A stretch of 64,000 bases of DNA. Origin: Branchiostoma floridae (Eukaryota; Chordata; Leptocardii; Amphioxiformes; Branchiostomatidae). Within the stretch, counting starts at the first letter, position 1. Every line of letters begins with the position of its first letter. The DNA is taken from positions 3,092,788-3,156,787 of the forward strand of contig NC_049995.1 in assembly GCF_000003815.2 (NCBI RefSeq). Direction: 5' to 3'. The position numbers and the translations under genes were made by a program. Positions 1-64,000 of this stretch are shown one piece after another. Under the pieces are notes generated by a model. It was not told where the DNA came from. It saw only the letters and a list, made by a program, of their open reading frames with translations, and ran no database searches.

Positions 1-760
1 GAATCTTACAAAAACCCCTTCAAGAATGGACTCAAAAAAATAGACGACTCCAAAAACACTTCTGCTAAGAAATGGAATTTGGAATCATCAGCCGTCCAAA
101 ACCATATTTGAAAAAAATCCCCCCCTCTGTGCAAGAATCCACTCTTCCTGCCTTATACCCCTATGTAAAGTGGAGCGATCCAAAAATATATCAGCTAAAA
201 TAGTCAGCAAAGTCCACAAAATGAAATTTTTAAAAATACCCCCTTCGTCGAAGAATGGAATCTCCCAGCTCACCCTGTTTGAAATTGCACAATAGACAAG
301 TCCAGAAATACTCACAGTACATGGCCTTTTGTATAAGAAGCAACCCAGTCCAAAACTGAATTTTAAAAAAAGTCCCCCGTGCATGAATGGGCTCTTCCAG
401 ATAACATAAGGCTTGCTGATTGGCTGCCGAATCCTCCTCATGTACAGTCTTCAGGTGGGGGTAACTTCCATTTAACAAATGGAATTCGGAATCATCACCC
501 CTGTCCAAAACTGATTTTTTTTAAATCCCCCCTATGTGCAAAAATGGACTGTCCCAGTAGTAGTTTTGTGTCAAGTGGATCAGTGCGAAAACACTTCCAC
601 TAAAAAAAAACATTGGCATTATCACCAAAGTCTAAAAGTAAATTTTAAAATACACCCCCTGTCCAACAATGGACTCTTCCAGCAAAATAGGCTCGCTCAT
701 TGGCTGGCCATTAATTGGATTTACCTTGTCCACCAACCACCTGGATGTCTATGGACTAGG
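1..760. repeat. Divergent tandem array, about 120-150 bp period
   Basis: At least five degenerate copies of one unit are visible. Each carries an A-rich run, a C-rich run, then a segment resembling CAAGAATGGACTCTTCC. Copies start near 14, 118, 238, 374, 526 and 654. No coding signal is seen; the short ORFs here share no family features. The array looks like an old satellite or a decayed internally repeated element. Confidence 0.6.
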
Positions 761-780
761 TAGGTAGGTAGATAATTGGA
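735..780. repeat. Retroelement-like 3' end with (TAGG)n tail
   Basis: A segment ending in GGACTAGGTAGGTAGGTAG is shared, with substitutions, with 15060-15142. A shared body followed by a short microsatellite tail is typical of non-LTR 3' ends. The family is not recognised. Confidence 0.4.
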
Positions 781-950
781 TCTACCTGGCACACCTGTGG
801 CCCTGACACACCAGAATGACCTAGAGGTCGTTGACCTCGGCACTCCAACCTTACCTTTCCTAAACTCTCCCACAAAAACCTCCTTAAGGAGCCATTTTGA
901 AGTGATTTATACCACATATTATACATGGATCCTTTGAATAAGTATCTAGG

Positions 951-1262
951 GCACCTCTGTGCCAAATTTCAGGTCATTTGGATGTAATACCATGGTACAG
1001 GGGGCCAAAATATACAGTTTTGGTCCAAAAGTTGCAATAAAACCTCAATAAAATCATTTAAGGAGCAGATATGAAAAAAAATGAAAAAACACATTTGGGT
1101 ATTTGCCCACTCTACCCTTGTGCCAAATTTCAAGTCATTTGGTCCAGAAACGGCGGAGATGAATCGCTTTGAAAATTTGACAGGAGAAAGAAAGAAAGAA
1201 AGAAACATTACGAATACAATATATTTCGCCATACCTATGGTATGGCTGAAATATAATTACAG
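951..1262. repeat. Interspersed repeat, copy 1 of 2
   Basis: This matches 28515-28722 in order. Both contain GGCCAAAATATACA, then TTTTGGTC, then a GACAGGAG segment and AATATATTTC, ending in a short palindrome next to TGAAATATAA. The ATATTTC.../...GAAATATA termini suggest a small transposon. The ORFs across it are not supported as genes. Confidence 0.5.
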
Positions 1263-2384
1263 AAACATAAATACCCACATACACATACATGTACACACAT
1301 AATTACACACTGTCAGACACAAATAAATACATACACGCGCATACAAGCACTCACATGTAGGATGCAGACAATACCTACATTTGCATACATTATTAAGAAT
1401 GGTCTGGCCAAACTGGTTCTTCTGCATGTTTCCTTGTTTATCGCATTTGTGTCCAACCCACCAAACTGGGCGTCTCGGTACAGCGGTGCAACTGCTGTAT
1501 CTAGCTAATAAAAACAAGACAGAAGACTTTTGGCTCATCAACCTAAAGACGGTATGTGGTCTTTGAATTCTATCACTTTTGTGTTTTACATTGGCGGCAA
1601 ATATACGACCAAGTTATCATAAGACGTTGAAACTCTTTAAGGCTTCTCATTATGTATATGTCAACAGGTGTCCTCATACACCAGCAACGTTTTTCCATGA
1701 AACAACCTGCCTCAACCGTAATCATGCACATCACTTCAGGGTTTTTTTGACAGAAGACCTGTTTCGTCTAGTATTACGTTGTTACCATGTCATTGAATGC
1801 ACATCAAGAACTGTTTGATGGATTTCATAGTAATATGTTCGGGCGGTGTAACAAAAATTCGAAATGGTTAGGCTTGGCATTTTTGCTATAATATTCCATA
1901 TTTCCAAGGATATCTGATTACTAGTATACATTTTCAAAAAAGTAAAAGTTTAAAATCCTGTCAGAATGTGGCCAAAAGAATGCAGTGTGAATTTCTAGAA
2001 TACGCTACGAATTCCCAGGAATACTAATAGAAAATAATTTTCATTCTGACGGTATTTGGCTCATTCCTTCTTGTACGTGTGAATGGGATATATGGTCTAT
2101 TTGGAATTCCCACCCGAATATGCATATGATTAACGATTAGCCGTGTAGCCATGCATTTTTCTAGCCCGGCAATTTAGCGTTTTACCTGCCCCGACACTGT
2201 TTAGCTGAACGTCTTTTGTATCGCCAGACGATCTTCCAGGCAGCTGAATTGTATCATGTGGAAAGTTTAATTGGGGGCATTCAAATCAACTCTAAAGCGA
2301 CGTCATTCCCGGATTCTCCCCAGTTGAGTGTCTGACCATGAATTCTTGTTTCCCTTCCAAAGCAACAGCTGATTTCATAAAAGA
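1263..2384. other. Noncoding region upstream of eIF5A-like gene
   Basis: A TA/CA-rich simple stretch at 1263-1345 is followed by AT-rich sequence with no codon pattern I can support. The promoter and 5' UTR of the eIF5A-like gene should lie in the last few hundred bases, but no TATA box or initiator can be assigned with confidence. Confidence 0.5.
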
Positions 2385-2525
2385 ATGTCTGACTCAGAAA
2401 AGGACCTCGCTACCCCCCAGCTGGCCTCTGACCTGGAGAAGACAGGCTACGTGATGCTGAAGGACCGTCCCTGCAAGATCGTGGAGATAAATAAAACCTC
2501 AGGAGGAAAACATGGCAGTGGCAAG
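2385..2525 (+). CDS. eIF5A-like exon 1 (hypusine loop)
   Basis: The ATG at 2385 opens MSDSEKDL..., and translation stays open to the donor AAG|GTAGAC at 2526. The exon carries the loop Lys (K42 of the model) inside GGKHGSG, the position modified to hypusine in canonical eIF5A. Confidence 0.85.
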
Positions 2526-3275
2526 GTAGACTTTTGCAATGGTGTTACGTATGCTAATTAATTTGGTCAATACAATGATAGATGTTTTCTATGCCGTCTG
2601 TCCCGTCTGTTTGTGGGTGTGTTTATTGGTGTGTTTTTTGTCTGTTTGACTGTGTGGTATACGTATTTGAGAGCATTACTCGAGAAGTGGGGAACGCATC
2701 CTTGAGATATTCAATATGTGATAAGGTGTTAAGAAGCAACACAAAGAACAGACTGAGTATTAATTATGGGACTACTGTGACACATTGGACAAGCTGTGTT
2801 TTTTTTAGTGAGAAGATGGCAAATGAGGACATTTGTTACACGACCAGAGAGAATAATTTGCAATACTTCAGCTGTAAAGATCAACGTCATTATTACGTCA
2901 GACTATAATCGTGTTGAATTGTTGTGAAAAGATTATTGGCAGAGATTTCATACGTACACAAAAACCATGCAAATCAGGTAAACATTAATCGTCGCCATGA
3001 TAAGTTTTAATCACCACCATTTTGTTTGTTTTTTGTTTAAGGTTGTCATAGTTGGAATTGACATCTTCACTGATCAGAAGTACGATGATGTGGTCCCCGG
3101 CACCCATCTCTGTGGCGTTCCGAATGTCCATCACAAAGAATATACGGTAACGTGATCATCTTAAACGCACAACATAAACATAAACACTGACCCCAACCCC
3201 CCCCGCCCCCCCCCCCCCCCCCACACAGACACACATACAGAAAGAGATACAGAGAGAGGGAGACAGACAGAGAGA

Positions 3276-3311
<36 letters not shown>

Positions 3312-3969
3312 AAGAGAGAGAGGGAGAAAGAGAGAGAGGAGAGCAGAATAGTGGTCCTGGTCTTGAGAAGTCACTCATGTGCACATCGAGTACCTTTAAG
3401 GGCCCCAAAACATGGATATTAGTAAGCTAATAAGGGTTACTGGTGTTAGCGTAAGCGGTTAACCGGTTGATAACCTTTTAGCGGCATCCTCGCAAATCAA
3501 CCTTTGCATCCAAATAGAGAGTAGTACGACGCATCAGCAGGCTCGTTCCCTTTAAAATGTGCAAAATGTAGTCATTTTAGGTTAAAAACTACATCAGCTT
3601 ATGTGAAATAGATAACGTCATAATAATTGAGCACCCTATTCCTTAGAAAGCAGATAAATTGTGCAACGTCACAATAAAGCCTTTAACAGAGTACAACAGT
3701 AACAGTAGTGATCTATTCTGTTCATTGGAGTTGCAATAGATCTGTGATTTTTAACAGGTGCACGAGAGCAACTGCACAGATGCCTGTTTTACATACGGTC
3801 AGACGTCATCTTGTCAACAATGGACACGAAGCAGGTTTGAAAGGTGACATTTGGAATAGGATAAAGGAGAATTCTCTCTACACAACCAGCAGACACTTAC
3901 ATTGCTTACTTTTCGATGTCTCTCAGACACCTTCAGAGCTTTGAGCTGGAGTTCTGCTTCTCACTGTAT

Positions 3970-4005
<36 letters not shown>

Positions 4006-6485
4006 ATGGTTTATTAGTGAAACAAAGTACTGGCAGCCAGGGGCTGAATTATGACTTGTTGTACATTAAAATCTCTGATTACTTAATATAATTAACATAC
4101 ACGATCAATTTCTAGCACGTGATTGCACTTTAAAACAAATGATCTCGGAGAGTATTGCTGTTTAAGTGGATAGTTCATTTAACATGAATCAAAACATACA
4201 TAGTTTACAGTTCATAAACATTGTCATTTTTTCTCGTTGAGAAGCCTTAGCATTGATGGTACCGGACTGTTGCGGAATCTTGTAGTGCGGAAGGTAGGTA
4301 CGGTCTGAGTGTTTGTGAATTCCGCAGGTTACGGCCATGAGTGCTTTTTGGTGCTTTTGTGTTTTTCTGATGTGCAAGTAGTATAGCATCATCAATTAAT
4401 GGTGTATTGAGAAAAACACTGCTATTTGGTGAAGTTTGGGCACAATTTCTGACCTGAATATTGCATCAATGTTTATCACACAATTTATAAAGTTGTAGGA
4501 AAGTAACAAAAATCAAGACGTTCTCATGGACTAATTAAGTCTGTTGACAATTCAAGAATTTACAAATATACTGATAATATTGTATTAGATGCTGTATTTT
4601 GAAAGGTAAAATAAGAAATCCATATGATTGTGGGCCACAGTAAGCCATGCATCTGGGGTGTGAATTGCTGGATGTGTATTGACGTTCGAGTGAGTCCACT
4701 TGGTCTTGGAGATTTGACTGCTGGCGCACATGTCTGTTTTCGCCAAGTGAAAGGTCGTCTACATATTTCCAGCGATCGTCATGAGATTGACTTGCGTCGT
4801 TAATCATGCACAGGAAAATGACAGGGCCTAATTTGGTGCCTTGCGGCACACCTGCAGTAAGTGTCTCCCAACCTGACGTGGTACATCCGTATCGTACCTT
4901 CTGTCGCCTTTCTGTCAGGAAACTCACAATCCATGGAACAATGGAAGCCCTTGTACCCATGTTCAGTAGTCTACAGATAGCGTGATGATGGTTGACAGTG
5001 TCAAAGGCTTTTGTGAAGTCGGTCAACACTATCCTTCCCATGTTACTACTTGCTTCCGCGCCTTGGTAGAGGAAATGTGTCAGACTTACAAGACAGTGGG
5101 TTGTGGAACTTCTCTTGATAGCCCCGAATTGTCGCTGATCAATGTTCATCCAGATGTCAGATGTTACCCACTTCGCCACAAGGCCTTCGCATATCTTGGC
5201 AAAGACTGCCGTAAGGGAAATTGGGCGTAATTTGTCCACGACTGCTGGATATAAGTAGCCTATGTAGGTGGCGCTTTTGTTAGGAGCTGTGACGAAGGTG
5301 TTTGGAAGATATCGAAACGTAAGCAATGTAAGTACCTACTGGTTATGTAGAAATAACTCTCCTATATCTAACTATATATAATTGTACCAACCTGATGAAA
5401 CACCTGCTGTTGTAGGTGATTGGTGTTAATGGGGACGTCCTGACCGTCTTGGACCGCTTGACCAAAGACGAGAGAGAGATAGAGTTGCCACAGGGCCATC
5501 TTGGCGACGAGATAAAAACAAGTTTTGATCAATTGCAAGGTGACATCGACATGGTAATTCTTGCTTCATACTCCTTCAAACATTGTCTAACAGGTTGCTT
5601 TTATTTAGCAGTAAAACTTACGGACTTTTCATATTCACTTTTGGAACAGTCCATTTTTGCATGAGTTGTAAGATGGTTAGATATGCTGTATTTGTTCGCA
5701 AATGTTATCCGTCTATTTGAATATTTTTACTTGGATGTCTGATCTCCAGGAGCCCGTAGTGTCCCGACTTTTTTTTACAATTATCAGCTCGATGAATAAT
5801 GTACCCTTCCAGCCGAACACCATATCCAACAAATAGAATCCCCTGTTCTATTTTCTATTTCGAATACTTGGTCGAATATTTTGGCGATCATTTTTGACAT
5901 CGTAAAGCAGTACAAATTTATCTTCGCAATGTTGTGCCACAAAAAGTAAGACACACGATCTGACCCGGACCAGGGTATAAAGGATGTGTGTGCCAAGGCC
6001 GGTTGATGGATTCCAGATGTAATCTTTGCCCTGGCCGGAGTATCAGTTACACCCCCGCTACTTGGGAATCCCCTTCGTATGCCTGTGTAAAAATTCCACA
6101 GATGCCTGCGGAATTCTGGGAATTCTTGTCAAACGGACGCACACTATAATGTTAGGCGGAGCCCCTGAGGCGTCCGCCAAAAACAGTCCAGAGGTTGGAC
6201 AGAAGTGGCCAAAGGCAAATGCTATGCCGTTTTTGTTGAAGACTACACCGGCCGAGTATAGTTGTTTTTGGAAGGGTAGGCGCTACATATTTTGTTCCTG
6301 GGAAAGATGAACATGCAAAGTCTGCGTAGTAGGGGCGGGATTCTGCAGTGGCGAACTTTTTAGTAGGGTCTTATATTTCGTATGTGGATACTGACGAGAA
6401 CCTTCTTTTGTTCCTGTAGGTTATAATTGTTGTGTCGGCCTGTGGTGAGGAGAAGGTCATTGACCACAAAAGCATTGCGCACTAA
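2385..6485 (+). CDS. eIF5A-like protein, four exons, 149 aa
   Basis: Exons are 2385-2525, 3042-3146, 5416-5553 and 6420-6485, all phase 0 with GT-AG introns. The product aligns end to end with eIF5A, the hypusine-bearing factor that relieves ribosome stalling and aids elongation and termination. Exon 1 holds the VMLKDRPCKIVE strand and the hypusination loop GGKHGSGK, with Lys42 at the modified position. Exon 2 holds VGIDIFT and VPN. Exon 3 is the C-terminal OB fold and exon 4 its last strand plus the C-terminal tail. Length (149 aa) is near the usual 150-160. Divergence is marked: human His53 corresponds to Ser and the upstream loop Lys47 to Ser. It is therefore more likely a lineage paralog than the housekeeping copy. 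Tandem AATAAA signals lie at 6779 and 6794. Exon structure and homology are strong; hypusination is inferred. Confidence 0.88.
3042..3146 (+). CDS. eIF5A-like exon 2
   Basis: Thirty-five codons follow the acceptor TTTAAG. VGIDIFTDQKYDDV matches the most conserved eIF5A block. The donor is GTAACG at 3147. Confidence 0.85.
3190..3342. repeat. Poly-C and (GA)n microsatellites in intron 2
   Basis: A poly-C run (about 3190-3222) is followed by CA and GA repeats to about 3342. The Ser/Leu-rich ORFs on the minus strand here are translations of simple repeats. Confidence 0.9.
3965..4003. repeat. (ATCA)n microsatellite
   Basis: About nine ATCA units in intron 2 of the eIF5A-like gene, close to the retroelement fragment. 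It may be the tail of a LINE 3' end. Confidence 0.85.
4535..5326 (-). pseudogene. Non-LTR retrotransposon reverse transcriptase fragment
   Basis: The antisense open frame carries RT motifs in order: RPISLT, the motif A block DFTKAFDTVNH, the motif B block GVPQGTKLGP and the catalytic box YVDD (YADD or FADD is commoner in non-LTR enzymes). The frame lacks the endonuclease and the C-terminal region and decays past about 4600, so this is a dead fragment truncated at both ends. It lies in intron 2 of the eIF5A-like gene in reverse orientation, so it should not disturb the reading frame. The clade is probably CR1/Jockey-like. Confidence 0.8.
5416..5553 (+). CDS. eIF5A-like exon 3 (C-terminal OB fold)
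   Basis: Acceptor TTGTAG, 46 codons, donor ATG|GTAATT. VIGVNGDVLTVLD and the IELPQG-LGDEI pattern match the eIF5A S1-like domain (LIGIQDGYLSLL and LRLPEGDLG-EI). Confidence 0.85.
6420..6485 (+). CDS. eIF5A-like exon 4 and stop
   Basis: Acceptor CTGTAG, then VIIVVSACGEEKVIDHKSIAH and TAA. This parallels the canonical ILITVLSAM-EE-AV-AIKA terminus, confirming a complete C-terminus. Confidence 0.82.
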   Translation, partial: VIIVVSACGEEKVIDHKSIAH

Positions 6486-6579
6486 GTAAGTGTGCCTTTT
6501 ACATCGGAGGTAAGACAGTCTAATACCCTGGGGGCCAGACAGGATCGGGTAGCTAGCAATTTTTGTTCGGGGACCCAAA

Positions 6580-6699
6580 GCAGTCAGCCCACCGATCTCA
6601 CATTAGCGCTCCGTAGTTATCGCTACGGAAAAAGGCAGGTGGACCTTCTTCGGGCTTAAACTCCCCGGGGCGCTAATAAGAGATCGGCGGGCTGACTGT
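6580..6699. repeat. Foldback (hairpin) element in 3' UTR
   Basis: Arms 6580-6612 and 6667-6699 are near-perfect inverted copies (CAGTCAGCC...GGCTGACTG). A shorter hairpin, CCGTAG...CTACGG, sits inside at 6611-6628. The element lies between the eIF5A-like stop codon and its AATAAA signals, so it would be transcribed as a stable RNA hairpin. Confidence 0.75.
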
Positions 6700-6778
6700 C
6701 TTCTTACATGAGAGCTAATTACTAGTGATCGTTTTCATAATAACCAATTAAATGTAATATGTGCCTAATATTATCTCC

Positions 6779-6799
6779 AATAAATCTTCCTTCAATAAA
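6779..6799 (+). terminator. Tandem polyadenylation signals
   Basis: AATAAA occurs at 6779-6784 and 6794-6799, about 300 bp after the eIF5A-like stop. The second is followed by a TG-rich segment. Confidence 0.55.
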
Positions 6800-8397
6800 G
6801 CCTGTCTGATCATTATCAATAATATTTGAAATATAGACAAAAAGATGACAGACAATGATAATCATCATAGTAAGCGACTACTCTAATTTAGATCCTAACG
6901 CTAGAATGTAACTTTAATGGGATTGACTTTTTCTGAGATGCTGGAAGAGGAAGGATCCCACTTTTTCTGCGATGTGTACGTTCTGCGATGAGTTATTAAT
7001 TTAGTAAGGCCATTTCATCTGCCCAAGAAGACCACCCAGAGGATCATTAGTATCTGGTCTATTGTGGAAAGGTCGCCATTATATACTCATTAGACAGGAT
7101 TCTTAATATTTGTGTCAATGTGGAAAATTATGTATATCTAAAGGACCACCAAAAAGTGGTCACATAGGCCAAGTGGTCCTTATGTGGAGGTGATCACTGC
7201 TTTCTCTGACAATTTCATCAAAATACTAAGCACTGAACGGTACTACTTGGAAAGAGAAATAATTACATCTGGTTATGACTTTATTACAATTTCAAGACTT
7301 TATATCCGTGCACAAAATAAAAGTTTACCAACAAGCTTTCAATCAGTCCTCTGATCCTTCTCAAGTTGAAATGAACCAACACCTAAGTCACACATCCGGA
7401 ACGGAAGTCAGCAAGGGGTCAAAGGTGCTTGGTAGTCGGTATCGGCTCCCGTCTCGGTTGAGGGAAGGTTGGTGGGCTCTCATTTTTTATTTACATCTGG
7501 TGTATTTTTATATTTTTATATTTATGTGTTATTTGCACCCAACTTTCAGAAATCTAGAATATCACACCAACCTTCACTCAACAAAGACGGTGGGCGGCAT
7601 CAACTTTGTTGCACTGTTGACCAATCGCTTACGTGACACGTCCACGAGGTCATGTGATGTAAGTGACTGACTATATATATGTACTAACAGTAAGAGATTA
7701 GTAACAGATACTCGTAGGAAAATTTAAGTACTTGTCAGTAGTATTACAGGAGTGACAGTCAAGTTGAATTTTACTGAAATGTTTCGAAAAATGCTCCCGT
7801 TTGAAACACCTAGTAAATAAACTACCACCAACACTCTTGGCTTTGTTTACACTGATTTCACCTGGACACATCTTGTTGGACAGACTTAAAAGAAAGAAAA
7901 CGCGCGCTTGTTGCAGTACTGTGTAACTATGCATGTACACAGCCTTTGAGAGGTGAAAATCAACAGGTATGAACGCGAAAAGGACTGCTATATTAGGAGT
8001 CATAATGTCTTGTAGGGTAAATGGGTTACATCAAGACCAAATATAAGACTTTTCGGGATAAGGAAATTATGATTGGGGTGGGGGGTTGGGGTGCTGTGGT
8101 ACTAGTAACCTGGATATGGTGACACTATTTGTCCGGGACAAAGCTTTAGAAAGGGTACTATGGTGTCACCATCATGAGGTAGAATTGCAATATGACAATC
8201 GGGGAAAAGGANNNNNNNNNNNNNNNNNNNNNNNNNNNNNNNNNNNNNNNNNNNNNNNNNNNNNNNNNNNNNNNNNNNNNNNNNNNNNNNNNNNNNNNNN
8301 NNNNNNNNNNNNNNNNNNNNNNNNNNNNNNTATGTAGCTGCTCCGTTCTTAAAGAGTAGATTAATTTATAAAACCGGTAAAATAGTTTGTAACACTA
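6800..8397. other. Noncoding interval between convergent genes
   Basis: AT-rich sequence with no supported exon, including an assembly gap of Ns at 8212-8330. Candidate ORFs lack codon periodicity or motifs. Confidence 0.5.
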
Positions 8398-8602
8398 GTT
8401 CACGTTTATCCGGGAGGTAACCTATATCCGTTGTTTTAAAAATGTTTTTAAGGCCATTAAGTCGACGGACGATGGTTTTAAACTGCAATATTTTAAAGAT
8501 AATGCAGTTTGAAACCACCGTCTTAAACGTGCGATTCCAAAATATCCATTTTTTTAAACAACGCATATAGGTTAACGTTACCCACTTGATAAATGTGAAC
8601 TT
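8398..8602. repeat. Hairpin MITE
   Basis: Arms of about 90 bp (8398-8490 and 8505-8602) are inverted copies: GTTCACGTTTATC pairs with GATAAATGTGAAC and AACCTATATCCGTTG with its complement on the right. Imperfect direct repeats (8356-8390 and 8617-8650, both with GTAGAT...GTTTGT) flank it. Confidence 0.7.
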
Positions 8603-9562
8603 ATCATGGTGTGCATAGTAGATTTATAAGACCGATCCGAAGGGTTTGTATGTATGAATAGTTTACTCAATTCAACATTGATATCACAAACAACGTCACT
8701 CTTGCAGTCGTAGGACTGAATTGCGGTGAACATTTACATGGGTGCAATTATCATACGAACTACTACACAGTATCAAGGGTTGAAGAGAGGGAAATTATTG
8801 CATTCTATTATTTACAAACAAGTTAAAACCTAATATAGTAAAGAATGATGCAGTGTATCAAGATTGCACTTTAAAATATTGCACGTCGATATAGCATTTT
8901 ATGGGACAGGTAGATATAATAGAATCACCTATACTATACTATTGTATAGTAGATTCGTGGGACTGGTAAGAAGTTAACAATTCTAGAAAAACTATTCACA
9001 TGCATTTGCATACAAATATACATACATACATACTCATATATACAAATATCCAATATACAAATTTACAAGTTCCTTTAACATCTGAAATAAAGCAGAAGGC
9101 TTTCAAGGGAAAATTGATGAAACTTTGTCAAAAAAGTCTATTCAAATGAAAAAGATGGTGTGGTCACTAAGTTTTGTCAAGTAAATGTACATATTGACAA
9201 GATGTACATGTAATGGTGCATATAGCTATTCACAGGAAATTAAGTGTGCACATAAAGTAACCGTTGGAAATGACATGCACACGTGACACGATATGATGAT
9301 GTAACAACTCTGAAGGAATTAAGTGTTCAAACGGTATGATGTAGGAACCGAAATTCAATTTCCCTTAAACAACAGATATTGCTTTCAAGTTCCAGGTTAT
9401 GAACATCTATCAAAATACATCAGGTCTAATAGACCTTCCTTGACCAAAGTGTAGTACATCCATATACTTTATATGATGAATTTATCCTAGATGTACACTG
9501 GTCACATTGTGGCATTTAACTTAAAAATGTTTGTAGTAGTTGGCCGGCCGGAGTCAAGAGTC
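8603..9562. other. 3' flank of the giant minus-strand gene
   Basis: AT-rich sequence with small hairpins (TATACTATAC...GTATAGTA near 8930). It should contain the 3' UTR of the glycosyltransferase exon, but no clear minus-strand AATAAA was found. Confidence 0.45.
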
Positions 9563-10749
9563 CTAGAGGCCAAATATTTCCAGAAACTTGCTGTGCGACG
9601 CTTTCCAGTACTTGGAGGCCAAAAGTCTCTTCTTCAGCTTGTTTGCAGCCTCAAACTCCTTTCCCCCATCCTTCAGAACCTTGATGATCCGCTTGGCCAG
9701 TGTTTCAGCGGCTTTATCATCGTCGTCTTCGATCTCCACGATTGGACGGTCGAAATCAGAGTCTTCTCTCAAGAACCAGGCAAGACCAGACTTGTGGGAG
9801 ACCAGGACTGGCACCCCTGCAGCGATAGCCTCCAGACCAACCAGCCCGAATGGCTCTGCACGGGACGGCATCAGAACGACATGGGCCTGCTGCATGTCCT
9901 TGGACAGATCTTCCTGTGTGCCGTACTTTAGGGGTGTGAACTGGAATGTACCCTTCTTCATGTTGGCTTGAATGATTGCCTTGCTTTCTGGGAAATCTTC
10001 GTGACTGATACCGCGGCCTCGCCACTTTGTGTTGGGTAGCTCTTCGATAACTCTGCTCATGGTCTTTGCCGCAAGATCGTAGCCTTTCACCCGCTCGACG
10101 CCCTTGACTCTGCCGATGGACAGTACCACTTTCGTTTCTGTGTCAATGTATTTCACTTGCGTGTTCTGGAAGATAGCAGATGGCTCAGGCAGAAACATTT
10201 GATGACCCTCTTCCTGTCTCATCTCGTTCTTGTAGTAGTCATACACGAGTGGGCCCACCGAGACTACCACATCAGCATGCTGTAGGTCATCCTCGATACC
10301 AGCTTTCTCCTCTTGTATGCTTAACTCCTTCTCTTCACTCTTGTAGCGTGCGACGTCTTCTGGAATGACGTGGGTGACTTGGACGATTTTGGCACGAGGA
10401 AGGCGTTGCGCTTTGATATGTTTTGCTGCGCGGCTTGTGATGTTCACATGACCGACGATGAAGTCGACGTTTGTCGGCAGATTTGGAAAACGACTCTGGT
10501 GATCAAAAGTTAGCCATTTAAGGTCGGGCTTTCTGTCGTCACCCTTAACTGTGTCTGGGAAGATAAGCTCCACACCATCAGCAGCTGCATCATCCTTGTC
10601 CCTCTGGTTGGCATCTAAGACTGTGCTGTAGACCTTTGCTCCTTTTAAAGCCAGGAAGCTCGCCATCTGGCGATGGATGGTGGATACACCCCCTTTGGAG
10701 GTCCCATACTCATCGCTCAGCAACAGCACTACAGGTTTGGCTCCAGAGC
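9563..10749 (-). CDS. Exon 23: GT4-family glycosyltransferase, terminal exon
   Basis: The 395-residue segment begins after the acceptor GTTAAAAG in phase 1 ([16 protein letters not shown]) and runs to the stop at 9563. Two Rossmann halves are recognisable (GT-B fold). The C-terminal half has SIGR...KGYDLA and [14 protein letters not shown]; the last contains the retaining-GT4 EX7E pair (Glu3205 and Glu3213), which binds the nucleotide-sugar donor. Donor sugar and acceptor cannot be read from sequence. The open frame extends upstream to a methionine at 10936, but that extension looks intronic. Retained catalytic residues suggest an active enzyme. Glycosyltransferase-tipped immune proteins are not a standard metazoan arrangement. 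Confidence 0.85.
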
Positions 10750-13700
10750 CTTTTAACAAAGAATAGCAAGCAAACGTTGGAAATATAAAGTTTCTCTGCC
10801 ACGGAAAACGGCATATTTGTTGCACTAAGGTTTTAAAAAATGGACAAAAAACAAGATGCATATGTTTCTCAGGAGATGCCTTGTCGACAAATGGAATAAG
10901 AATCAATTGCAACATTTTCTGTATCTGATAAATCATGGTTTAACAGAGATGAAAACAACTGTCGTAACTGTGCACGTAAATGTATAATGCTGTAAGACTT
11001 GCATTTTGTTTATATCAGCTGCCATCGAAATTTTCTTTTTCTTTAAATCTTATAAATGGTAAAGAAAGTAAAATACGATTGAGAAATCTGGCCTGATTCG
11101 GAATTTGAATCTCTATCTACGTCGTATTTCTCAAGTATGCAAAAAGTATGAAGCAACTTCTTCTAAATAGTAAAGGATGTAATTGTCAATAATAAAATGG
11201 TGTTGCCTGGCATCTCAAGTTAATTCCTACCTGCTGCACTAGAATCCGGTCTGATATCACTGAGCACGGCTTCAGGTTGGAGAGTTTGGGGAGGATGAAG
11301 GTCATCGGTCCTGTTATAGTGATCTAGCAAGCGTGACGAAAAATAAAATGAGCGCTAACACTTGCCCCGCCCCGAGNNNNNNNNNNNNNNNNNNNNNNNN
11401 NNNNNNNNNNNNNNNNNNNNNNNNNNNNNNNNNNNNNNNNNNNNNNNNNNNNNNNNNNNNNNNNNNNNNNNNNNNNAGTGAGCGTAGCGATCTCGGTGGT
11501 TTATTCGGTGGTTATCGCACCTGACCAGGGATTATCTCACCATATACACCGAGGATAAGGCGGGGCATTAACGTTATTATCATATAGCCTATCCAACTGA
11601 CAGTTATTTCACACAAATTCCTTTATAACAAATAAAAACTTTAATACATTACATAAAAATACATTTGCAATATATATATTGTACAATAGTGTCTATATAT
11701 AATACAAACATTAAACTATTTCATCATCATCATTTAACTAATAATTTTAACTAATCATCTGTTTGTGAGATAGCATATCAGCATCAACATGTGGCTTATT
11801 TGCAATACAAACTACATGTATTAAGTGGAGTCCTGGTACCCCCCCATGCAGAGCCTTTTCACTTGGGCACGACAAAGTACGTATATATGAAGTGATTTAG
11901 GAAGGTACCGGCTTAATCACGTTAGAAAGCCATAATGAAAATGTGTAGAATCAGCATAATTCCTTTTCAAGTATCCCTATATTCCCCATGTGGAGCCCTA
12001 ATTAACATAACCAATCAATCATAATATTTTTGACAGTTATGCATGGTTTACACACAAACAACAGTACAAAAAAAATTCATGACTGTCCCCTGTATAATGG
12101 TGCGGTCCAAAAAGTGGTCGGTTATTAGAATAACCGACCACTTTTGAGGTTACTGCCTGATAACCCATGGGAAATGGGGGCCTCTGATTGGCCAACTCCA
12201 TCTGGCTATATGATAATACCTGTTAATTTTGTTGACTCCAGGTGTCTCCTCACAGATTCCAGCTCTGTTGGTGTTGAATGGCCACTGTCAACTCCTTCAG
12301 CTATTCGACTTCGCTTGTAACGCCCTGAATAAATTTAATGATTACTTATAAACGTGGTAAGTTCATACTCTTCAATCTTCGTTCATGCTCTTCGTTATCC
12401 TCTTGTTAATCGTTTTCCTCTTGGTAATCTTTATAAAACCCAAGTAAGAAATGAATACATAACATCGAAATCAATGACCGAGGATGAATTACCAAGTATC
12501 AGTTGTGAAAGCGGCTCAGTCTCCTCCGCTTCATCGCTGGTATCCTTCAGTAGTTCCAAATGCAGAAGTGATGTGTTGTCCATCCAGATATCGGCAGTAA
12601 CCATTACTTCGAACGGTTCGTAGAATTTGTTTGTCTCAAGTGTGTCTTCGAACATAAGACGCTGAAGATTAGAAATACAATACTGAATAAACAAAGGCAC
12701 TATACGGAATATGCATACATTGTCCTCCGTAATATATTTCCTAAATATGATTACTTCGGTTTATCAAAAGCATTTTGTCCATGATAAAATGTGCAGGTAC
12801 AAGTATATAGGAAGTGGTAAGCATCAATCAGCAGCAATGTCAACTACAATTTATGTTGATCAACACACCTTTGGTGAAATAGTCACCATCTCGCTTCCCC
12901 CGTTTGTAACACTCCCCTCCAGGTAGTAGAAGTCGCCAGGGTTTAAATGGCAGGTTTTGTAACCGCATGGCTCAAATTTCTCGACTTTCGCGTCCTCCGT
13001 TATGGTCTATAGCAGTTAATGAACACAAGAAGGCACGAGAAGACAATTAAGGTTGAGTTGTATGTTAAAAATGAATTGACTTCAACGTGTTCAAAATGAC
13101 ACACAAATCGTCGAATTTGGAATGAAGTTACAATGTGTACTATGAGTACATCTCACACATCCTCACCTCTTTTATATCTTTAGTGTTGGAGACGATGTAG
13201 GCTTTCAATGTAGAAAGGTCAGAGTCATCTAAAGAGCGGAACGCCATCAGTAGGCAGTTCCTAGATACGCTAAACACCTTTGTGGTCCTCCCCACCACAC
13301 CAAATAGACTGCCTTTCTTGAACCTGGTCACCGCGTGGGAAGAGGTGAGTTCTGTGACCGGCAGCAGCTCGATTGAATCACCAACTACGTGCACGACTTG
13401 TAGGTCTTCTCTCGTGACAACTGAAGTAAAAAGTACAATCAGTGATGGTTTTGAACATTTTTGGAAATGCAAAAAAAAGAGTGTAATTAATCATCGAGGC
13501 ACATAGCACTATCTTTTGTAAATTTCATCTCTTTCAGAGAAGGAGTATCTAATAACTAACTTTTCTCATAATATGACCTGAAATATCTTGAAAAAACTGC
13601 TTGGAAAACAAATAGATTCCTATCAAGTTCAGTGCTTAAGGTGTGCATCTGTAATGCATATGTGTTCTCCTTACCTTTATTATCAGCCAGATGCAGCACG

Positions 13701-16700
13701 TGCGGCAGTAGGATGTCCACCGGCCCCTCCACATCCTCACACTGGATGGAGACGAGCGGACCCACCGGCATCCATTCCCCCACCTGCTGCCAGTTGTCGG
13801 ACCAGTTCGCACTCCTGTAGGTCACGTGCAGCAAGTAGGGCGTCACCACGCCCAGGTCGGTCCGTCTGCACAGGTACTTCCCTTCACCTGGCAGGCGGAG
13901 GGACCTGAGGAGAGAAACACAGGTATCATACTTGGTTCCGATTATATGTCAGGCCGAGAAAACAACAATAATATGTATTTAGATAGTCTGCATCAATTAT
14001 TGTTTGCGTTGTCTTTGTTAGGTACATACAGGTGACTTAATGACTCATTTATGAACCAGGAGTTCTAAACATACTACTAAATGTCAAATGCTAACGAGGT
14101 AACTCACCAGGTTCTGTCTTCGTTCATGTCTGGGCTAAGCTTTGTCAACTTCAAGCCATTCCGGTACTCCTGAGATGTACAAAGAAAACATTGATGAGTC
14201 TGTTTTCAGAAGGACATGTAACGAATTGACATAATGGGTTTCTGTATGGCATTGGCATAAAATGGAAACAATTATACAATGTAACAATGTCTTTAATAGA
14301 CTCTATGTTTTTACACGATAGCTGTTGTTCTTGGCTGGTGTGTTCTCCTTTCCTTCTTTCCTTTTTTAATATAGGAAGACAAAACAAAAATAGTAGAGAC
14401 CATACGTTAGTTGACCCTTAAGATTATAGGTACACTAATGAAATATATGTTTGGCTCTTCTTCTGTCAAACAAGTAAATGTACTGTTACAGCCCCATTAA
14501 CGCAGAAAGTAGTCAGAAAATTGAGGAGTGAAAAAAAAAACACTTCAGAGGCCAACATGAGAGGCAGGCAGAGAAAATTGCTCTCCAAGCAGAGGCTAGA
14601 GGTTGAATCGCGTAGATATAGTGGTAGTCTTTAGAAGAGCGCCAGTGTAATTAACGACTACTACTATATCTACGCGACTCAACCTCTGCTTGGGGAGTGC
14701 GAGAAATGATGGGAGGACATCATCTCACCTTGTATGTCTCCTGTACAGCTGCAGCCAAATCCGGCCTGGCGATGTTCTGCAGTGCTTCCTCCAGCTGTGG
14801 CAGGTAGTGGAGCGGTCCGTGGGGGGTCTTGATTCGCCACGCCTTCAGCATCTGCATTGCCGCCTGGGTGTCGTCATCACCTTTCATCTCGTCCAAGACA
14901 GACTTTTCCAGCCCCATTTCCTGTCCCAGTCGGGTCCACTCCTCACCGAGAGCTTTGCTGATCTGGTACAGCCGGGCCTCTGTCGAACAAAATTGACATC
15001 AACTGTTAAAAAGTCGAAGCATCCCACAGAGGTAGGCTGTCTGACGGTTTCATGCGTATTACCAGCCGTGGTGCTAACGTCTACCTTGTCCCCCCAACGA
15101 CCTGGAGGTCAAGGGACTAGGTAGGTAGGTAGGTAGGTAGGTGCTAATATGTACTACAGGCAATTGAAAGAGTAAATATGGTTAAGAAATATTTTCAAGA
15201 TTTTTTGGCAATGTCGAATTTGCAGGAATATCGAGGATTAGCATTCAACGATGACGATTGCCTGGACCTGGGTCAACTAAGATCACCTGCAGTTAAGAGT
15301 CAAATATAACTAACTTTTCAATGTCCTTAGAATTTGGGCACACATGTTAAGTCAGTGAATTATCTAGATTGGCAGGTAATGCCGTTATCATCACTCACCT
15401 TCTTGGTCGTCTATCACGAGCTGTAAAAAGAACAAAAAAAGGAATGTTAAAAATTCTCTTTTACAAATTCTTTCAAAGTAAAATGATGAATCCATAATGG
15501 CGATATTGCAAATATGACAAAACCTTTTGTACAATATCCCTCAGTTTCCTCTCTGACACGAGACCTCCTTTCATCTCTATCTCCTCGCGGTTCATGCTGT
15601 CCAGCACAGGGGCGCGTCGCTGGAGCACCCGGACAATCTGGTCTCTGGAACCCTGTGGGTACAGTAGAACGGGCAACAGGAGCCTCTCGTTCCGAACTGG
15701 GAACTCGTAGTCCAGGTTTGACCAGTGCTTGTGGTGTAGTGCCTGGGGACTGATGACTAGGATAACCATCCTGTTCTTTGTGTTGAGCAGGAGTTCCACT
15801 GTTTTCTCTGTGATGGAGTCAGTAGACGTGATCATCTCCGTACGGTGGGGCACTCCTGACTCACTCATGGCTGTCTGGAGAGGGGAGACGAACTCTGCAG
15901 TGTAGTCATCTGTGTGTAGGATCATGAGCTCTTTTCCTGCAAAGAATTTACGAATACATAATAGGTTTTTTCTTTGAATTCAACATTTTTCTTTCCAAAA
16001 AGGACAACAAACTCTGTACTGAAGCATGTAAAGGTACTTTTGTCTCGTACCTAACCTATAAAGCATCTTCACTTGAAAAAAATCAATTGTTTCCCTAAGT
16101 TTTGTGGTCCAAGACTAGAAACTAGAAATGTCATACCTCGTTCTTCTCTCCTGAAGAGATCCTTAAACTCTGGGAGGCACATTTCCACCGCGGCTCCCAG
16201 CATGTACTCCTGTACTTCCCCTCTCCTCTTTATCTCCAGAACCGTTCGTATCCGCTGAACAGGTGTCAGCTGGCTCCTGATATGGTCACACTGGTCCAGA
16301 GTCAGTCCTCCTCCCTGCTCCATAGTGTCCAACACGGGGCCGATTGTGTGCATCCCAACAATGAGGTTAGGGTCTCCTTTTGGCTGGAGGATCACCGGAC
16401 CATCCCCTCCTGAGTTTTCTGTAATTTTACAACATTGGTTATATTACCAGTCGAGAGAAGTTTCATATCAATTCATTTGTAGACATATCAATGTTATCAA
16501 ATACACAGCATGTGGCCTCTTTTCTGGCTTACAGGATGGTCATTTGTTACCGTAATTTCTTACCCTACTTGAGGACTGAAAGTGAATTGAGAACAAATGG
16601 GTACGTAAGAATGCAATATTCCTCATAGGATTACCTGTAAGTTCGGAGTGTGGCCCTTCGGACATCCAAACGGTGCGGAAGAGGGATGGAAATCTAGTAT

Positions 16701-19700
16701 GAAAAAAAATTGAATGTGCTTTTTATGAAGTAAATTTAATGACAAGATGAAATAGAGTATTTCCTTTGTACTATTCATATCCTTTAAAGAAAAATATCAA
16801 CAACTTCGAATTGTAACTTCTTCTGTTAATCATCCTTCATCGACATTGTATTTTTCATGTCGGTGAAGCAGGTTAGCAGATCAGAAAACAGGAATCAATG
16901 GGATGGACCAGCAGATAATTCTTTTAAGCTCTAGTTGCACAAGACAAAGAAGAAACATACCCCCAACGCTGTCCCAGTTCCCCTTCACCCGTTGGCAATA
17001 CCCTGAATGCAGGTTCACCTCCATCCTCTTGTGTAGAGCAGCACAGCTCGTACTGGATACAGGGGATCCACTTCTCTTTGATCTCAAACAAGGCGCTGCT
17101 GAGGAACTTCCTAACCCGCAGACCTTCCGTAAGTATGTTAGAAGACGATAGAAGCTCCACCTTCAAGTAGTGGTTGACCTTGGTGATGACAAATGCTTGC
17201 TCCTCATCGTCCGTAGGGAAGCGACCACAACCGGCAAACACGCTGGACTCTTGTAGTCCGAACCTGCGCACACACAAGGCTTGTAGACGACAGAACATAC
17301 CGCTTGGTAGAAACTTCTCACTGAACACAAAGTAGAGCGCCTGTGGACATATATGCATGTTGCCGGGATACAACATGGTGTTGTCCTTCTCACAGCTGAG
17401 GAGTGCTGGCACGAAATAGATCTCTTCCTGATGGGATTCTTCCATGACATCACCTACTGGGGTGGCGTTACAAATTAGATAGAATTTCTCCATGAGCGCC
17501 TTCAGGAAGGACTTGTGCTGGAGCAAAAATGGTTTATCCAGTTGTTGGTCCTTCTTTTCCCAAATCCTTGTCAGCAACTTATCGCTGAGGATTCCATCGT
17601 TTTCCAACCTCTCCCACATCTTCCTTACTTCTGGATCCGTCTGTCTGTCTTGTTGGTACTGAGGAACTGTGATGATGGTCTTGAAGACGTCAATCATCAC
17701 CTGGGGCTGCAGAGTGACGTCTTCACGGAGACTGGGCTCGTCAATAAAGATGATGTCACCACGATCGTGGAAGAAGCTGAGAACCAATGCGAGGATGTGC
17801 TTGTCTGTGATGTTGATGTCAGGATGTTTGGCGAGTTTTGCTATTTCCTGGAACTTGAGGAACCGCTTCCCCTCCTCTCGCTTTTTCCTCAGTTTAGACA
17901 TGAGATGCAGCCACGAGATGGGGATTTCCTCGCCCATGTGCGGCAGACCTCTTGCCACCTGTAGTAAGTAGTTACGAATCTCGTCAACTACGGCGTCCTC
18001 AGTTGTGTTGTCCACTGCAAATATTTCTGGCATGACCAGCATTCCGGCTGCCTTTCCCTCGAGATGGCTCCTTATGTCCTCCTTGTATTCTGTAATGTAT
18101 TCCTGTAGAACACCGATGGAGTTTTGTGTAATCACTAAACTAATTTGTAACAGTATTTGTTCAACATATATCAGATTAAGTACCTTCCATTGAAATACAC
18201 AATGCATAGAATACAAAACAGTAGGAAGACTTATATCAAAATTACCGGGTGTTCTACTCCAAATCGTAGAAAACATGTACCTTTGTTCCCATGCCGACCC
18301 AATGAGTAAGGCAAGGTACTGTATTTTGTTGGGTATAGATACTATAAGAAGGAATTCGTTCACCACTATGATAACCATACCTGTGAGACCTTGTCCTTGT
18401 TTGTGAGGACGACAACGACTGGAGGCCGTCCTGTGTTTTGAGGTTGCATCTTTCCCTCGGGTTTGCCTAAGTGTTGAGTGTGAGAGCAAACCGAATTGAG
18501 CCAGTGGTCCATGTAGTCTGTGGAGAAAGACGTACGAACATGTTAAGAAAACGCTCTTTCAAAATAATTGTCATACCATGTCTTGCTACATTTTCTGTAC
18601 ATTCGCTAAAGGCAGAAGGTATTCTGGTTGCCTTGTTTGTTGTGTGATTTAGTATCTATTCCTCTTCGTATCTGTGATCAGCATAACTCAAGAATGTCTC
18701 GGTGGCTTGTGATGATAGTTGGCTTGTGGCTTGTTGGTAATGAGACCTCGAAGCTGATTGTTATTGTGCTGTATCAGAATTCTGGGGGTTGTGTTTTAGC
18801 TGAATATGGTACGGTCCTCAAAGAATTGTGGATGGATCTTTGGGTTGACAAAGAAGTGACAGGGGATACGGGCCTCCTGGCAGATTTGTTGCAAGGATTT
18901 TTCTGCATGAGAGGTCAAAACGGAATGACTCGAGATTAATATTATACCAGCGGACTGGCTTGATTTGTGGATTGTAGGTAGCCAATATGCACATGATTAG
19001 ACAGTAATGATGCAATTATGGAGTTGCGTAATAAATAATGGACATTTGTAGCGGGACTTCTTTTTTCGGACCTTTTGATCTTGAGATATGGTATGATCAC
19101 CAGATTAAAGCGGTACAATGTTTCTGAAAGTACATTGCCGCTTGTGTCACGAAGGTTGAATCTGCAGATCGAGGTTGACTTATTTAAGTAGTACTTTTCT
19201 AGCTCTAAACCAGGTTCGTATTAAGACGTACCTCCTCCCGTTCTCAGGTTGTCCACAGATGCCTTGTTGTCCATATCTGGTACAGGGTACGACAGTTTCT
19301 GCAGCAGAGACATGACGAGGATGTAGACTCCCCGGGGGGTGATGAAGCAGTGGTGGGTTCCGTAGTAAGTCGCCTGGCCGCCGAAATCCCAAAACGACAA
19401 ACGCGGATGTTTGACAGTTCCAAGATCTTCTTTCAATTTGGTAAAACCAGCATCTTGCATTCTCTTCACGGTCTCCGCGACACTGCCGGGAATCACCGTG
19501 GGACGTACTGACACGTCTCTTATATCTTCTTCTAGCATTTTTGTTTGTCCTTGATGCTTGAGAATATTATCTGATGAAGTCACAGCCTGTTGTCCCGGCT
19601 TTGAGGTCCCTGTCTTTTCAAGTGACCCACGACTGTCTTCTGCAAGGGGACGATACGGATTTTGGAATTTTGAACGTTTTGGTACTTATTCTGGATGAAA

Positions 19701-22700
19701 ACACAGCTATTGAATTGCAAGTCCACAAACACTAATATGAAATAGTAACATGACAAGTGAAAAGTGAAAATCACCTTCTGTAATCTCAGTACTAAGAGTC
19801 ACAGATCCCGTCTCGTCTTGAGTTTTAGGTAGCACCTCTTCCGTCCCTTCTGCATTGCAAAATAGGTTGATGGAAAACACATATATAAACACATTACTGT
19901 AAAGTTCGCGGAGATTTAATTTCGCGGTAGCGGACTTTTCGAGGTGGTTGTAATGTCGCGGTAGCACCATGCACGGGAGTCTCTCTCTAAAATGTTCGCG
20001 GTGGTTTTAAATTCGCGGTGAAGCGGCCGCCGCGAAACCTCGAACATTAAACCCCCACTAAACATAAAACCACCGCGAAAGTTTCTGCATTTACAGTATG
20101 TGGTATTTAGGTAATGTCAGCAATGTGAACTTATTTCAAAGATTTTTCAGCTCTATGAACTGACTATTGTCCCACTGAAACTGCCCTGCCCTAAAAAACA
20201 GACTTTACACGACTGCACCCGGCCCTACGACGAACCGTACATTAGCGAAGGCAAGCCTATGATTGGATGACATGGCCGGAGCCAAACAAGCCCACTGCCT
20301 TTGGAAGAACTCCGATAGACACTCTACTCATGCGACAAAGTTGTTGGAGGATCTAAGGTCTAAGGTATTAATTATAAGATGATAAGATATTGCAATCGAT
20401 ACATTTTAACATAAGTAAAATGCAGCAAATACCTTGTGCGTGTGGTTTGGTGACTTCGCGTGACTCAGTAGTATCTTTCTTCTGCGACGGTGAAGTTTCT
20501 GCCATTTCATCACTTTCCTCTGTCAAAAGAAAAGATTACGAAAACTCAAGAATTCAGAATTGATGCAATGTGAAATGAAAACAATTGAAATGATTAATGG
20601 TTGACACACTGCACTTTTGACATACGTATCAAATACAGAAGAGTCTTCTTCACCTGCAGAAGTTTTCGTTTCCTGTCGTGACTGGAGCAGCAGCCCTGCC
20701 ATTCCAGTGCCAAACTCATCTATCTCCTCTGCAAAGAGAACAAATAAAGTTAGTGCATTCATTTTCTTGCTTTGGTTGAAACAATAACCAGACCAATCTT
20801 AATTAAAGTTCAACGACCCCATATGACCCGATTTCTGTTGATAATGATTTGCATAAAGTCAGATTAGTTGAATATCACTCAAGCAACAGGCATTGTCCAA
20901 AGTATCACAGTCTCGACAAAGAGGGCTATTTAAGCAGTGTTGTCTTTGATCAATTATGCAGATAAGGTAACTATTTGTACAACTCATATTGAACGTTTCA
21001 ATTTATTTAACTTCCAAATGCGTCAGGTATGAAATTTCTGTCATTTACAAAGAATTGTGATACCATCTGATTAGATGAAGCATCACTTAAGCTATGTACA
21101 TGTCTCGACAAATCGTGAGGCATCATCAACCTCTTTTGGAGTTATTTGCGTTTGAAGTCTGCAGAAAAAACAGCATTCCGTGCCCACTAAAAAACCATGA
21201 CCATTGCATGTCCAGAACACGAGATATCAACACCAGACGTTCCGCTGCACTACCGTAATAAGCCACTAGATCGCCTTAAATATCATCATTTCGAGATCTC
21301 GTCTCACAAACCAAGTATCCAATCAAATTCAATCAATCCATGCAACCCTGTATTCACAGATACACAAGCACACACAAACACCTACGAAAGCATTGAAAAC
21401 TTGACACCCTTTTCTCACCTGGTGACTTCTTCCACGTCTTGGTGTGAACATCTGGTGTGATCTGGATTCCATCTGTGATTGGTTCGTCTAGCCTGATGGG
21501 TTCTCCCATCAGCCTGTTGATGAAGCAGGTTTTCCCTGACCTGTACTGACCAACCACCTGAGCCCGTGTACTGTGTACTGGCAGCGACCCCTGGCGACAG
21601 GCTTCGGCGTACAACGTCGCCATCTCTGGCCCTCGCAGTTCAGCGGGAATGGACGAAAATTCTGAGAACAGTTTGAAGAACAGTTATCTTTATTTCTATG
21701 TGCTCTTTTTCGCAATGGAAAACTCAGTTACGCAGGAGAAAAGGCTAGAAAGAAGCCAAATCTTAGCCAAGCAGATCGCGATGAAGGTACAAAGAATTTT
21801 TTAATCATAGTCCGATCCATATCTTGGTCAAAAGCAATGCAGATGCAAAGACTCTGTTATTCCTTCGGCTAATTATCGTTCTTAAAGAGGCCAGTCATTC
21901 GTCGGACCAAATTTTTCACCTATCGGTTTAAGATATCTGCCGTCCATTTCGGCAATTACTCTTTGTCGCAAATGCCCTTTCTCTGTCTACAGCTAGGTTC
22001 CAGGACCTGGGTTTATTATAGCAATTTGTGAAGTCAATCAAGGACAAAATGTACATACCATTTATAGATGTAACAATGTAGTATGTTTAACTGCTCTTAC
22101 CGCCGCCAAGGATATTTTCCATCTGTGTCGCTTCATCATGGTAGCTGGTGGCCTTTCTGTGGTCACCAAGGTCACGCCAAGAGGCACTCAAGTTGCGAAG
22201 TGACGCAGCGACGTCAGGATGTGCAGTGTCCTTACCATAGATACTCCGCCTCATCTGTAGTGATTGTTCACAATAACTGATCGCCTTTCTATGATCACCA
22301 AGGTCTCTCCAGGCGTCACCCAAGTTGTTAAGTGAGTCGGCTATGTCAGGATGTGCAGTATTCTCACCATAGATACTCCGCCTCATCTTTAGTGAAAGTT
22401 TATAATAGCTGATCGCCTTTCTGTGATCACCAAGGTTCCTCCAAGCGTTACCCAAGTTGTTAAGTGACTTGGCTATGTCAGGATGTGCAGTTTTCTCGAG
22501 CTCACCATAGATTATTCGCATCATCTGTAGTGACTGTTCATAATAGCTGATCGCCTTTCTGCGATCACCAATGTTACTCCAGGCGTTACCTAAGTTGTTA
22601 AGTGACTTGGCTATGTCAGGATGTGCAGTGTCCTCACCATAGATCATTCGCATTATCTGTAGTGACTGTACATAATGGCTGATCGCTTTTTTGTGATCAC

Positions 22701-25700
22701 CAAGCTTCCTCCAAGCGTTACCCAGGTTGTTAAGTGACATGGCTATGTCCGGATGTACAGTGCCCTCACCATAGATACTCTGCATCATCTGTCGTGACTG
22801 TGCAAAATAGCTGATCGCCTTTCTGTGATCACCAAGGTCCTCCCAGGCGACACCCAAGTTGTTAAGTGAGTCGGCTATGTCAGGATGTTCAGTGTCGTCA
22901 CCAAAGATACTTCGCTCCATTTGTAGTGCCTGTTCATAATAGCTGATCGCCTTCCCGTGATCACCAAGGTTACTCCTGGCGTTACCCAAGTTTTTAAGTG
23001 AGGTGGCGACGGCAGGATGTGGCGTGTCCTTACCATAGATACTCTGTCTGATCTGTAGTGACTGTTCATAATAGATGATCGCCTTCCTGTGATCACCAAG
23101 GTTCCTCCAGGCGTTACCCAAGTTGGTAAGTGACATGGCTATGTCAGGATGTGCAGTGTTCTCACCATAGATACTCCGCATCATCTTTAGGGACTGTTCA
23201 TAATAGCTGATTTCCTTTCTGCGATCACCAAGTTGACTCCAGGCGACACCCAAATTGTTAAGTGAGGAGGCTAGATAACGATGCGCGGTGTCACCATAGA
23301 TGTTTCGTCTCATTTGCAGTGCCTGTTCATAATAGCTGATTGCCTTTCTGTGATCACCAAGGTCGCTCCAGGTGAAACCCAAATTGTTCAGTGACATGGC
23401 TATGTCAGGATGTGCTGTGTCATCACCATAGATACGTCGCTTCATCTGTAGTGACTGTTCATGATAGCTGACCGCCTTTCTGTGATCACCAAGGTTACTC
23501 CAGGCTTCACCCAAGCTGTTAAGTGAGTCGGCTATGTCAGGATGTGCAGTATTCTCACCATAGATAATCCGCCTCATCTTTAGTGAAAGTTTATAATAGC
23601 TGATCGCCTTTCTGTGATCACCAAGGTTCCTCCAAGCGTTACCCAAGTTGTTAAGTGACATGGATATGTCAGGATGTGCAGTGTTATCACCATAGATTAT
23701 TCGCATCATCTGTAGTGAAAGTTCATAATAGCTGATCGCCTTTCTGTGACCATCAAGTTTCCTCCAGGCAGTACCCAAATTGTTAAGTGAGTCAGCTATG
23801 TCAGGATGTGCTGTGTCTTCACCATAGATACGCCGCTTCATCTGTAGTGACTGTTCATGATAGCTGATCGCCTTTCTGTTATCACCAAGGTCACTCCAGG
23901 CTTTACCCAAGTTGTTAAGTGAGACGGCTATGTCAGGATGTGCTGTGTCCTCACCATAGATACTCCGTCTTATTTGTAGTGACTGTTCATTATAGTTGAT
24001 TGCCTTTCTGTGAGAACCGAGGTGACTCCAGGCGGTACCCAAATTATCAAGTGAGTCGGCTATATAAGGATGTGCAGTTTCCTCACCATAAATACGTCGC
24101 TTCATCTGTAGTGACTGTTCATAATAGCTGATAGCCTTTCTGTGATCACCAAGTTTTATCCAAGCGTTAGCCACGTTAGTAAGTGACTGGCTAACATCCA
24201 AGTGTGCAGTATGCTCCCCATACTTTGATAGATATTGCTGAAGTGTTTGCTCTGTGCATGTCTTGAAACTTTCGTAATCACACAAGTTTTTGTAGACCTC
24301 TGCTCTTAGTTTTGTAGAGTTGTCAAAAAAGATTGACTGCACTTTCTGTACCCCACTGTCGTTCAGCTGTGAAATGAAATGCTTTAGCGGCCTTGCAGTG
24401 TAATAATATCTCATGAGCTGCTTTGTGTTTGAAATGTAAAACACTCTCTTCAATTTCGCCCCAATGTCTGTATCTGTAGACATTGACGATAAAGCTGACA
24501 AGTTTTCCACCTGACCACCATTGTTCCTGTATACTCGAAGCCTCAGTTCTGCTGAGATACTGACCATCACCATCAAGTGATGTGCGTTCTCACTGCTGAC
24601 AGCTCCAACGTTTTTCAGCTCCTGTATAGTTTCCCAGATTGTGGTGGTGTGTATGTTATAAAGTAGTGCCAAACAAGACACTGCAAGGCTTGAAAATCGA
24701 TATATCTCTTTCTTGACATTCAACAGGCTGGCAGTGAGATTTATTATTTGAAATGTTGCATTCTCGCTTAGTACTGTTGTTGCCATTAGTGATGAAAATT
24801 TACTAACATTTTCTTGCATTAGTCTATTCCAAACCGACATGTACTCATTGACCAAGCCCTGTTCTCCTGTGATCAATGACGCGTTTCCAAGTACATTATC
24901 AAGATGGTAGCCTTTCTTTAAATGAAACGTAAAGTCGTCTTTCAGACCATTGACCATATGGCTTGGTGTGTGAATAAGTTCGAATTCACTTGTTCCTCTG
25001 CCCAGTGGTGTTTTGCTTGCAAGCGGCATGGCTCCATCGAACGCAAACCCACGCGGTGTTCCAGAGTCATAGTACCAGTTGTCCAATGGATCATCTGAGT
25101 AGAAATCGTTCAGAGACTTAATCCCCATGGTCGGGAGAATGGTCTCTCCAAGATTGATCACTTTGAGGTGCAGATAATGAGTGAGATTGCGGAAATACCT
25201 AACATTTTGCTCGGATTCATCCTCTACCAAAATGGTGAACTCCAGATCGGAGTATGGGGTTACCAATCCTGTGGCTTGTGAACCTAAGCCTATCATGGCG
25301 TACTTACAGGGAGGTGGGCCCATGACTTCAATGCATTCATCTACAAGGCCAGCTATGAAAGTTTTTCGCTGTTGAACAATTGTTTTAAACAATAGTATGA
25401 CTGCTTCCGCTCTCTTCTTCTCCACCTCTCTAAGCGTCGGGTCGTTGTCATCAAGGGTGTAAGGATCTACCTCTTGCTCGATTCGTTTCAGTTCTTCTTC
25501 TACATACTCCCTATCTTTCTTCAGTATTAACTTGTGCTTCCCTGAGTCACCTACATCAACTGCATTTTTTATCCTCAGCACGTGCTCAATGAATGACTGA
25601 TTAGTTCTTATAATCGTTTGTTTGATGCCCTCCCTATCTTCGAATTTTGCTCTGACCAGTGCTGCGTTACAGAGTGCTGCAGCCTTGGTGAAGTCACTTC

Positions 25701-28700
25701 CGTCTTTTGACTGCATTCCTCTTTCCAGGTAAACATCGCTTAACTTGCACAGGGGCTCCACCTCTTTTCTGCATTGACCTGTAATTGAATCAAAACGACA
25801 TAGCATATTCGGGTCATTAAAAAAAGTTAACGTAATTTTCCTTTGATGAGTCGGTAATAATTTGGAACGCACCATGTGAATTAAATAGTTCAAACTGTAC
25901 TGACAGTTTAGGCCACACCGACTTAATTTTATGGATGACATCCTCTGGAGACGCCGAACCTAATGCACGCGAGTGGATAAAAAGATTCAGCAAAAATAAA
26001 AAGGGCTGCTCAAGTACAGGACTAAACAACCAGACAATTCTCTCTCAGGCTTGGTTTGTTTGATATTCACCTCCAGTTAGAGGTCGCCATTTCAATCGTA
26101 TTGTCATACTTGTTAAAAGAGGGAACAAGTGCGTTGTGGGCACATACCCTGACCCTGTGCCCCCCTTCCCTGGAGATCAGATCCTCCGTTAAGCATGAAA
26201 TTCTGATTGATGTGGGGTGATATGTTACGACAGTTTTTTTAGAACAGGCGAAAATCAATGCGCGCGCGCGGATGTCATCCGTAAAATTAAGTCACTGTGG
26301 CCTTACTTTGAATTGTAGATAACTCATATATATATATGAATTATCTGTATCTGTATATATACAGGTATCTGTATCTGTATACATACAGTCGCCTGCACCG
26401 CAGCCGACCGATGATGATGATGATGATATATATGTACATATATGAATTATCTACAATTCACAGTCAGGCCATAGTGACCTCTAGTGTCACGAAATAGTTA
26501 TTGTTATTGGGTGGGTCAACCACTCTCTCTTGGCAGCCAGGGGCTAAATTGCGAGGAGCTTACGATAGGCGGGGCTAAATCGCAAGGGTCTGGAGCGAGC
26601 TGCAATTCGGCGCCACTCAGGTGACCTCTATACGACAGTTATTGCCCCACGTGCGACCAAGGGACTGTAGGTTTTGAACCACTCACACCGCACCATCGCA
26701 CGTGTGGTGGGTTCTTTAACGTGCCTTGGGTATGGCTCTCCCCAGACACGAGACCCAAGGGCACAAGATCGGTGACACGCAGCCGGATTCGAGCTCGAGA
26801 CCTCTCGGTCCCTAAGCAAAAACGCGACCGCTGCGCCACGCAATCACACATCTCGCAAAAAGCTTCTGCAAACTGGCTCGCGTCTTGCGCTCTGTTCAGC
26901 TAGGCCATCGAGAAATCCGCGAACAGAAAGCGATTTTTTATCCTCGTAGTGTTTGGAAATTTCAACATTTTTCGCCGTGTCACTTGAACTCGCGATCCTT
27001 CATTACCTTTGCCAGAATGGCTAAGGTTATGTTTTAGGCTTGTACGTCTGTCTGTCTGTGAACAGTATAACTCGAGAGACCTTCGATGGATCCCGATGAT
27101 ATCAGGTAGGTGGGTAGGGGTCGAGAAAACGAAGGTCAAGTCGGTAATGGGCCCCCTAGCGGCTTCCTTAGTTACTGCAGCAGAACTTCCTTTTTCAATA
27201 ACTCATGTTCTGGACATGCTGTGGTTGTGAATCTTGAGTAGCAGATAGCCCTTAGAATAGAAAGTAAGTGCTGTGAATTTGGGCCCCCTAGCGGCTTTTT
27301 GAAGCTGCAGGTATCGGTTTCCTTTCAAAATTTGGACTAGAGTAACTTAAAAACGTGTTGATTTTTGGTATGTGGATGGCCTAAGTGATTACTTATACGA
27401 TGTTATGCTTATTATGCAAATCAATAGCTAATTTGCATAATCAATGAGGGACGTTTATAAATCCACTGAAGTCCATGATAGGGCTTTCAAACTTGTCACA
27501 TATGTAGCTGAGAAAGAGAGAAATTTCAATACATATTAATTATGCAAATGACGACCTCATTTGCATACTTAATGGAAATATATTAATTTGTTGACGGATC
27601 GTCATGATTTGTGGTATGCATGTGGTCCAATGAAAAATTACATTATGGAATACTAATTATGCAAATTAACAGCTAATTTGCATAATTAATAAAGAAAACT
27701 AGAACGTGTTGACAGATCGTCATGATTTTTGCTATGTAGATAGCCTAATTAATTTGCATAATTAATGCGGAAAGTGCATAAATCCACTGCATTCCATGAT
27801 AGGACGTTCAAAGTTGTCACATGTAACTGAGAAAGAGGGAAGAAAGTAAGAGGTGTATGTGTGGGTCCCTTGGCGTCTATTTTGAAACTGCAGGAGCCAG
27901 TATGCTTAAGACAATTTGATATTTAATATGTAAATTGGGATCTATTTTGCATAATTAATCGAGAAATTTTATGAACAAGCTCCAGACATACAAAATAAAA
28001 TGTAATGAGTAATATGTCTATGTCTACAGACATCATTGTACATAACAGACCTGCTTTATTTGGCAAAGGTATGTGTTCGTGGAACTCTAGTTGTTGAAAT
28101 GAATTAGGCAACCGTTCTATAGCAAGGAGCTTTTGTTTTGAGACACATTGCATTGTTTCTCGAGCGGCCGCCTTTTGCAGAAAGTAACTTGGTAATCATG
28201 GGGACGAAAGGGATGTAAGACTTTGAAAGCTAGGAGCACAATCTCTATCGAATAGATTCTGTGACCAATGAGACTGTCGTTTGTATCAATTTCGCAAGTA
28301 CAGAGTAAAACGAAGAGACCGTTTCGCTGATTGGCTGCAAATTATAATCAAATTAGAAGCTGTAAGACGACTGCTGTCCCAGGTGTAGGCCCATTGACCC
28401 CTAGGTCACCACAGGGCCTCAAAAATAACACCAAATTCTAAAAAAAAATCCCTAATATGTAATTTAGAAGTGGTTTATGCCAAAAATAGTATATACAAAT
28501 AAAATATCCCATGCACATCGGCATCTTGATAATAGGAACAAGTGGCCAAAATATACATTTTTGGTCTGAAAAGGGCCAAAATCATTTTTAAGGCATTTAT
28601 GAAAATAAAAACACCTGGAGTCCCTTTGAAGATATGACAGGAGAGGAAGACGTAGGAACGTTACGAAAGCAATATATTTCAGCTCCATACCACATATACG

Positions 28701-31700
28701 ATGTGGTGGGTGAAATATAACTGCACCACTAAAGTCTGATCTGACCCAAATTGCCCTAGCGATTATGACCAACAGCTGTGTCCTTTATATAGGCCGATGT
28801 GTACAGCACCGTACATTCCAATGGAGGGATACGCTTTCTTTATTGATTATTAGGATCCTATTTGCATAAAATGTATCTCATCATCAATCATTACCTGCCT
28901 AAAACAATGCAAATTCATTAGCCCCTGTTTGAGTTATTGTGAGATCGCGTGGCGCAGCGGCAGTGTGTTTGTCTCGAGACCGAGAGATCGCGGGTTCGAA
29001 CCCGGTTGCCGTGTCACCGATCTTGTGCCCTTCGGAAAGGCACTTTACACGAATTTCCTCACTTCACTCAGGTTAAAATGAGTACCTAGCTTCAGTTGGG
29101 GCCGTCCCTCGGATAGGACGTTAAATGGAGGTCCCGTGCCTGGGGAGAGGCATACCCCAGGCACGTTAAAGAACCCCCACACGCACACGTGCGATGGTGC
29201 GGTGTGAAATGGTGCAAATCCTTCCGTCTAGAATTGGTGATTCTCCAAAATCACCCGGACTCCAGGAAGAATAGTGACATATCAGTCACTAATGGAGATC
29301 TGTATAACCAAACCAAACCAAACTCTTACAAAGCTAACAACAAAAAATGCCCGCTGTAGTTCCAAACAAGTTGATAGAGAGCTGAAACGTATACCACATA
29401 CTGATATCATACTGCCCAAACTTATACCACACTGAAGCTCTGCTGCAGTACCATAGTTACCCAATAGGAGGCCCGTTATCAAGCTTGACATTCCTCTTCG
29501 TGACCTCTACCCATCCACCAATATTATGCAAAACCATTCACAGCATCTCAAAGGTATGATGGCAAAAAACATACACACATACGTAAACAGCCGGCTGAAG
29601 TACCGACGGAAAATACCAGGTAAACAATTTTCGAAATCGACATTCCTTTTCACAATTACAACCTATACACACCTATCAAATATCATGAAAATCCATCCAC
29701 AGCTTCCCGAATTATGTCGTCTACCAACACACAAAACACACAGCCCGTTATAAGTCCGGTAGGGGTCCAAACTCCGGCAGGATTTTAAAATCATTTTTGC
29801 GGAGGTATGCATAAGTGTCTGCACATGATAAGTACAACTTGTTATGGACTGAACCTTGTTGTAAATAACTGAAAAGTCAGAGTATATGTGTCCACGTTGG
29901 TAAGCCCCTACAGATATATTTTTGATTGAAAAAATTACACATGTTTGACGCCTTCCGTGCATGCTGACGAGCGAACTTATCGAGAACATGGGACTTTGAG
30001 ACTTTATTAGAAAATCCATTAATCCACTAATCTTCCTGGACTTCATACATAGATAACATACATGTACATACAATGGTCAATATTTACAACATCAATTAAA
30101 AACAGTCATAGTATATACACAATACGCAAGTCATGGAACTGCCCAGATCATTTTTCCAGGCTGGAGACCAGGTCACAGAGACCAGATTTGAAAGACCTTA
30201 AAGATTGGGCAGACTGTAGTGCTATAGGTAGCCGATTCCACATTGATGTTGCTCTATACCTGAAAGTTCTTTTTAAGGAGTTTGTCCTAGGTTTCTCTAA
30301 CTTGAAATTACTACCTGAAGCAAAGCGAGTACAGTAATTGTGCTGTTTCGTAACAGAAGATAGTTTACTGCTGAGACAGACAGGTCCATTGGTCAACACA
30401 ATTCTCCTGAAAGTAGTCATAGTGTTCAATAACAATCTAGTGTTCACAGATTTCCATTTCGGTCTCATCTGGAGGAGACGATTAGCCTTATTCTGTACTC
30501 TCTGTAGAAGATTTAAGTTCCTCTTTGTTGTGCAAGACCACACTGGGCTACAGTAGTCAATGTGAGACAATACAAGACATTCAATTACTATGTTTAACAA
30601 TTTCTGATCCATAAACTTAGCACATCTTTTAACCATCCCCAGAGACCTGGCCATTTTCTTTGAGGTAGATTTTGTTTGAGAGTTCCAAGTGAGACACTCG
30701 TCAATGGTTGTGCCTAGCAGTTTTACTTCTGTAACTTGTTCTATGCTCTTACCGTCCACAGTCAAGGCAAGTTTGGGCCTTCTTGACATTTTAGGTTTAC
30801 TTCCGAGAACTATGCATTTTGTCTTTGATGCGTTCAGGAAAAGCTGGTTCGTTCTTACCCAGTTGCAGATATTGTTCACTTCTGTTTGTAAATTACTGGA
30901 GATTGTCTCAATTGCAGGGTCACAGGTGTAAGCTGAGGTGTCGTCCGCATACATATCTGCTGTGGCTTGACTTACAGCAAGTGGCAAATCATTTGTGTAT
31001 ATAGTGAATATGAGGGGCCCCAAACAACTCCCCTGGGGAACACCACAGGGTAGTTCCAAGAAGGAAGAGTTAGTGCCATTAATGTGGACACATTGTTGCC
31101 TTCCTGTCAAATAACTTGCCATCCATGTAGTTGTGGATTCGCTAAAGCCATAGCAGCCAAGTTTCTGGAGTAGACGGCTGTGATCGACAAGATCAAATGC
31201 TGCTGAGAAATCAAGAAAAATGGCGCCTACTAGGCTTCCCTGATCTATACTATGATGCCAGTAATCTACCATGTGTAGCAGTGCCGTACATGTTGAATGG
31301 TTTTTCCTGTATGCATGCTGGTGATTAGACATAAGTAAGTTCTGTTGGAAATAATCTGAGTGCTAACAATATCTTGCTAGTAGCAGGAAGAAGGCTAATA
31401 GGCCTACTGTTTGCACCACAGAAGGGAGCTGTTGCTGACTTGAGAATGGGCACTGCGTATACCTTTGCCTTCTTCCATTCCCTTGGGAAGACTGAGGTAG
31501 CAAAAGACAAGTTAATGATATAACAAAGAGGAGTAGAAACTAACTCTGCTGCAAGTCTCAGGAGTTTATTGTCCATGTTGTCCAGCCCAGCTGCTGTTCC
31601 CTCTGGCAAGTCTATAAGGAGTTTGTGGCCCGAGAAACTCTTAAATTATTCATCGTAAAATACGAAATGTGAAAAGATACCACCACAGATGAGAAGGATA

Positions 31701-34700
31701 TCTATAAGACTACCTAATGAAGTACAGCTATGCCTTGTCTTTGCTTTTATAGTTAAATACAGTCAAACCTGCCCAAGTCGACCACCCGGGGGACCGGGCA
31801 AAAGCGGTCGATTTGGACAGGTGGTCGCTGAGAAGAGTATCGACTCAAAACATGCCCGATTCATAGTATAAATGGTTTCCGTTGTGTATAATGGCAAATA
31901 GCAAGCACACGCAAGCAAAGAAGTAAGTATGCGAGGTCTTTAATGTCAAATACAACACGCACACACACGCAAAAACGTAAGTAATAACCATCAATAAGCC
32001 CGGTGAATTTTAATAAATGAACAAAAATTCCTACAAGCGCCAGAGAAACTCTACGCTAGTCTAAAAACGATAAATCGGATTTCTACTATACAATAAAGTA
32101 CGTGCTGTACATGTTGCATTCCTGTGTCTACGATCGTTAGATGGACCAGTGTTAAACGTATTTAGTTGGCTATACAAAAAATTCTCTCTGGAGGACAGCA
32201 AGTCGGCAACATTATTCATAACAAGCAGAGAACTCGTCAACATTCAAGGTAGGCAAACATAACCAACGTTTTAAACGTAACGGTGACGTAATTTTACATC
32301 CAACAACTTCATCGTTAAGATCCTGTTTATACCAGGTACAGATTTACTAAACTCTACAAATCAGACGAAAGAGGACTACATACTGTATAACGATCTGATA
32401 CATTACTATACTGTACTTGACGGAAACTCAGAGGATCGCCTGCGGCGCGGCGTGGCGTTCATTTGCACATGAACAAGATGGCGGCTAGTAAAAACATTTT
32501 CTGGGTTAAAGGTCGTAGGATTGTGATAAATTTGTTTGAGATTTTGAGAAAAGCAGAAATGTATGAACAGTACGGTACATTTACAACATGTAGAAATATT
32601 TACATAGATCAGGCACTACTAACGGCAGGAAAACTGGCAGGCAGAAAAATCATTAATGTTACTGTTCGAGAGTAAACAAAGCAAATCTGATAAGCCTCCC
32701 ACCAGTCGCATGGCACGTTCCTTGTGTCAATTTTCCCGCCCCGCCAGCACACGTTCACCGCGGGCGTACTTGTTCATTTGTTGTTGTCATGTCGCCGCGA
32801 AACCGCCCCCAATGAATGGTACGCCTGGACGGTGCTTTGGTGTAGCAAAGGAAGTTTGATGTAGCGTTACATCCAGGATGTCTGAATGGGCTTACGATTT
32901 CTTGAAAAAGTCATCAATCCTGGACTGTTTCTTGGCAAAATGCTTCTTGCTCCATATGGCGCTGATAATGTCATCAGCGGTATGGAAAGCATTGAGGGCC
33001 TCGCCATACCCCTCCTTTGCACAGAAAACCAGCAGAGGATCGCAACGTCGTGACTGACCCCAAGCGTGGCACCACGGTGAAGAGCCTAGCTGTACTGTAC
33101 GAAACTAATAAAGTCATGAAAACGCATACAGTACTGTTGAGTTATTATTTCCTCTTTTTTTTTTACTGTAAATTCAACCCCAAGCTTTTTAATATGCCTG
33201 CGGACATATATGCCCGGTACGTCCCGATAGCTTACAGCACTTACACACGGGTGAATGTACGTATACAGTACAGTTGGACAAAGCACTCACACGAATCTTT
33301 CTTAAAAAGGTATGAGCTACACAGATCTTTCTTGAAAAGGTATGAGGCTATATACGTTTCAGCATTCGTTCACTTTATAATCATAAATATTAAAAAAAAA
33401 CTTCTGTAACAACTAAATTCGAATTTTCTTACAACGAAATTTCCCCCCTCCCCCATATTACAGTAGACGGTCCCATTGACCCACCCATTGACCGCCGCCA
33501 TCTTTATTCTAAAAATAACATTGTTGTGGCAGTCAAAATCGGACGCAAACTGGCCGATTTCGGCACAAAATCGCGCTAGTTATCATCAAAAATCGCAAGT
33601 TTGAAAATGACGCGGTCGTTATGGGTCCCAATTTGGGCGGTCGCGGTCGCGTTGGCCAGGTGGTCGTTGAGAAGAGGTCGCTTAATGCTTACGTCAATGG
33701 GAAAAAAAATCGGGACCGAGAAAAAGCGGTCGAAATGGACAGGTGGTCGCTGAGAAGAGGTGGTCGCTCGGGCAGGTTTGACTGTAATCGGAGCTAAATT
33801 ATGCCGCATGTTCACGGCCCTGTCGACCCCGCCATCTTTGCCAATCACCTATGAAGGAAGCCTAGCGATGCTCAACACGATGACGTTATTCAAACCGTCA
33901 GTACGAGAAAATCGATCCCTACCGACTAAAGAAATCCTGTAGTCACTTCTGCTGTAAAAACGAGGTTGAAGCGGGAAATAAAGAAGCCGAAAGTTAAAAA
34001 GTGTAATATCACAGGCAGACGTAAACAAATGTGCCGCCATTTCTATTTTTGGCGACAGGTTGGTTTCGCCATGAGAGATAAACCTTGTAACTAAACGTAT
34101 TTCAAAATATTGCATATAATAGTATTGCAGACGTTAAGTGTTATTTTGCATGTATGGGACGCTTAAAAATATGCAGAGATGGCTTGGTTGTTAACTTATC
34201 GGAGTTTGGACCCCCTTTTGTGTTAGAACGTTCCACTGAAACGCAAGTCAAAACCTGCCAATAGTTTCGCGCGCTATCAAACTACAGTGCGGACTGCTGC
34301 CGTTAAAAGAAATATATGTCTGCACAGCTTTAATCACAGTTACATGGTTGTTAAGAAGATCTTAACCTGCTTTTAATGGGTTCTCAGTAAAATGTACGAT
34401 GACAAAAGCCATGCGCATTCACTAAGAACAGTTACCGGACATTGGATCCCCCCCGTTACCGTAGGAAAACGTCAGGTAAACCATTTCGAACATGACCTTT
34501 CTTTCTACTTTTTATTTATTTATTTGTTCAGCTGTTTACAAACAGCCAGGGCTACCCAACTAGCCGTAGGCTATTGTCAAGGGCTAACCCTGTACATGTT
34601 CGCACAAGTTCGCACACGACGGGTTATACCACCCCTTACGGGGTGACACACCCGTCCGGGTGAATGATGTAGATCACCATGTGGCTAATACGAGACAGAG

Positions 34701-37700
34701 GTTCGCCAGGCCTCCATCCGGGTGATTTGAAGTGAATCACCAACTCCCGACAGAAGGATTTGCACCAACGCACACCGCACCATCGCACGTGTGGGGTTCT
34801 TTAACGTGCATGGGGTATGGCTCTCCCCATACACGGACCTCCATTTAACGTCCTATCAGAGGGACGACTCATTTTTCACTTTAGTAAAGTGAGGAAAGTC
34901 GTGTTAAGTGACTTTCCCAAGGGCACAAGACCGGCAACACCGCAGGCGGATTCGAACCGGCGACCTCTCGGTCACGGGCCGAATACACTACCACTGTGCT
35001 AACTTTCTACAATTACAATCGCTGCACACCCAAATGCATGTATCATGAAAATCCATCCAGGGCTTTTCGAATTATGTTGTTACAAAATATAGACAAACAC
35101 AATGATACAAAGCCAGCTGCAGTACCGCAGGAAAACGCTAGATAAACCATTTTCGACATTGACCTTGCTTCCCACAAGCGCTACGCACTTGCCAAATATC
35201 ACGATGATCCATCCACAGCTTCTTGGTCATGAGTTGTTGACATACATACAGACCCACTACACCATGGCGCAGCTGAAAAAATAACCTTCTTTAACCTTCT
35301 TGACGAAGTTAAAAAAAACACAAGAATAACATGCCATATTTCAACCAAAGCTGAGAATACAGTGACAAAATTACCTTTCACATGAACGACCTTAAGCGCA
35401 GCTGCAAAGTAGCGTTCTGCCGTATCCAGATCCCCTGTCTGCAGGGCCCTGCAGCCCTCCTGTAGGAGTTCTATGTAGTCACTGTAGCGGTGTAACAATT
35501 AGATGTTTGTATATTACACATATGCTTTGAAGTGAAAACTTGATGAAGGATTATATCAACATTGGCAGGGTTTCATATATTTACATCATTGTTTTACAAC
35601 ATTATGAGTGCCTTAATCTATAGTTGTCCTTGGTAAATTCTTTTCACGGAAAAAGAAGTTGAAGACCTCATACCTCCGTCAATTATTAATTTTTTTGTAA
35701 ATCTATGTTTTGTGATCATGCAAAAATGGGCCCTGGTTAGCTATAGCATACTCCTCTATGTCCATTGATGAGCGCCAACACCTAAATCACATGTCACTAG
35801 GGTGTAAGAATCAAGACTACTTGATAGCCTCTACTCATTTGTTATGCAAATGACGTCCAAGTATATATACCATTTATGCATGATTATAGCAACCTTTGAT
35901 TAGCTAACATACCGTCCTTTCCATTATTTACCAAGGCATAGTAGCGCGTTCCTATCATTAGTAATGTTCTGCCCACCCTACGCACTATGTATGAAACTCC
36001 TATTCGAATGCCAGAGCTGTTAACTTTGGTCTTTAGATAAACCCATTTACTCCCTCATTTGCATAATTGATTATGAGCTATCATAAAAAAACACTTGTTC
36101 TGTTAAGTGTTTCTGAAAAACGCCCCTGCAGTTCCATGTTTGCGAAAACGCCCATGTAATTCTCAATACCTGTCAGTCTGAGGTGAGACCATTTTGACCT
36201 TCTGTTCGATGTAAACTTCGTGTTAGTCTACAGGTTACACCATTTTACATTTCATATACTCTTTCATTTGTAACATACAGTAGGCGATANNNNNNNNNNN
36301 NNNNNNNNNNNNNNNNNNNNNNNNNNNNNNNNNNNNNNNNNNNNNNNNNNNNNNNNNNNNNNNNNNNNNNNNNNNNNNNNNNNNNNNNNCAGGGATTATC
36401 TCACCATATACACCGAGGATAAGGCGGGGCATTAACGTTATTATCATATAGCCTATCCAACTGACAGTTATTTCACACAAATTCATTTATAACAAATAAA
36501 CACTTTAATACATTACATAAAAATACATTTGCAATATATATATATTGTACAATAGTGTCTATATATAATACAAACATTAAACTATTTCATCATCATCATT
36601 TAAGTAATAATTTTAACTAATCATCTGTTTTGTGAGATAGCATATCAGCATCAACATGTGGCTTATTTGCAATACAAACTACATGTATTAAGTGGAGTCC
36701 TGGTACCCCCCATGCAGAGCCTTTTCACTTGGGCACGACAAAGTACGTATATATGAAGTGATTTAGGAAGGTACCGGCTTAATCACGTTAGAAAGCCATA
36801 ATGAAAATGTGTAAAATCAGCATAATTCCTTTTCAAGTATCCCTATATTCCCCATGTGGAGCCCTAATTAACATAACCAATCAATCATAATATTTTTGAC
36901 AGTTATGCATGGTTTACACACAAACAACAGTACAAAAAAAATTCATGACTGTCCCCTGTGTAATGGTGCGGTCCAAAAAGTGGTCGGTTATTAACTTATT
37001 AGAATAACCGACCACTTTTGAGGTTACTGCCTGATAACCCATGGGAAATGGGGGCCTCTGATTGGCCAACTCCATCTGGCTATATGATAATGATTAACAG
37101 GTGGGCAGTACTAGTTGTATTATGTAACGCACAATTAAACTTTGGCGAGTGGTCAAAGGTAAATGACCTGATATGACTCATGGAAGACCGACTCAAAAAT
37201 GTCCGCTTATGGACTCTATTCAAAGCATATTTTGCTCTTTGAACAAGATCTTCGTCTACGCACACAGACAAAAATAGTGACGTGTACGTAGACGAAGATT
37301 GAGAAATTCCTTAGGTATTGTGTCCCTGAAAACATACATGAACCCCGCCCATAATTTTTCTAACCGAAGTAGGAAATAGCAATTAGGTACATAAATGAAG
37401 AAATTGATATCATCCTTTCATTGGAAATCGTCCTTGAGTTATAGCAATAATCGTATTTCAAGATTCTCTTTTCCTTATGCAAAATTGATATAAAAGATCA
37501 CTCACACTCGTCTTTGTTGCGGCGATATCTTGCCTGATTTTTGCGGTGTACAGTAAGCGATGGACAATGACAACTGTTCCCTGAAAGTTGTTACACCGCG
37601 CCAGTGCCGTGTTGTACAGAGCAGTAGCTTTGGTCAAGTCTCTAGTGTCTCCAGTTTCTGTTCCTCTTTTCAGGTACACGTCACCGAGACTTTTGATTGC

Positions 37701-38207
37701 TTCTGTTTCTAACATGTTGTTGTTGTTTACTATTCCTTCTACCATCAACTGTGCGTATCCAACCAGCATAGGTTCTGTTTTATAACCGACAGCTCTTTTC
37801 TTGTCCAGTTCTATAAACTTTCCAGCCACTTTTACAGCTGTAGTCGTCTCCTTGTCTTCAGATTGTTGTTCCTTACCCTGTGACCCATTTGACGTCATTC
37901 CTTGTAAAAGTCTCTCCGCGTATTTGTACCTGTGTTCTATACCTTCTTCCTGATCCCGATGGCCACATCGGACCATAGCAGCCACGTAAAGTGCCAAGGC
38001 CATGTTAAACTTCCCTGCATTTTTCCAGAGTCTTCCCTTCTCCAAGTTCACGTCGCCCAGACTTTTGAGCAGCTCCACTTCCGCCAGCCTGTCCATGTCA
38101 GCCATGGCGTCCACCAGGGCACGGAGGTAGCCTGTCTCCGCACGGGCTAGCCCGTACCTCCTGCCCTTCGCGTCCGCCTCACGGAGTTTCTCACAGACCC
38201 TCAACAT
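9563..38207 (-). CDS. Giant multidomain NTase-TPR-Roc-COR-CARD/TIR/Death-FIIND-GT4 protein
   Basis: Twenty-three exons with GT-AG introns join without a frame break into 9906 nt (3301 aa). Order by residue: helical repeats 1-330; nucleotidyltransferase about 350-800; 16 TPRs about 800-1490; Roc GTPase 1492-1833; COR 1834-2200; CARD-like 2234-2327; TIR-like 2328-2465; Death 2472-2556; FIIND-like ZU5-UPA 2576-2800; linker 2800-2906; GT4 glycosyltransferase 2906-3301. No signal peptide or membrane helix is seen, so it is probably cytosolic. Death-fold, TIR, Roc-COR and FIIND modules are all used in inflammasome, apoptosis or immune scaffolds, so a sensor role is inferred. The start is the ATG in GCCATGTTG at 38207. 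Weakest joins: exon 1 to 2 and exons 20 to 23. Two adjacent genes remain possible, but the GT4 exon has no start of its own and this is the only upstream gene on the strand. Confidence 0.72.
11231..11323 (-). CDS. Exon 22: linker before glycosyltransferase
   Basis: Ninety-three nt, phase 1 to 1, with acceptor GCTTGCTAG and donor CAG|GTAGGA. It encodes an acidic, Pro-rich linker ([18 protein letters not shown]). It has no fold signature; it is accepted because its phase joins exon 21 to the GT4 exon exactly. Confidence 0.55.
11352..11574. repeat. Palindromic repeat interrupted by assembly gap
   Basis: GCGCTAACACTTGCCCCGCC before the gap (11377-11476) pairs with GGCGGGGCATTAACG after it. The post-gap segment from 11526 is identical to 36390 onward, which also abuts a gap. 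Hairpin structure probably caused both assembly breaks. Confidence 0.6.
11526..12217. mobile_element. Nonautonomous DNA element, copy A
   Basis: Nearly identical (about 98 percent by eye) to 36390-37091. Inverted ends ATTATCATATAGCC (11576) and GGCTATATGATAAT (ending 12217) bound most of it. An internal hairpin, AAGTGGTCGGTTATT...AATAACCGACCACTT, lies near 12112-12147. There is no ORF. Its right end stops 3 bp short of exon 21, directly after the splice donor GT. Confidence 0.8.
12220..12324 (-). CDS. Exon 21: basic linker
   Basis: One hundred five nt, phase 1 to 1, acceptor ATTTATTCAG, donor ACAG|GTATTA. It encodes [18 protein letters not shown] and onward, a low-complexity basic to Ser/Thr-rich linker. 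An earlier donor (TCT|GTGAGG) exists but breaks phase with exon 22. Confidence 0.55.
12493..12661 (-). CDS. Exon 20: end of UPA region
   Basis: Fifty-six codons after the acceptor ATCTTCAG, opening [18 protein letters not shown] and ending with an acidic stretch. It continues the last UPA strand from exon 19 (ISPK|RLMF), matching the SPKEL-F pattern at the end of UPA domains. Donor CTTG|GTAATT. Confidence 0.7.
12869..13006 (-). CDS. Exon 19: UPA domain, C-terminal strands
   Basis: Forty-six codons, phase 0 to 0, beginning [10 protein letters not shown] and ending [10 protein letters not shown]. In FIIND and UNC5/PIDD/ankyrin proteins the UPA module shows the same late L-PGD-Y...-ISPKEL pattern. 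Confidence 0.72.
13167..13420 (-). CDS. Exon 18: ZU5-UPA junction with FIIND-type His/Ser pair
   Basis: The exon encodes the end of ZU5 and the start of UPA. The stretch [17 protein letters not shown] aligns without gaps to the NLRP1 and CARD8 self-cleavage region, placing a His (codon 13337-13335, about residue 2682) at the catalytic His and a Ser (codon 13310-13308, about residue 2691) at the nucleophile. The residue before Ser is Gly rather than Phe. [12 protein letters not shown] begins the UPA. Self-cleavage is inferred from these residues only. Confidence 0.72.
13675..13904 (-). CDS. Exon 17: ZU5 domain of FIIND-like module
   Basis: [20 protein letters not shown] and [15 protein letters not shown]...[11 protein letters not shown] reproduce the FIIND/ZU5 core (CPDTGL..., VAGPLFDI, VHLPHFV in NLRP1-type proteins). 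Phase 2 to 1. Confidence 0.78.
14108..14169 (-). CDS. Exon 16: Death-to-ZU5 linker
   Basis: Sixty-two nt, acceptor ACATCTCAG, encoding [20 protein letters not shown] and ending at a split Trp codon, donor TG|GTGAGT. Phase 0 to 2 fits both neighbours. Confidence 0.7.
14581..14697. repeat. Foldback element in intron
   Basis: Arms 14581-14630 and 14656-14697 are inverted copies (CCAAGCAGAGG...CCTCTGCTTGG). The right end is about 30 bp from the Death-domain donor at 14728. A related inverted pair is at 55085-55266. Confidence 0.75.
14729..14979 (-). CDS. Exon 15: Death domain
   Basis: A classic Death-domain pattern fills the exon: [18 protein letters not shown], then VLDEM, then [10 protein letters not shown], then [19 protein letters not shown]. 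Death domains mediate homotypic assembly in apoptosis and NF-kB signalling. Acceptor TTCGACAG, donor AAG|GTGAGA, phase 1 to 0. Confidence 0.88.
15060..15142. repeat. Retroelement-like 3' end with (GGTA)n tail
   Basis: A body matching 715-775 is followed by six GGTA units. It lies in the intron upstream of the Death exon. Confidence 0.5.
15399..15420 (-). CDS. Exon 14: 22-nt micro-exon
   Basis: LVIDDQE plus one base, between acceptor TTTTTACAG and donor GAAG|GTGAGT. Phase 0 to 1 is exactly what the TIR-like and Death exons need, and the splice sites are strong. Confidence 0.65.
15524..15936 (-). CDS. Exon 13: TIR-like domain
   Basis: About 137 residues with alternating beta/alpha pattern: [14 protein letters not shown] (strand A, helix A), [21 protein letters not shown] (strand C region), [19 protein letters not shown] (strand D). 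This matches TIR layout. The residue four after the box Trp is Asp, with Glu two further on, so NAD hydrolase chemistry is uncertain; an assembly role is equally likely. The donor AAG|GTTTTG is weak. Confidence 0.72.
16137..16418 (-). CDS. Exon 12: CARD-like death-fold domain
   Basis: Ninety-four codons, phase 1 to 1. The segment [20 protein letters not shown] followed by [21 protein letters not shown] and a helix ending LPEFKDLF has the helix spacing of a CARD (helix 2 Leu...D..I, then Ile/Leu-rich helix, then K-RG turn). The assignment is by pattern only; another six-helix death fold is possible. Confidence 0.65.
16635..16693 (-). CDS. Exon 11: short linker
   Basis: Fifty-nine nt, acceptor CATACTAG, donor ACAG|GTAATC, encoding [19 protein letters not shown]. 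Phase 2 to 1 connects COR to the CARD-like exon. Confidence 0.65.
16961..18102 (-). CDS. Exon 10: COR domain
   Basis: Three hundred eighty residues after acceptor TTCTACAG, phase 0 to 2. [25 protein letters not shown] and [22 protein letters not shown] are hallmark COR segments, followed by [16 protein letters not shown] and a beta-rich region. COR domains mediate dimerisation of Roco proteins and couple to the preceding Roc GTPase. Confidence 0.85.
18381..18517 (-). CDS. Exon 9: Roc GTPase, G4 motif
   Basis: Starts [13 protein letters not shown] and ends [19 protein letters not shown] is the guanine-specificity motif (N/TKxD). Acceptor TCTCCACAG, donor CAG|GTATGG, phase 1 to 0. Confidence 0.85.
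18640..18945. repeat. Fragment of GGGCCCCCTAGCGGC-type repeat family
   Basis: CAGCATAACTCAAGAATGTC and the following segment match the 5' part of the copies at 27004 and 62993. It lies in the Roc intron. Confidence 0.45.
19232..19639 (-). CDS. Exon 8: Roc GTPase, G3 motif
   Basis: One hundred thirty-six codons. A Lys/Glu-rich front leads into [24 protein letters not shown] is the G3 (switch II) DxGGQ motif of Roc domains. Then [11 protein letters not shown]. Phase 1 to 1. Confidence 0.85.
19775..19849 (-). CDS. Exon 7: symmetric mini-exon in Roc insert
   Basis: Seventy-five nt, phase 1 to 1, encoding [18 protein letters not shown] and onward; acidic and disordered. Because it is symmetric it could be skipped without frame change. 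Confidence 0.65.
19895..20098. repeat. MITE with TACTGTAAA termini
   Basis: Ends TACTGTAAA and TTTACAGTA are inverted copies. The interior is full of CGCGGT/ACCGCG inverted motifs (TTCGCGG...CCGCGAA). About 204 bp, in the intron between exons 6 and 7. Confidence 0.7.
20433..20519 (-). CDS. Exon 6: symmetric mini-exon in Roc insert
   Basis: Eighty-seven nt, phase 1 to 1, encoding [20 protein letters not shown] and onward. It is Ser/Thr/Glu/Lys rich, a probable flexible phospho-acceptor segment. Confidence 0.65.
20654..20728 (-). CDS. Exon 5: symmetric mini-exon in Roc insert
   Basis: Seventy-five nt, phase 1 to 1, acceptor CTCTTTGCAG, encoding [20 protein letters not shown] and onward. Amphipathic rather than globular. 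Confidence 0.65.
21419..21661 (-). CDS. Exon 4: Roc GTPase P-loop
   Basis: Eighty-one codons, phase 1 to 1, acceptor [29 protein letters not shown] is a Walker A/G1 motif (GxxxxGKT) typical of Roc domains. Donor CCAG|GTGAGA. Confidence 0.87.
22101..25778 (-). CDS. Exon 3: nucleotidyltransferase domain plus 16 TPRs
   Basis: A single 3678-nt exon, phase 1 to 1. The front (to about 24240) carries helical repeats and a nucleotidyltransferase core: [19 protein letters not shown] has the GS...DxE signature of the DUF294/GlnD-type Pol-beta superfamily, with Gly-Ser near residue 431 and carboxylates Asp443 and Glu445. The rear (about 24230-22110) is 16 tandem TPRs of about 44 residues of the kinesin-light-chain type ([20 protein letters not shown]). 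Amphioxus is known to carry many related NTase-TPR proteins; that relation is recalled, not searched. TPRs likely bind ligand or partner. Confidence 0.88.
22110..24230. repeat. 16-copy 132-bp tandem repeat (TPR-coding)
   Basis: Each unit codes one TPR. Units are highly alike, most strikingly 22327-22468 and 23518-23659, which differ at a single visible base. Two units have small in-frame indels (GDTAH and GELEKTAH at the repeat junction). Confidence 0.9.
26291..26478. repeat. MITE with about 40-bp inverted ends
   Basis: Left arm 26291-26332 (GTCACTGTGGCC...) and right arm 26439-26478 (...GGCCATAGTGAC) are inverted copies around a TA/GATGAT-rich centre. A half-copy of the left arm, inverted, lies at about 25870-25950. 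Confidence 0.7.
26500..26640. repeat. Interspersed repeat, pair with 56186-56330
   Basis: The reverse complement of this segment matches 56186-56330 (GAGGTCACCTGAGT, CAGACCCTTGCGATTTAG, CCCACCCAATAACAATA in the same order). No ORF. Confidence 0.6.
26641..26850 (-). mobile_element. tRNA-derived SINE, partial
   Basis: Read on the minus strand, a tRNA-like head (TGGCGCAGCGG A box, and a degraded B box in GAGCTCGAATCC) is followed by a body with CACGTTAAAGAACCC and CACACGTGCGATGGTGCGG, both shared with the copies at 28946 and 34509. Confidence 0.75.
27004..27960. repeat. Interspersed element with GGGCCCCCTAGCGGC cores
   Basis: Starts TACCTTTGCCAGAATGGCTAAGG, a short palindrome after TA. It carries two GGGCCCCCTAGCGGC blocks (27149 and 27281) and several ATTTGCATAATTAAT motifs. 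The same order occurs at 40801-41862 and 62993-63330. Noncoding. Confidence 0.7.
28515..28722. repeat. Interspersed repeat, copy 2 of 2
   Basis: Pairs with 951-1262; it shows the same block order and the same terminal ATATTTC/GAAATATA palindrome. Confidence 0.5.
28946..29325 (+). mobile_element. tRNA-derived SINE
   Basis: The head contains A box TGGCGCAGCGG and B box GGGTTCGAACCC with tRNA-like spacing, so it is not an intact tRNA gene but a SINE promoter. The body has CACGTTAAAGAACCC and GCACACGTGCGATGGTG. It ends in (CCAAA)n. It sits in the 9.6-kb intron of the giant gene. Confidence 0.85.
29500..29760. repeat. Interspersed repeat related to 34990-35245
   Basis: Shares CATGAAAATCCATCCA, CAGCTTC and TACCG(A/C)(C/A)GG(A)AAA segments with 34430-34508 and 35011-35245. 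No coding evidence. Confidence 0.5.
30148..31615 (-). pseudogene. CR1/L2-like non-LTR retrotransposon, 5'-truncated and frameshifted
   Basis: The frame 31609-31325 encodes [13 protein letters not shown] (RT motif 1-2). A frameshift near 31350 moves into 31332-30148 with motif [12 protein letters not shown], motif [11 protein letters not shown], catalytic YADD and the typical C-terminal [17 protein letters not shown]. The endonuclease is missing and the frame is broken, so it is immobile. It lies in the giant gene's intron between exons 2 and 3, in the same orientation as the host gene. Confidence 0.87.
31758..33786. mobile_element. pogo/Tigger-like DNA transposon, decayed
   Basis: Terminal inverted repeats CAGTCAAACCTGCCC and GGGCAGGTTTGACTG are each flanked by TA, the target duplication of the Tc1/mariner superfamily. 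Near both ends a GACAGGTGGTCGCTGAGAAG motif repeats. About 2 kb. A minus-strand remnant at about 33054-32897 ends IDDFFKKS, like the C-termini of pogo-class transposases. No intact transposase is present. Confidence 0.75.
34501..35010 (-). mobile_element. tRNA-derived SINE with target duplication
   Basis: The element 34509-35002 on the minus strand has B-box-like GGTTCGAATCC at the right, and body blocks CACGTTAAAGAACCC and GCACACGTGCGATGGTG reversed. At the left is a (TTTA)n run, the reversed tail. Direct repeats CTTTCTAC at 34501-34508 and 35003-35010 are the target-site duplication. It split an older interspersed repeat. Confidence 0.85.
35375..35470 (-). CDS. Exon 2: helical repeat
   Basis: [20 protein letters not shown] and [11 protein letters not shown] form a TPR-like helix pair. 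The donor AAAG|GTAATT (phase 1) fits exon 3 exactly. The 5' boundary is less sure: acceptor CATAG at 35471 keeps phase with an exon 1 donor at 37507; an upstream acceptor (TACAG at 35482) would not. Confidence 0.65.
36390..37091. mobile_element. Nonautonomous DNA element, copy B
   Basis: Near-identical copy of 11526-12217, differing by a roughly 9-bp insertion in the central hairpin and a few substitutions. Its left side is cut by the gap 36290-36389. It lies in the intron between exons 1 and 2 of the same gene that hosts copy A. Confidence 0.8.
37508..38207 (-). CDS. Exon 1: N-terminal helical repeats
   Basis: The first 233 residues start [15 protein letters not shown] at an ATG in good Kozak context (GCCATGT). 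Repeated helix pairs are visible: [14 protein letters not shown]...[12 protein letters not shown] and [14 protein letters not shown]...[12 protein letters not shown], matching a third in exon 3. This is the standard front of amphioxus NTase-TPR proteins as I recall them. The donor could be A|GTGTGA or two bases later; only the former keeps phase. Confidence 0.8.
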
Positions 38208-40799
38208 GGCGGAATTCTCCTAGGATAACGGCTGTAAAAGGAATAATCTTGAATGATCCCCTTGCTAGCTTTATGACTTGAACAAACACAGGTCAGAAAA
38301 AAATATCCAGTCGTGTAATAGAATTGCATAAAAATTGATGAGTCATGGATAAGTCTACATGTATGTATCACCAAAAGAAGCATAAGAAAGAGCATTGTAA
38401 ACAGGGGCTGCCTTGGCCTGGCACTTGCTGCCATAATTTTTTGGTTTACGTATCCTGTCCCAAATTTGGACTATTTTATACTACGTTATCTTCAGAATGC
38501 ATCTGGATCTAAACCAACACGGTTGTCCTACCTTCTCGAGTGCCACCTATGCGCTGTGTCTTCAAGGAAACGGCGTCTCCTTGACCGGAGTTTTAAGGCG
38601 AAGCCTTAACTGCGAAGTCTAGTACGCCCCTCCCCTTCCGCTGCCCCAACCTGTTACCTGGCTACTTAGATAACCAAACTTCTTACCTGGCTACGTAGCT
38701 ACACAGTCAGATAACCATTGACTTTTGTTGACGTCAGCGCACTCATGACGGTCACGCGACAAGCAGGGGACAAAGTCCACCTGCGTGTTTTTATTCAATA
38801 ACACATGACAAAAACAATGGGGCGCGGCAAGTTATAAAAACTTATTTTAACACTTGTTTTTGTCACGCCAGGTGCATTTATCTTGCTATATCGATGGGTT
38901 TCTTAGAAGGCAAATGTTTACCTGGAAAGATGGCTACATCGATTAACATGAATTATAATGTCCTTGTTCACATGATGATGCAGATAATGTCCTTATTTGC
39001 ATGTTATATTAACTATGTTAGCTTCCATGAGAATAACACAAGTCATTAGAAGTATGACAGTCTCATCAAAGCAACGAAGCCTATTGTAGCATTCACTCAT
39101 TAATTATGTCATGGAGCCATAATTTGCATAATTCATGTTTAATGGTGGTCAAGTTTTATCAAAAGCCCTGATGCTGCAAGTAGGAAATTCGCATAATTAC
39201 CGTCTATGAAATTAGACTTAATTACTATGCAAACTAGTTCTTCTCTTTCTCAGTTGCATATGAAACATGGTTGTATAGTACTACAATCTTCTTTGTAAAC
39301 TTTCCACACGTATTCTTAAAATTAGATCCTAACTAATAATATTTTCATTCATTCATTCACCACCACTGATTTTGGTCCAAACAATTGGAGCCAAGAGACG
39401 TATTTTTTTCATCTTGATTTATTTCAACATTCTATAGAATTGCTGTGAATATGATACAAATATTTACAGGTTAATCTATGCAAAACGCTAGAAATAAATT
39501 CTGCCTGAAACAAACATAACGTTATAGAACGTACACTAAAAAGCTTGATCTCTCTTTTACTTTTTACGTTTTAGACCAATAAGGTATACTTAGCCACTGA
39601 TAATCATACAATCTGGAGCTCTGTTGTCTCTAGGGTACTAAGATATTTCGCCCGCCTGTTCATTGGTGCATTGGGGATTTTTAGTGTGTTTGTTTCAATT
39701 ACAGAAATATACCCATGCTTAGTAGAGCAGGGGCCTGTAAAAACACCCCTATGCCGGCCCGTTGAAAATGATCACCAGGTTACAGCATAAGTAAACAAAT
39801 ATTTGTCTTATTCCCCTTGGGGTAATGCTAGTATCTAGATGGTAATTACGCACTTTGGTTCTTGTTTTACATACACATTTAACTACATACACAAGAACGA
39901 TTATAATAGAAAAATAGTCGTGGTAGACAAGCAAACATTTACAGCAATTTGCCCTTAAAATTTTATATGTGCACAAACAAAATATGAACAATTTCACCAT
40001 GACGTAATTACATAACAAAGGCTGCATAAGCATCTGAAGCTTATATGAAATATAAAGTATGATCTGTGAAAACAAACTGTTTGCCTTATGTATTTCATAT
40101 ATTGATCAATCATTATGGGTCAACTGCTACTGTAACAATGGTATTACATAAAAAAATCAAATTAAGCATTTGTAGTGGAATTACCGTGAATGCTAAGTTT
40201 ACTGCTTTATTTTATAAGCTACAAAAGTTATGACTCGAAACGAAAGATCATATTCCCATTTACACTATAATATCCACTTTGATATATACAGTGTATCACT
40301 AATATACTACAACAAACATCTCTAGTTCTAAAAGTCTCGTTTGGCCCCATATGAAAATCAACTAAAATTTATTAATTTTACGTTTTGGACAAACAATGAC
40401 AAATGTGGCACTACACTCAAGTTGACAACTTATTTTAACAGTGCCACTAAAATATACAACGTACAAAGAACAACATTCTTCATAAGGTAAAAGCTAGACG
40501 CATAGCCTTATTGAGGCCCCTCCTTTTTCTTTTTTACTTCTTTTTCTTAACATTCATGTGATTGATATGAAACCCTAAGATCAATTTTAAGAACAACATA
40601 AGAAACCTGCCTTTTTGCAAATCTCGCGTCACATCGCAGCTATCACGTGCCGATTGTCTCGTGAGTTGAAGAAGACAGCGAGAATAAAATATTCGTGCTG
40701 TATTGAATGATTTAAGATGTTACAAAGTAGCTACATAACCTTATTTATCTTTGGAACAATAGCCCATCAACATTTTTGCGTTATCTTTGTACTATGATT
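38208..40799. other. Noncoding interval upstream of giant gene
   Basis: Should hold the promoter of the giant gene (minus strand) in the first few hundred bases, though no core element is certain. Beyond, AT-rich sequence with scattered TTTGCATAATTAAT motifs; no exon supported. Confidence 0.45.
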
Positions 40800-40800
40800 A

Positions 40801-41862
40801 CCTCCATGAAATGTCATGGAGGTTATATTTTACCCTGCGTTTGTGTGTCTGTCTGTCTGTCTGTGTGTTTGTGTGTGTGTATGTAAACAAGATAACTCAA
40901 GAATAGCTGGGTGGATTGGTTTCATACTTGGTGTGTTGGTAGTGTGTGATGAAAGCTGGAAATGATTAGATTTTGGGCCCCCTAGCGGCTCCCCTTGGTA
41001 CTGCAGCGCAACTTCCGGTTTTGCTATCTTGGTGTTCTGAACATGCTATGGTCACGATTTTTAAGTGTTAGATAGCTCTTGTGCTCAGGAAGAAATGACC
41101 TAAGTTTGGGCCCCCTAGCGTCTAGTTTTGGGATAGCCAGGGGCATTTTTGTCAAAAACTTCTGAAGACGATAACTCAAGAAGGGAACAACGGATTTTCA
41201 TCATTTTTGGTATGTAGGTACCTTAGACAATGTTGTACATGATAAGATACTAATTATACAAAATAGGAGCACATTTGCATAATTAATGAGAATATTCTAT
41301 CATAGCAGTTTTTTCAATGTATCTCTTGTTCCAGACATGCTATGGTCTTGACATTTAGGTGGTAGATAGCTGTTAGTGCCATAAACAAGTGGGGCAAGTT
41401 TCAGCCCCCTAACATTCAATTGTGGAATTGCAGGGGTGTTTTTGTCAAGACACTCCAAAGAGGATAACTGCAGAAAGGAACGACGGATTGCCTGCATTTT
41501 AGGCATGCAGGTAGCTTAGGCAAAGATGTTCATAATGATATACATGTTATGCAAATGAGGACTTAATTTGCATTATTAATGAGGAAATTGTATAGTTCCA
41601 TTGTTTTCAATAACTGGACCTCAATACATGTAACACATGTTAATTATGATAGGTGGAATATAAGCAGATACCAAATATGGTAATAAGGAACTTATTTGCA
41701 TGATTTATGTAAAAATTGCAAAACCACTTTATGATTAATAATGGGAATTTTATAATTGTGACATGTCTACGTTAGTCAATGATGAACAACACCATGCATA
41801 AATTATGTTAATTTGTTAGTCAATTGCATGAAATTTACGAAAGCTCTAAAATTTCATGGAGG
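40801..41862. mobile_element. TA-flanked DNA element with CCTCCATGAAAT ends
   Basis: Inverted ends CCTCCATGAAAT and ATTTCATGGAGG are each bordered by TA. The interior has two GGGCCCCCTAGCG blocks (40975 and 41108) and ATTTGCATAATTAATGAG motifs, shared with 27004-27960. No transposase ORF, so nonautonomous. Confidence 0.7.
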
Positions 41863-42041
41863 TATGAGGTCGCCGAACTCTAGTTTTTTTTATTTTTTAT
41901 ATATTGATCTTATGGGGTGGTCCCTTCAGTCAGCAGACTGATTTTCAAGGGAGCCCTGTATAATATCACAGTGATTCTCTTTCTACGCATTTCAAAAATT
42001 CAATAAAAGTCTGACGATCGACGCTAATTAAGGTTACGTCA

Positions 42042-42333
42042 TCAGGGCAGGTCGTGAGCAGGCGGCGGTGGCGGCCAGCTTTCCCTCAGGCCCTGCAGGA
42101 AATGTAGACTGCTCTCGTACTCATTTCCGCCAGGCGGCGTTCCTGAACCGTCGTCGCTGCTCGGCGACTCGTAAAACGCGTTGGGGGAGGGTGTCGGGAT
42201 CTCGTAGACGTTTTCTGACGAGTGCGCGAAGGGACGAGTGCGCGTGCGCGCTTCTAAGCCCAAGGTGGTGTTCTTGTTCTCAAAGACGACGTCTGGCATC
42301 TCGACCACCTGTTGTCTGTTGTTCTGTTGTTTT
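42042..42333 (-). CDS. Receptor exon 8: cytoplasmic tail
   Basis: Ninety-seven residues, rich in Pro, Ser, Asn. VYEIP and FYESP give two YxxP sites about 13 residues apart, then EYESS, then [11 protein letters not shown] at the C-terminus (SH3/WW/EVH1-type target). A minus-strand AATAAA lies at 41893-41888. Confidence 0.8.
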
Positions 42334-45300
42334 CTATTTGTAATAAAAAAAATAATGACAATGATATTGCCCAATGACAATAACCTTTACTGCATGACCA
42401 TGCCCAACATGGGCAAAATGAATTGAGTTTTGTAACTAAGGTCTTGAGAGGTTACGTTATATTTTAATCATTTCTCTCTCCTTAACAAATTGTGTAGAAA
42501 AATGTACATTTTTTTCATTGCATTGTAATTTTGGGACGACATCATTAATCATACGTAAACGTTTCATCCATTGTTGAAGTACATGATTTTTGCACATATC
42601 TGTGTAGTAAAGTAAAGGCAAGTAAGATTAAATATAACCAAAATACTAACGCTGTGGGCGTCTGTCGAAGGCTTTCAGGAGGACATTTGCACTCACGTGA
42701 CGAACCCGCCATGTTTGATGATTAAACTTGGAAGTTGTCACGTGGCGGTCGCGTGAACAGTGCATGCATGAATCCCCAAATCTACAGTTCTCACTCTTTC
42801 AGGTTTGCACAATCAGATTAGTGGATGTGACACTAACAGAAAAACAATAAAACAGTAAATAAAAACATTGACGCACCTTTTGGTGAGAACGACAGCCAAC
42901 ATTATTGTACAAAGCACGAGCACTACTACGCCTGCGCCGACTGCTATCCCTATGATCAGCACCCAGTTGGTATCTGCAAAATAAATTTTAAAAATCAGCC
43001 ACTCACTCATTGGTCAAACTGCTGATTATCGTGCTATCATTAGTTTACTTGAAATGCTAATTGTGATGGACAGTCATGGTTGGATCAAAGCTTCATCAGA
43101 CAGGTTCTTGTGATAGCATCCTTACCACAGCGACACCTTGCGGGAAGAAACAGGAGGACTTAGGCCCTCAGCAATTGTCAAAACGATTGCCAGATGAAAG
43201 TTGTTTAGTAGCATTTGTGATCTAGAAAACAAATCGTCGTCGGTCTTTCTTTAAAATCTACTGGTTGGTAGAGCCAGTCACTTCAACCACGAAATTTTCC
43301 CAATATTCAGCTTGAGGTTAATAGAAAACTATTGGGGGAATAAAGCAATAACATACTGAAGTCTTGGTGGGTGTGCGGTTCTATGAGAAGATCGTCTTTC
43401 GGTGGCCAGCACGCTTCCCGCCACTCAGCTGACTCGTTATACACAGTGGTCCGGTTAAGAGCTGTGTGTGATATATAAGTATGTATAACAGTTTATCATT
43501 CGGCGACTCGTTATACACAGTGGTCCGGTTAAGAGCTGCGTGTGGTATAAATGTGTATAACAGCTCAACATTTAACATGTGTGATAATTATGTATAACAG
43601 CTCAACATTCAGCCGATTCGTTTTACACAGTGGTTCGGTTATGAGCTGTGTGTGATATATAAGTATGTATAGCAGCTCAACATTAAACAGCCTCGTTGTA
43701 CACAGTGTTACTGTGTGTGATAAACATTTCAAATAATTTCTAGTAGCTCAACATTCAGACTCGTTATACACAGTACTAGTGTGATAAATATTTGTAACTG
43801 TTCAACGGTTCCTACAAAAGTGCACTGAACAATGCATGACCTTCAACTGACCTTGATATGTCATAACGAATCCACGCCCTGTCTTACTTGACGCAGACCG
43901 GAAGGAGATGTGTAACGTTTCGGCACAGGTGATTCCGACTTCCGGTATGACGTCACCCGTGAAGGTAGTCCTGAATCCAGCGGCTGGATCCTCCATCGCG
44001 ATGACGTCACCATCCGACAGTTGGAGCATGGTGAACTCTAGATCGATCACGTGATATTCGGGCACTGTGATTGTCCACGTGCACGTCACGTGTTTGGTGT
44101 AGTTGCCAGGGAAACCAGGTGAGTAGATGAAGCCGTCTGTATCTGTCAAGTTCCCGCCACACGCCCCCATAGTAGCTGGAGTATGTAAATGCTATGTTAA
44201 TCAAATGCTATGTTAATCAAAGGTACGTATTTGTGTAAAGATCATGCGTACATTTTGCATAACAGATTGTTGCAAGTTGGGGCAACATTTTCTAGCCGGC
44301 GTTTGCGGGAATGGATATTATAATCAAAAGACCACAAAACACATTAAAAGAATAGTCATGGCCACAATTGTGTGAATATCTCTTGCCATATACTTAAAAT
44401 TTCCCGCAAACAGTCCTGTTGTGCGTCGGCTGAAAATATGTGACCTAAGACAGTAAAAGCCAGTTAAATGCACAACGGATTACCGCACACTTCTGTTAAC
44501 TGCAAGGAATCCCAAAACCCCGTACCGGTGCAGTCCAGCTGGATAACTTCGCATTATTGCGCATTGCGGATAATATTTAATTGCACGAAATACGCTGGGG
44601 TGTGCATTTAAGCGGATTCTACTATATTATTTTTATAAGCGCCCCTTACCGTCGTATATTGTGAGTCTGTTGCTATTTTCCAGGTAGCCACTGCCACACA
44701 CTTGGTCCGGGTCCCCGGCACACTGGTCCTGGCACTCTCGGTCCTTCCGTCTGTTCCCCAGCCGAGTGAAATGCTCGTCCTGACCGCAGAAACACTCCGT
44801 CCCTCGCTGGGCCCCGGCGTACTTGTACCCGAGTCCTCGGCAATGTTCGGTACACATCTGAATGGTCATCGCGAATGTTCGGAGGTACTCGTGATAGAAC
44901 ACTCGGTCGTCGGGGAGAAGGAAGTCTCGGTAGCAGCCGAGATATCCGGGGACTGAAAAAAAGAGCACAATAATGTGGTGCAATTGCTCATAAAATGTAA
45001 TATTTGCTTTTGGCATAGCGTGTCCTCCAGTAGATATGTATAAAATACATCTGCAAATCGATATATGATGCAGATTTCCTTGCTTCAGACTTGCTGCATT
45101 GCTGTTTCTCGCCGCTAATGTAGTTTTTTTTTTATTATTCTGTTTTCTTTAGCCAGGGTAGCCCAACTCAGTGTATCACACTGCTTTACAGTGGGGCCAG
45201 AACACAATCCCAAACGTGGCTAAGTTTGTATCCCCCCACGTATCCTTTCATCACATGGCTTAATTTTCATTGTCAGAAGACAGCCTCCTTGATCCACCGG

Positions 45301-48300
45301 ATAGAAAAAAAAAAAAAGAAAACTCCAATATCCTATGTTCTACATAATTTCTATGTTCTATGAAATTATATTCGAATCTTCAAACTCTTGTGACAATTAA
45401 GACACATTTATAATCTTATGATAAGTTTATAATCGCGTCATCATGAATGTTATTTATGACCCTACCGTGACAGATAACGCCCGCGTCCTGGCTGTGATCA
45501 CAGAAGTTAGTCTCCCACCCCCCGTGCGCGCACGCCCCCAGGTTGTCCTCGGACCCGTCACACCGCAGCTCGCTCAGCCAGATCCGCCCGGCCCCATGGC
45601 TGAACCTCCCGCCGCCGTGAGCCCACGCCGCCCCCGGGAAACCCAGCTGCCGACACGCCACCTAGAAATGGGTTCGTTATGGTCAAGGTGTAGATTAAAT
45701 CTACACGGTAAAGTTTTAAACATTCACAACCATAATTCTACCCTAACGGTAAGTTTGTAGGGACGGTAATAGTCAAGGAAAGTCAAGTTGACTAACGTCC
45801 GTGGAATATTCATGGAGGTAAAACTTCTGAACATGCTATGGTCCCGATTTTTGGGTGTCAGATAGCTCTTGTACTCCGAAAGAAGTGACATACTAGTAAG
45901 TTTGGGCCCCCTAGCGGCTAGTCTTGGGATAGCAGTGGCATTTTTTTATATATTTGCTTTCGGGCAGACGAGGACATTGTGGCACAGAATCTCAAGTTGC
46001 AAAGTACAGACAGAAGGCAAAGGTAGGACCGAAGTCAGGTACCAATTTTTACACAAGCCGCCCCCGGGAAACCCTGCTGCCGACACGCGACCTTGAGTGG
46101 GAGCGGGGAAAATGGGTTCGTCATGGTCAAGGTGTAGTTTAAATCTACTGAGTAAAGTTGTAAACTATCACAATCATTATTCTACCGTAACGGTGAGTTT
46201 GAAGACTTAGGCTGTAGTGTAGATACATGTACATGTACTAAGGTATGCAGGGACAACGCTAGATAAATCTATGGCATTTGTTCGAGGTGAGCTACATTTG
46301 TGGTGTTGAATGAAAGGATAAAACTTCATTAAATGTATGGTAGGTTTATGGGGATGTCAGAAGTAGGATTTGTTACGTTACGGCCAAAGTGTAGTCGGCT
46401 CGTACAAAGCTCCTTGCTATAATACGTTGTGAATTGACGGTACGTCTGCAGTCCAGGCAGTCAAAGTTAAATAGATCTACGGTAGCCTACAGGGACAAAC
46501 CAAGATTAATCTGCACGAGACCTACGGGAGACGTGCGGAAAGGGGTTCGTCATGGTCAAAGTGTAGACTAAACGTAGGCCTGCAGGGGCATGCGCGGATA
46601 AATGCACGATCGGTCTACAGGGACTGTCAAAGAGTAGTCTAGAGTCAGAAGTAAAGCTTGCCCTTACATTTCACGTGTGTTGACCATTCTTCCAAATCTA
46701 CGATAAGCTGTTATGTTGAGGACACAAGCGGATAAATGTACGATAGGTCTACAGAGACAGTCAAAGAGTAGCCTAGAGTCAAGTAAAGTTTGCCCCTACA
46801 TTTCACTTGTGTCTTTTCTTCAAATCTAAGGTAAGCTGTTGAGGACACCTGTCCATGAACTTTGACCTACCTCTGCGTCCTTGATTCCCCACCGATCGTC
46901 GCACACCGTCCCCCACTGCCGCCCCATGATGTCCTTGTCCCTGACCTCCAAACGACCTTCAAACGGGTTCCGTCCATCTACAAGTCTCAGCTCCAACACT
47001 GAGCAGAAAACGGTTTCAGAAAATCAGATTTAAGTTTAAGAAAGAAAGAAACTAAAGGTGTCATTGAAATTAGATATTTAAAGTTTCTCCATCATTCACG
47101 CAAAACTTCTGTGAAAGCTTCTGTGAAATCTGTAACGGGTGGGGTCCATTTTCCGACAACCGTTCTGAGGTGGATGCGCATGGCTTTTGTCATCGTATGT
47201 ATTACAGTGAACTCATCCAAAACAAGTTTAGACATTGTATACATCCATATAACTGTGATTGAAGCTGTACAGATATATATTTCGTTCTGCACTGAAGTTT
47301 GACAGCGCACGAAACTCACGACAGGTTTTGGCTTGCGGCCTAATAGAACGTTTGGAGAATGGACCTCTCTCGTTACCCCTTTGGCGGGACAAAACAGCAA
47401 CTCGTCGTGACGTCACAGAAAGGATTCCTGACTATACTTAGTCTAGCTAATGAAGGGGGTTTATTGTGATCAGAGAGCACACCGCAGACAATGCAGCTGA
47501 TTACAGAGATATTTTCGGAAAAGATAATGTGTCTACGTGACTGACAGCAAACGTAAAATTTTACTGGCACTTTACTGCAATATCATTTGTACATTTGACA
47601 TATTTTTTATGAGACTAAAATAGCTTAAGACCAAATACATTATAATTCGAGAGGTTGATTTTTAATGGACTGTTCGAAAGACATCTTGCTCAACTAAAAC
47701 TATAGCCTCTTTGCAACTAAGTAGGATAGGCTGTAGTTTAGATACCCGCCTGTAGATGGCGCTTATCCCTTGGGAAACCATTTTTGTCGAACTAAAACGC
47801 TGTAGCAATACCCATAATATGTTACACTGTCAATCGACCCACCGATCTTTTACTGAAGGGAAGTAACTCTCCATTACTTGATACAGACACAAGCTGTTAC
47901 CATGACGACAAAGCTGGTAAATTGTGCGAATCGGACAACAACAACAAACAGTGGTAGGCCGTGTTTTGTCAACAAACGTTGTCATGATAGGGTTAACATG
48001 AAGACAGGCCGGGTCCACTTCGCTCCGGTACTTGAGCCGACTAAGTTGTCCTTTCTTTGCGTCACATCAACCGTATCTAAGCTGGATTTCGATAGCCTCC
48101 ACCAGGCCTTCCTACAAGGGTGCGGGGATCGTAGAATTCGGGGGAAAATTGGGAAATTGGCCGGAGGAGTCAGTCCACGCTTAGGTTCATATTTCCCCTC
48201 CGGCTGCACGGCCGACCAACTTCTCTGGTAGCAAAACTCCCCTGGCAAATTATTCTCCTTATAACAGCCAGTCTCCGTGCTTAACATAAAGAGAACAGCA

Positions 48301-51300
48301 CAGAATAGAATGCCCGATAAAACCCCCTCAAACACGTCAAAAGAAGCCAATGCCATCTCTGATTGGATTTGATCATGAGGTCGGTGCTTGGTTGGGAGTA
48401 GCCTAAAATCCATTTTATACTAGCTCCCTTTTACTCCTATGATCGCATTAAATGGTGACTTTCCTTAATGTTTTTTTTTTCTATTCTCCAAAATGAATAA
48501 TTGGCTGGCGTCAACGACCAACTTCCAACCGCACGTGACTGTTATAGTTGGCGCACGACTAATTCCCAACTATGGTCTAGAGAAGGACGGGAGGCCATGG
48601 TCGGCTATGTGTGACAGCGGCTTAAATCACATGCTAGGCAAGTGACCAACCCATTCATAGGCGTCTTTTTGTCTGCGCTGACATGGTTTGATATATAGAC
48701 TATGTGTTACTGTCAGAGATCGTGTCAAGTAACAGGACAACAATGTAGTCTGGTCACCGAGCTATGAGCCCGTGACTTCCAGACAGTCTACAATGCGGGT
48801 TCTTCCTAGAAACACGTTTAAACCCGCAGGGTACTATCTAGGTAGTCTCTACGCCAGTGGAGTTTTGCTACCAGAGGAGTTGATTGGCCGTAGGGGAAAC
48901 ATTAGCCTCAGCGTGGACTGACTCCTTCGGCCAATTTCCCGATTTTTGCCGAATTGTACAATCCCCGTACCCCCGTAGGAAGGGCTGGTGGAGGCAACGT
49001 TCTAGGTAAACTCCCAGTCACATACAGCCAACCATATGGCCTCCCGACCTTCGCCAGACCATCATCTGTGGTTTGGAGTTGGTCGGAATGGTCATCCAAA
49101 AGGACAGATGCAGCCCTAGCAAGTCGTACCAACCGGGACTCGGACATACGCCCTTTAAAACCTAGAAATTCTCACGGTGTACCTTACCTCTGTGTCTGAA
49201 GTCTGGCAAAGGAAGCAAGGAGTAACAAAGACAAATGAGTTAGTAGGTTAGTTGGTTAGTATCCTATGAAGGGTAGATACACACAGATAGAACACTTTCA
49301 AGTCAATAAAAGACAAAAAAAAAACGTTAACTGTTAGTATGGCTTTGGTTCGTTTCATCGGTATTCAGTACAATTCATTCACTCCCAAGTGCCCATTCNN
49401 NNNNNNNNNNNNNNNNNNNNNNNNNNNNNNNNNNNNNNNNNNNNNNNNNNNNNNNNNNNNNNNNNNNNNNNNNNNNNNNNNNNNNNNNNNNNNNNNNNCT
49501 CCCTCCCTCTCTGATCCTCTCTCTCTCCCCCACTCTCACGGCGTATTTGATAGACCAAATTATAGCTTTCTTTTACCCTTGCATCTCTATCTCACTTCAT
49601 CTATCTCTACTTCACCCTCAAACTATCTTAGCTTCCACCAACAACCATACGTATTTTGCTAGATCAGATTATACCTTTCTGTCTCACTCTTCCCTCTCTC
49701 CCTCACTCTCAAAAGTTAAACAACACGTATTTGATAGACCAGATTCTAGTTTTCTTTCTCCCTCTCACCCTGTCTCCTTCCCTCTATCTCTCTCCCTCAC
49801 TCTCAAAACTCTAACAACAACACGTATTTGATAGACCAGATGGTCGAAGAGTCCCGACAGCCGATGACAAAGGCACGAAGTGGGGGGCGACCTTAGGTGA
49901 CCCAGGAAACGACCGAAATGTCAGCTTCTTGTTGCGGTGTCACAGACAATAATGGCGACGTCGTTAGTGATTTATATCGTTAGTAGAGGGGCCAGGGAAC
50001 GGCCATATGTGGAGCAGAGACGACAAGGTGACGACAGCGTATCAAGTTTAGGGACTCTCACTGCAATTGGGGCACCGGTGCGGCACTGCTGGGTTCCTTC
50101 ACTGCGGCACTGTTTTGTTATTTTCGCAATTTTTATAATTTAGATATTGCGTAATACGTAAAAGTATGACTTAGAAGACAACAAAATACACAAAACGGAA
50201 GAAAATTCGTTCTTTATCTCTGAAATTCGTTGAGTCAACTACGAACACCGCAGTGTCGCACCGGTGCCCCAAGTGCAGTGAGAGTCTACCTTTAGTGATT
50301 TATATCGTTATAGTATTAGTAGGGGGCGAGGGAACGGTCATATCATGTGTGAACTAGAGACGGCAAGGTGACAATAGCGTATCAACTGAAGCATTAAGCT
50401 TTCTATTGCAATTGTTTGCAGTGCATGCATATGTGTCGATCTATGTTAGGAAATTAAACAGAATTATAAGATTTGTAGCAAGTCTTTGTCCCGGGGGCAC
50501 GCAGTGTAGTATGTATCAAGTTAAAAATGAAGAATGAAGGTATACGTATTAAAGATATAGACTTTTGGACATGGTTTATCTGTACTGAATCATGAAGGAT
50601 AATTGTCTGATCGTTCGATAATTAATTGTCATATCAAAAAGACGACACAATATCATACTGTCCTGAAGCAGAACATAGTACAAAAAGCCTGATTGTTTAT
50701 ACTACAAATGTATTACCATTCGTAAAATAGATTAGTCTCTTAGATTTTTAGATATTAGCAACTCATGTAGTTCTGTATGTATTTTATGTACAAGTTGCAA
50801 CACATTGTATCCTTTAAAGTTGTCGTGCAATAAAGTTCTATTGTATCACTGTCTACAGTCAGTCTTTCCATAGCCTTTCGATCTAGTACTATAGACCAAA
50901 ACCTGACTCCGTGTGAAATCAAAGTTAGAACCTGTCTAGTTAACAGCCCGTGTGACCCCATGTTTTAACTCTCCCGTGTTTTTCCTGTCGCTACCCTGGT
51001 CTTGTGGGGCTTACCCCCTCCAAGCTGCAACAACACCGGTAAAGCTTTTATTTTCCCTCGGCGTTTCGGACATGGGTTGATGACTTCCAAAAGTGTAGCC
51101 AGGTGGGGACAGTTCTTATAAACGTTAGGTGTGGGTTGTGTTAGGGATAGTTCCTTAAATGTTCTGTGTGGGTTATGTTAGGGATGGTTCTTTAATATAC
51201 TCTAAAAAGAATGGATGAGAATGCAACCCGAAAGGTGTTTAGCTAATTAATAAATCAACCAATTAATTAACTAGTCAATGAAAATCGTTTGTCTTGTTAA

Positions 51301-54300
51301 CTAACATAGAATCAGGACTCTCTCTCCATCTCTATCTCTATCTCTATCCCTCTCTCTCTCTGTTTTTCTCTCATCTCTCTCTTTCCCACTCTCTCTCTCT
51401 CTCTCTCTCTCAACTCCCTAAACACAATTTTGACTGTCGTTAGCATTGGAACCATTGACAAAACGACTAAATAAAGTATCGAAAACGAAGCTTAGAATCC
51501 TACCAAGTACATGTAGTACCAACAATCTAGGAAAATTAAAGGTAATAACTTTAACTACAGACCTCTCTTTATCATTGTTGCCCAAGTCTAGAGATCTCCT
51601 CCAAAATATATGGATTGATTTATTTGTTTTGATAGTTATTTTTCTTCATCTGAAAACAATCGCGACAAACAAATCTGATTCATGCGTCCTAAAATGAGAT
51701 GAGAGTTCTAGGCCACACTTTAGATCAATATCAATGAAACGACCCTGGCCGTTGTTCCCTTGCACACGTGTGCGTTTTTGGCGACCGTCCAAAGCCAAGG
51801 CCGGGTTAGAAGGAGCAATTATTTGTACCGTGGCCCAAATCTGGAGAAGGTCGGGTGTTGGCAAACACATCGTGGCTATTGGGAGCATGTTACCAAGGCC
51901 GAGACGGGAGGGAGGCATGGGAGAGAAACGTTTAAGGGGGAAGTGGAAAAGTAAAAATGATATCGAAGCAGTTTGGCTTTTCAAAGAATATATACAGGCG
52001 TCTTCATGAAAGAAAGGACTGAATCAAAGAAAGAAGGCAGGTAAAAAATGAAATAAAATGGATGATTGAATCCGGAAAGCTAGAGGAAAGAAATTTTCAA
52101 AGATAGAGAGAAATCTTTTTCTTGATTCTGGAGCGTGTATAGGACGGACATGTGCTCACAGTGCTGGCACAGCTTGAAGAAACCATAGACTCGGCATGGG
52201 AGAGAAACGTTTAAGGGGAAAGAAGAAACTTGAAAGTGATCCCGAACCAGTTCAGCTAAGACTTAGGTCCCATGTCCGAAACGGGGCCCGGCCTGGAAGT
52301 TTGCGGTAGCGAAAAATGTTTACCATGGAAAATACAGAAATTATGCTACTGACCGATTTTTTTTTCGATCTGTGTGTTTTGTTTCCTTTCTTATAATATT
52401 TTTCGTTTCCTAAAGCTACCCGGCCGGGTCCCGGGTTGGGAATTGGGACCTATACCTTACTAATGTACTAATATTCAACTCAGGTCGTGATAGAGTCTAT
52501 ACAAGACTCCCGCCAGCTGGCCGAATAGAAAAAGGGAACTTTGGCCAAGTTAGAAATAAAAATCTAGTAGTTGGCATAGGAGTGAATTGAAGAGCCGGCG
52601 GTGATAGCCGGAGAGACATCAATAATTAAGAAATAGAGTCAAATAAAGAGAGTTAATCAGATTAAAAGAAAAAAAAGAGCTAAAAAAAAGTGGTTATTAA
52701 AAAGACTTGAAAGAAGAAAAAAAAAGAAAATGAAAGGAAAGATAAGAGAAAAAAGGCGTTTTTATGAAAGAAAGGAAAGGACAAAAGAAAGAAGAAGGCA
52801 GATATAAAGAAAAGAAAAATTGATCATTGAATAAATTATTGAAGAAGAACTTCATTGCACGACAATTGTAATTGTAAAGGATACAATGTAAAAGAAAGCA
52901 AGAGGACAAAAATTTACAAAGATAGAGAGAAATCTTTTTCTTGATTCTGGAGCGTGTATAGGACGGACATATGCTCACAGCGCTAGCACAGCTTGAAGAA
53001 ACCATACACTCTGTTTAGGAACAAAGGAGTCCATTTAATATTCATGTACATCTTGTCGAAAATAACTCATGCATTGGTTTGTGACGGAAATATAAACTCT
53101 CCGGGTCCCGCCGGTGTCCGGTGTACGGATAGGGTAGTCTCAAACATCCAGACGGTTCGGGACATTCTTAGACACAAATCATTGTTTAGGCAGATTTAGG
53201 GACAGATTAGAGAGGAGATTAAGAGAAGATCATGCCCACTAATCCGTTTTTAAGAAGACACCGGCATCGATTGGGATTTAGTCTCATTGTGTCTTAACAT
53301 TTTTCAATCCCAAAGATGTAGGTAATGCTCATTGTAATGTTGCTGATGATCATAGAGTCCATTCCAAGACACCATGAGGGTTTTTAGGTGATATTTATAA
53401 TTAGTCTGAATTATTTTGAATAAAAGAATATCTGAGCCACAATAATTAAATTATTTTCAAAAAATTGACTAAGAAAGTACTCATATATTTGAATTCCTTT
53501 GAATATTTTAGAAACATTTTGAAAGTAACTGTATAAAAATATCTTTATTTAGAATAATTGTGAAACCTCTGTGTGATTATTTCACATTTACAAATATTTG
53601 TAAAAAATGGTAAACCTGGCCAAATGGTTAAATTAGTTTATTGCCCCCATAAAAGTACGCCCTATTGTTGTATCTGTATATTTTTAGATTTCACTGCTGG
53701 GCAATGGTGGATCCTTTGTGGTGGGCCATTGTTGCATGGCACCCAAGCATACTTTGCAAGGATGTGTGAATTGCTATCTTCCCAGCCCACTGAACCATTT
53801 ACAAAAAATGGTAGAAAATGGTAAATAATGGTAGAATGCTGTTATCATTATTTAGAAACCATTAGAAGTATCCAATTCCACACGATGAATATTTCCAAAG
53901 TTTTACAGGACCAGGGAAATATTTATAAAGTTGAAACAGTGTTACAAATATTTCTGAAGTATCAAATGTCCTAGACATATAATTACAAAACTTTAAAATC
54001 AATTCTAAACAATGGTCACAAACATCCGCATGGTGTCTTGGAATGGACTCTACAAAAATAAGACAATGACTAGACTGTGAAAAAGGGTATGAACATAAAT
54101 ACATTACACAATTTTTTCTGTATTTTGTTCTCTCTTAAACTATGCCTTATGTGAGCCAGTGAGAAAATGCACCTACATGCAGAATCAGTGAGAAAATTCA
54201 CTATAATTCACTATAATAATGAATGAAACAAGAAATAAAAATAAAAAACTATTTCACGGTGACAAAGGACCTTCGATTTCTCGTTAGTATCATGCAATGA

Positions 54301-55877
54301 TTTGTGACCAATAAAAATGATAATTTTGTTATTTTCCTTGAATGTATCGATCGGGACGACTCAAGGATGACTCATTTGTGTCAAGCGTCGCTAACTATCA
54401 TTTACGGCCCTACAAGTATCGACTGCTTTTTATGTAGTTTATCTTGTTACCTCAGAAAAGAAGGTTATGTTTTGGTGATGTTTGATTGTGTGTGTGCATG
54501 TGGACAGCATAACTGGAGAAGTTGTGAATGGATACTTGAAATATTTGATCGATGAGTCTAAATTTCACTGTATGTGTCAAAGAAAAATAATGTCTTGGTG
54601 TTCATTTTTCTAAGTATAAAATATTTTACAAACGAACCAAAACATCTACACATTTTGTGTACGATACTGTTCACCAAAATGTACATCCATGAAAGTTCAC
54701 AGTGTCAACAAAATTAGACGTTTGTCTTTTACAAATATAACATATAAACATAAGCCTTACGATGATTTTTATTATGAAAACATGTTTTAGGATTTGGAAA
54801 CATTTTGATTGAATTAGTGTCTGCGACAGACAGATTTTACGACCTCGTCCATGGCCGTAAAACGTCAGATCGCGTGACGTCATGAGGGAATCCCCAGGGA
54901 GATGGCATCGGTTCAATGTCACGCTAAAGTAAGAACGTCTGTTCGAACTGAAGTATCTGGGTCAAAAGAGAACGGTGTGTTGTGTACTTTCTTTTAAATA
55001 TTTACTTCCGTGAAAATTAAAAATCAAACCGCATACTTTCACTTTCTGAGACACCGTTATGCATATGATGAGGCTTGTTCAGTATTCTCCAAGCAGAGGT
55101 TCGGCTCTGGTCATTTTTAAATGCGTTTTTATCGATCGCGAGCTGTATACATTGTACCTTTTTCTTTGACCCGCACACGTGAAAAAAACGTTATAGAATA
55201 TAAAGCCCGGCAGAAACGTATGAAAACGTGTAAAAAAATGCCGGAGCCAAACCTCTGCTAGGAGAGTACTTGTTCAGCACAATTTCGTTCTTAAAACTTG
55301 AGTACAAAATTATGAATAGGAATAGCCGAAACAAATCTAATACACCGATCTTATCATTATATCCAGGTTTGGTTTTTTTTTGTTAGAGTAGAACTAAAAC
55401 GCAGCAATACACCCATAAACCCATCAGTATTCAAATTAGCGGCCTCTCTTCCAACAACAAAGTAGAGAAACATTGCTACCTCTCGACCCAACATCTGCTT
55501 AATCATAAATGACTTCTGTCCTTGGATGAGATAGAACAGCAGAGTCAGTAGAGGAGTGACTGTTTTCTGTCACGTGTAATTGGTGGAACCGCCCGACCAT
55601 GACCGAAGAGCTCTTCGTGATCTATCCAAATGAGAAACAAATGGTGTTTTCCGTTTCAGTCAGAGTTTAGCCTTGAGGGTTGAAAAGATGTGCCAAAAAT
55701 CAGTCCCAAGTGTCCTTTCACCCATATCTATTAGAGTTTCTCTCTCTTTTACTCTCTCATTTACTCTCTCCTCTCTCTAACTCTCTCTCTCTCCGCTCTC
55801 TCTCCTCTCTCTCTCTCTCTCACTCCCTCATTCTCTCTCTCCTCTCTCTCTCACTCCCTCACACACACACACACACA

Positions 55878-55925
<48 letters not shown>

Positions 55926-57434
55926 ATTAGTCGCACGGTCGTCGTGCGATAACTAACTATGACTGAGAGCACTCGTGGGCTAGCCGTACGTGTGCCGTAC
56001 AATATTCGGCTGTCTCGTAACCGAAAATGGTGTGTTAGATCTTTGTCGGCTATTAGTTCTGTCACAGCCTAGCTTGGAGATTTTACATCATCAAAATCGT
56101 ACGACTTGTCTACGACGAATATGACCTCCTCGTTGCATGTATAGAGAGCCGTTTGGCCGCAAATGGGGCAATTACTGTCGTATTGAGGTCACCTGAGTTA
56201 GCGCCGAATGGCAGTCACCACAGACCCTTGCGATTTAGAATCGCCTATATCAAAGCTCCTCACAATTCAGCCCTTGCAATTGGCTGTGAATAGAGAGCAT
56301 TCGGCCCACCCAATAACAATAGCAAAACTTGACGCACCTATTAGCCTTGGGAATTTAACTACCGTATCTAACGAGGGGCTTCCTTTAACTCTAATCGTAA
56401 CTACTCCCATTCTACATCATTTATAGACTGCACAAAGAGCACATTACGATCAAAGATCGACGTGTAACAACATGTTAACTCTCTCTAGCCAGACTAATAC
56501 TTCAATGAAATACGGTCACCTGTCGCTTCTTTTAGCCTTGCAAATCTTTTCTTTAACTACCGTATCAAATTACGAGGAGCTCCCTTTACCTCTAATTGTA
56601 GCCACTCCCATTCTACGCCGTTTATAGACTGTAGAAGAAGCACATAACGATCAAAGATTGACGTGTAACAACATGTTAACTCTCTCTAGCCAGACTAATA
56701 CTGCAATGAAAAACGGTCACCTGTCGCTTCGCCCGCCGCTAGTTCGACGTTCGGCGCCCCCCTGAGTCTTAAAAATCAGTTACAACAATTTCCATCAAGT
56801 TCAAATTAAATTACAACCAACGGATAATCTTTCAGGTCGATTGCTAACGATCTTTAGCGCCAGTATCAATGNNNNNNNNNNNNNNNNNNNNNNNNNNNNN
56901 NNNNNNNNNNNNNNNNNNNNNNNNNNNNNNNNNNNNNNNNNNNNNNNNNNNNNNNNNNNNNNNNNNNNNNNGGGTCAGATCAAGAGGATTTCAGACGATA
57001 ATGTAGGGAGCTATGGTAGCCATGGTAACGGTTGCCTTGGTACCCATCCCTATCAATCAGTAGCGTTTAACTGATCAAATGGAACAAGACAGTTATTTTT
57101 TGTTCTACTGGCAGAAGAAAACTGTCTATAAGACAGATACACCAGAATTCTTTTCGTTAATTGATTCGATTACAACATTACGTACTGGCGCACTGGCCAA
57201 AAGTTACCAAGCCTTAAACAAACTAAATCAATGGAGTAAGTTTGACAGATGTCTTAATTAAGTAGTCATGAGGTATCCAAAATCATTTCTAAAGTACTTG
57301 AAAACTATTATACTAAAAGCACATGATATTTCGAAGACATCCGGCTCATTAAAACAATTATGTATATTTTATTTCACGAATTCTGGGATATTTGTTCCGA
57401 ATAAAGTGCTTCTTTTACACCGCGCAAGCCTTCA

Positions 57435-57510
<76 letters not shown>

Positions 57511-58360
57511 CACACACACACACAAACATCTGTAATAGTTTGAAGCCCCTTTGTTTTTCTTCTATCATCTGAACATATTTCACCGTGTAAGAATGACTTG
57601 TAGACCTCATCACTCATCACAGAACTCGCATTACCATGCGTTTTTACTTTAAGGGTCAGACCATCTGACCAAAATGACTCTTTAAGCCCAAACAGACACC
57701 CTGTATATCATCGACACACACCTAGAAGCCTCTAGGATATAGGTATAACATATCTCAACTCCCGTGGGGAATTTCTAGCACGATCTGTTACCGATATTCA
57801 CTGTAGACTCGGCGGCCCAAAAGAGCTTTGCTACCGAAGCCTGTATAATCTCTTCACGGATGCTTAGAATTTCAAACATCTGTCAATCTACTAGGACGAT
57901 TTTTCATACCATTCATGCGTAGAAATGTGACAGTTTAGAACATCCTTAGAACACAATTTTGAAGACTTATCAACATGGGTTGTGTCAGTATTTTTTCTTT
58001 CTTTGAGAATGACACAATATACCAGGTGGTCATCGCACAAGGGGTACAGTATTCAGACTACCGGAAAGATTAGCTTTTCGACCCCGTTTGGAATTTCTCG
58101 CTGTGTTGTGGTCAAGTTCAAAGATGGATACCATGCTGCCCCTAACCTCGGAGCATCTCGGCCACCGGACGCTGAACAGACCGAATAGAATCCACACGTA
58201 AAGTGACTATGCTTTAACAACTAAGACAAAACTGCCAATGCTTTAACAACTAGGGACACAGACAATGGTAAAACATTATAAGTTTATAAAACGTACCTCC
58301 TTCGCATGATTTCACTAGTAGGAGAGCGTAGAGGTACAAGCACAGTGCCTGGTTCGCCAT
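42042..58360 (-). CDS. SRCR-WSC-CUB transmembrane receptor, eight exons, 502 aa
   Basis: Exons 58360-58297, 46998-46871, 45661-45466, 44952-44650, 44175-43852, 43461-43357, 42973-42877 and 42333-42042 sum to 1509 nt with all phases matching. The order is signal peptide, group A SRCR, WSC, CUB, stalk, transmembrane helix, tail: a type I surface receptor. SRCR and CUB bind proteins and polyanions; WSC is a putative carbohydrate-binding fold. The tail has YEIP and YESP (YxxP, SH2 targets) and a five-proline run, suggesting tyrosine-phosphorylation signalling. WSC, CUB and stalk exons are symmetric 1-1, the signature of exon shuffling. Ligand unknown. The 11.3-kb first intron could hide an extra exon, but none is required by phase. 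Confidence 0.82.
42877..42973 (-). CDS. Receptor exon 7: transmembrane helix
   Basis: [18 protein letters not shown] and onward is about 25 hydrophobic residues with small-residue GxxxG-like spacing, ended by LTKR, a stop-transfer charge cluster. Phase 1 to 2. Confidence 0.85.
43357..43461 (-). CDS. Receptor exon 6: juxtamembrane stalk
   Basis: Thirty-five codons, phase 1 to 1, starting [19 protein letters not shown] with two N-glycosylation sequons (NRT, NES). Its 5' part and acceptor are tandemly duplicated at 43480-43800. Confidence 0.65.
43425..43800. repeat. Tandem duplication carrying exon 6 acceptor
   Basis: Units containing ACTCGTTATACACAGTGG plus TCCGGTTAAGAGCTG start near 43428, 43502, 43613, 43690 and 43755, increasingly decayed. 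The first unit includes the real exon edge. Confidence 0.75.
43852..44175 (-). CDS. Receptor exon 5: CUB domain
   Basis: [20 protein letters not shown], then [16 protein letters not shown], ending IRF-like [13 protein letters not shown]: a complete CUB (first Cys pair C-x-(24)-C; third Cys in ITCAE). One exon, phase 1 to 1. Confidence 0.88.
44650..44952 (-). CDS. Receptor exon 4: WSC domain
   Basis: [59 protein letters not shown] follow the eight-Cys WSC pattern exactly. One exon, phase 1 to 1. Confidence 0.88.
45120..45320. repeat. Interspersed repeat tail similar to SINE 3' region
   Basis: AGCCAGGGTAGCCCAACTC resembles AGCCAGGGCTACCCAACT at 34546 within the SINE, adjacent to a T-rich run. 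Probably a decayed related copy. Confidence 0.4.
45466..45661 (-). CDS. Receptor exon 3: SRCR domain, second half
   Basis: [43 protein letters not shown]: five of the six SRCR cysteines. Two-exon coding and six Cys place it in group A. Phase 0 to 1. Confidence 0.88.
45950..46205 (-). pseudogene. Truncated duplicate of SRCR exon 3 edge
   Basis: 46059-46200 repeats 45626-45756 including the intron side and, on the minus strand, the first codons [11 protein letters not shown] of the SRCR exon. The copy loses similarity after about 11 codons and has no downstream donor. Confidence 0.65.
46595..46812. repeat. Tandem duplication, about 133-bp period
   Basis: GGATAAATG(C/T)ACGAT(C/A)GGTCTACAG and the next 70 bp occur at 46596 and 46729. 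Intronic, noncoding. Confidence 0.6.
46871..46998 (-). CDS. Receptor exon 2: SRCR domain, first half
   Basis: [19 protein letters not shown] then [16 protein letters not shown], the standard SRCR opening. Acceptor TTCTGCTCAG, donor GAG|GTAGGT, phase 1 to 0. Confidence 0.87.
48095..48995. mobile_element. Foldback element with about 140-bp inverted arms
   Basis: Left arm 48095-48240 and right arm 48859-48995 are inverted copies (GCCTCCACCAG...CTACCAGAG, with GCCGGAGGAGTCAGTCCACGC pairing inside). The 620-bp centre has no intact ORF. Lies in intron 1 of the receptor. Confidence 0.75.
49500..49845. repeat. (CT)n-rich tandem with CACGTATTTGATAGACCAGAT units
   Basis: Four copies of a TATTTGATAGACCA-type unit separated by CTCTCTCCCTC runs, following the gap 49399-49498. 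ORFs across it reflect simple sequence. Confidence 0.6.
50051..50286. repeat. MITE flanked by a 90-bp direct repeat
   Basis: Ends GGGACTCTCACTGCA and TGCAGTGAGAGTC, with GGGGCACCGGTGCGGCACTG inverted just inside. The flanks 49961-50050 and 50292-50390 are direct copies of each other (TTAGTGATTTATATCGTTA...). Confidence 0.65.
51310..51412. repeat. (CT)n microsatellite
   Basis: Imperfect CT/CTAT repeats, intronic. Confidence 0.9.
51914..53012. repeat. Local segmental duplications
   Basis: 52095-52193 and 52914-53008 share about 95 bp at high identity (GATAGAGAGAAATC through GCTTGAAGAAACCATA). GGCATGGGAGAGAAACGTTT occurs at 51915 and 52194. A-rich sequence lies between. Confidence 0.7.
53353..54052. 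mobile_element. 700-bp element with 24-bp inverted ends
   Basis: TAGAGTCCATTCCAAGACAC (53353) is matched inverted at 54033-54052, with CATG continuing on both sides. Interior is AT-rich without ORF; probable MITE. Confidence 0.65.
55085..55266. repeat. Inverted repeat element
   Basis: Arms 55085-55110 and 55241-55266 (CTCC AAGCAGAGGTT.../...AACCTCTGCTAGGAG). The terminal motif is shared with the hairpin at 14581. Confidence 0.6.
55735..55925. repeat. (CT)n and (CA)n microsatellite
   Basis: Long CT tract with a short CA block at 55861-55878. Ser/Leu-rich ORFs are artefacts. Confidence 0.92.
56186..56330. repeat. Interspersed repeat, pair with 26500-26640
   Basis: Reverse-orientation copy of 26500-26640. 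Confidence 0.6.
56353..56735. repeat. Two-copy tandem repeat, about 200 bp
   Basis: Unit AACTACCGTATC...CCCATTCTAC...GACGTGTAACAACATGTT...GGTCACCTGTCGCTT occurs at 56357 and 56557 with about 90 percent identity. Followed by gap 56872-56971. Confidence 0.75.
57439..57523. repeat. (CA)n microsatellite
   Basis: About 40 CA units with two interruptions; His/Thr and Val/Cys ORFs are artefacts. Confidence 0.95.
58297..58360 (-). CDS. Receptor exon 1: signal peptide
   Basis: ATG at 58360 opens [21 protein letters not shown], a short n-region plus hydrophobic core and small residues near the cleavage site. Donor GGAG|GTACGT in phase 1 meets the SRCR exon (G+TG gives Val) in frame. Confidence 0.75.
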
Positions 58361-59595
58361 TTCAGGAAGCAATTCGTCACAGACGCTGAAAGAGAGCCGT
58401 TTTGCTTTTCTTCTGCGTAGCACTCAGCGGCCTTGTTGTTGTTCAATGGAGACCGTCGACGAAAGTGATTTCTCTTCTTCGGCTTGCCCCGTAGTGATCT
58501 CTTAGAGCATGTGGTTTGAATCAGCTTCTGTGGGCGATGCTCCAAAGACAAGAAGCTGATACGCTACTGTCCTTGATAACGAGTTTTCTGCACCTCAGTC
58601 AGAGATCTCGAGACAAGTGGTTGTGTGGGAATCGAACCAGTGTCCAGGCGGTGAAGAATCTCTCTTTCCACCGTAGGTGGCACCGTAATGACCGACTACT
58701 CTGTCACACGACTCCCCTTTATAAATGATTCGGGAGGAAATTTGAATCGGGGGTGTGCGGTCTTGCGTGGAACGACGGGATGACAACTCTCTTTACATCA
58801 GGAAGCTACGCGTGACTTATGGGGGCTTAGCTGAGGTAAAAGCCGCTATGGGGTCTCCTCTTCATCAGACAGCGTCGAGATCTTATCAGACGACACATGC
58901 ATAATCTCTAGCCTGATGACAACTCTCTCGAATCTCTGTGTTGTTTGTTGCTTGATATGCCGTTTACAGAAGATACGAGACAAAGAAAGCACTTAGAGAT
59001 CGTTTTGCTGCCGTCACGGTCGCTTGCAAACGCAAAGTCTTGGCAAGTTCCGGAACGAATGAATCTGTGGATTAGCGTGGGTTTAAGCACGATCGCGAGC
59101 CGAGGAAATTAAGAAAAGGAAAAAGAATCCTGAGCATCAGGAAATTCTATATTACTGACCGGTAGTTTTGTTTCAGGGACTCCAATTTGACCCTAATGCC
59201 TCTAAATTGGATTTTAACAACATCGGCTTCGTTTGGGGAGGAATTGCACAGTGTAATTTCGTACCCCAGGGAAGCAATACAGATAGTAGAAAATAAATCG
59301 TATATTTGCCTTTCAGAAGATTATACGAACTTGCTTTAGCTTCAATATATATCAAACTTCAAAAATTGACATTTAGAGATCATAACATGTACAAGGACAC
59401 GTTTCTGTTGTAATATGATACCCTTGTCATTTCATTTCGGCTTTTAGTCCAATTCTAGAGGATCTCAGTCGCAATCTTTCTGAATCATTTATACAGACGA
59501 TAAAACATAATGGGGTCGTTTCCACCAAATAGTCTGCAGTGATTTGATTTGTTTCAAATACCGCATTAATGCGGGTCGGGAAGATATGCAAAATG
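58361..59595. other. 5' flank of receptor gene
   Basis: Noncoding by inspection. A B-box-like GGTTCGATTCC (minus strand, near 58632-58642) hints at a tRNA-derived repeat but no convincing A box was placed. Confidence 0.4.
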
Positions 59596-59597
59596 TG

Positions 59598-60062
59598 TGC
59601 ACATGGGACCTTACCTCTGTAAGGTTAGAAATGTGTCAAATATGGGGGAGGGGGGCAGGAACATTTGAGGTACTATGTTATGATAAATTCAATAAATTTC
59701 TCGCGAAAGCGTGGTGATTGAGTCAAATTTCTAGCTCTTTCTTGGCCATCGTTGGATCACATGGGACCTTGCCTCTGTAAGGTTAGAAATGTGTCAAATA
59801 TGGGGGAGGGGGGCAGGAACATTTGAGGTACTGTATTATGATAAATTCAATAAATTTCTCGCGAAAGCGTGGCGTGATTGAGTCAAATTTCTAGCTCTTT
59901 CTTGGCCATCGTTGGATCACATGGGACCTTGCCGCTGTAAGGTTATAAATGTGTCAAATATGGGGGAGGGGGGCAGAAACATGATGGGACTGTGATATGA
60001 CCTTCAATGATGAATTCAATAAATTTCTCGCGCCTTGAAAGTGTGGTGATTTAGTCAACTCT
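59598..60062. repeat. Three-copy tandem repeat, about 159 bp
   Basis: Units start at 59600, 59758 and 59918 (CACATGGGACCTTGC, then ATATGGGGGAGGGGGGCAG, then ATAAATTTCTCGCG). First two are nearly identical; the third has diverged. Confidence 0.88.
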
Positions 60063-60162
60063 CTAACCCTTTTATATTCATTGTTGTATTATTCTTAAGG
60101 GCTGTTTCCAAGTGGGGGTTTTAATAGCAGGGTTTTAAAACAATCGCTGTTAGGTGGCCGTT

Positions 60163-60355
60163 ATACCCCCCTCACATTTAGGCGAAAATCGATCGGACGA
60201 CGAGTCTGCGAGCACTAAATTACGAGGAGGCATGACCCTGACGGGAAGGGGGGGAACTCTGCCATTTCTTCGTCGGCAGCAGGGTCATGCCTCCTCGTAA
60301 TTTAAAGCTCGCAGACTCGTCGTCCGATCGATTTTCGCGAATGTGAGGGGGGTAT
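60163..60355. mobile_element. Near-perfect foldback element
   Basis: Arms 60163-60240 and 60280-60355 are inverted copies over about 77 bp with few mismatches, loop 60241-60279. Ends ATACCCCCCTCACATT and AATGTGAGGGGGGTAT. Young MITE-like hairpin. Confidence 0.88.
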
Positions 60356-61042
60356 TATGGTCTTGAATAGCGAGAGATTTAACAAGATAGCTTGTTAAAT
60401 TTCGTTTTCTTTCTTCAGCGGTAAAGGTAATTCCTAGATCGAAAACTACTTAACCGAAGACCTGAACTAAGATCAGATTCGTCTCTGAAACTATATTCAC
60501 TTCTTAACAGCAAGCTGAAAAATGAGAACACACAGAAGACATGAAAAATTTTAAATGTGACAAAATGTACAAATTGAAACTTTATGAACTAGTAGGTCAG
60601 GATCGGTCTAAAATGAACATAAAAAATGTGAAAAAAATGGTTAATTACAAAAGCCTTATTCAGCGTCTTTGAAACAACGCCGACTAACTGCAACAGTTAG
60701 GCCCAGTGGAGATTTGATAACGGTCCAACGTTTATTGAATTACCTCGCAAGAATTCAACTTAAGGCGCAAAACTATGCCTGCTATGTAGAACAATTATTG
60801 GCGGGAAATTAAAGACATGAGTGACTTACATACCATAAATTCTATATAGATTAGATGCTACTAATCGACTGATGTAATATTATACATTACCTTTCGTTTT
60901 AGCTTACATTGGAACCAATAGTCAAGATCGACCAACGAAGTAAGAGAAGGACTCAAATTTATGTCGTACGTAAGTGAAACATTTATGGTTTTGTGAATTT
61001 CAAGTTTAATTTATCGTTGTGAACTTCTCAAAAGATAAAGAC

Positions 61043-61105
61043 AGAGAGAGAGTGTGAGAGAGAGAGAGAGTGAGAGAGAGAGAGAGAGAGAGGGAGAGAG
61101 AGGGA

Positions 61106-61160
<55 letters not shown>
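61043..61160. repeat. (GA)n microsatellite
   Basis: Almost pure GA tract of about 115 bp. Confidence 0.95.
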
Positions 61161-61161
<1 letters not shown>

Positions 61162-61477
61162 ACTGGTTTATTTGATAAACACACAATGTCAGATACTAGA
61201 TGGTAGTCCGAAGATGGTAGTTCGAAGATGGTAGTCCGAAGTATGACATGCTTGAAGTTTTCACAGAATTGAGGTCAGCAACAAGGATATTATACACGGT
61301 ATACCTCTCACAAGACTTGAAATTCGAAAGAGGTCCTTCGCAATAATGATACTGAAGGCGTGGAAGGAACTTGTTGATGTTGTGAACCAGAGTAGTGTGA
61401 ACAGCTTCAAGAACAGGAGTTACAGCGAAGCCCGTGCATGACGGAGGGATCGACAGTGGGATATATGGGGGAATACA

Positions 61478-61555
61478 GCTAGCCTGGGTACCATCCCGTT
61501 TCTAACGTGGCTTCTAACACTTCCTCCGGTAGAAAAAGGATGGTACGCAGGCTAG
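61478..61555. repeat. Short hairpin element
   Basis: CTAGCCTGGGTACCATCC and GGATGGTACGCAGGCTAG are inverted around 41 bp. Confidence 0.7.
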
Positions 61556-62539
61556 AATACAGCCTTTGTGGTTCAGGTAAATTAAGATAAAAAATCATTT
61601 CAAATCATTTTCCGTCACTGGGACCAATCTGCACCCAGCCAAGCGAGAGCAAATTTGCATACATACCAAGACACATGGAGAGAAAACAAGAACGACTAAA
61701 AGAAGGATATTACAAACATATAAGTTTTTTCGCATCTTATTAGATCATAACTTCAGAAGTACGTGCGTAGCTTTAGGCTTTAGATTATGTACATTTTCTG
61801 TGGGAATTGGTGACTGAAAATCGAGTCATGTGCATGTGCTTATACATGTGCATACTAGAAAATAAGTCGTAAATTTGTCTTTTAGAAGATCATAAAAAGA
61901 GTACATTGGAAACACTATGCGTGTATTTGTCATCTCATTAAAAGTAACTTGTCCAAAACTATTTTATGTAACTGTAAAGATTGAGAGAACAAAATCTAAG
62001 ATTTTTCTCTCCTCCCTATCAAATTGCCACACAGGTCAAGCACCTTTGGGTATTGGCTCATGCGTACTATGTAATATAATTGGTGGCGGGAAATTGTTGA
62101 CGTCATATGTGGCCTACATTCCATAGATATCTACAACATTCATAGTATTGTTGAATATTGTTACATATTAACAGTATAGGTTTGGCGTTTTGCGTGACAA
62201 GGGCTAAACAGGCACAATAAACCAACCAAACAGCTAGCTACATTTATGCAATTACCAAGAAGCGAGAGAAAGTCGAATATGTATGATTGTTTCCATTGTT
62301 ACATACGTACATATGATCCTTACCATGTGAACTGTACTTAGCTCAGTGGGGCAAAAATGAGCAATAAAGGTCTTCTTTCATTATGGAACCCGTTTTCTAT
62401 TTTTTTTTTGTTCACCCGTTTTGTACGCCTTTTGTGCACCACCATTTTGTATCCACTACCCCATTTGTCAAATACACCCTAAAAGGTCACGACAACTCCC
62501 GCCCGGTCACTTCATTTCTCTCAATGAACAGTCTTTGTT

Positions 62540-62800
62540 ATCTTTCACAGTGACAAATGGTCAATTGGTCAGCACGAACACTGGTCATTTCGCCGCTTAC
62601 TGGCCCCTACATACGTTGGGCCATCACAAAACTCAGAAATGGCTATCACAAATTCAGCATAGAAACCGGCTGATCCCAAAAAAGGTTTGTCCATTCTGTC
62701 CAGAGCTAATTGAAAACGAATGTCACTGTTTAATTGTTTGCCCCAAATATTCTGAACTCAGCGATCTAGCAAAATACGAGTATGAGTTAGATGTTTAGAT
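62540..62800 (+). pseudogene. Non-LTR retroelement C-terminal remnant
   Basis: An open frame encodes KWLSQIQHRNRLIPKK followed by a Cys/His cluster CPFCPELIENECHCLIVCP, the C2HC-like motif found at the C-terminus of several non-LTR polyproteins. No RT is nearby; truncated. Confidence 0.55.
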
Positions 62801-62992
62801 CTATATAATTCAGAACATATATCAACACAGACGGTTTTGGAATATCTTGGGTCCTCAAAATGGTCGTTTCGTGGTTCGTTAAATGCGACACCTAGCGGAA
62901 ATTTTGGTAACGGCATGCTCTCTAAAGATATGACTTCTGTGTTTCCAGATACTGGCAATAGACGTCAATTACAGAATTTGGATATTATTGTT

Positions 62993-63330
62993 ACCTTTGC
63001 CAGAATGGCTAAGGTTTTATTTTCGGTCCTGTCGTGTGTTTTCCCCCTGTTTGTGAACAGCATAACTCGAGAAGACTGCGACGGATGCAGCTGATATTTG
63101 ATGGGTGGGTAGGGGTCTGAAAAACGAAGGGGGAGTTCGATAATGGGCCCCCTAGCGGCATGCTAAGGTACTGCAGCGGAACCTCCATGTTTGATATCTC
63201 GCGTTCTGGACATGCTGCGGTCGTGATTTTTGAGCGGTAGGGAGCCCTTAAAGCAGAGAGTGATTGCTGTGAGTTTGGGCCCCCTAGCGGCCTTGTTGGA
63301 AGTGCAGGCGCCGGTTTACTTGCAAACTTT
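62993..63330. repeat. Interspersed element with GGGCCCCCTAGCGGC cores
   Basis: TACCTTTGCCAGAATGGCTAAGG as at 27004, with two core blocks at 63145 and 63277. Confidence 0.7.
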
Positions 63331-63346
63331 TGTCTGCGGACAGCAT

Positions 63347-63498
63347 AACTCGTTATTCCTGCAACCTATGATCCACTGCTCACCGGGTCACGTGTTCTAT
63401 CTGCATAACGTGACCTCACGGCAACTCGTTATTCCTGCAACCTATGATCCACTGCTCACCGAGTCACGTGTTCTATCTGCATAACGTGACCTCACGGC
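63347..63498. repeat. Perfect-looking 76-bp tandem duplication
   Basis: AACTCGTTATTCCTGCAACC through CGTGACCTCACGGC occurs at 63347 and 63423 with one visible difference. Each copy contains an internal hairpin GTCACGTG...AACGTGAC. Confidence 0.9.
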
Positions 63499-64000
63499 AG
63501 CAGTGTATTGTTCATTCCTTGACAAAGACCGGTGCTGTTCAGTCGAAAATTTGGGAGGGTCCAATTTTTGCGTTGGATTTTACAATTCAGCCAGGTTCAA
63601 CAATGACTTCTACCAACGCAGATGAACTTTCAAGTTGTTACTAACGTTACTGTTTTTCATCGGGTGGGCCGACTACTCCAGGTGTTGGATCTTAAGAAGC
63701 ATATACATGTACGTATATCATTTTTCTTTTCTCTTTTTTTCTAAGATTTCACTCAAATATAAGATTACAACAAATGAAACCCAGCTCGTTTTAAACCTAA
63801 AACGCATGATATTTTTTAATTCGATTATATAGATATACATACATTTACAAACACATTCAGTAATTGGCTTCCATCTAGAGGGGGGGGGGTCCGACTCATA
63901 ATAAAACACTAAGAACCAACGACAAATTCTCTCAGTCCAGATGTAGAACTGCTCGTCTCGCAAACAGCGCCTTGCCTTACTATGTAAAGCTCCTGAACAA

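What the first reader, a model, noticed from the sequence alone, without database searches (positions are those of the whole stretch)
9563..38207. One gene joining NTase, TPR, Roc-COR, CARD-like, TIR, Death, FIIND and GT4 modules
Twenty-three exons splice with compatible phases into 3301 codons with no internal stop. The combination covers ligand-binding repeats, a nucleotidyltransferase, a GTPase switch, three adaptor folds, a self-cleaving-type module and an enzymatic tip. I know of no described protein with this order. Inference: a cytosolic immune sensor-effector built as a single chain.
Basis: partly seen in the sequence, partly recalled or inferred. Interest (0 to 1): 0.92.

Follow-up and report, generated by a model that had tools for sequence, protein, structure and literature searches.

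The report
Giant lancelet sensor-switch-glycosyltransferase gene
A very long lancelet-like gene appears to join a repeat-built sensor, a GTP switch, several immune-adaptor modules and a sugar-transferring enzyme in one protein, an extreme example of the domain mixing already known in this animal's immune genes.

Summary
The observation largely holds. On the minus strand, 21 exons (35481 to 9563) join through 20 GT-AG introns with matching phases into 3,040 codons and one terminal stop. Pfam finds DUF294 nucleotidyltransferase, TPRs, Roc, COR-A, Death, FIIND plus UPA, and GT4-conflict; CARD- and TIR-like modules rest on weak matches. The doubtful TPR-to-Roc join passes over an in-frame TAA and an AATAAA, but two paralogous loci keep the same phase-1 donor and acceptor. 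FIIND and GT4, when within 6 kb, always lie in this order and strand (22 of 22 pairs).

The N-exon and GT4 joins each cross a 100-N gap. The FIIND scissile pair is Gly-Ser, so self-cleavage is unproven. The TIR lacks the usual catalytic Glu.

Best reading: a ROCO-type immune sensor-effector in a genome resembling Branchiostoma floridae. Parts and logic are published (PMC8195603); this order was not found. No transcript data were available.

The parts
37506..38207 (-). N-terminal exon (234 codons, TPR-like), membership uncertain
   Evidence: Open frame starting MLRVCEKL; at least 151 genomic matches; on contig C174, 11 of 12 full-length N-exons have a listed NTase exon 4-8 kb downstream on the same strand (by eye). 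Phase 0 out does not fit exon 35481 (phase 2 in); linker exon not found; a 100-N gap at 36290-36389 lies between.
35375..35481 (-). Exon 2: TPR-like ([18 protein letters not shown]...), phase 2 in, 1 out
   Evidence: Homologous exon precedes the NTase exon in C17:14.06M, C7:1.009M and C174:335k.
22101..25778 (-). DUF294-type nucleotidyltransferase plus tandem TPR exon; donor GGCGGCG|GTAAGAG, phase 1
   Evidence: Pfam DUF294 5.9e-5, TPR_12 7.2e-135 with 14 stretches; same donor in two paralogous loci.
22087..22089 (-). In-frame TAA just after the TPR donor; an AATAAA begins 72 nt after its first base (possible short isoform)
21419..21661 (-). Roc exon 1 (P-loop GQYRSGKT)
   Evidence: Pfam Roc; acceptor and 5' residues conserved in relatives.
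20654..20728 (-). Insert exon within Roc
   Evidence: Phase 1-1, GT-AG.
20433..20519 (-). Insert exon within Roc
   Evidence: Phase 1-1, GT-AG.
19775..19849 (-). Insert exon within Roc
   Evidence: Phase 1-1, GT-AG.
19232..19639 (-). Roc exon with WDFGGQ (G3)
   Evidence: Pfam Roc 4.9e-6; conserved in four paralogous loci.
18381..18517 (-). Roc C-terminal exon with TNKDK (G4)
16961..18102 (-). COR exon
   Evidence: COR-A 1.8e-11; 38 genomic matches.
16635..16693 (-). Short linker exon, phase 2 in, 1 out
   Evidence: 78.9% identical in C17:16.17M, no match in the three other loci searched.
16137..16418 (-). CARD-like exon, phase 1-1
   Evidence: No Pfam match; six-helix model, mean pLDDT 77.5; leading Foldseek matches are CARDs (best E 0.2, prob 1.00; none at E 0.001); Apaf-1 CARD E 0.39 by profile.
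15524..15936 (-). TIR-like exon
   Evidence: No Pfam TIR; profile matches 7uwg ('Molecular chaperone Tir') E 0.0096 and AbTIR 8g83 E 0.018; alternating strand/helix model, mean pLDDT 65.1.
15399..15420 (-). 22-nt microexon
   Evidence: Acceptor and donor both above the 99th percentile.
14729..14979 (-). Death domain exon
   Evidence: Pfam Death 4e-10; dN/dS 0.31.
14108..14169 (-). 62-nt linker exon
13675..13904 (-). FIIND, ZU5 half
   Evidence: Spliced FIIND 3.1e-31; dN/dS 0.49.
13167..13420 (-). FIIND end with the KKGS site, then UPA
   Evidence: UPA-FIIND 6e-7; dN/dS 0.19; Lys-Gly invariant in 17 of 17, Ser in 16 of 17 copies aligned.
12869..13006 (-). UPA exon
   Evidence: Conserved in C17:16.17M and C3:32.34M.
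12493..12661 (-). Exon after UPA
   Evidence: Conserved in C17:16.17M and C3:32.34M.
12220..12324 (-). Last linker exon before GT4, phase 1-1
   Evidence: Conserved in C17:16.17M and C3:32.34M, but dN/dS 1.02 on 34 codons, not lower than in shifted frames.
9563..10749 (-). GT4-conflict glycosyltransferase exon with stop
   Evidence: Pfam PF20706 2.1e-77; 94 genomic matches; E-x7-E conserved in all 10 aligned.

Best explanation
One gene encodes a ROCO-type (Roc-COR GTPase) immune sensor-effector of more than 3,000 residues. Shown: the modules, a phase-consistent exon chain, conserved joins in paralogous loci, and coding-type substitution in most of the 3' half. Inferred mechanism: the TPR array with the nucleotidyltransferase binds a ligand or partner; Roc-COR acts as the GTP-dependent assembly switch; CARD-, TIR- and Death-type modules recruit partners by homotypic contacts; FIIND/UPA restrains or organises the C-terminal half; the GT4 tip glycosylates an invader or host target. 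Paralogous loci carry other combinations of the same parts, which suggests exon shuffling; many module borders are phase-1 introns.
For: Phase-consistent chain. TPR-to-Roc: GTAAGAG donor and AG|AA acceptor at phase 1 in the window, C17:14.06M and C17:16.17M, the latter two without an early stop after the donor. In 16 of 16 Roc loci (window plus 15) residues before the window's Met align and, read by eye, an AG sits at a phase-1-compatible place (one, C3, ambiguous); C172 has no Met there, so Roc needs an upstream coding exon. FIIND-to-GT4: 22 of 33 FIIND loci have a GT4 exon within 6 kb, and all 22 pairs have GT4 downstream on the same strand (many lie in tandem clusters, so the pairs are not independent); C3:32.34M keeps the 12324-type exon and phase-1 join. 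Roc loci with same-strand GT4 within 16 kb downstream: 9 of 32. Pooled dN/dS 0.35. In 4 of 5 bacterial relatives scanned GT4 is C-terminal, twice behind a weak NACHT-type match and once behind CATRA-N. Published effector logic: PMC8195603.
Against: In-frame TAA and AATAAA right after the TPR donor; some stand-alone relatives end at about the same point. A badly tuned automatic model split the region into three genes. A 100-N gap and a repeat of about 700 bp that starts directly after the donor GT lie between exon 12324 and GT4. The GT4 exon is only 43% identical to the one beside the otherwise near-colinear C17:16.17M paralogue. Exon 12324 alone shows no purifying selection. Near COR loci, 4 GT4 exons lie upstream on the same strand against 9 downstream. 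Weak sites at 16418, 15524 and 12220. No bacterial relative scanned has Roc-COR, and in one of five (L051) GT4 is N-terminal. No RNA evidence. Immune function is inferred from families only.
Confidence: 0.75

Rival explanations
1. Two adjacent genes: an NTase-TPR gene that ends at TAA 22087 with its own poly(A) site, and a separate Roc-COR-CARD-TIR-Death-FIIND-GT4 gene whose first exon was not found.
For: TAA and AATAAA; of the 91 listed NTase matches only two lie just upstream of a listed Roc locus (by eye; the NTase list is truncated); some stand-alone relatives end a few residues after the same final helix, e.g. L025 and L027; 13 of 15 other Roc loci show no TPR in the upstream stretch I held.
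Against: Conserved donor and acceptor in two paralogous loci where the TPR frame runs on past the donor; only 439 nt between the two parts; the Roc exon is not a start exon in relatives. For 12 of those 13 loci only 1.4-2.1 kb upstream was held, so absence means little.
Confidence: 0.15
2. The GT4 exon belongs to another gene or was placed here by a scaffolding error at the 100-N gap.
For: The gap and the 97.6% repeat copy at a second gap in the same window; the closest GT4 relatives (75, 70 and 69%) lie on C2, C8 and C11, contigs without a listed Roc locus.
Against: FIIND-GT4 order and strand in 22 of 22 close pairs; phase-1 donor and acceptor; same exon order in C3:32.34M.
Confidence: 0.12
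3. A decaying or non-expressed mosaic pseudogene.
For: Retroelement and repeat insertions in introns; a few weak splice sites.
Against: No internal stop in 3,040 codons; pooled dN/dS 0.35; intact P-loop, G3, G4, NTase and GT4 motifs.
Confidence: 0.07

Closest known systems
Bacterial AP-GTPase (Roc)-COR conflict proteins with C-terminal GT4, TIR or caspase (PMC8195603, section 15)
   Same: N-terminal repeats, Roc-COR switch, C-terminal GT4 in the effector position.
   Different: Repeats are LRR there and TPR here; no CARD-Death-FIIND chain or NTase is described for them in the section read.
Metazoan GT4 conflict proteins (coral and other invertebrates; PMC8195603)
   Same: Same GT4 family; fused to immune-type domains.
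   Different: The section and passages seen describe TRADD-N, LRR and other partners; no Roc-COR plus GT4 fusion in an animal was mentioned there.
NLRP1 / CARD8 (FIIND proteins)
   Same: FIIND (ZU5-like plus UPA) and death-fold modules in a sensor chain.
   Different: No NACHT match and no LRR match; Gly-Ser instead of Phe-Ser at the cleavage site; the C-terminal tip is a glycosyltransferase, not a CARD.
TPR-ROCO-TIR of the red alga Chondrus crispus (mentioned in PMC11378527, passages seen)
   Same: TPR, Roc-COR and TIR in one protein.
   Different: No Death, FIIND, NTase or GT4 mentioned in the passages seen.
Stand-alone lancelet NTase-TPR genes (same genome)
   Same: N-exon, exon 2 and NTase-TPR exon series.
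   Different: Those examined with a recognisable end stop after the TPRs.

Membership tests
GT4-conflict glycosyltransferase (PF20706) | Full-length profile match above cut-off | tested here: met
   2.1e-77, 261.2 bits against a cut-off of 26, positions 1-381 of 385
GT4-conflict glycosyltransferase (PF20706) | E-x7-E motif (motif recalled) | tested here: met
   EPFGLVGLE in the window; both Glu invariant in all 10 aligned copies
GT4-conflict glycosyltransferase (PF20706) | Sugar-transfer activity | not testable with these tools
   Needs enzyme assay
ROCO (Roc-COR) proteins | Roc followed by COR | tested here: met
   Roc 1.1e-9 and COR-A 1.8e-11, both above cut-off, in the spliced stretch
ROCO (Roc-COR) proteins | G1, G3 and G4 GTPase motifs (motifs recalled) | tested here: met
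   [12 protein letters not shown] and TNKD in the spliced frame
FIIND proteins (NLRP1/CARD8) | FIIND and UPA profiles | tested here: met
   FIIND 3.1e-31 (3-128 of 131); UPA-FIIND 6e-7, 30.4 bits against 27
FIIND proteins (NLRP1/CARD8) | Phe-Ser autoproteolysis pair | tested here: not met
   Gly-Ser aligned to CARD8 Phe-Ser; Gly in 17 of 17 and Ser in 16 of 17 copies aligned. hNLRP1 F1212A is listed as autoproteolysis-deficient (PMC7483925, passage)
NLR (NACHT) receptors | NACHT or NB-ARC module | tested here: not met
   No NACHT/NB-ARC match; the switch is Roc-COR
Death domain | PF00531 above cut-off | tested here: met
   4e-10, 40.1 bits against 22.6
TIR domain | TIR profile or fold | tested here: inconclusive
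   No Pfam TIR; 7uwg E 0.0096 and AbTIR 8g83 E 0.018 by profile; low-confidence model, fold search never ran
TIR NADase | Catalytic Glu four residues after the conserved Trp (place recalled) | tested here: not met
   Aligned to AbTIR WTNYE, the window has WSNLD; Asp in 4 of 5 and Ala in 1 of 5 copies
CARD | CARD profile or fold | tested here: inconclusive
   No Pfam match; leading Foldseek matches ASC, CARD8 and Apaf-1 CARD, best E 0.2
DUF294-type nucleotidyltransferase | PF03445 above cut-off | tested here: met
   23.4 bits against 21, E 5.9e-5, positions 22-102 of 138

The most novel reading that the evidence does not exclude
A single polypeptide carries a complete defence circuit: two putative enzymes (an N-terminal nucleotidyltransferase and a C-terminal glycosyltransferase) flank a TPR sensor, a GTPase switch and three adaptor modules, with a FIIND subfamily whose scissile pair has become Gly-Ser (Lys-Gly invariant in 17 of 17 copies aligned). 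That subfamily either keeps self-cleavage with a new residue pair (as recalled for SEA modules) or has turned the FIIND into a non-cleaving hinge. Core and tip differ between loci, so the genome may encode a combinatorial set of such chains.
Probability: 0.3. Interest if true: 0.82.

Novelty: new variant of a known kind. Interest (0 to 1): 0.62.

Why it matters
If transcribed as modelled, it would put a sensor, a GTP switch, adaptors and an effector enzyme in one chain in an invertebrate chordate. That would link the bacterial Roc-COR plus GT4 defence design to animal death-fold signalling. The locus family also gives a concrete test of module swapping at phase-1 introns, and the Gly-Ser FIIND subfamily makes a sharp biochemical question: does it still cut itself?

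Tried and rejected
Rejected: (1) taking the TAA at 22087 as the gene end, because two paralogues keep the splice join. (2) The first automatic gene model: it over-predicted tiny and zero-length exons, was contaminated by intron similarity to C17:16.17M, and split the region into three genes (TPR, Roc and COR in the first, CARD to exon 12324 in the second, GT4 in the third); it did choose the TPR-to-Roc splice. I replaced it by hand-read sites. (3) An exon list with two wrong ends that broke the frame; corrected. (4) Filing it as an NLR or as a self-cleaving FIIND protein. (5) Calling the exon after TIR in C17:14.06M a ZU5: by eye only; the first 200 of its 343 residues gave no Pfam match. (6) NTase against solved structures: nothing convincing (best E 0.14). 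(7) CARD+TIR as one single sequence against the PDB: nothing useful.

Not done: the Death-exon genome search (got no answer and was not repeated); the fold search of the TIR model (queue full at every try).

Literature: the statement that this order was not found rests (listings), passages of PMC8195603, PMC2575513, PMC11378527, PMC12373286, PMC7483925 and PMC11760013, and section 15 of PMC8195603. Subscription papers, supplementary tables and NCBI annotations could not be searched, so a deposited gene model with this order may exist.

Full report
WHERE IT IS. The window is G000:C17:3092788-3156787 of a 513,431,437-base assembly in 431 contigs. Size, contig count and gene content look like Branchiostoma floridae; this naming is recalled, no call gave it. 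Everything below is on the minus strand.

THE MODULES ARE REAL. Pfam on stop-to-stop open frames gave TPR_12 7.2e-135, DUF294 1.3e-4, Roc 4.9e-6, COR-A 9.8e-12, Death 1.8e-11, FIIND 4.3e-19 and GT4-conflict 2.1e-77. On spliced pieces, FIIND rose to 3.1e-31, UPA-FIIND appeared (6e-7), Roc reached 1.1e-9 and DUF294 5.9e-5; COR-A was 1.8e-11 and Death 4e-10. The CARD- and TIR-like exons have no Pfam match. Their support is weaker: a profile of five lancelet copies finds 7uwg ('Molecular chaperone Tir') at E 0.0096 and AbTIR 8g83 at E 0.018; the CARD profile finds Apaf-1 CARD at E 0.39, behind a TAL effector at 0.17. The CARD model has six helices (mean pLDDT 77.5), and its leading Foldseek matches are CARDs (ASC E 0.2 prob 1.00; CARD8 E 0.34 prob 0.99; none at E below 0.001). 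The TIR model is of low confidence (mean pLDDT 65.1) and its fold search never ran.

THE EXON CHAIN. Exons 35481-35375, 25778-22101, 21661-21419, 20728-20654, 20519-20433, 19849-19775, 19639-19232, 18517-18381, 18102-16961, 16693-16635, 16418-16137, 15936-15524, 15420-15399, 14979-14729, 14169-14108, 13904-13675, 13420-13167, 13006-12869, 12661-12493, 12324-12220 and 10749-9563 join in phase, with GT-AG at all 20 introns, into 3,040 codons and one terminal stop. I picked the sites by hand from splice scores, frames and paralogue alignments, so the phase match is not by itself an independent test. Site strength: 18 of 21 acceptors and 17 of 20 donors exceed the 90th percentile of the region. 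The two clearly weak sites are acceptor 16418 and donor 15524. A first automatic model had split the region into three genes, with COR and everything upstream in one, CARD to exon 12324 in a second and GT4 in a third; it was badly tuned and I discarded it, but it is a result against one gene.

CODING SIGNAL. Against the near-colinear paralogue at C17:16.17M, seven exons (Death, TIR, ZU5, UPA and the three following; 512 codons) give dN/dS 0.35 pooled: 0.31, 0.31, 0.49, 0.19, 0.49, 0.42 and 1.02. Reading the same alignments in shifted frames gives 0.56 to 3.26, above 1 in 11 of 14. The exon 12324-12220 alone does not show selection: its in-frame 1.02 is above its shifted 0.86 and 0.56.

THE TPR-TO-ROC JOIN. 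The TPR frame runs into a TAA that begins 11 bases after the donor's first G, and an AATAAA starts 72 nt after the TAA begins. Some stand-alone relatives end a few residues after the same final helix (for example L025, L027), so a short product is possible. Three facts favour splicing. First, C17:14.06M and C17:16.17M keep GTAAGAG at the same phase-1 place after the same final helix, and their frames run on for about 110 and 30 codons into what would be intron. Second, both have the Roc exon behind an AG at the same phase, with alignable 5' residues. Third, in the 16 Roc loci (window plus 15), residues before the window's Met align, C172 has no Met there, and a phase-1-compatible AG is visible in all (one, C3, ambiguous; read by eye). 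Among the 15 relatives, 2 have a TPR array in the upstream stretch I held; for 12 of the 13 others only 1.4-2.1 kb was held.

THE FIIND-TO-GT4 JOIN. GT4 exons begin with a phase-1-compatible acceptor in the window and in seven relatives read by eye (C2 least certain), so they do not look like gene starts. Of 33 FIIND loci, 22 have a GT4 exon within 6 kb, and in all 22 pairs GT4 is downstream on the same strand, with none upstream or opposite; many are in tandem clusters, so they are not independent. C3:32.34M keeps the whole series FIIND, UPA, 13006-, 12661- and 12324-type exons and GT4, with phase-1 donor and acceptor at the last join. Against this: a 100-N gap at 11377-11476 and a repeat of about 700 bp (97.6% identical to one at 36390-37091, also next to a 100-N gap) lie in this intron, and the repeat begins directly after the donor GT.

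THE START. That N-exon is a member of a very large set (151 matches as a floor); on contig C174, 11 of 12 full-length copies have a listed NTase exon 4-8 kb downstream on the same strand (by eye). It ends in phase 0, while exon 35481 begins in phase 2. In C7:1.009M and C174:335k a linker exon of about 37 codons with good splice sites fits between them. The window yielded no candidate at that threshold and no convincing similarity; the exon may be in the gap at 36290-36389, lost, or replaced.

FAMILY CONTEXT IN THE GENOME. Matches: GT4 94, COR 38, NTase 91 listed, with only 90 of 585 candidates scored, FIIND 57 pieces, Roc 33, UPA 29. Of 32 Roc loci, 30 have COR within 6 kb downstream, 9 have GT4 within 16 kb downstream and 4 have FIIND within 15 kb. 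GT4 within 15 kb of 32 COR loci: 9 downstream same strand, 4 upstream same strand, 0 opposite. By eye, only the window and C17:14.06M have a listed NTase just upstream of Roc; since the NTase list is truncated, this is a floor. C17:14.06M continues with CARD- and TIR-like exons, an unassigned exon and a Death domain (3.5e-17), so the same core seems to carry another tail; I did not model its splicing. C17:16.17M has TPR-Roc-COR-CARD-TIR-Death-FIIND and then a GT4 only 43% identical, and no NTase in the 12.8 kb held upstream. No other locus with all modules was seen in these capped lists.

ACTIVE-SITE READING. Roc keeps [12 protein letters not shown] and TNKD; about 150 residues are inserted between G1 and G3. 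The NTase keeps [16 protein letters not shown]. GT4 keeps E-x7-E in all 10 copies aligned. FIIND: aligned to CARD8, Phe-Ser is replaced by Gly-Ser; over 17 genomic copies (34-100% identical, of 29 UPA matches) Lys-Gly is invariant and Ser is kept in 16 (Thr in one). In hNLRP1, F1212A is listed as autoproteolysis-deficient (PMC7483925, passage), so cleavage cannot be assumed; yet the invariance suggests the site still matters. SEA modules that cut at Gly-Ser are a recalled parallel. TIR: the residue aligned to the AbTIR Glu after Trp is Asp in 4 of 5 and Ala in 1 of 5, which favours an adaptor.

MECHANISM. See Best explanation. Only anatomy and conservation are shown; ligand binding, switching, recruitment and glycosylation are inferred from families. 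A scan of prokaryote genomes found 36 loci encoding GT4 relatives; 5 open frames were scanned. In 4 of 5 GT4 is at the C-terminus: two with weak NACHT-type matches below cut-off (L052 NPHP3_N 0.0017, L054 NACHT 9.8e-4), one with CATRA-N (L056, 1.6e-21), one with no other domain (L053); in L051 it is N-terminal. None has Roc-COR. This fits, but only partly tests, the effector position proposed in PMC8195603.

NOVELTY. PMC8195603 (section 15 read, other passages seen) describes GT4 effectors in animals and bacteria and bacterial Roc-COR proteins with LRRs and C-terminal GT4 or TIR; passages also mention FIIND and TTC28-like TPR fusions to TRADD-N. PMC12373286 (passages) states that B. [quoted passage not shown] No paper holding amphioxus, Roc-COR, Death and TIR was found. 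So this is an extreme new variant of a known kind, not a new category.

Noticed in passing
window 43805-45661, minus strand: CUB (6.4e-16), WSC (6.8e-18) and SRCR (7.4e-16) exons of another, probably secreted or receptor-type gene.
   Followed up: partly
window 30151-31362 and 4538-5335, minus strand: Reverse-transcriptase open frames (RVT_1 2.3e-23 and 2.7e-17); the first sits in the intron before the NTase exon.
   Followed up: no
window 11526-12217 and 36390-37091: Two 97.6% identical copies of a repeat of about 700 bp, each near a 100-N gap.
   Followed up: partly
G000 C3:32161429-32162468, 32342512-32342881, 33299175-33299675: Tandem repeats, about 131 bp apart, of the first 36 or so residues of the FIIND exon in the C3 cluster.
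   Followed up: no
L049, L050 (C174:335601-341600, C7:1008901-1012000): A conserved linker exon of about 37 codons between the N-exon and exon 2 of stand-alone NTase-TPR genes.
   Followed up: partly
L010/L009 (C17:14.06M): Sister architecture NTase-TPR-Roc-COR-CARD-TIR followed by a Death domain; a 60-nt in-frame tandem duplication within its Roc exon.
   Followed up: partly
UPA exons of the window, L014, L044, L045, L087-L099: Invariant Lys-Gly with Ser (16) or Thr (1) at the FIIND scissile position in 17 of 17 copies aligned.
   Followed up: partly
G000 C7, C4, C174: Dense tandem clusters of NTase-TPR genes, at least 91 NTase and 151 N-exon matches in the genome.
   Followed up: no
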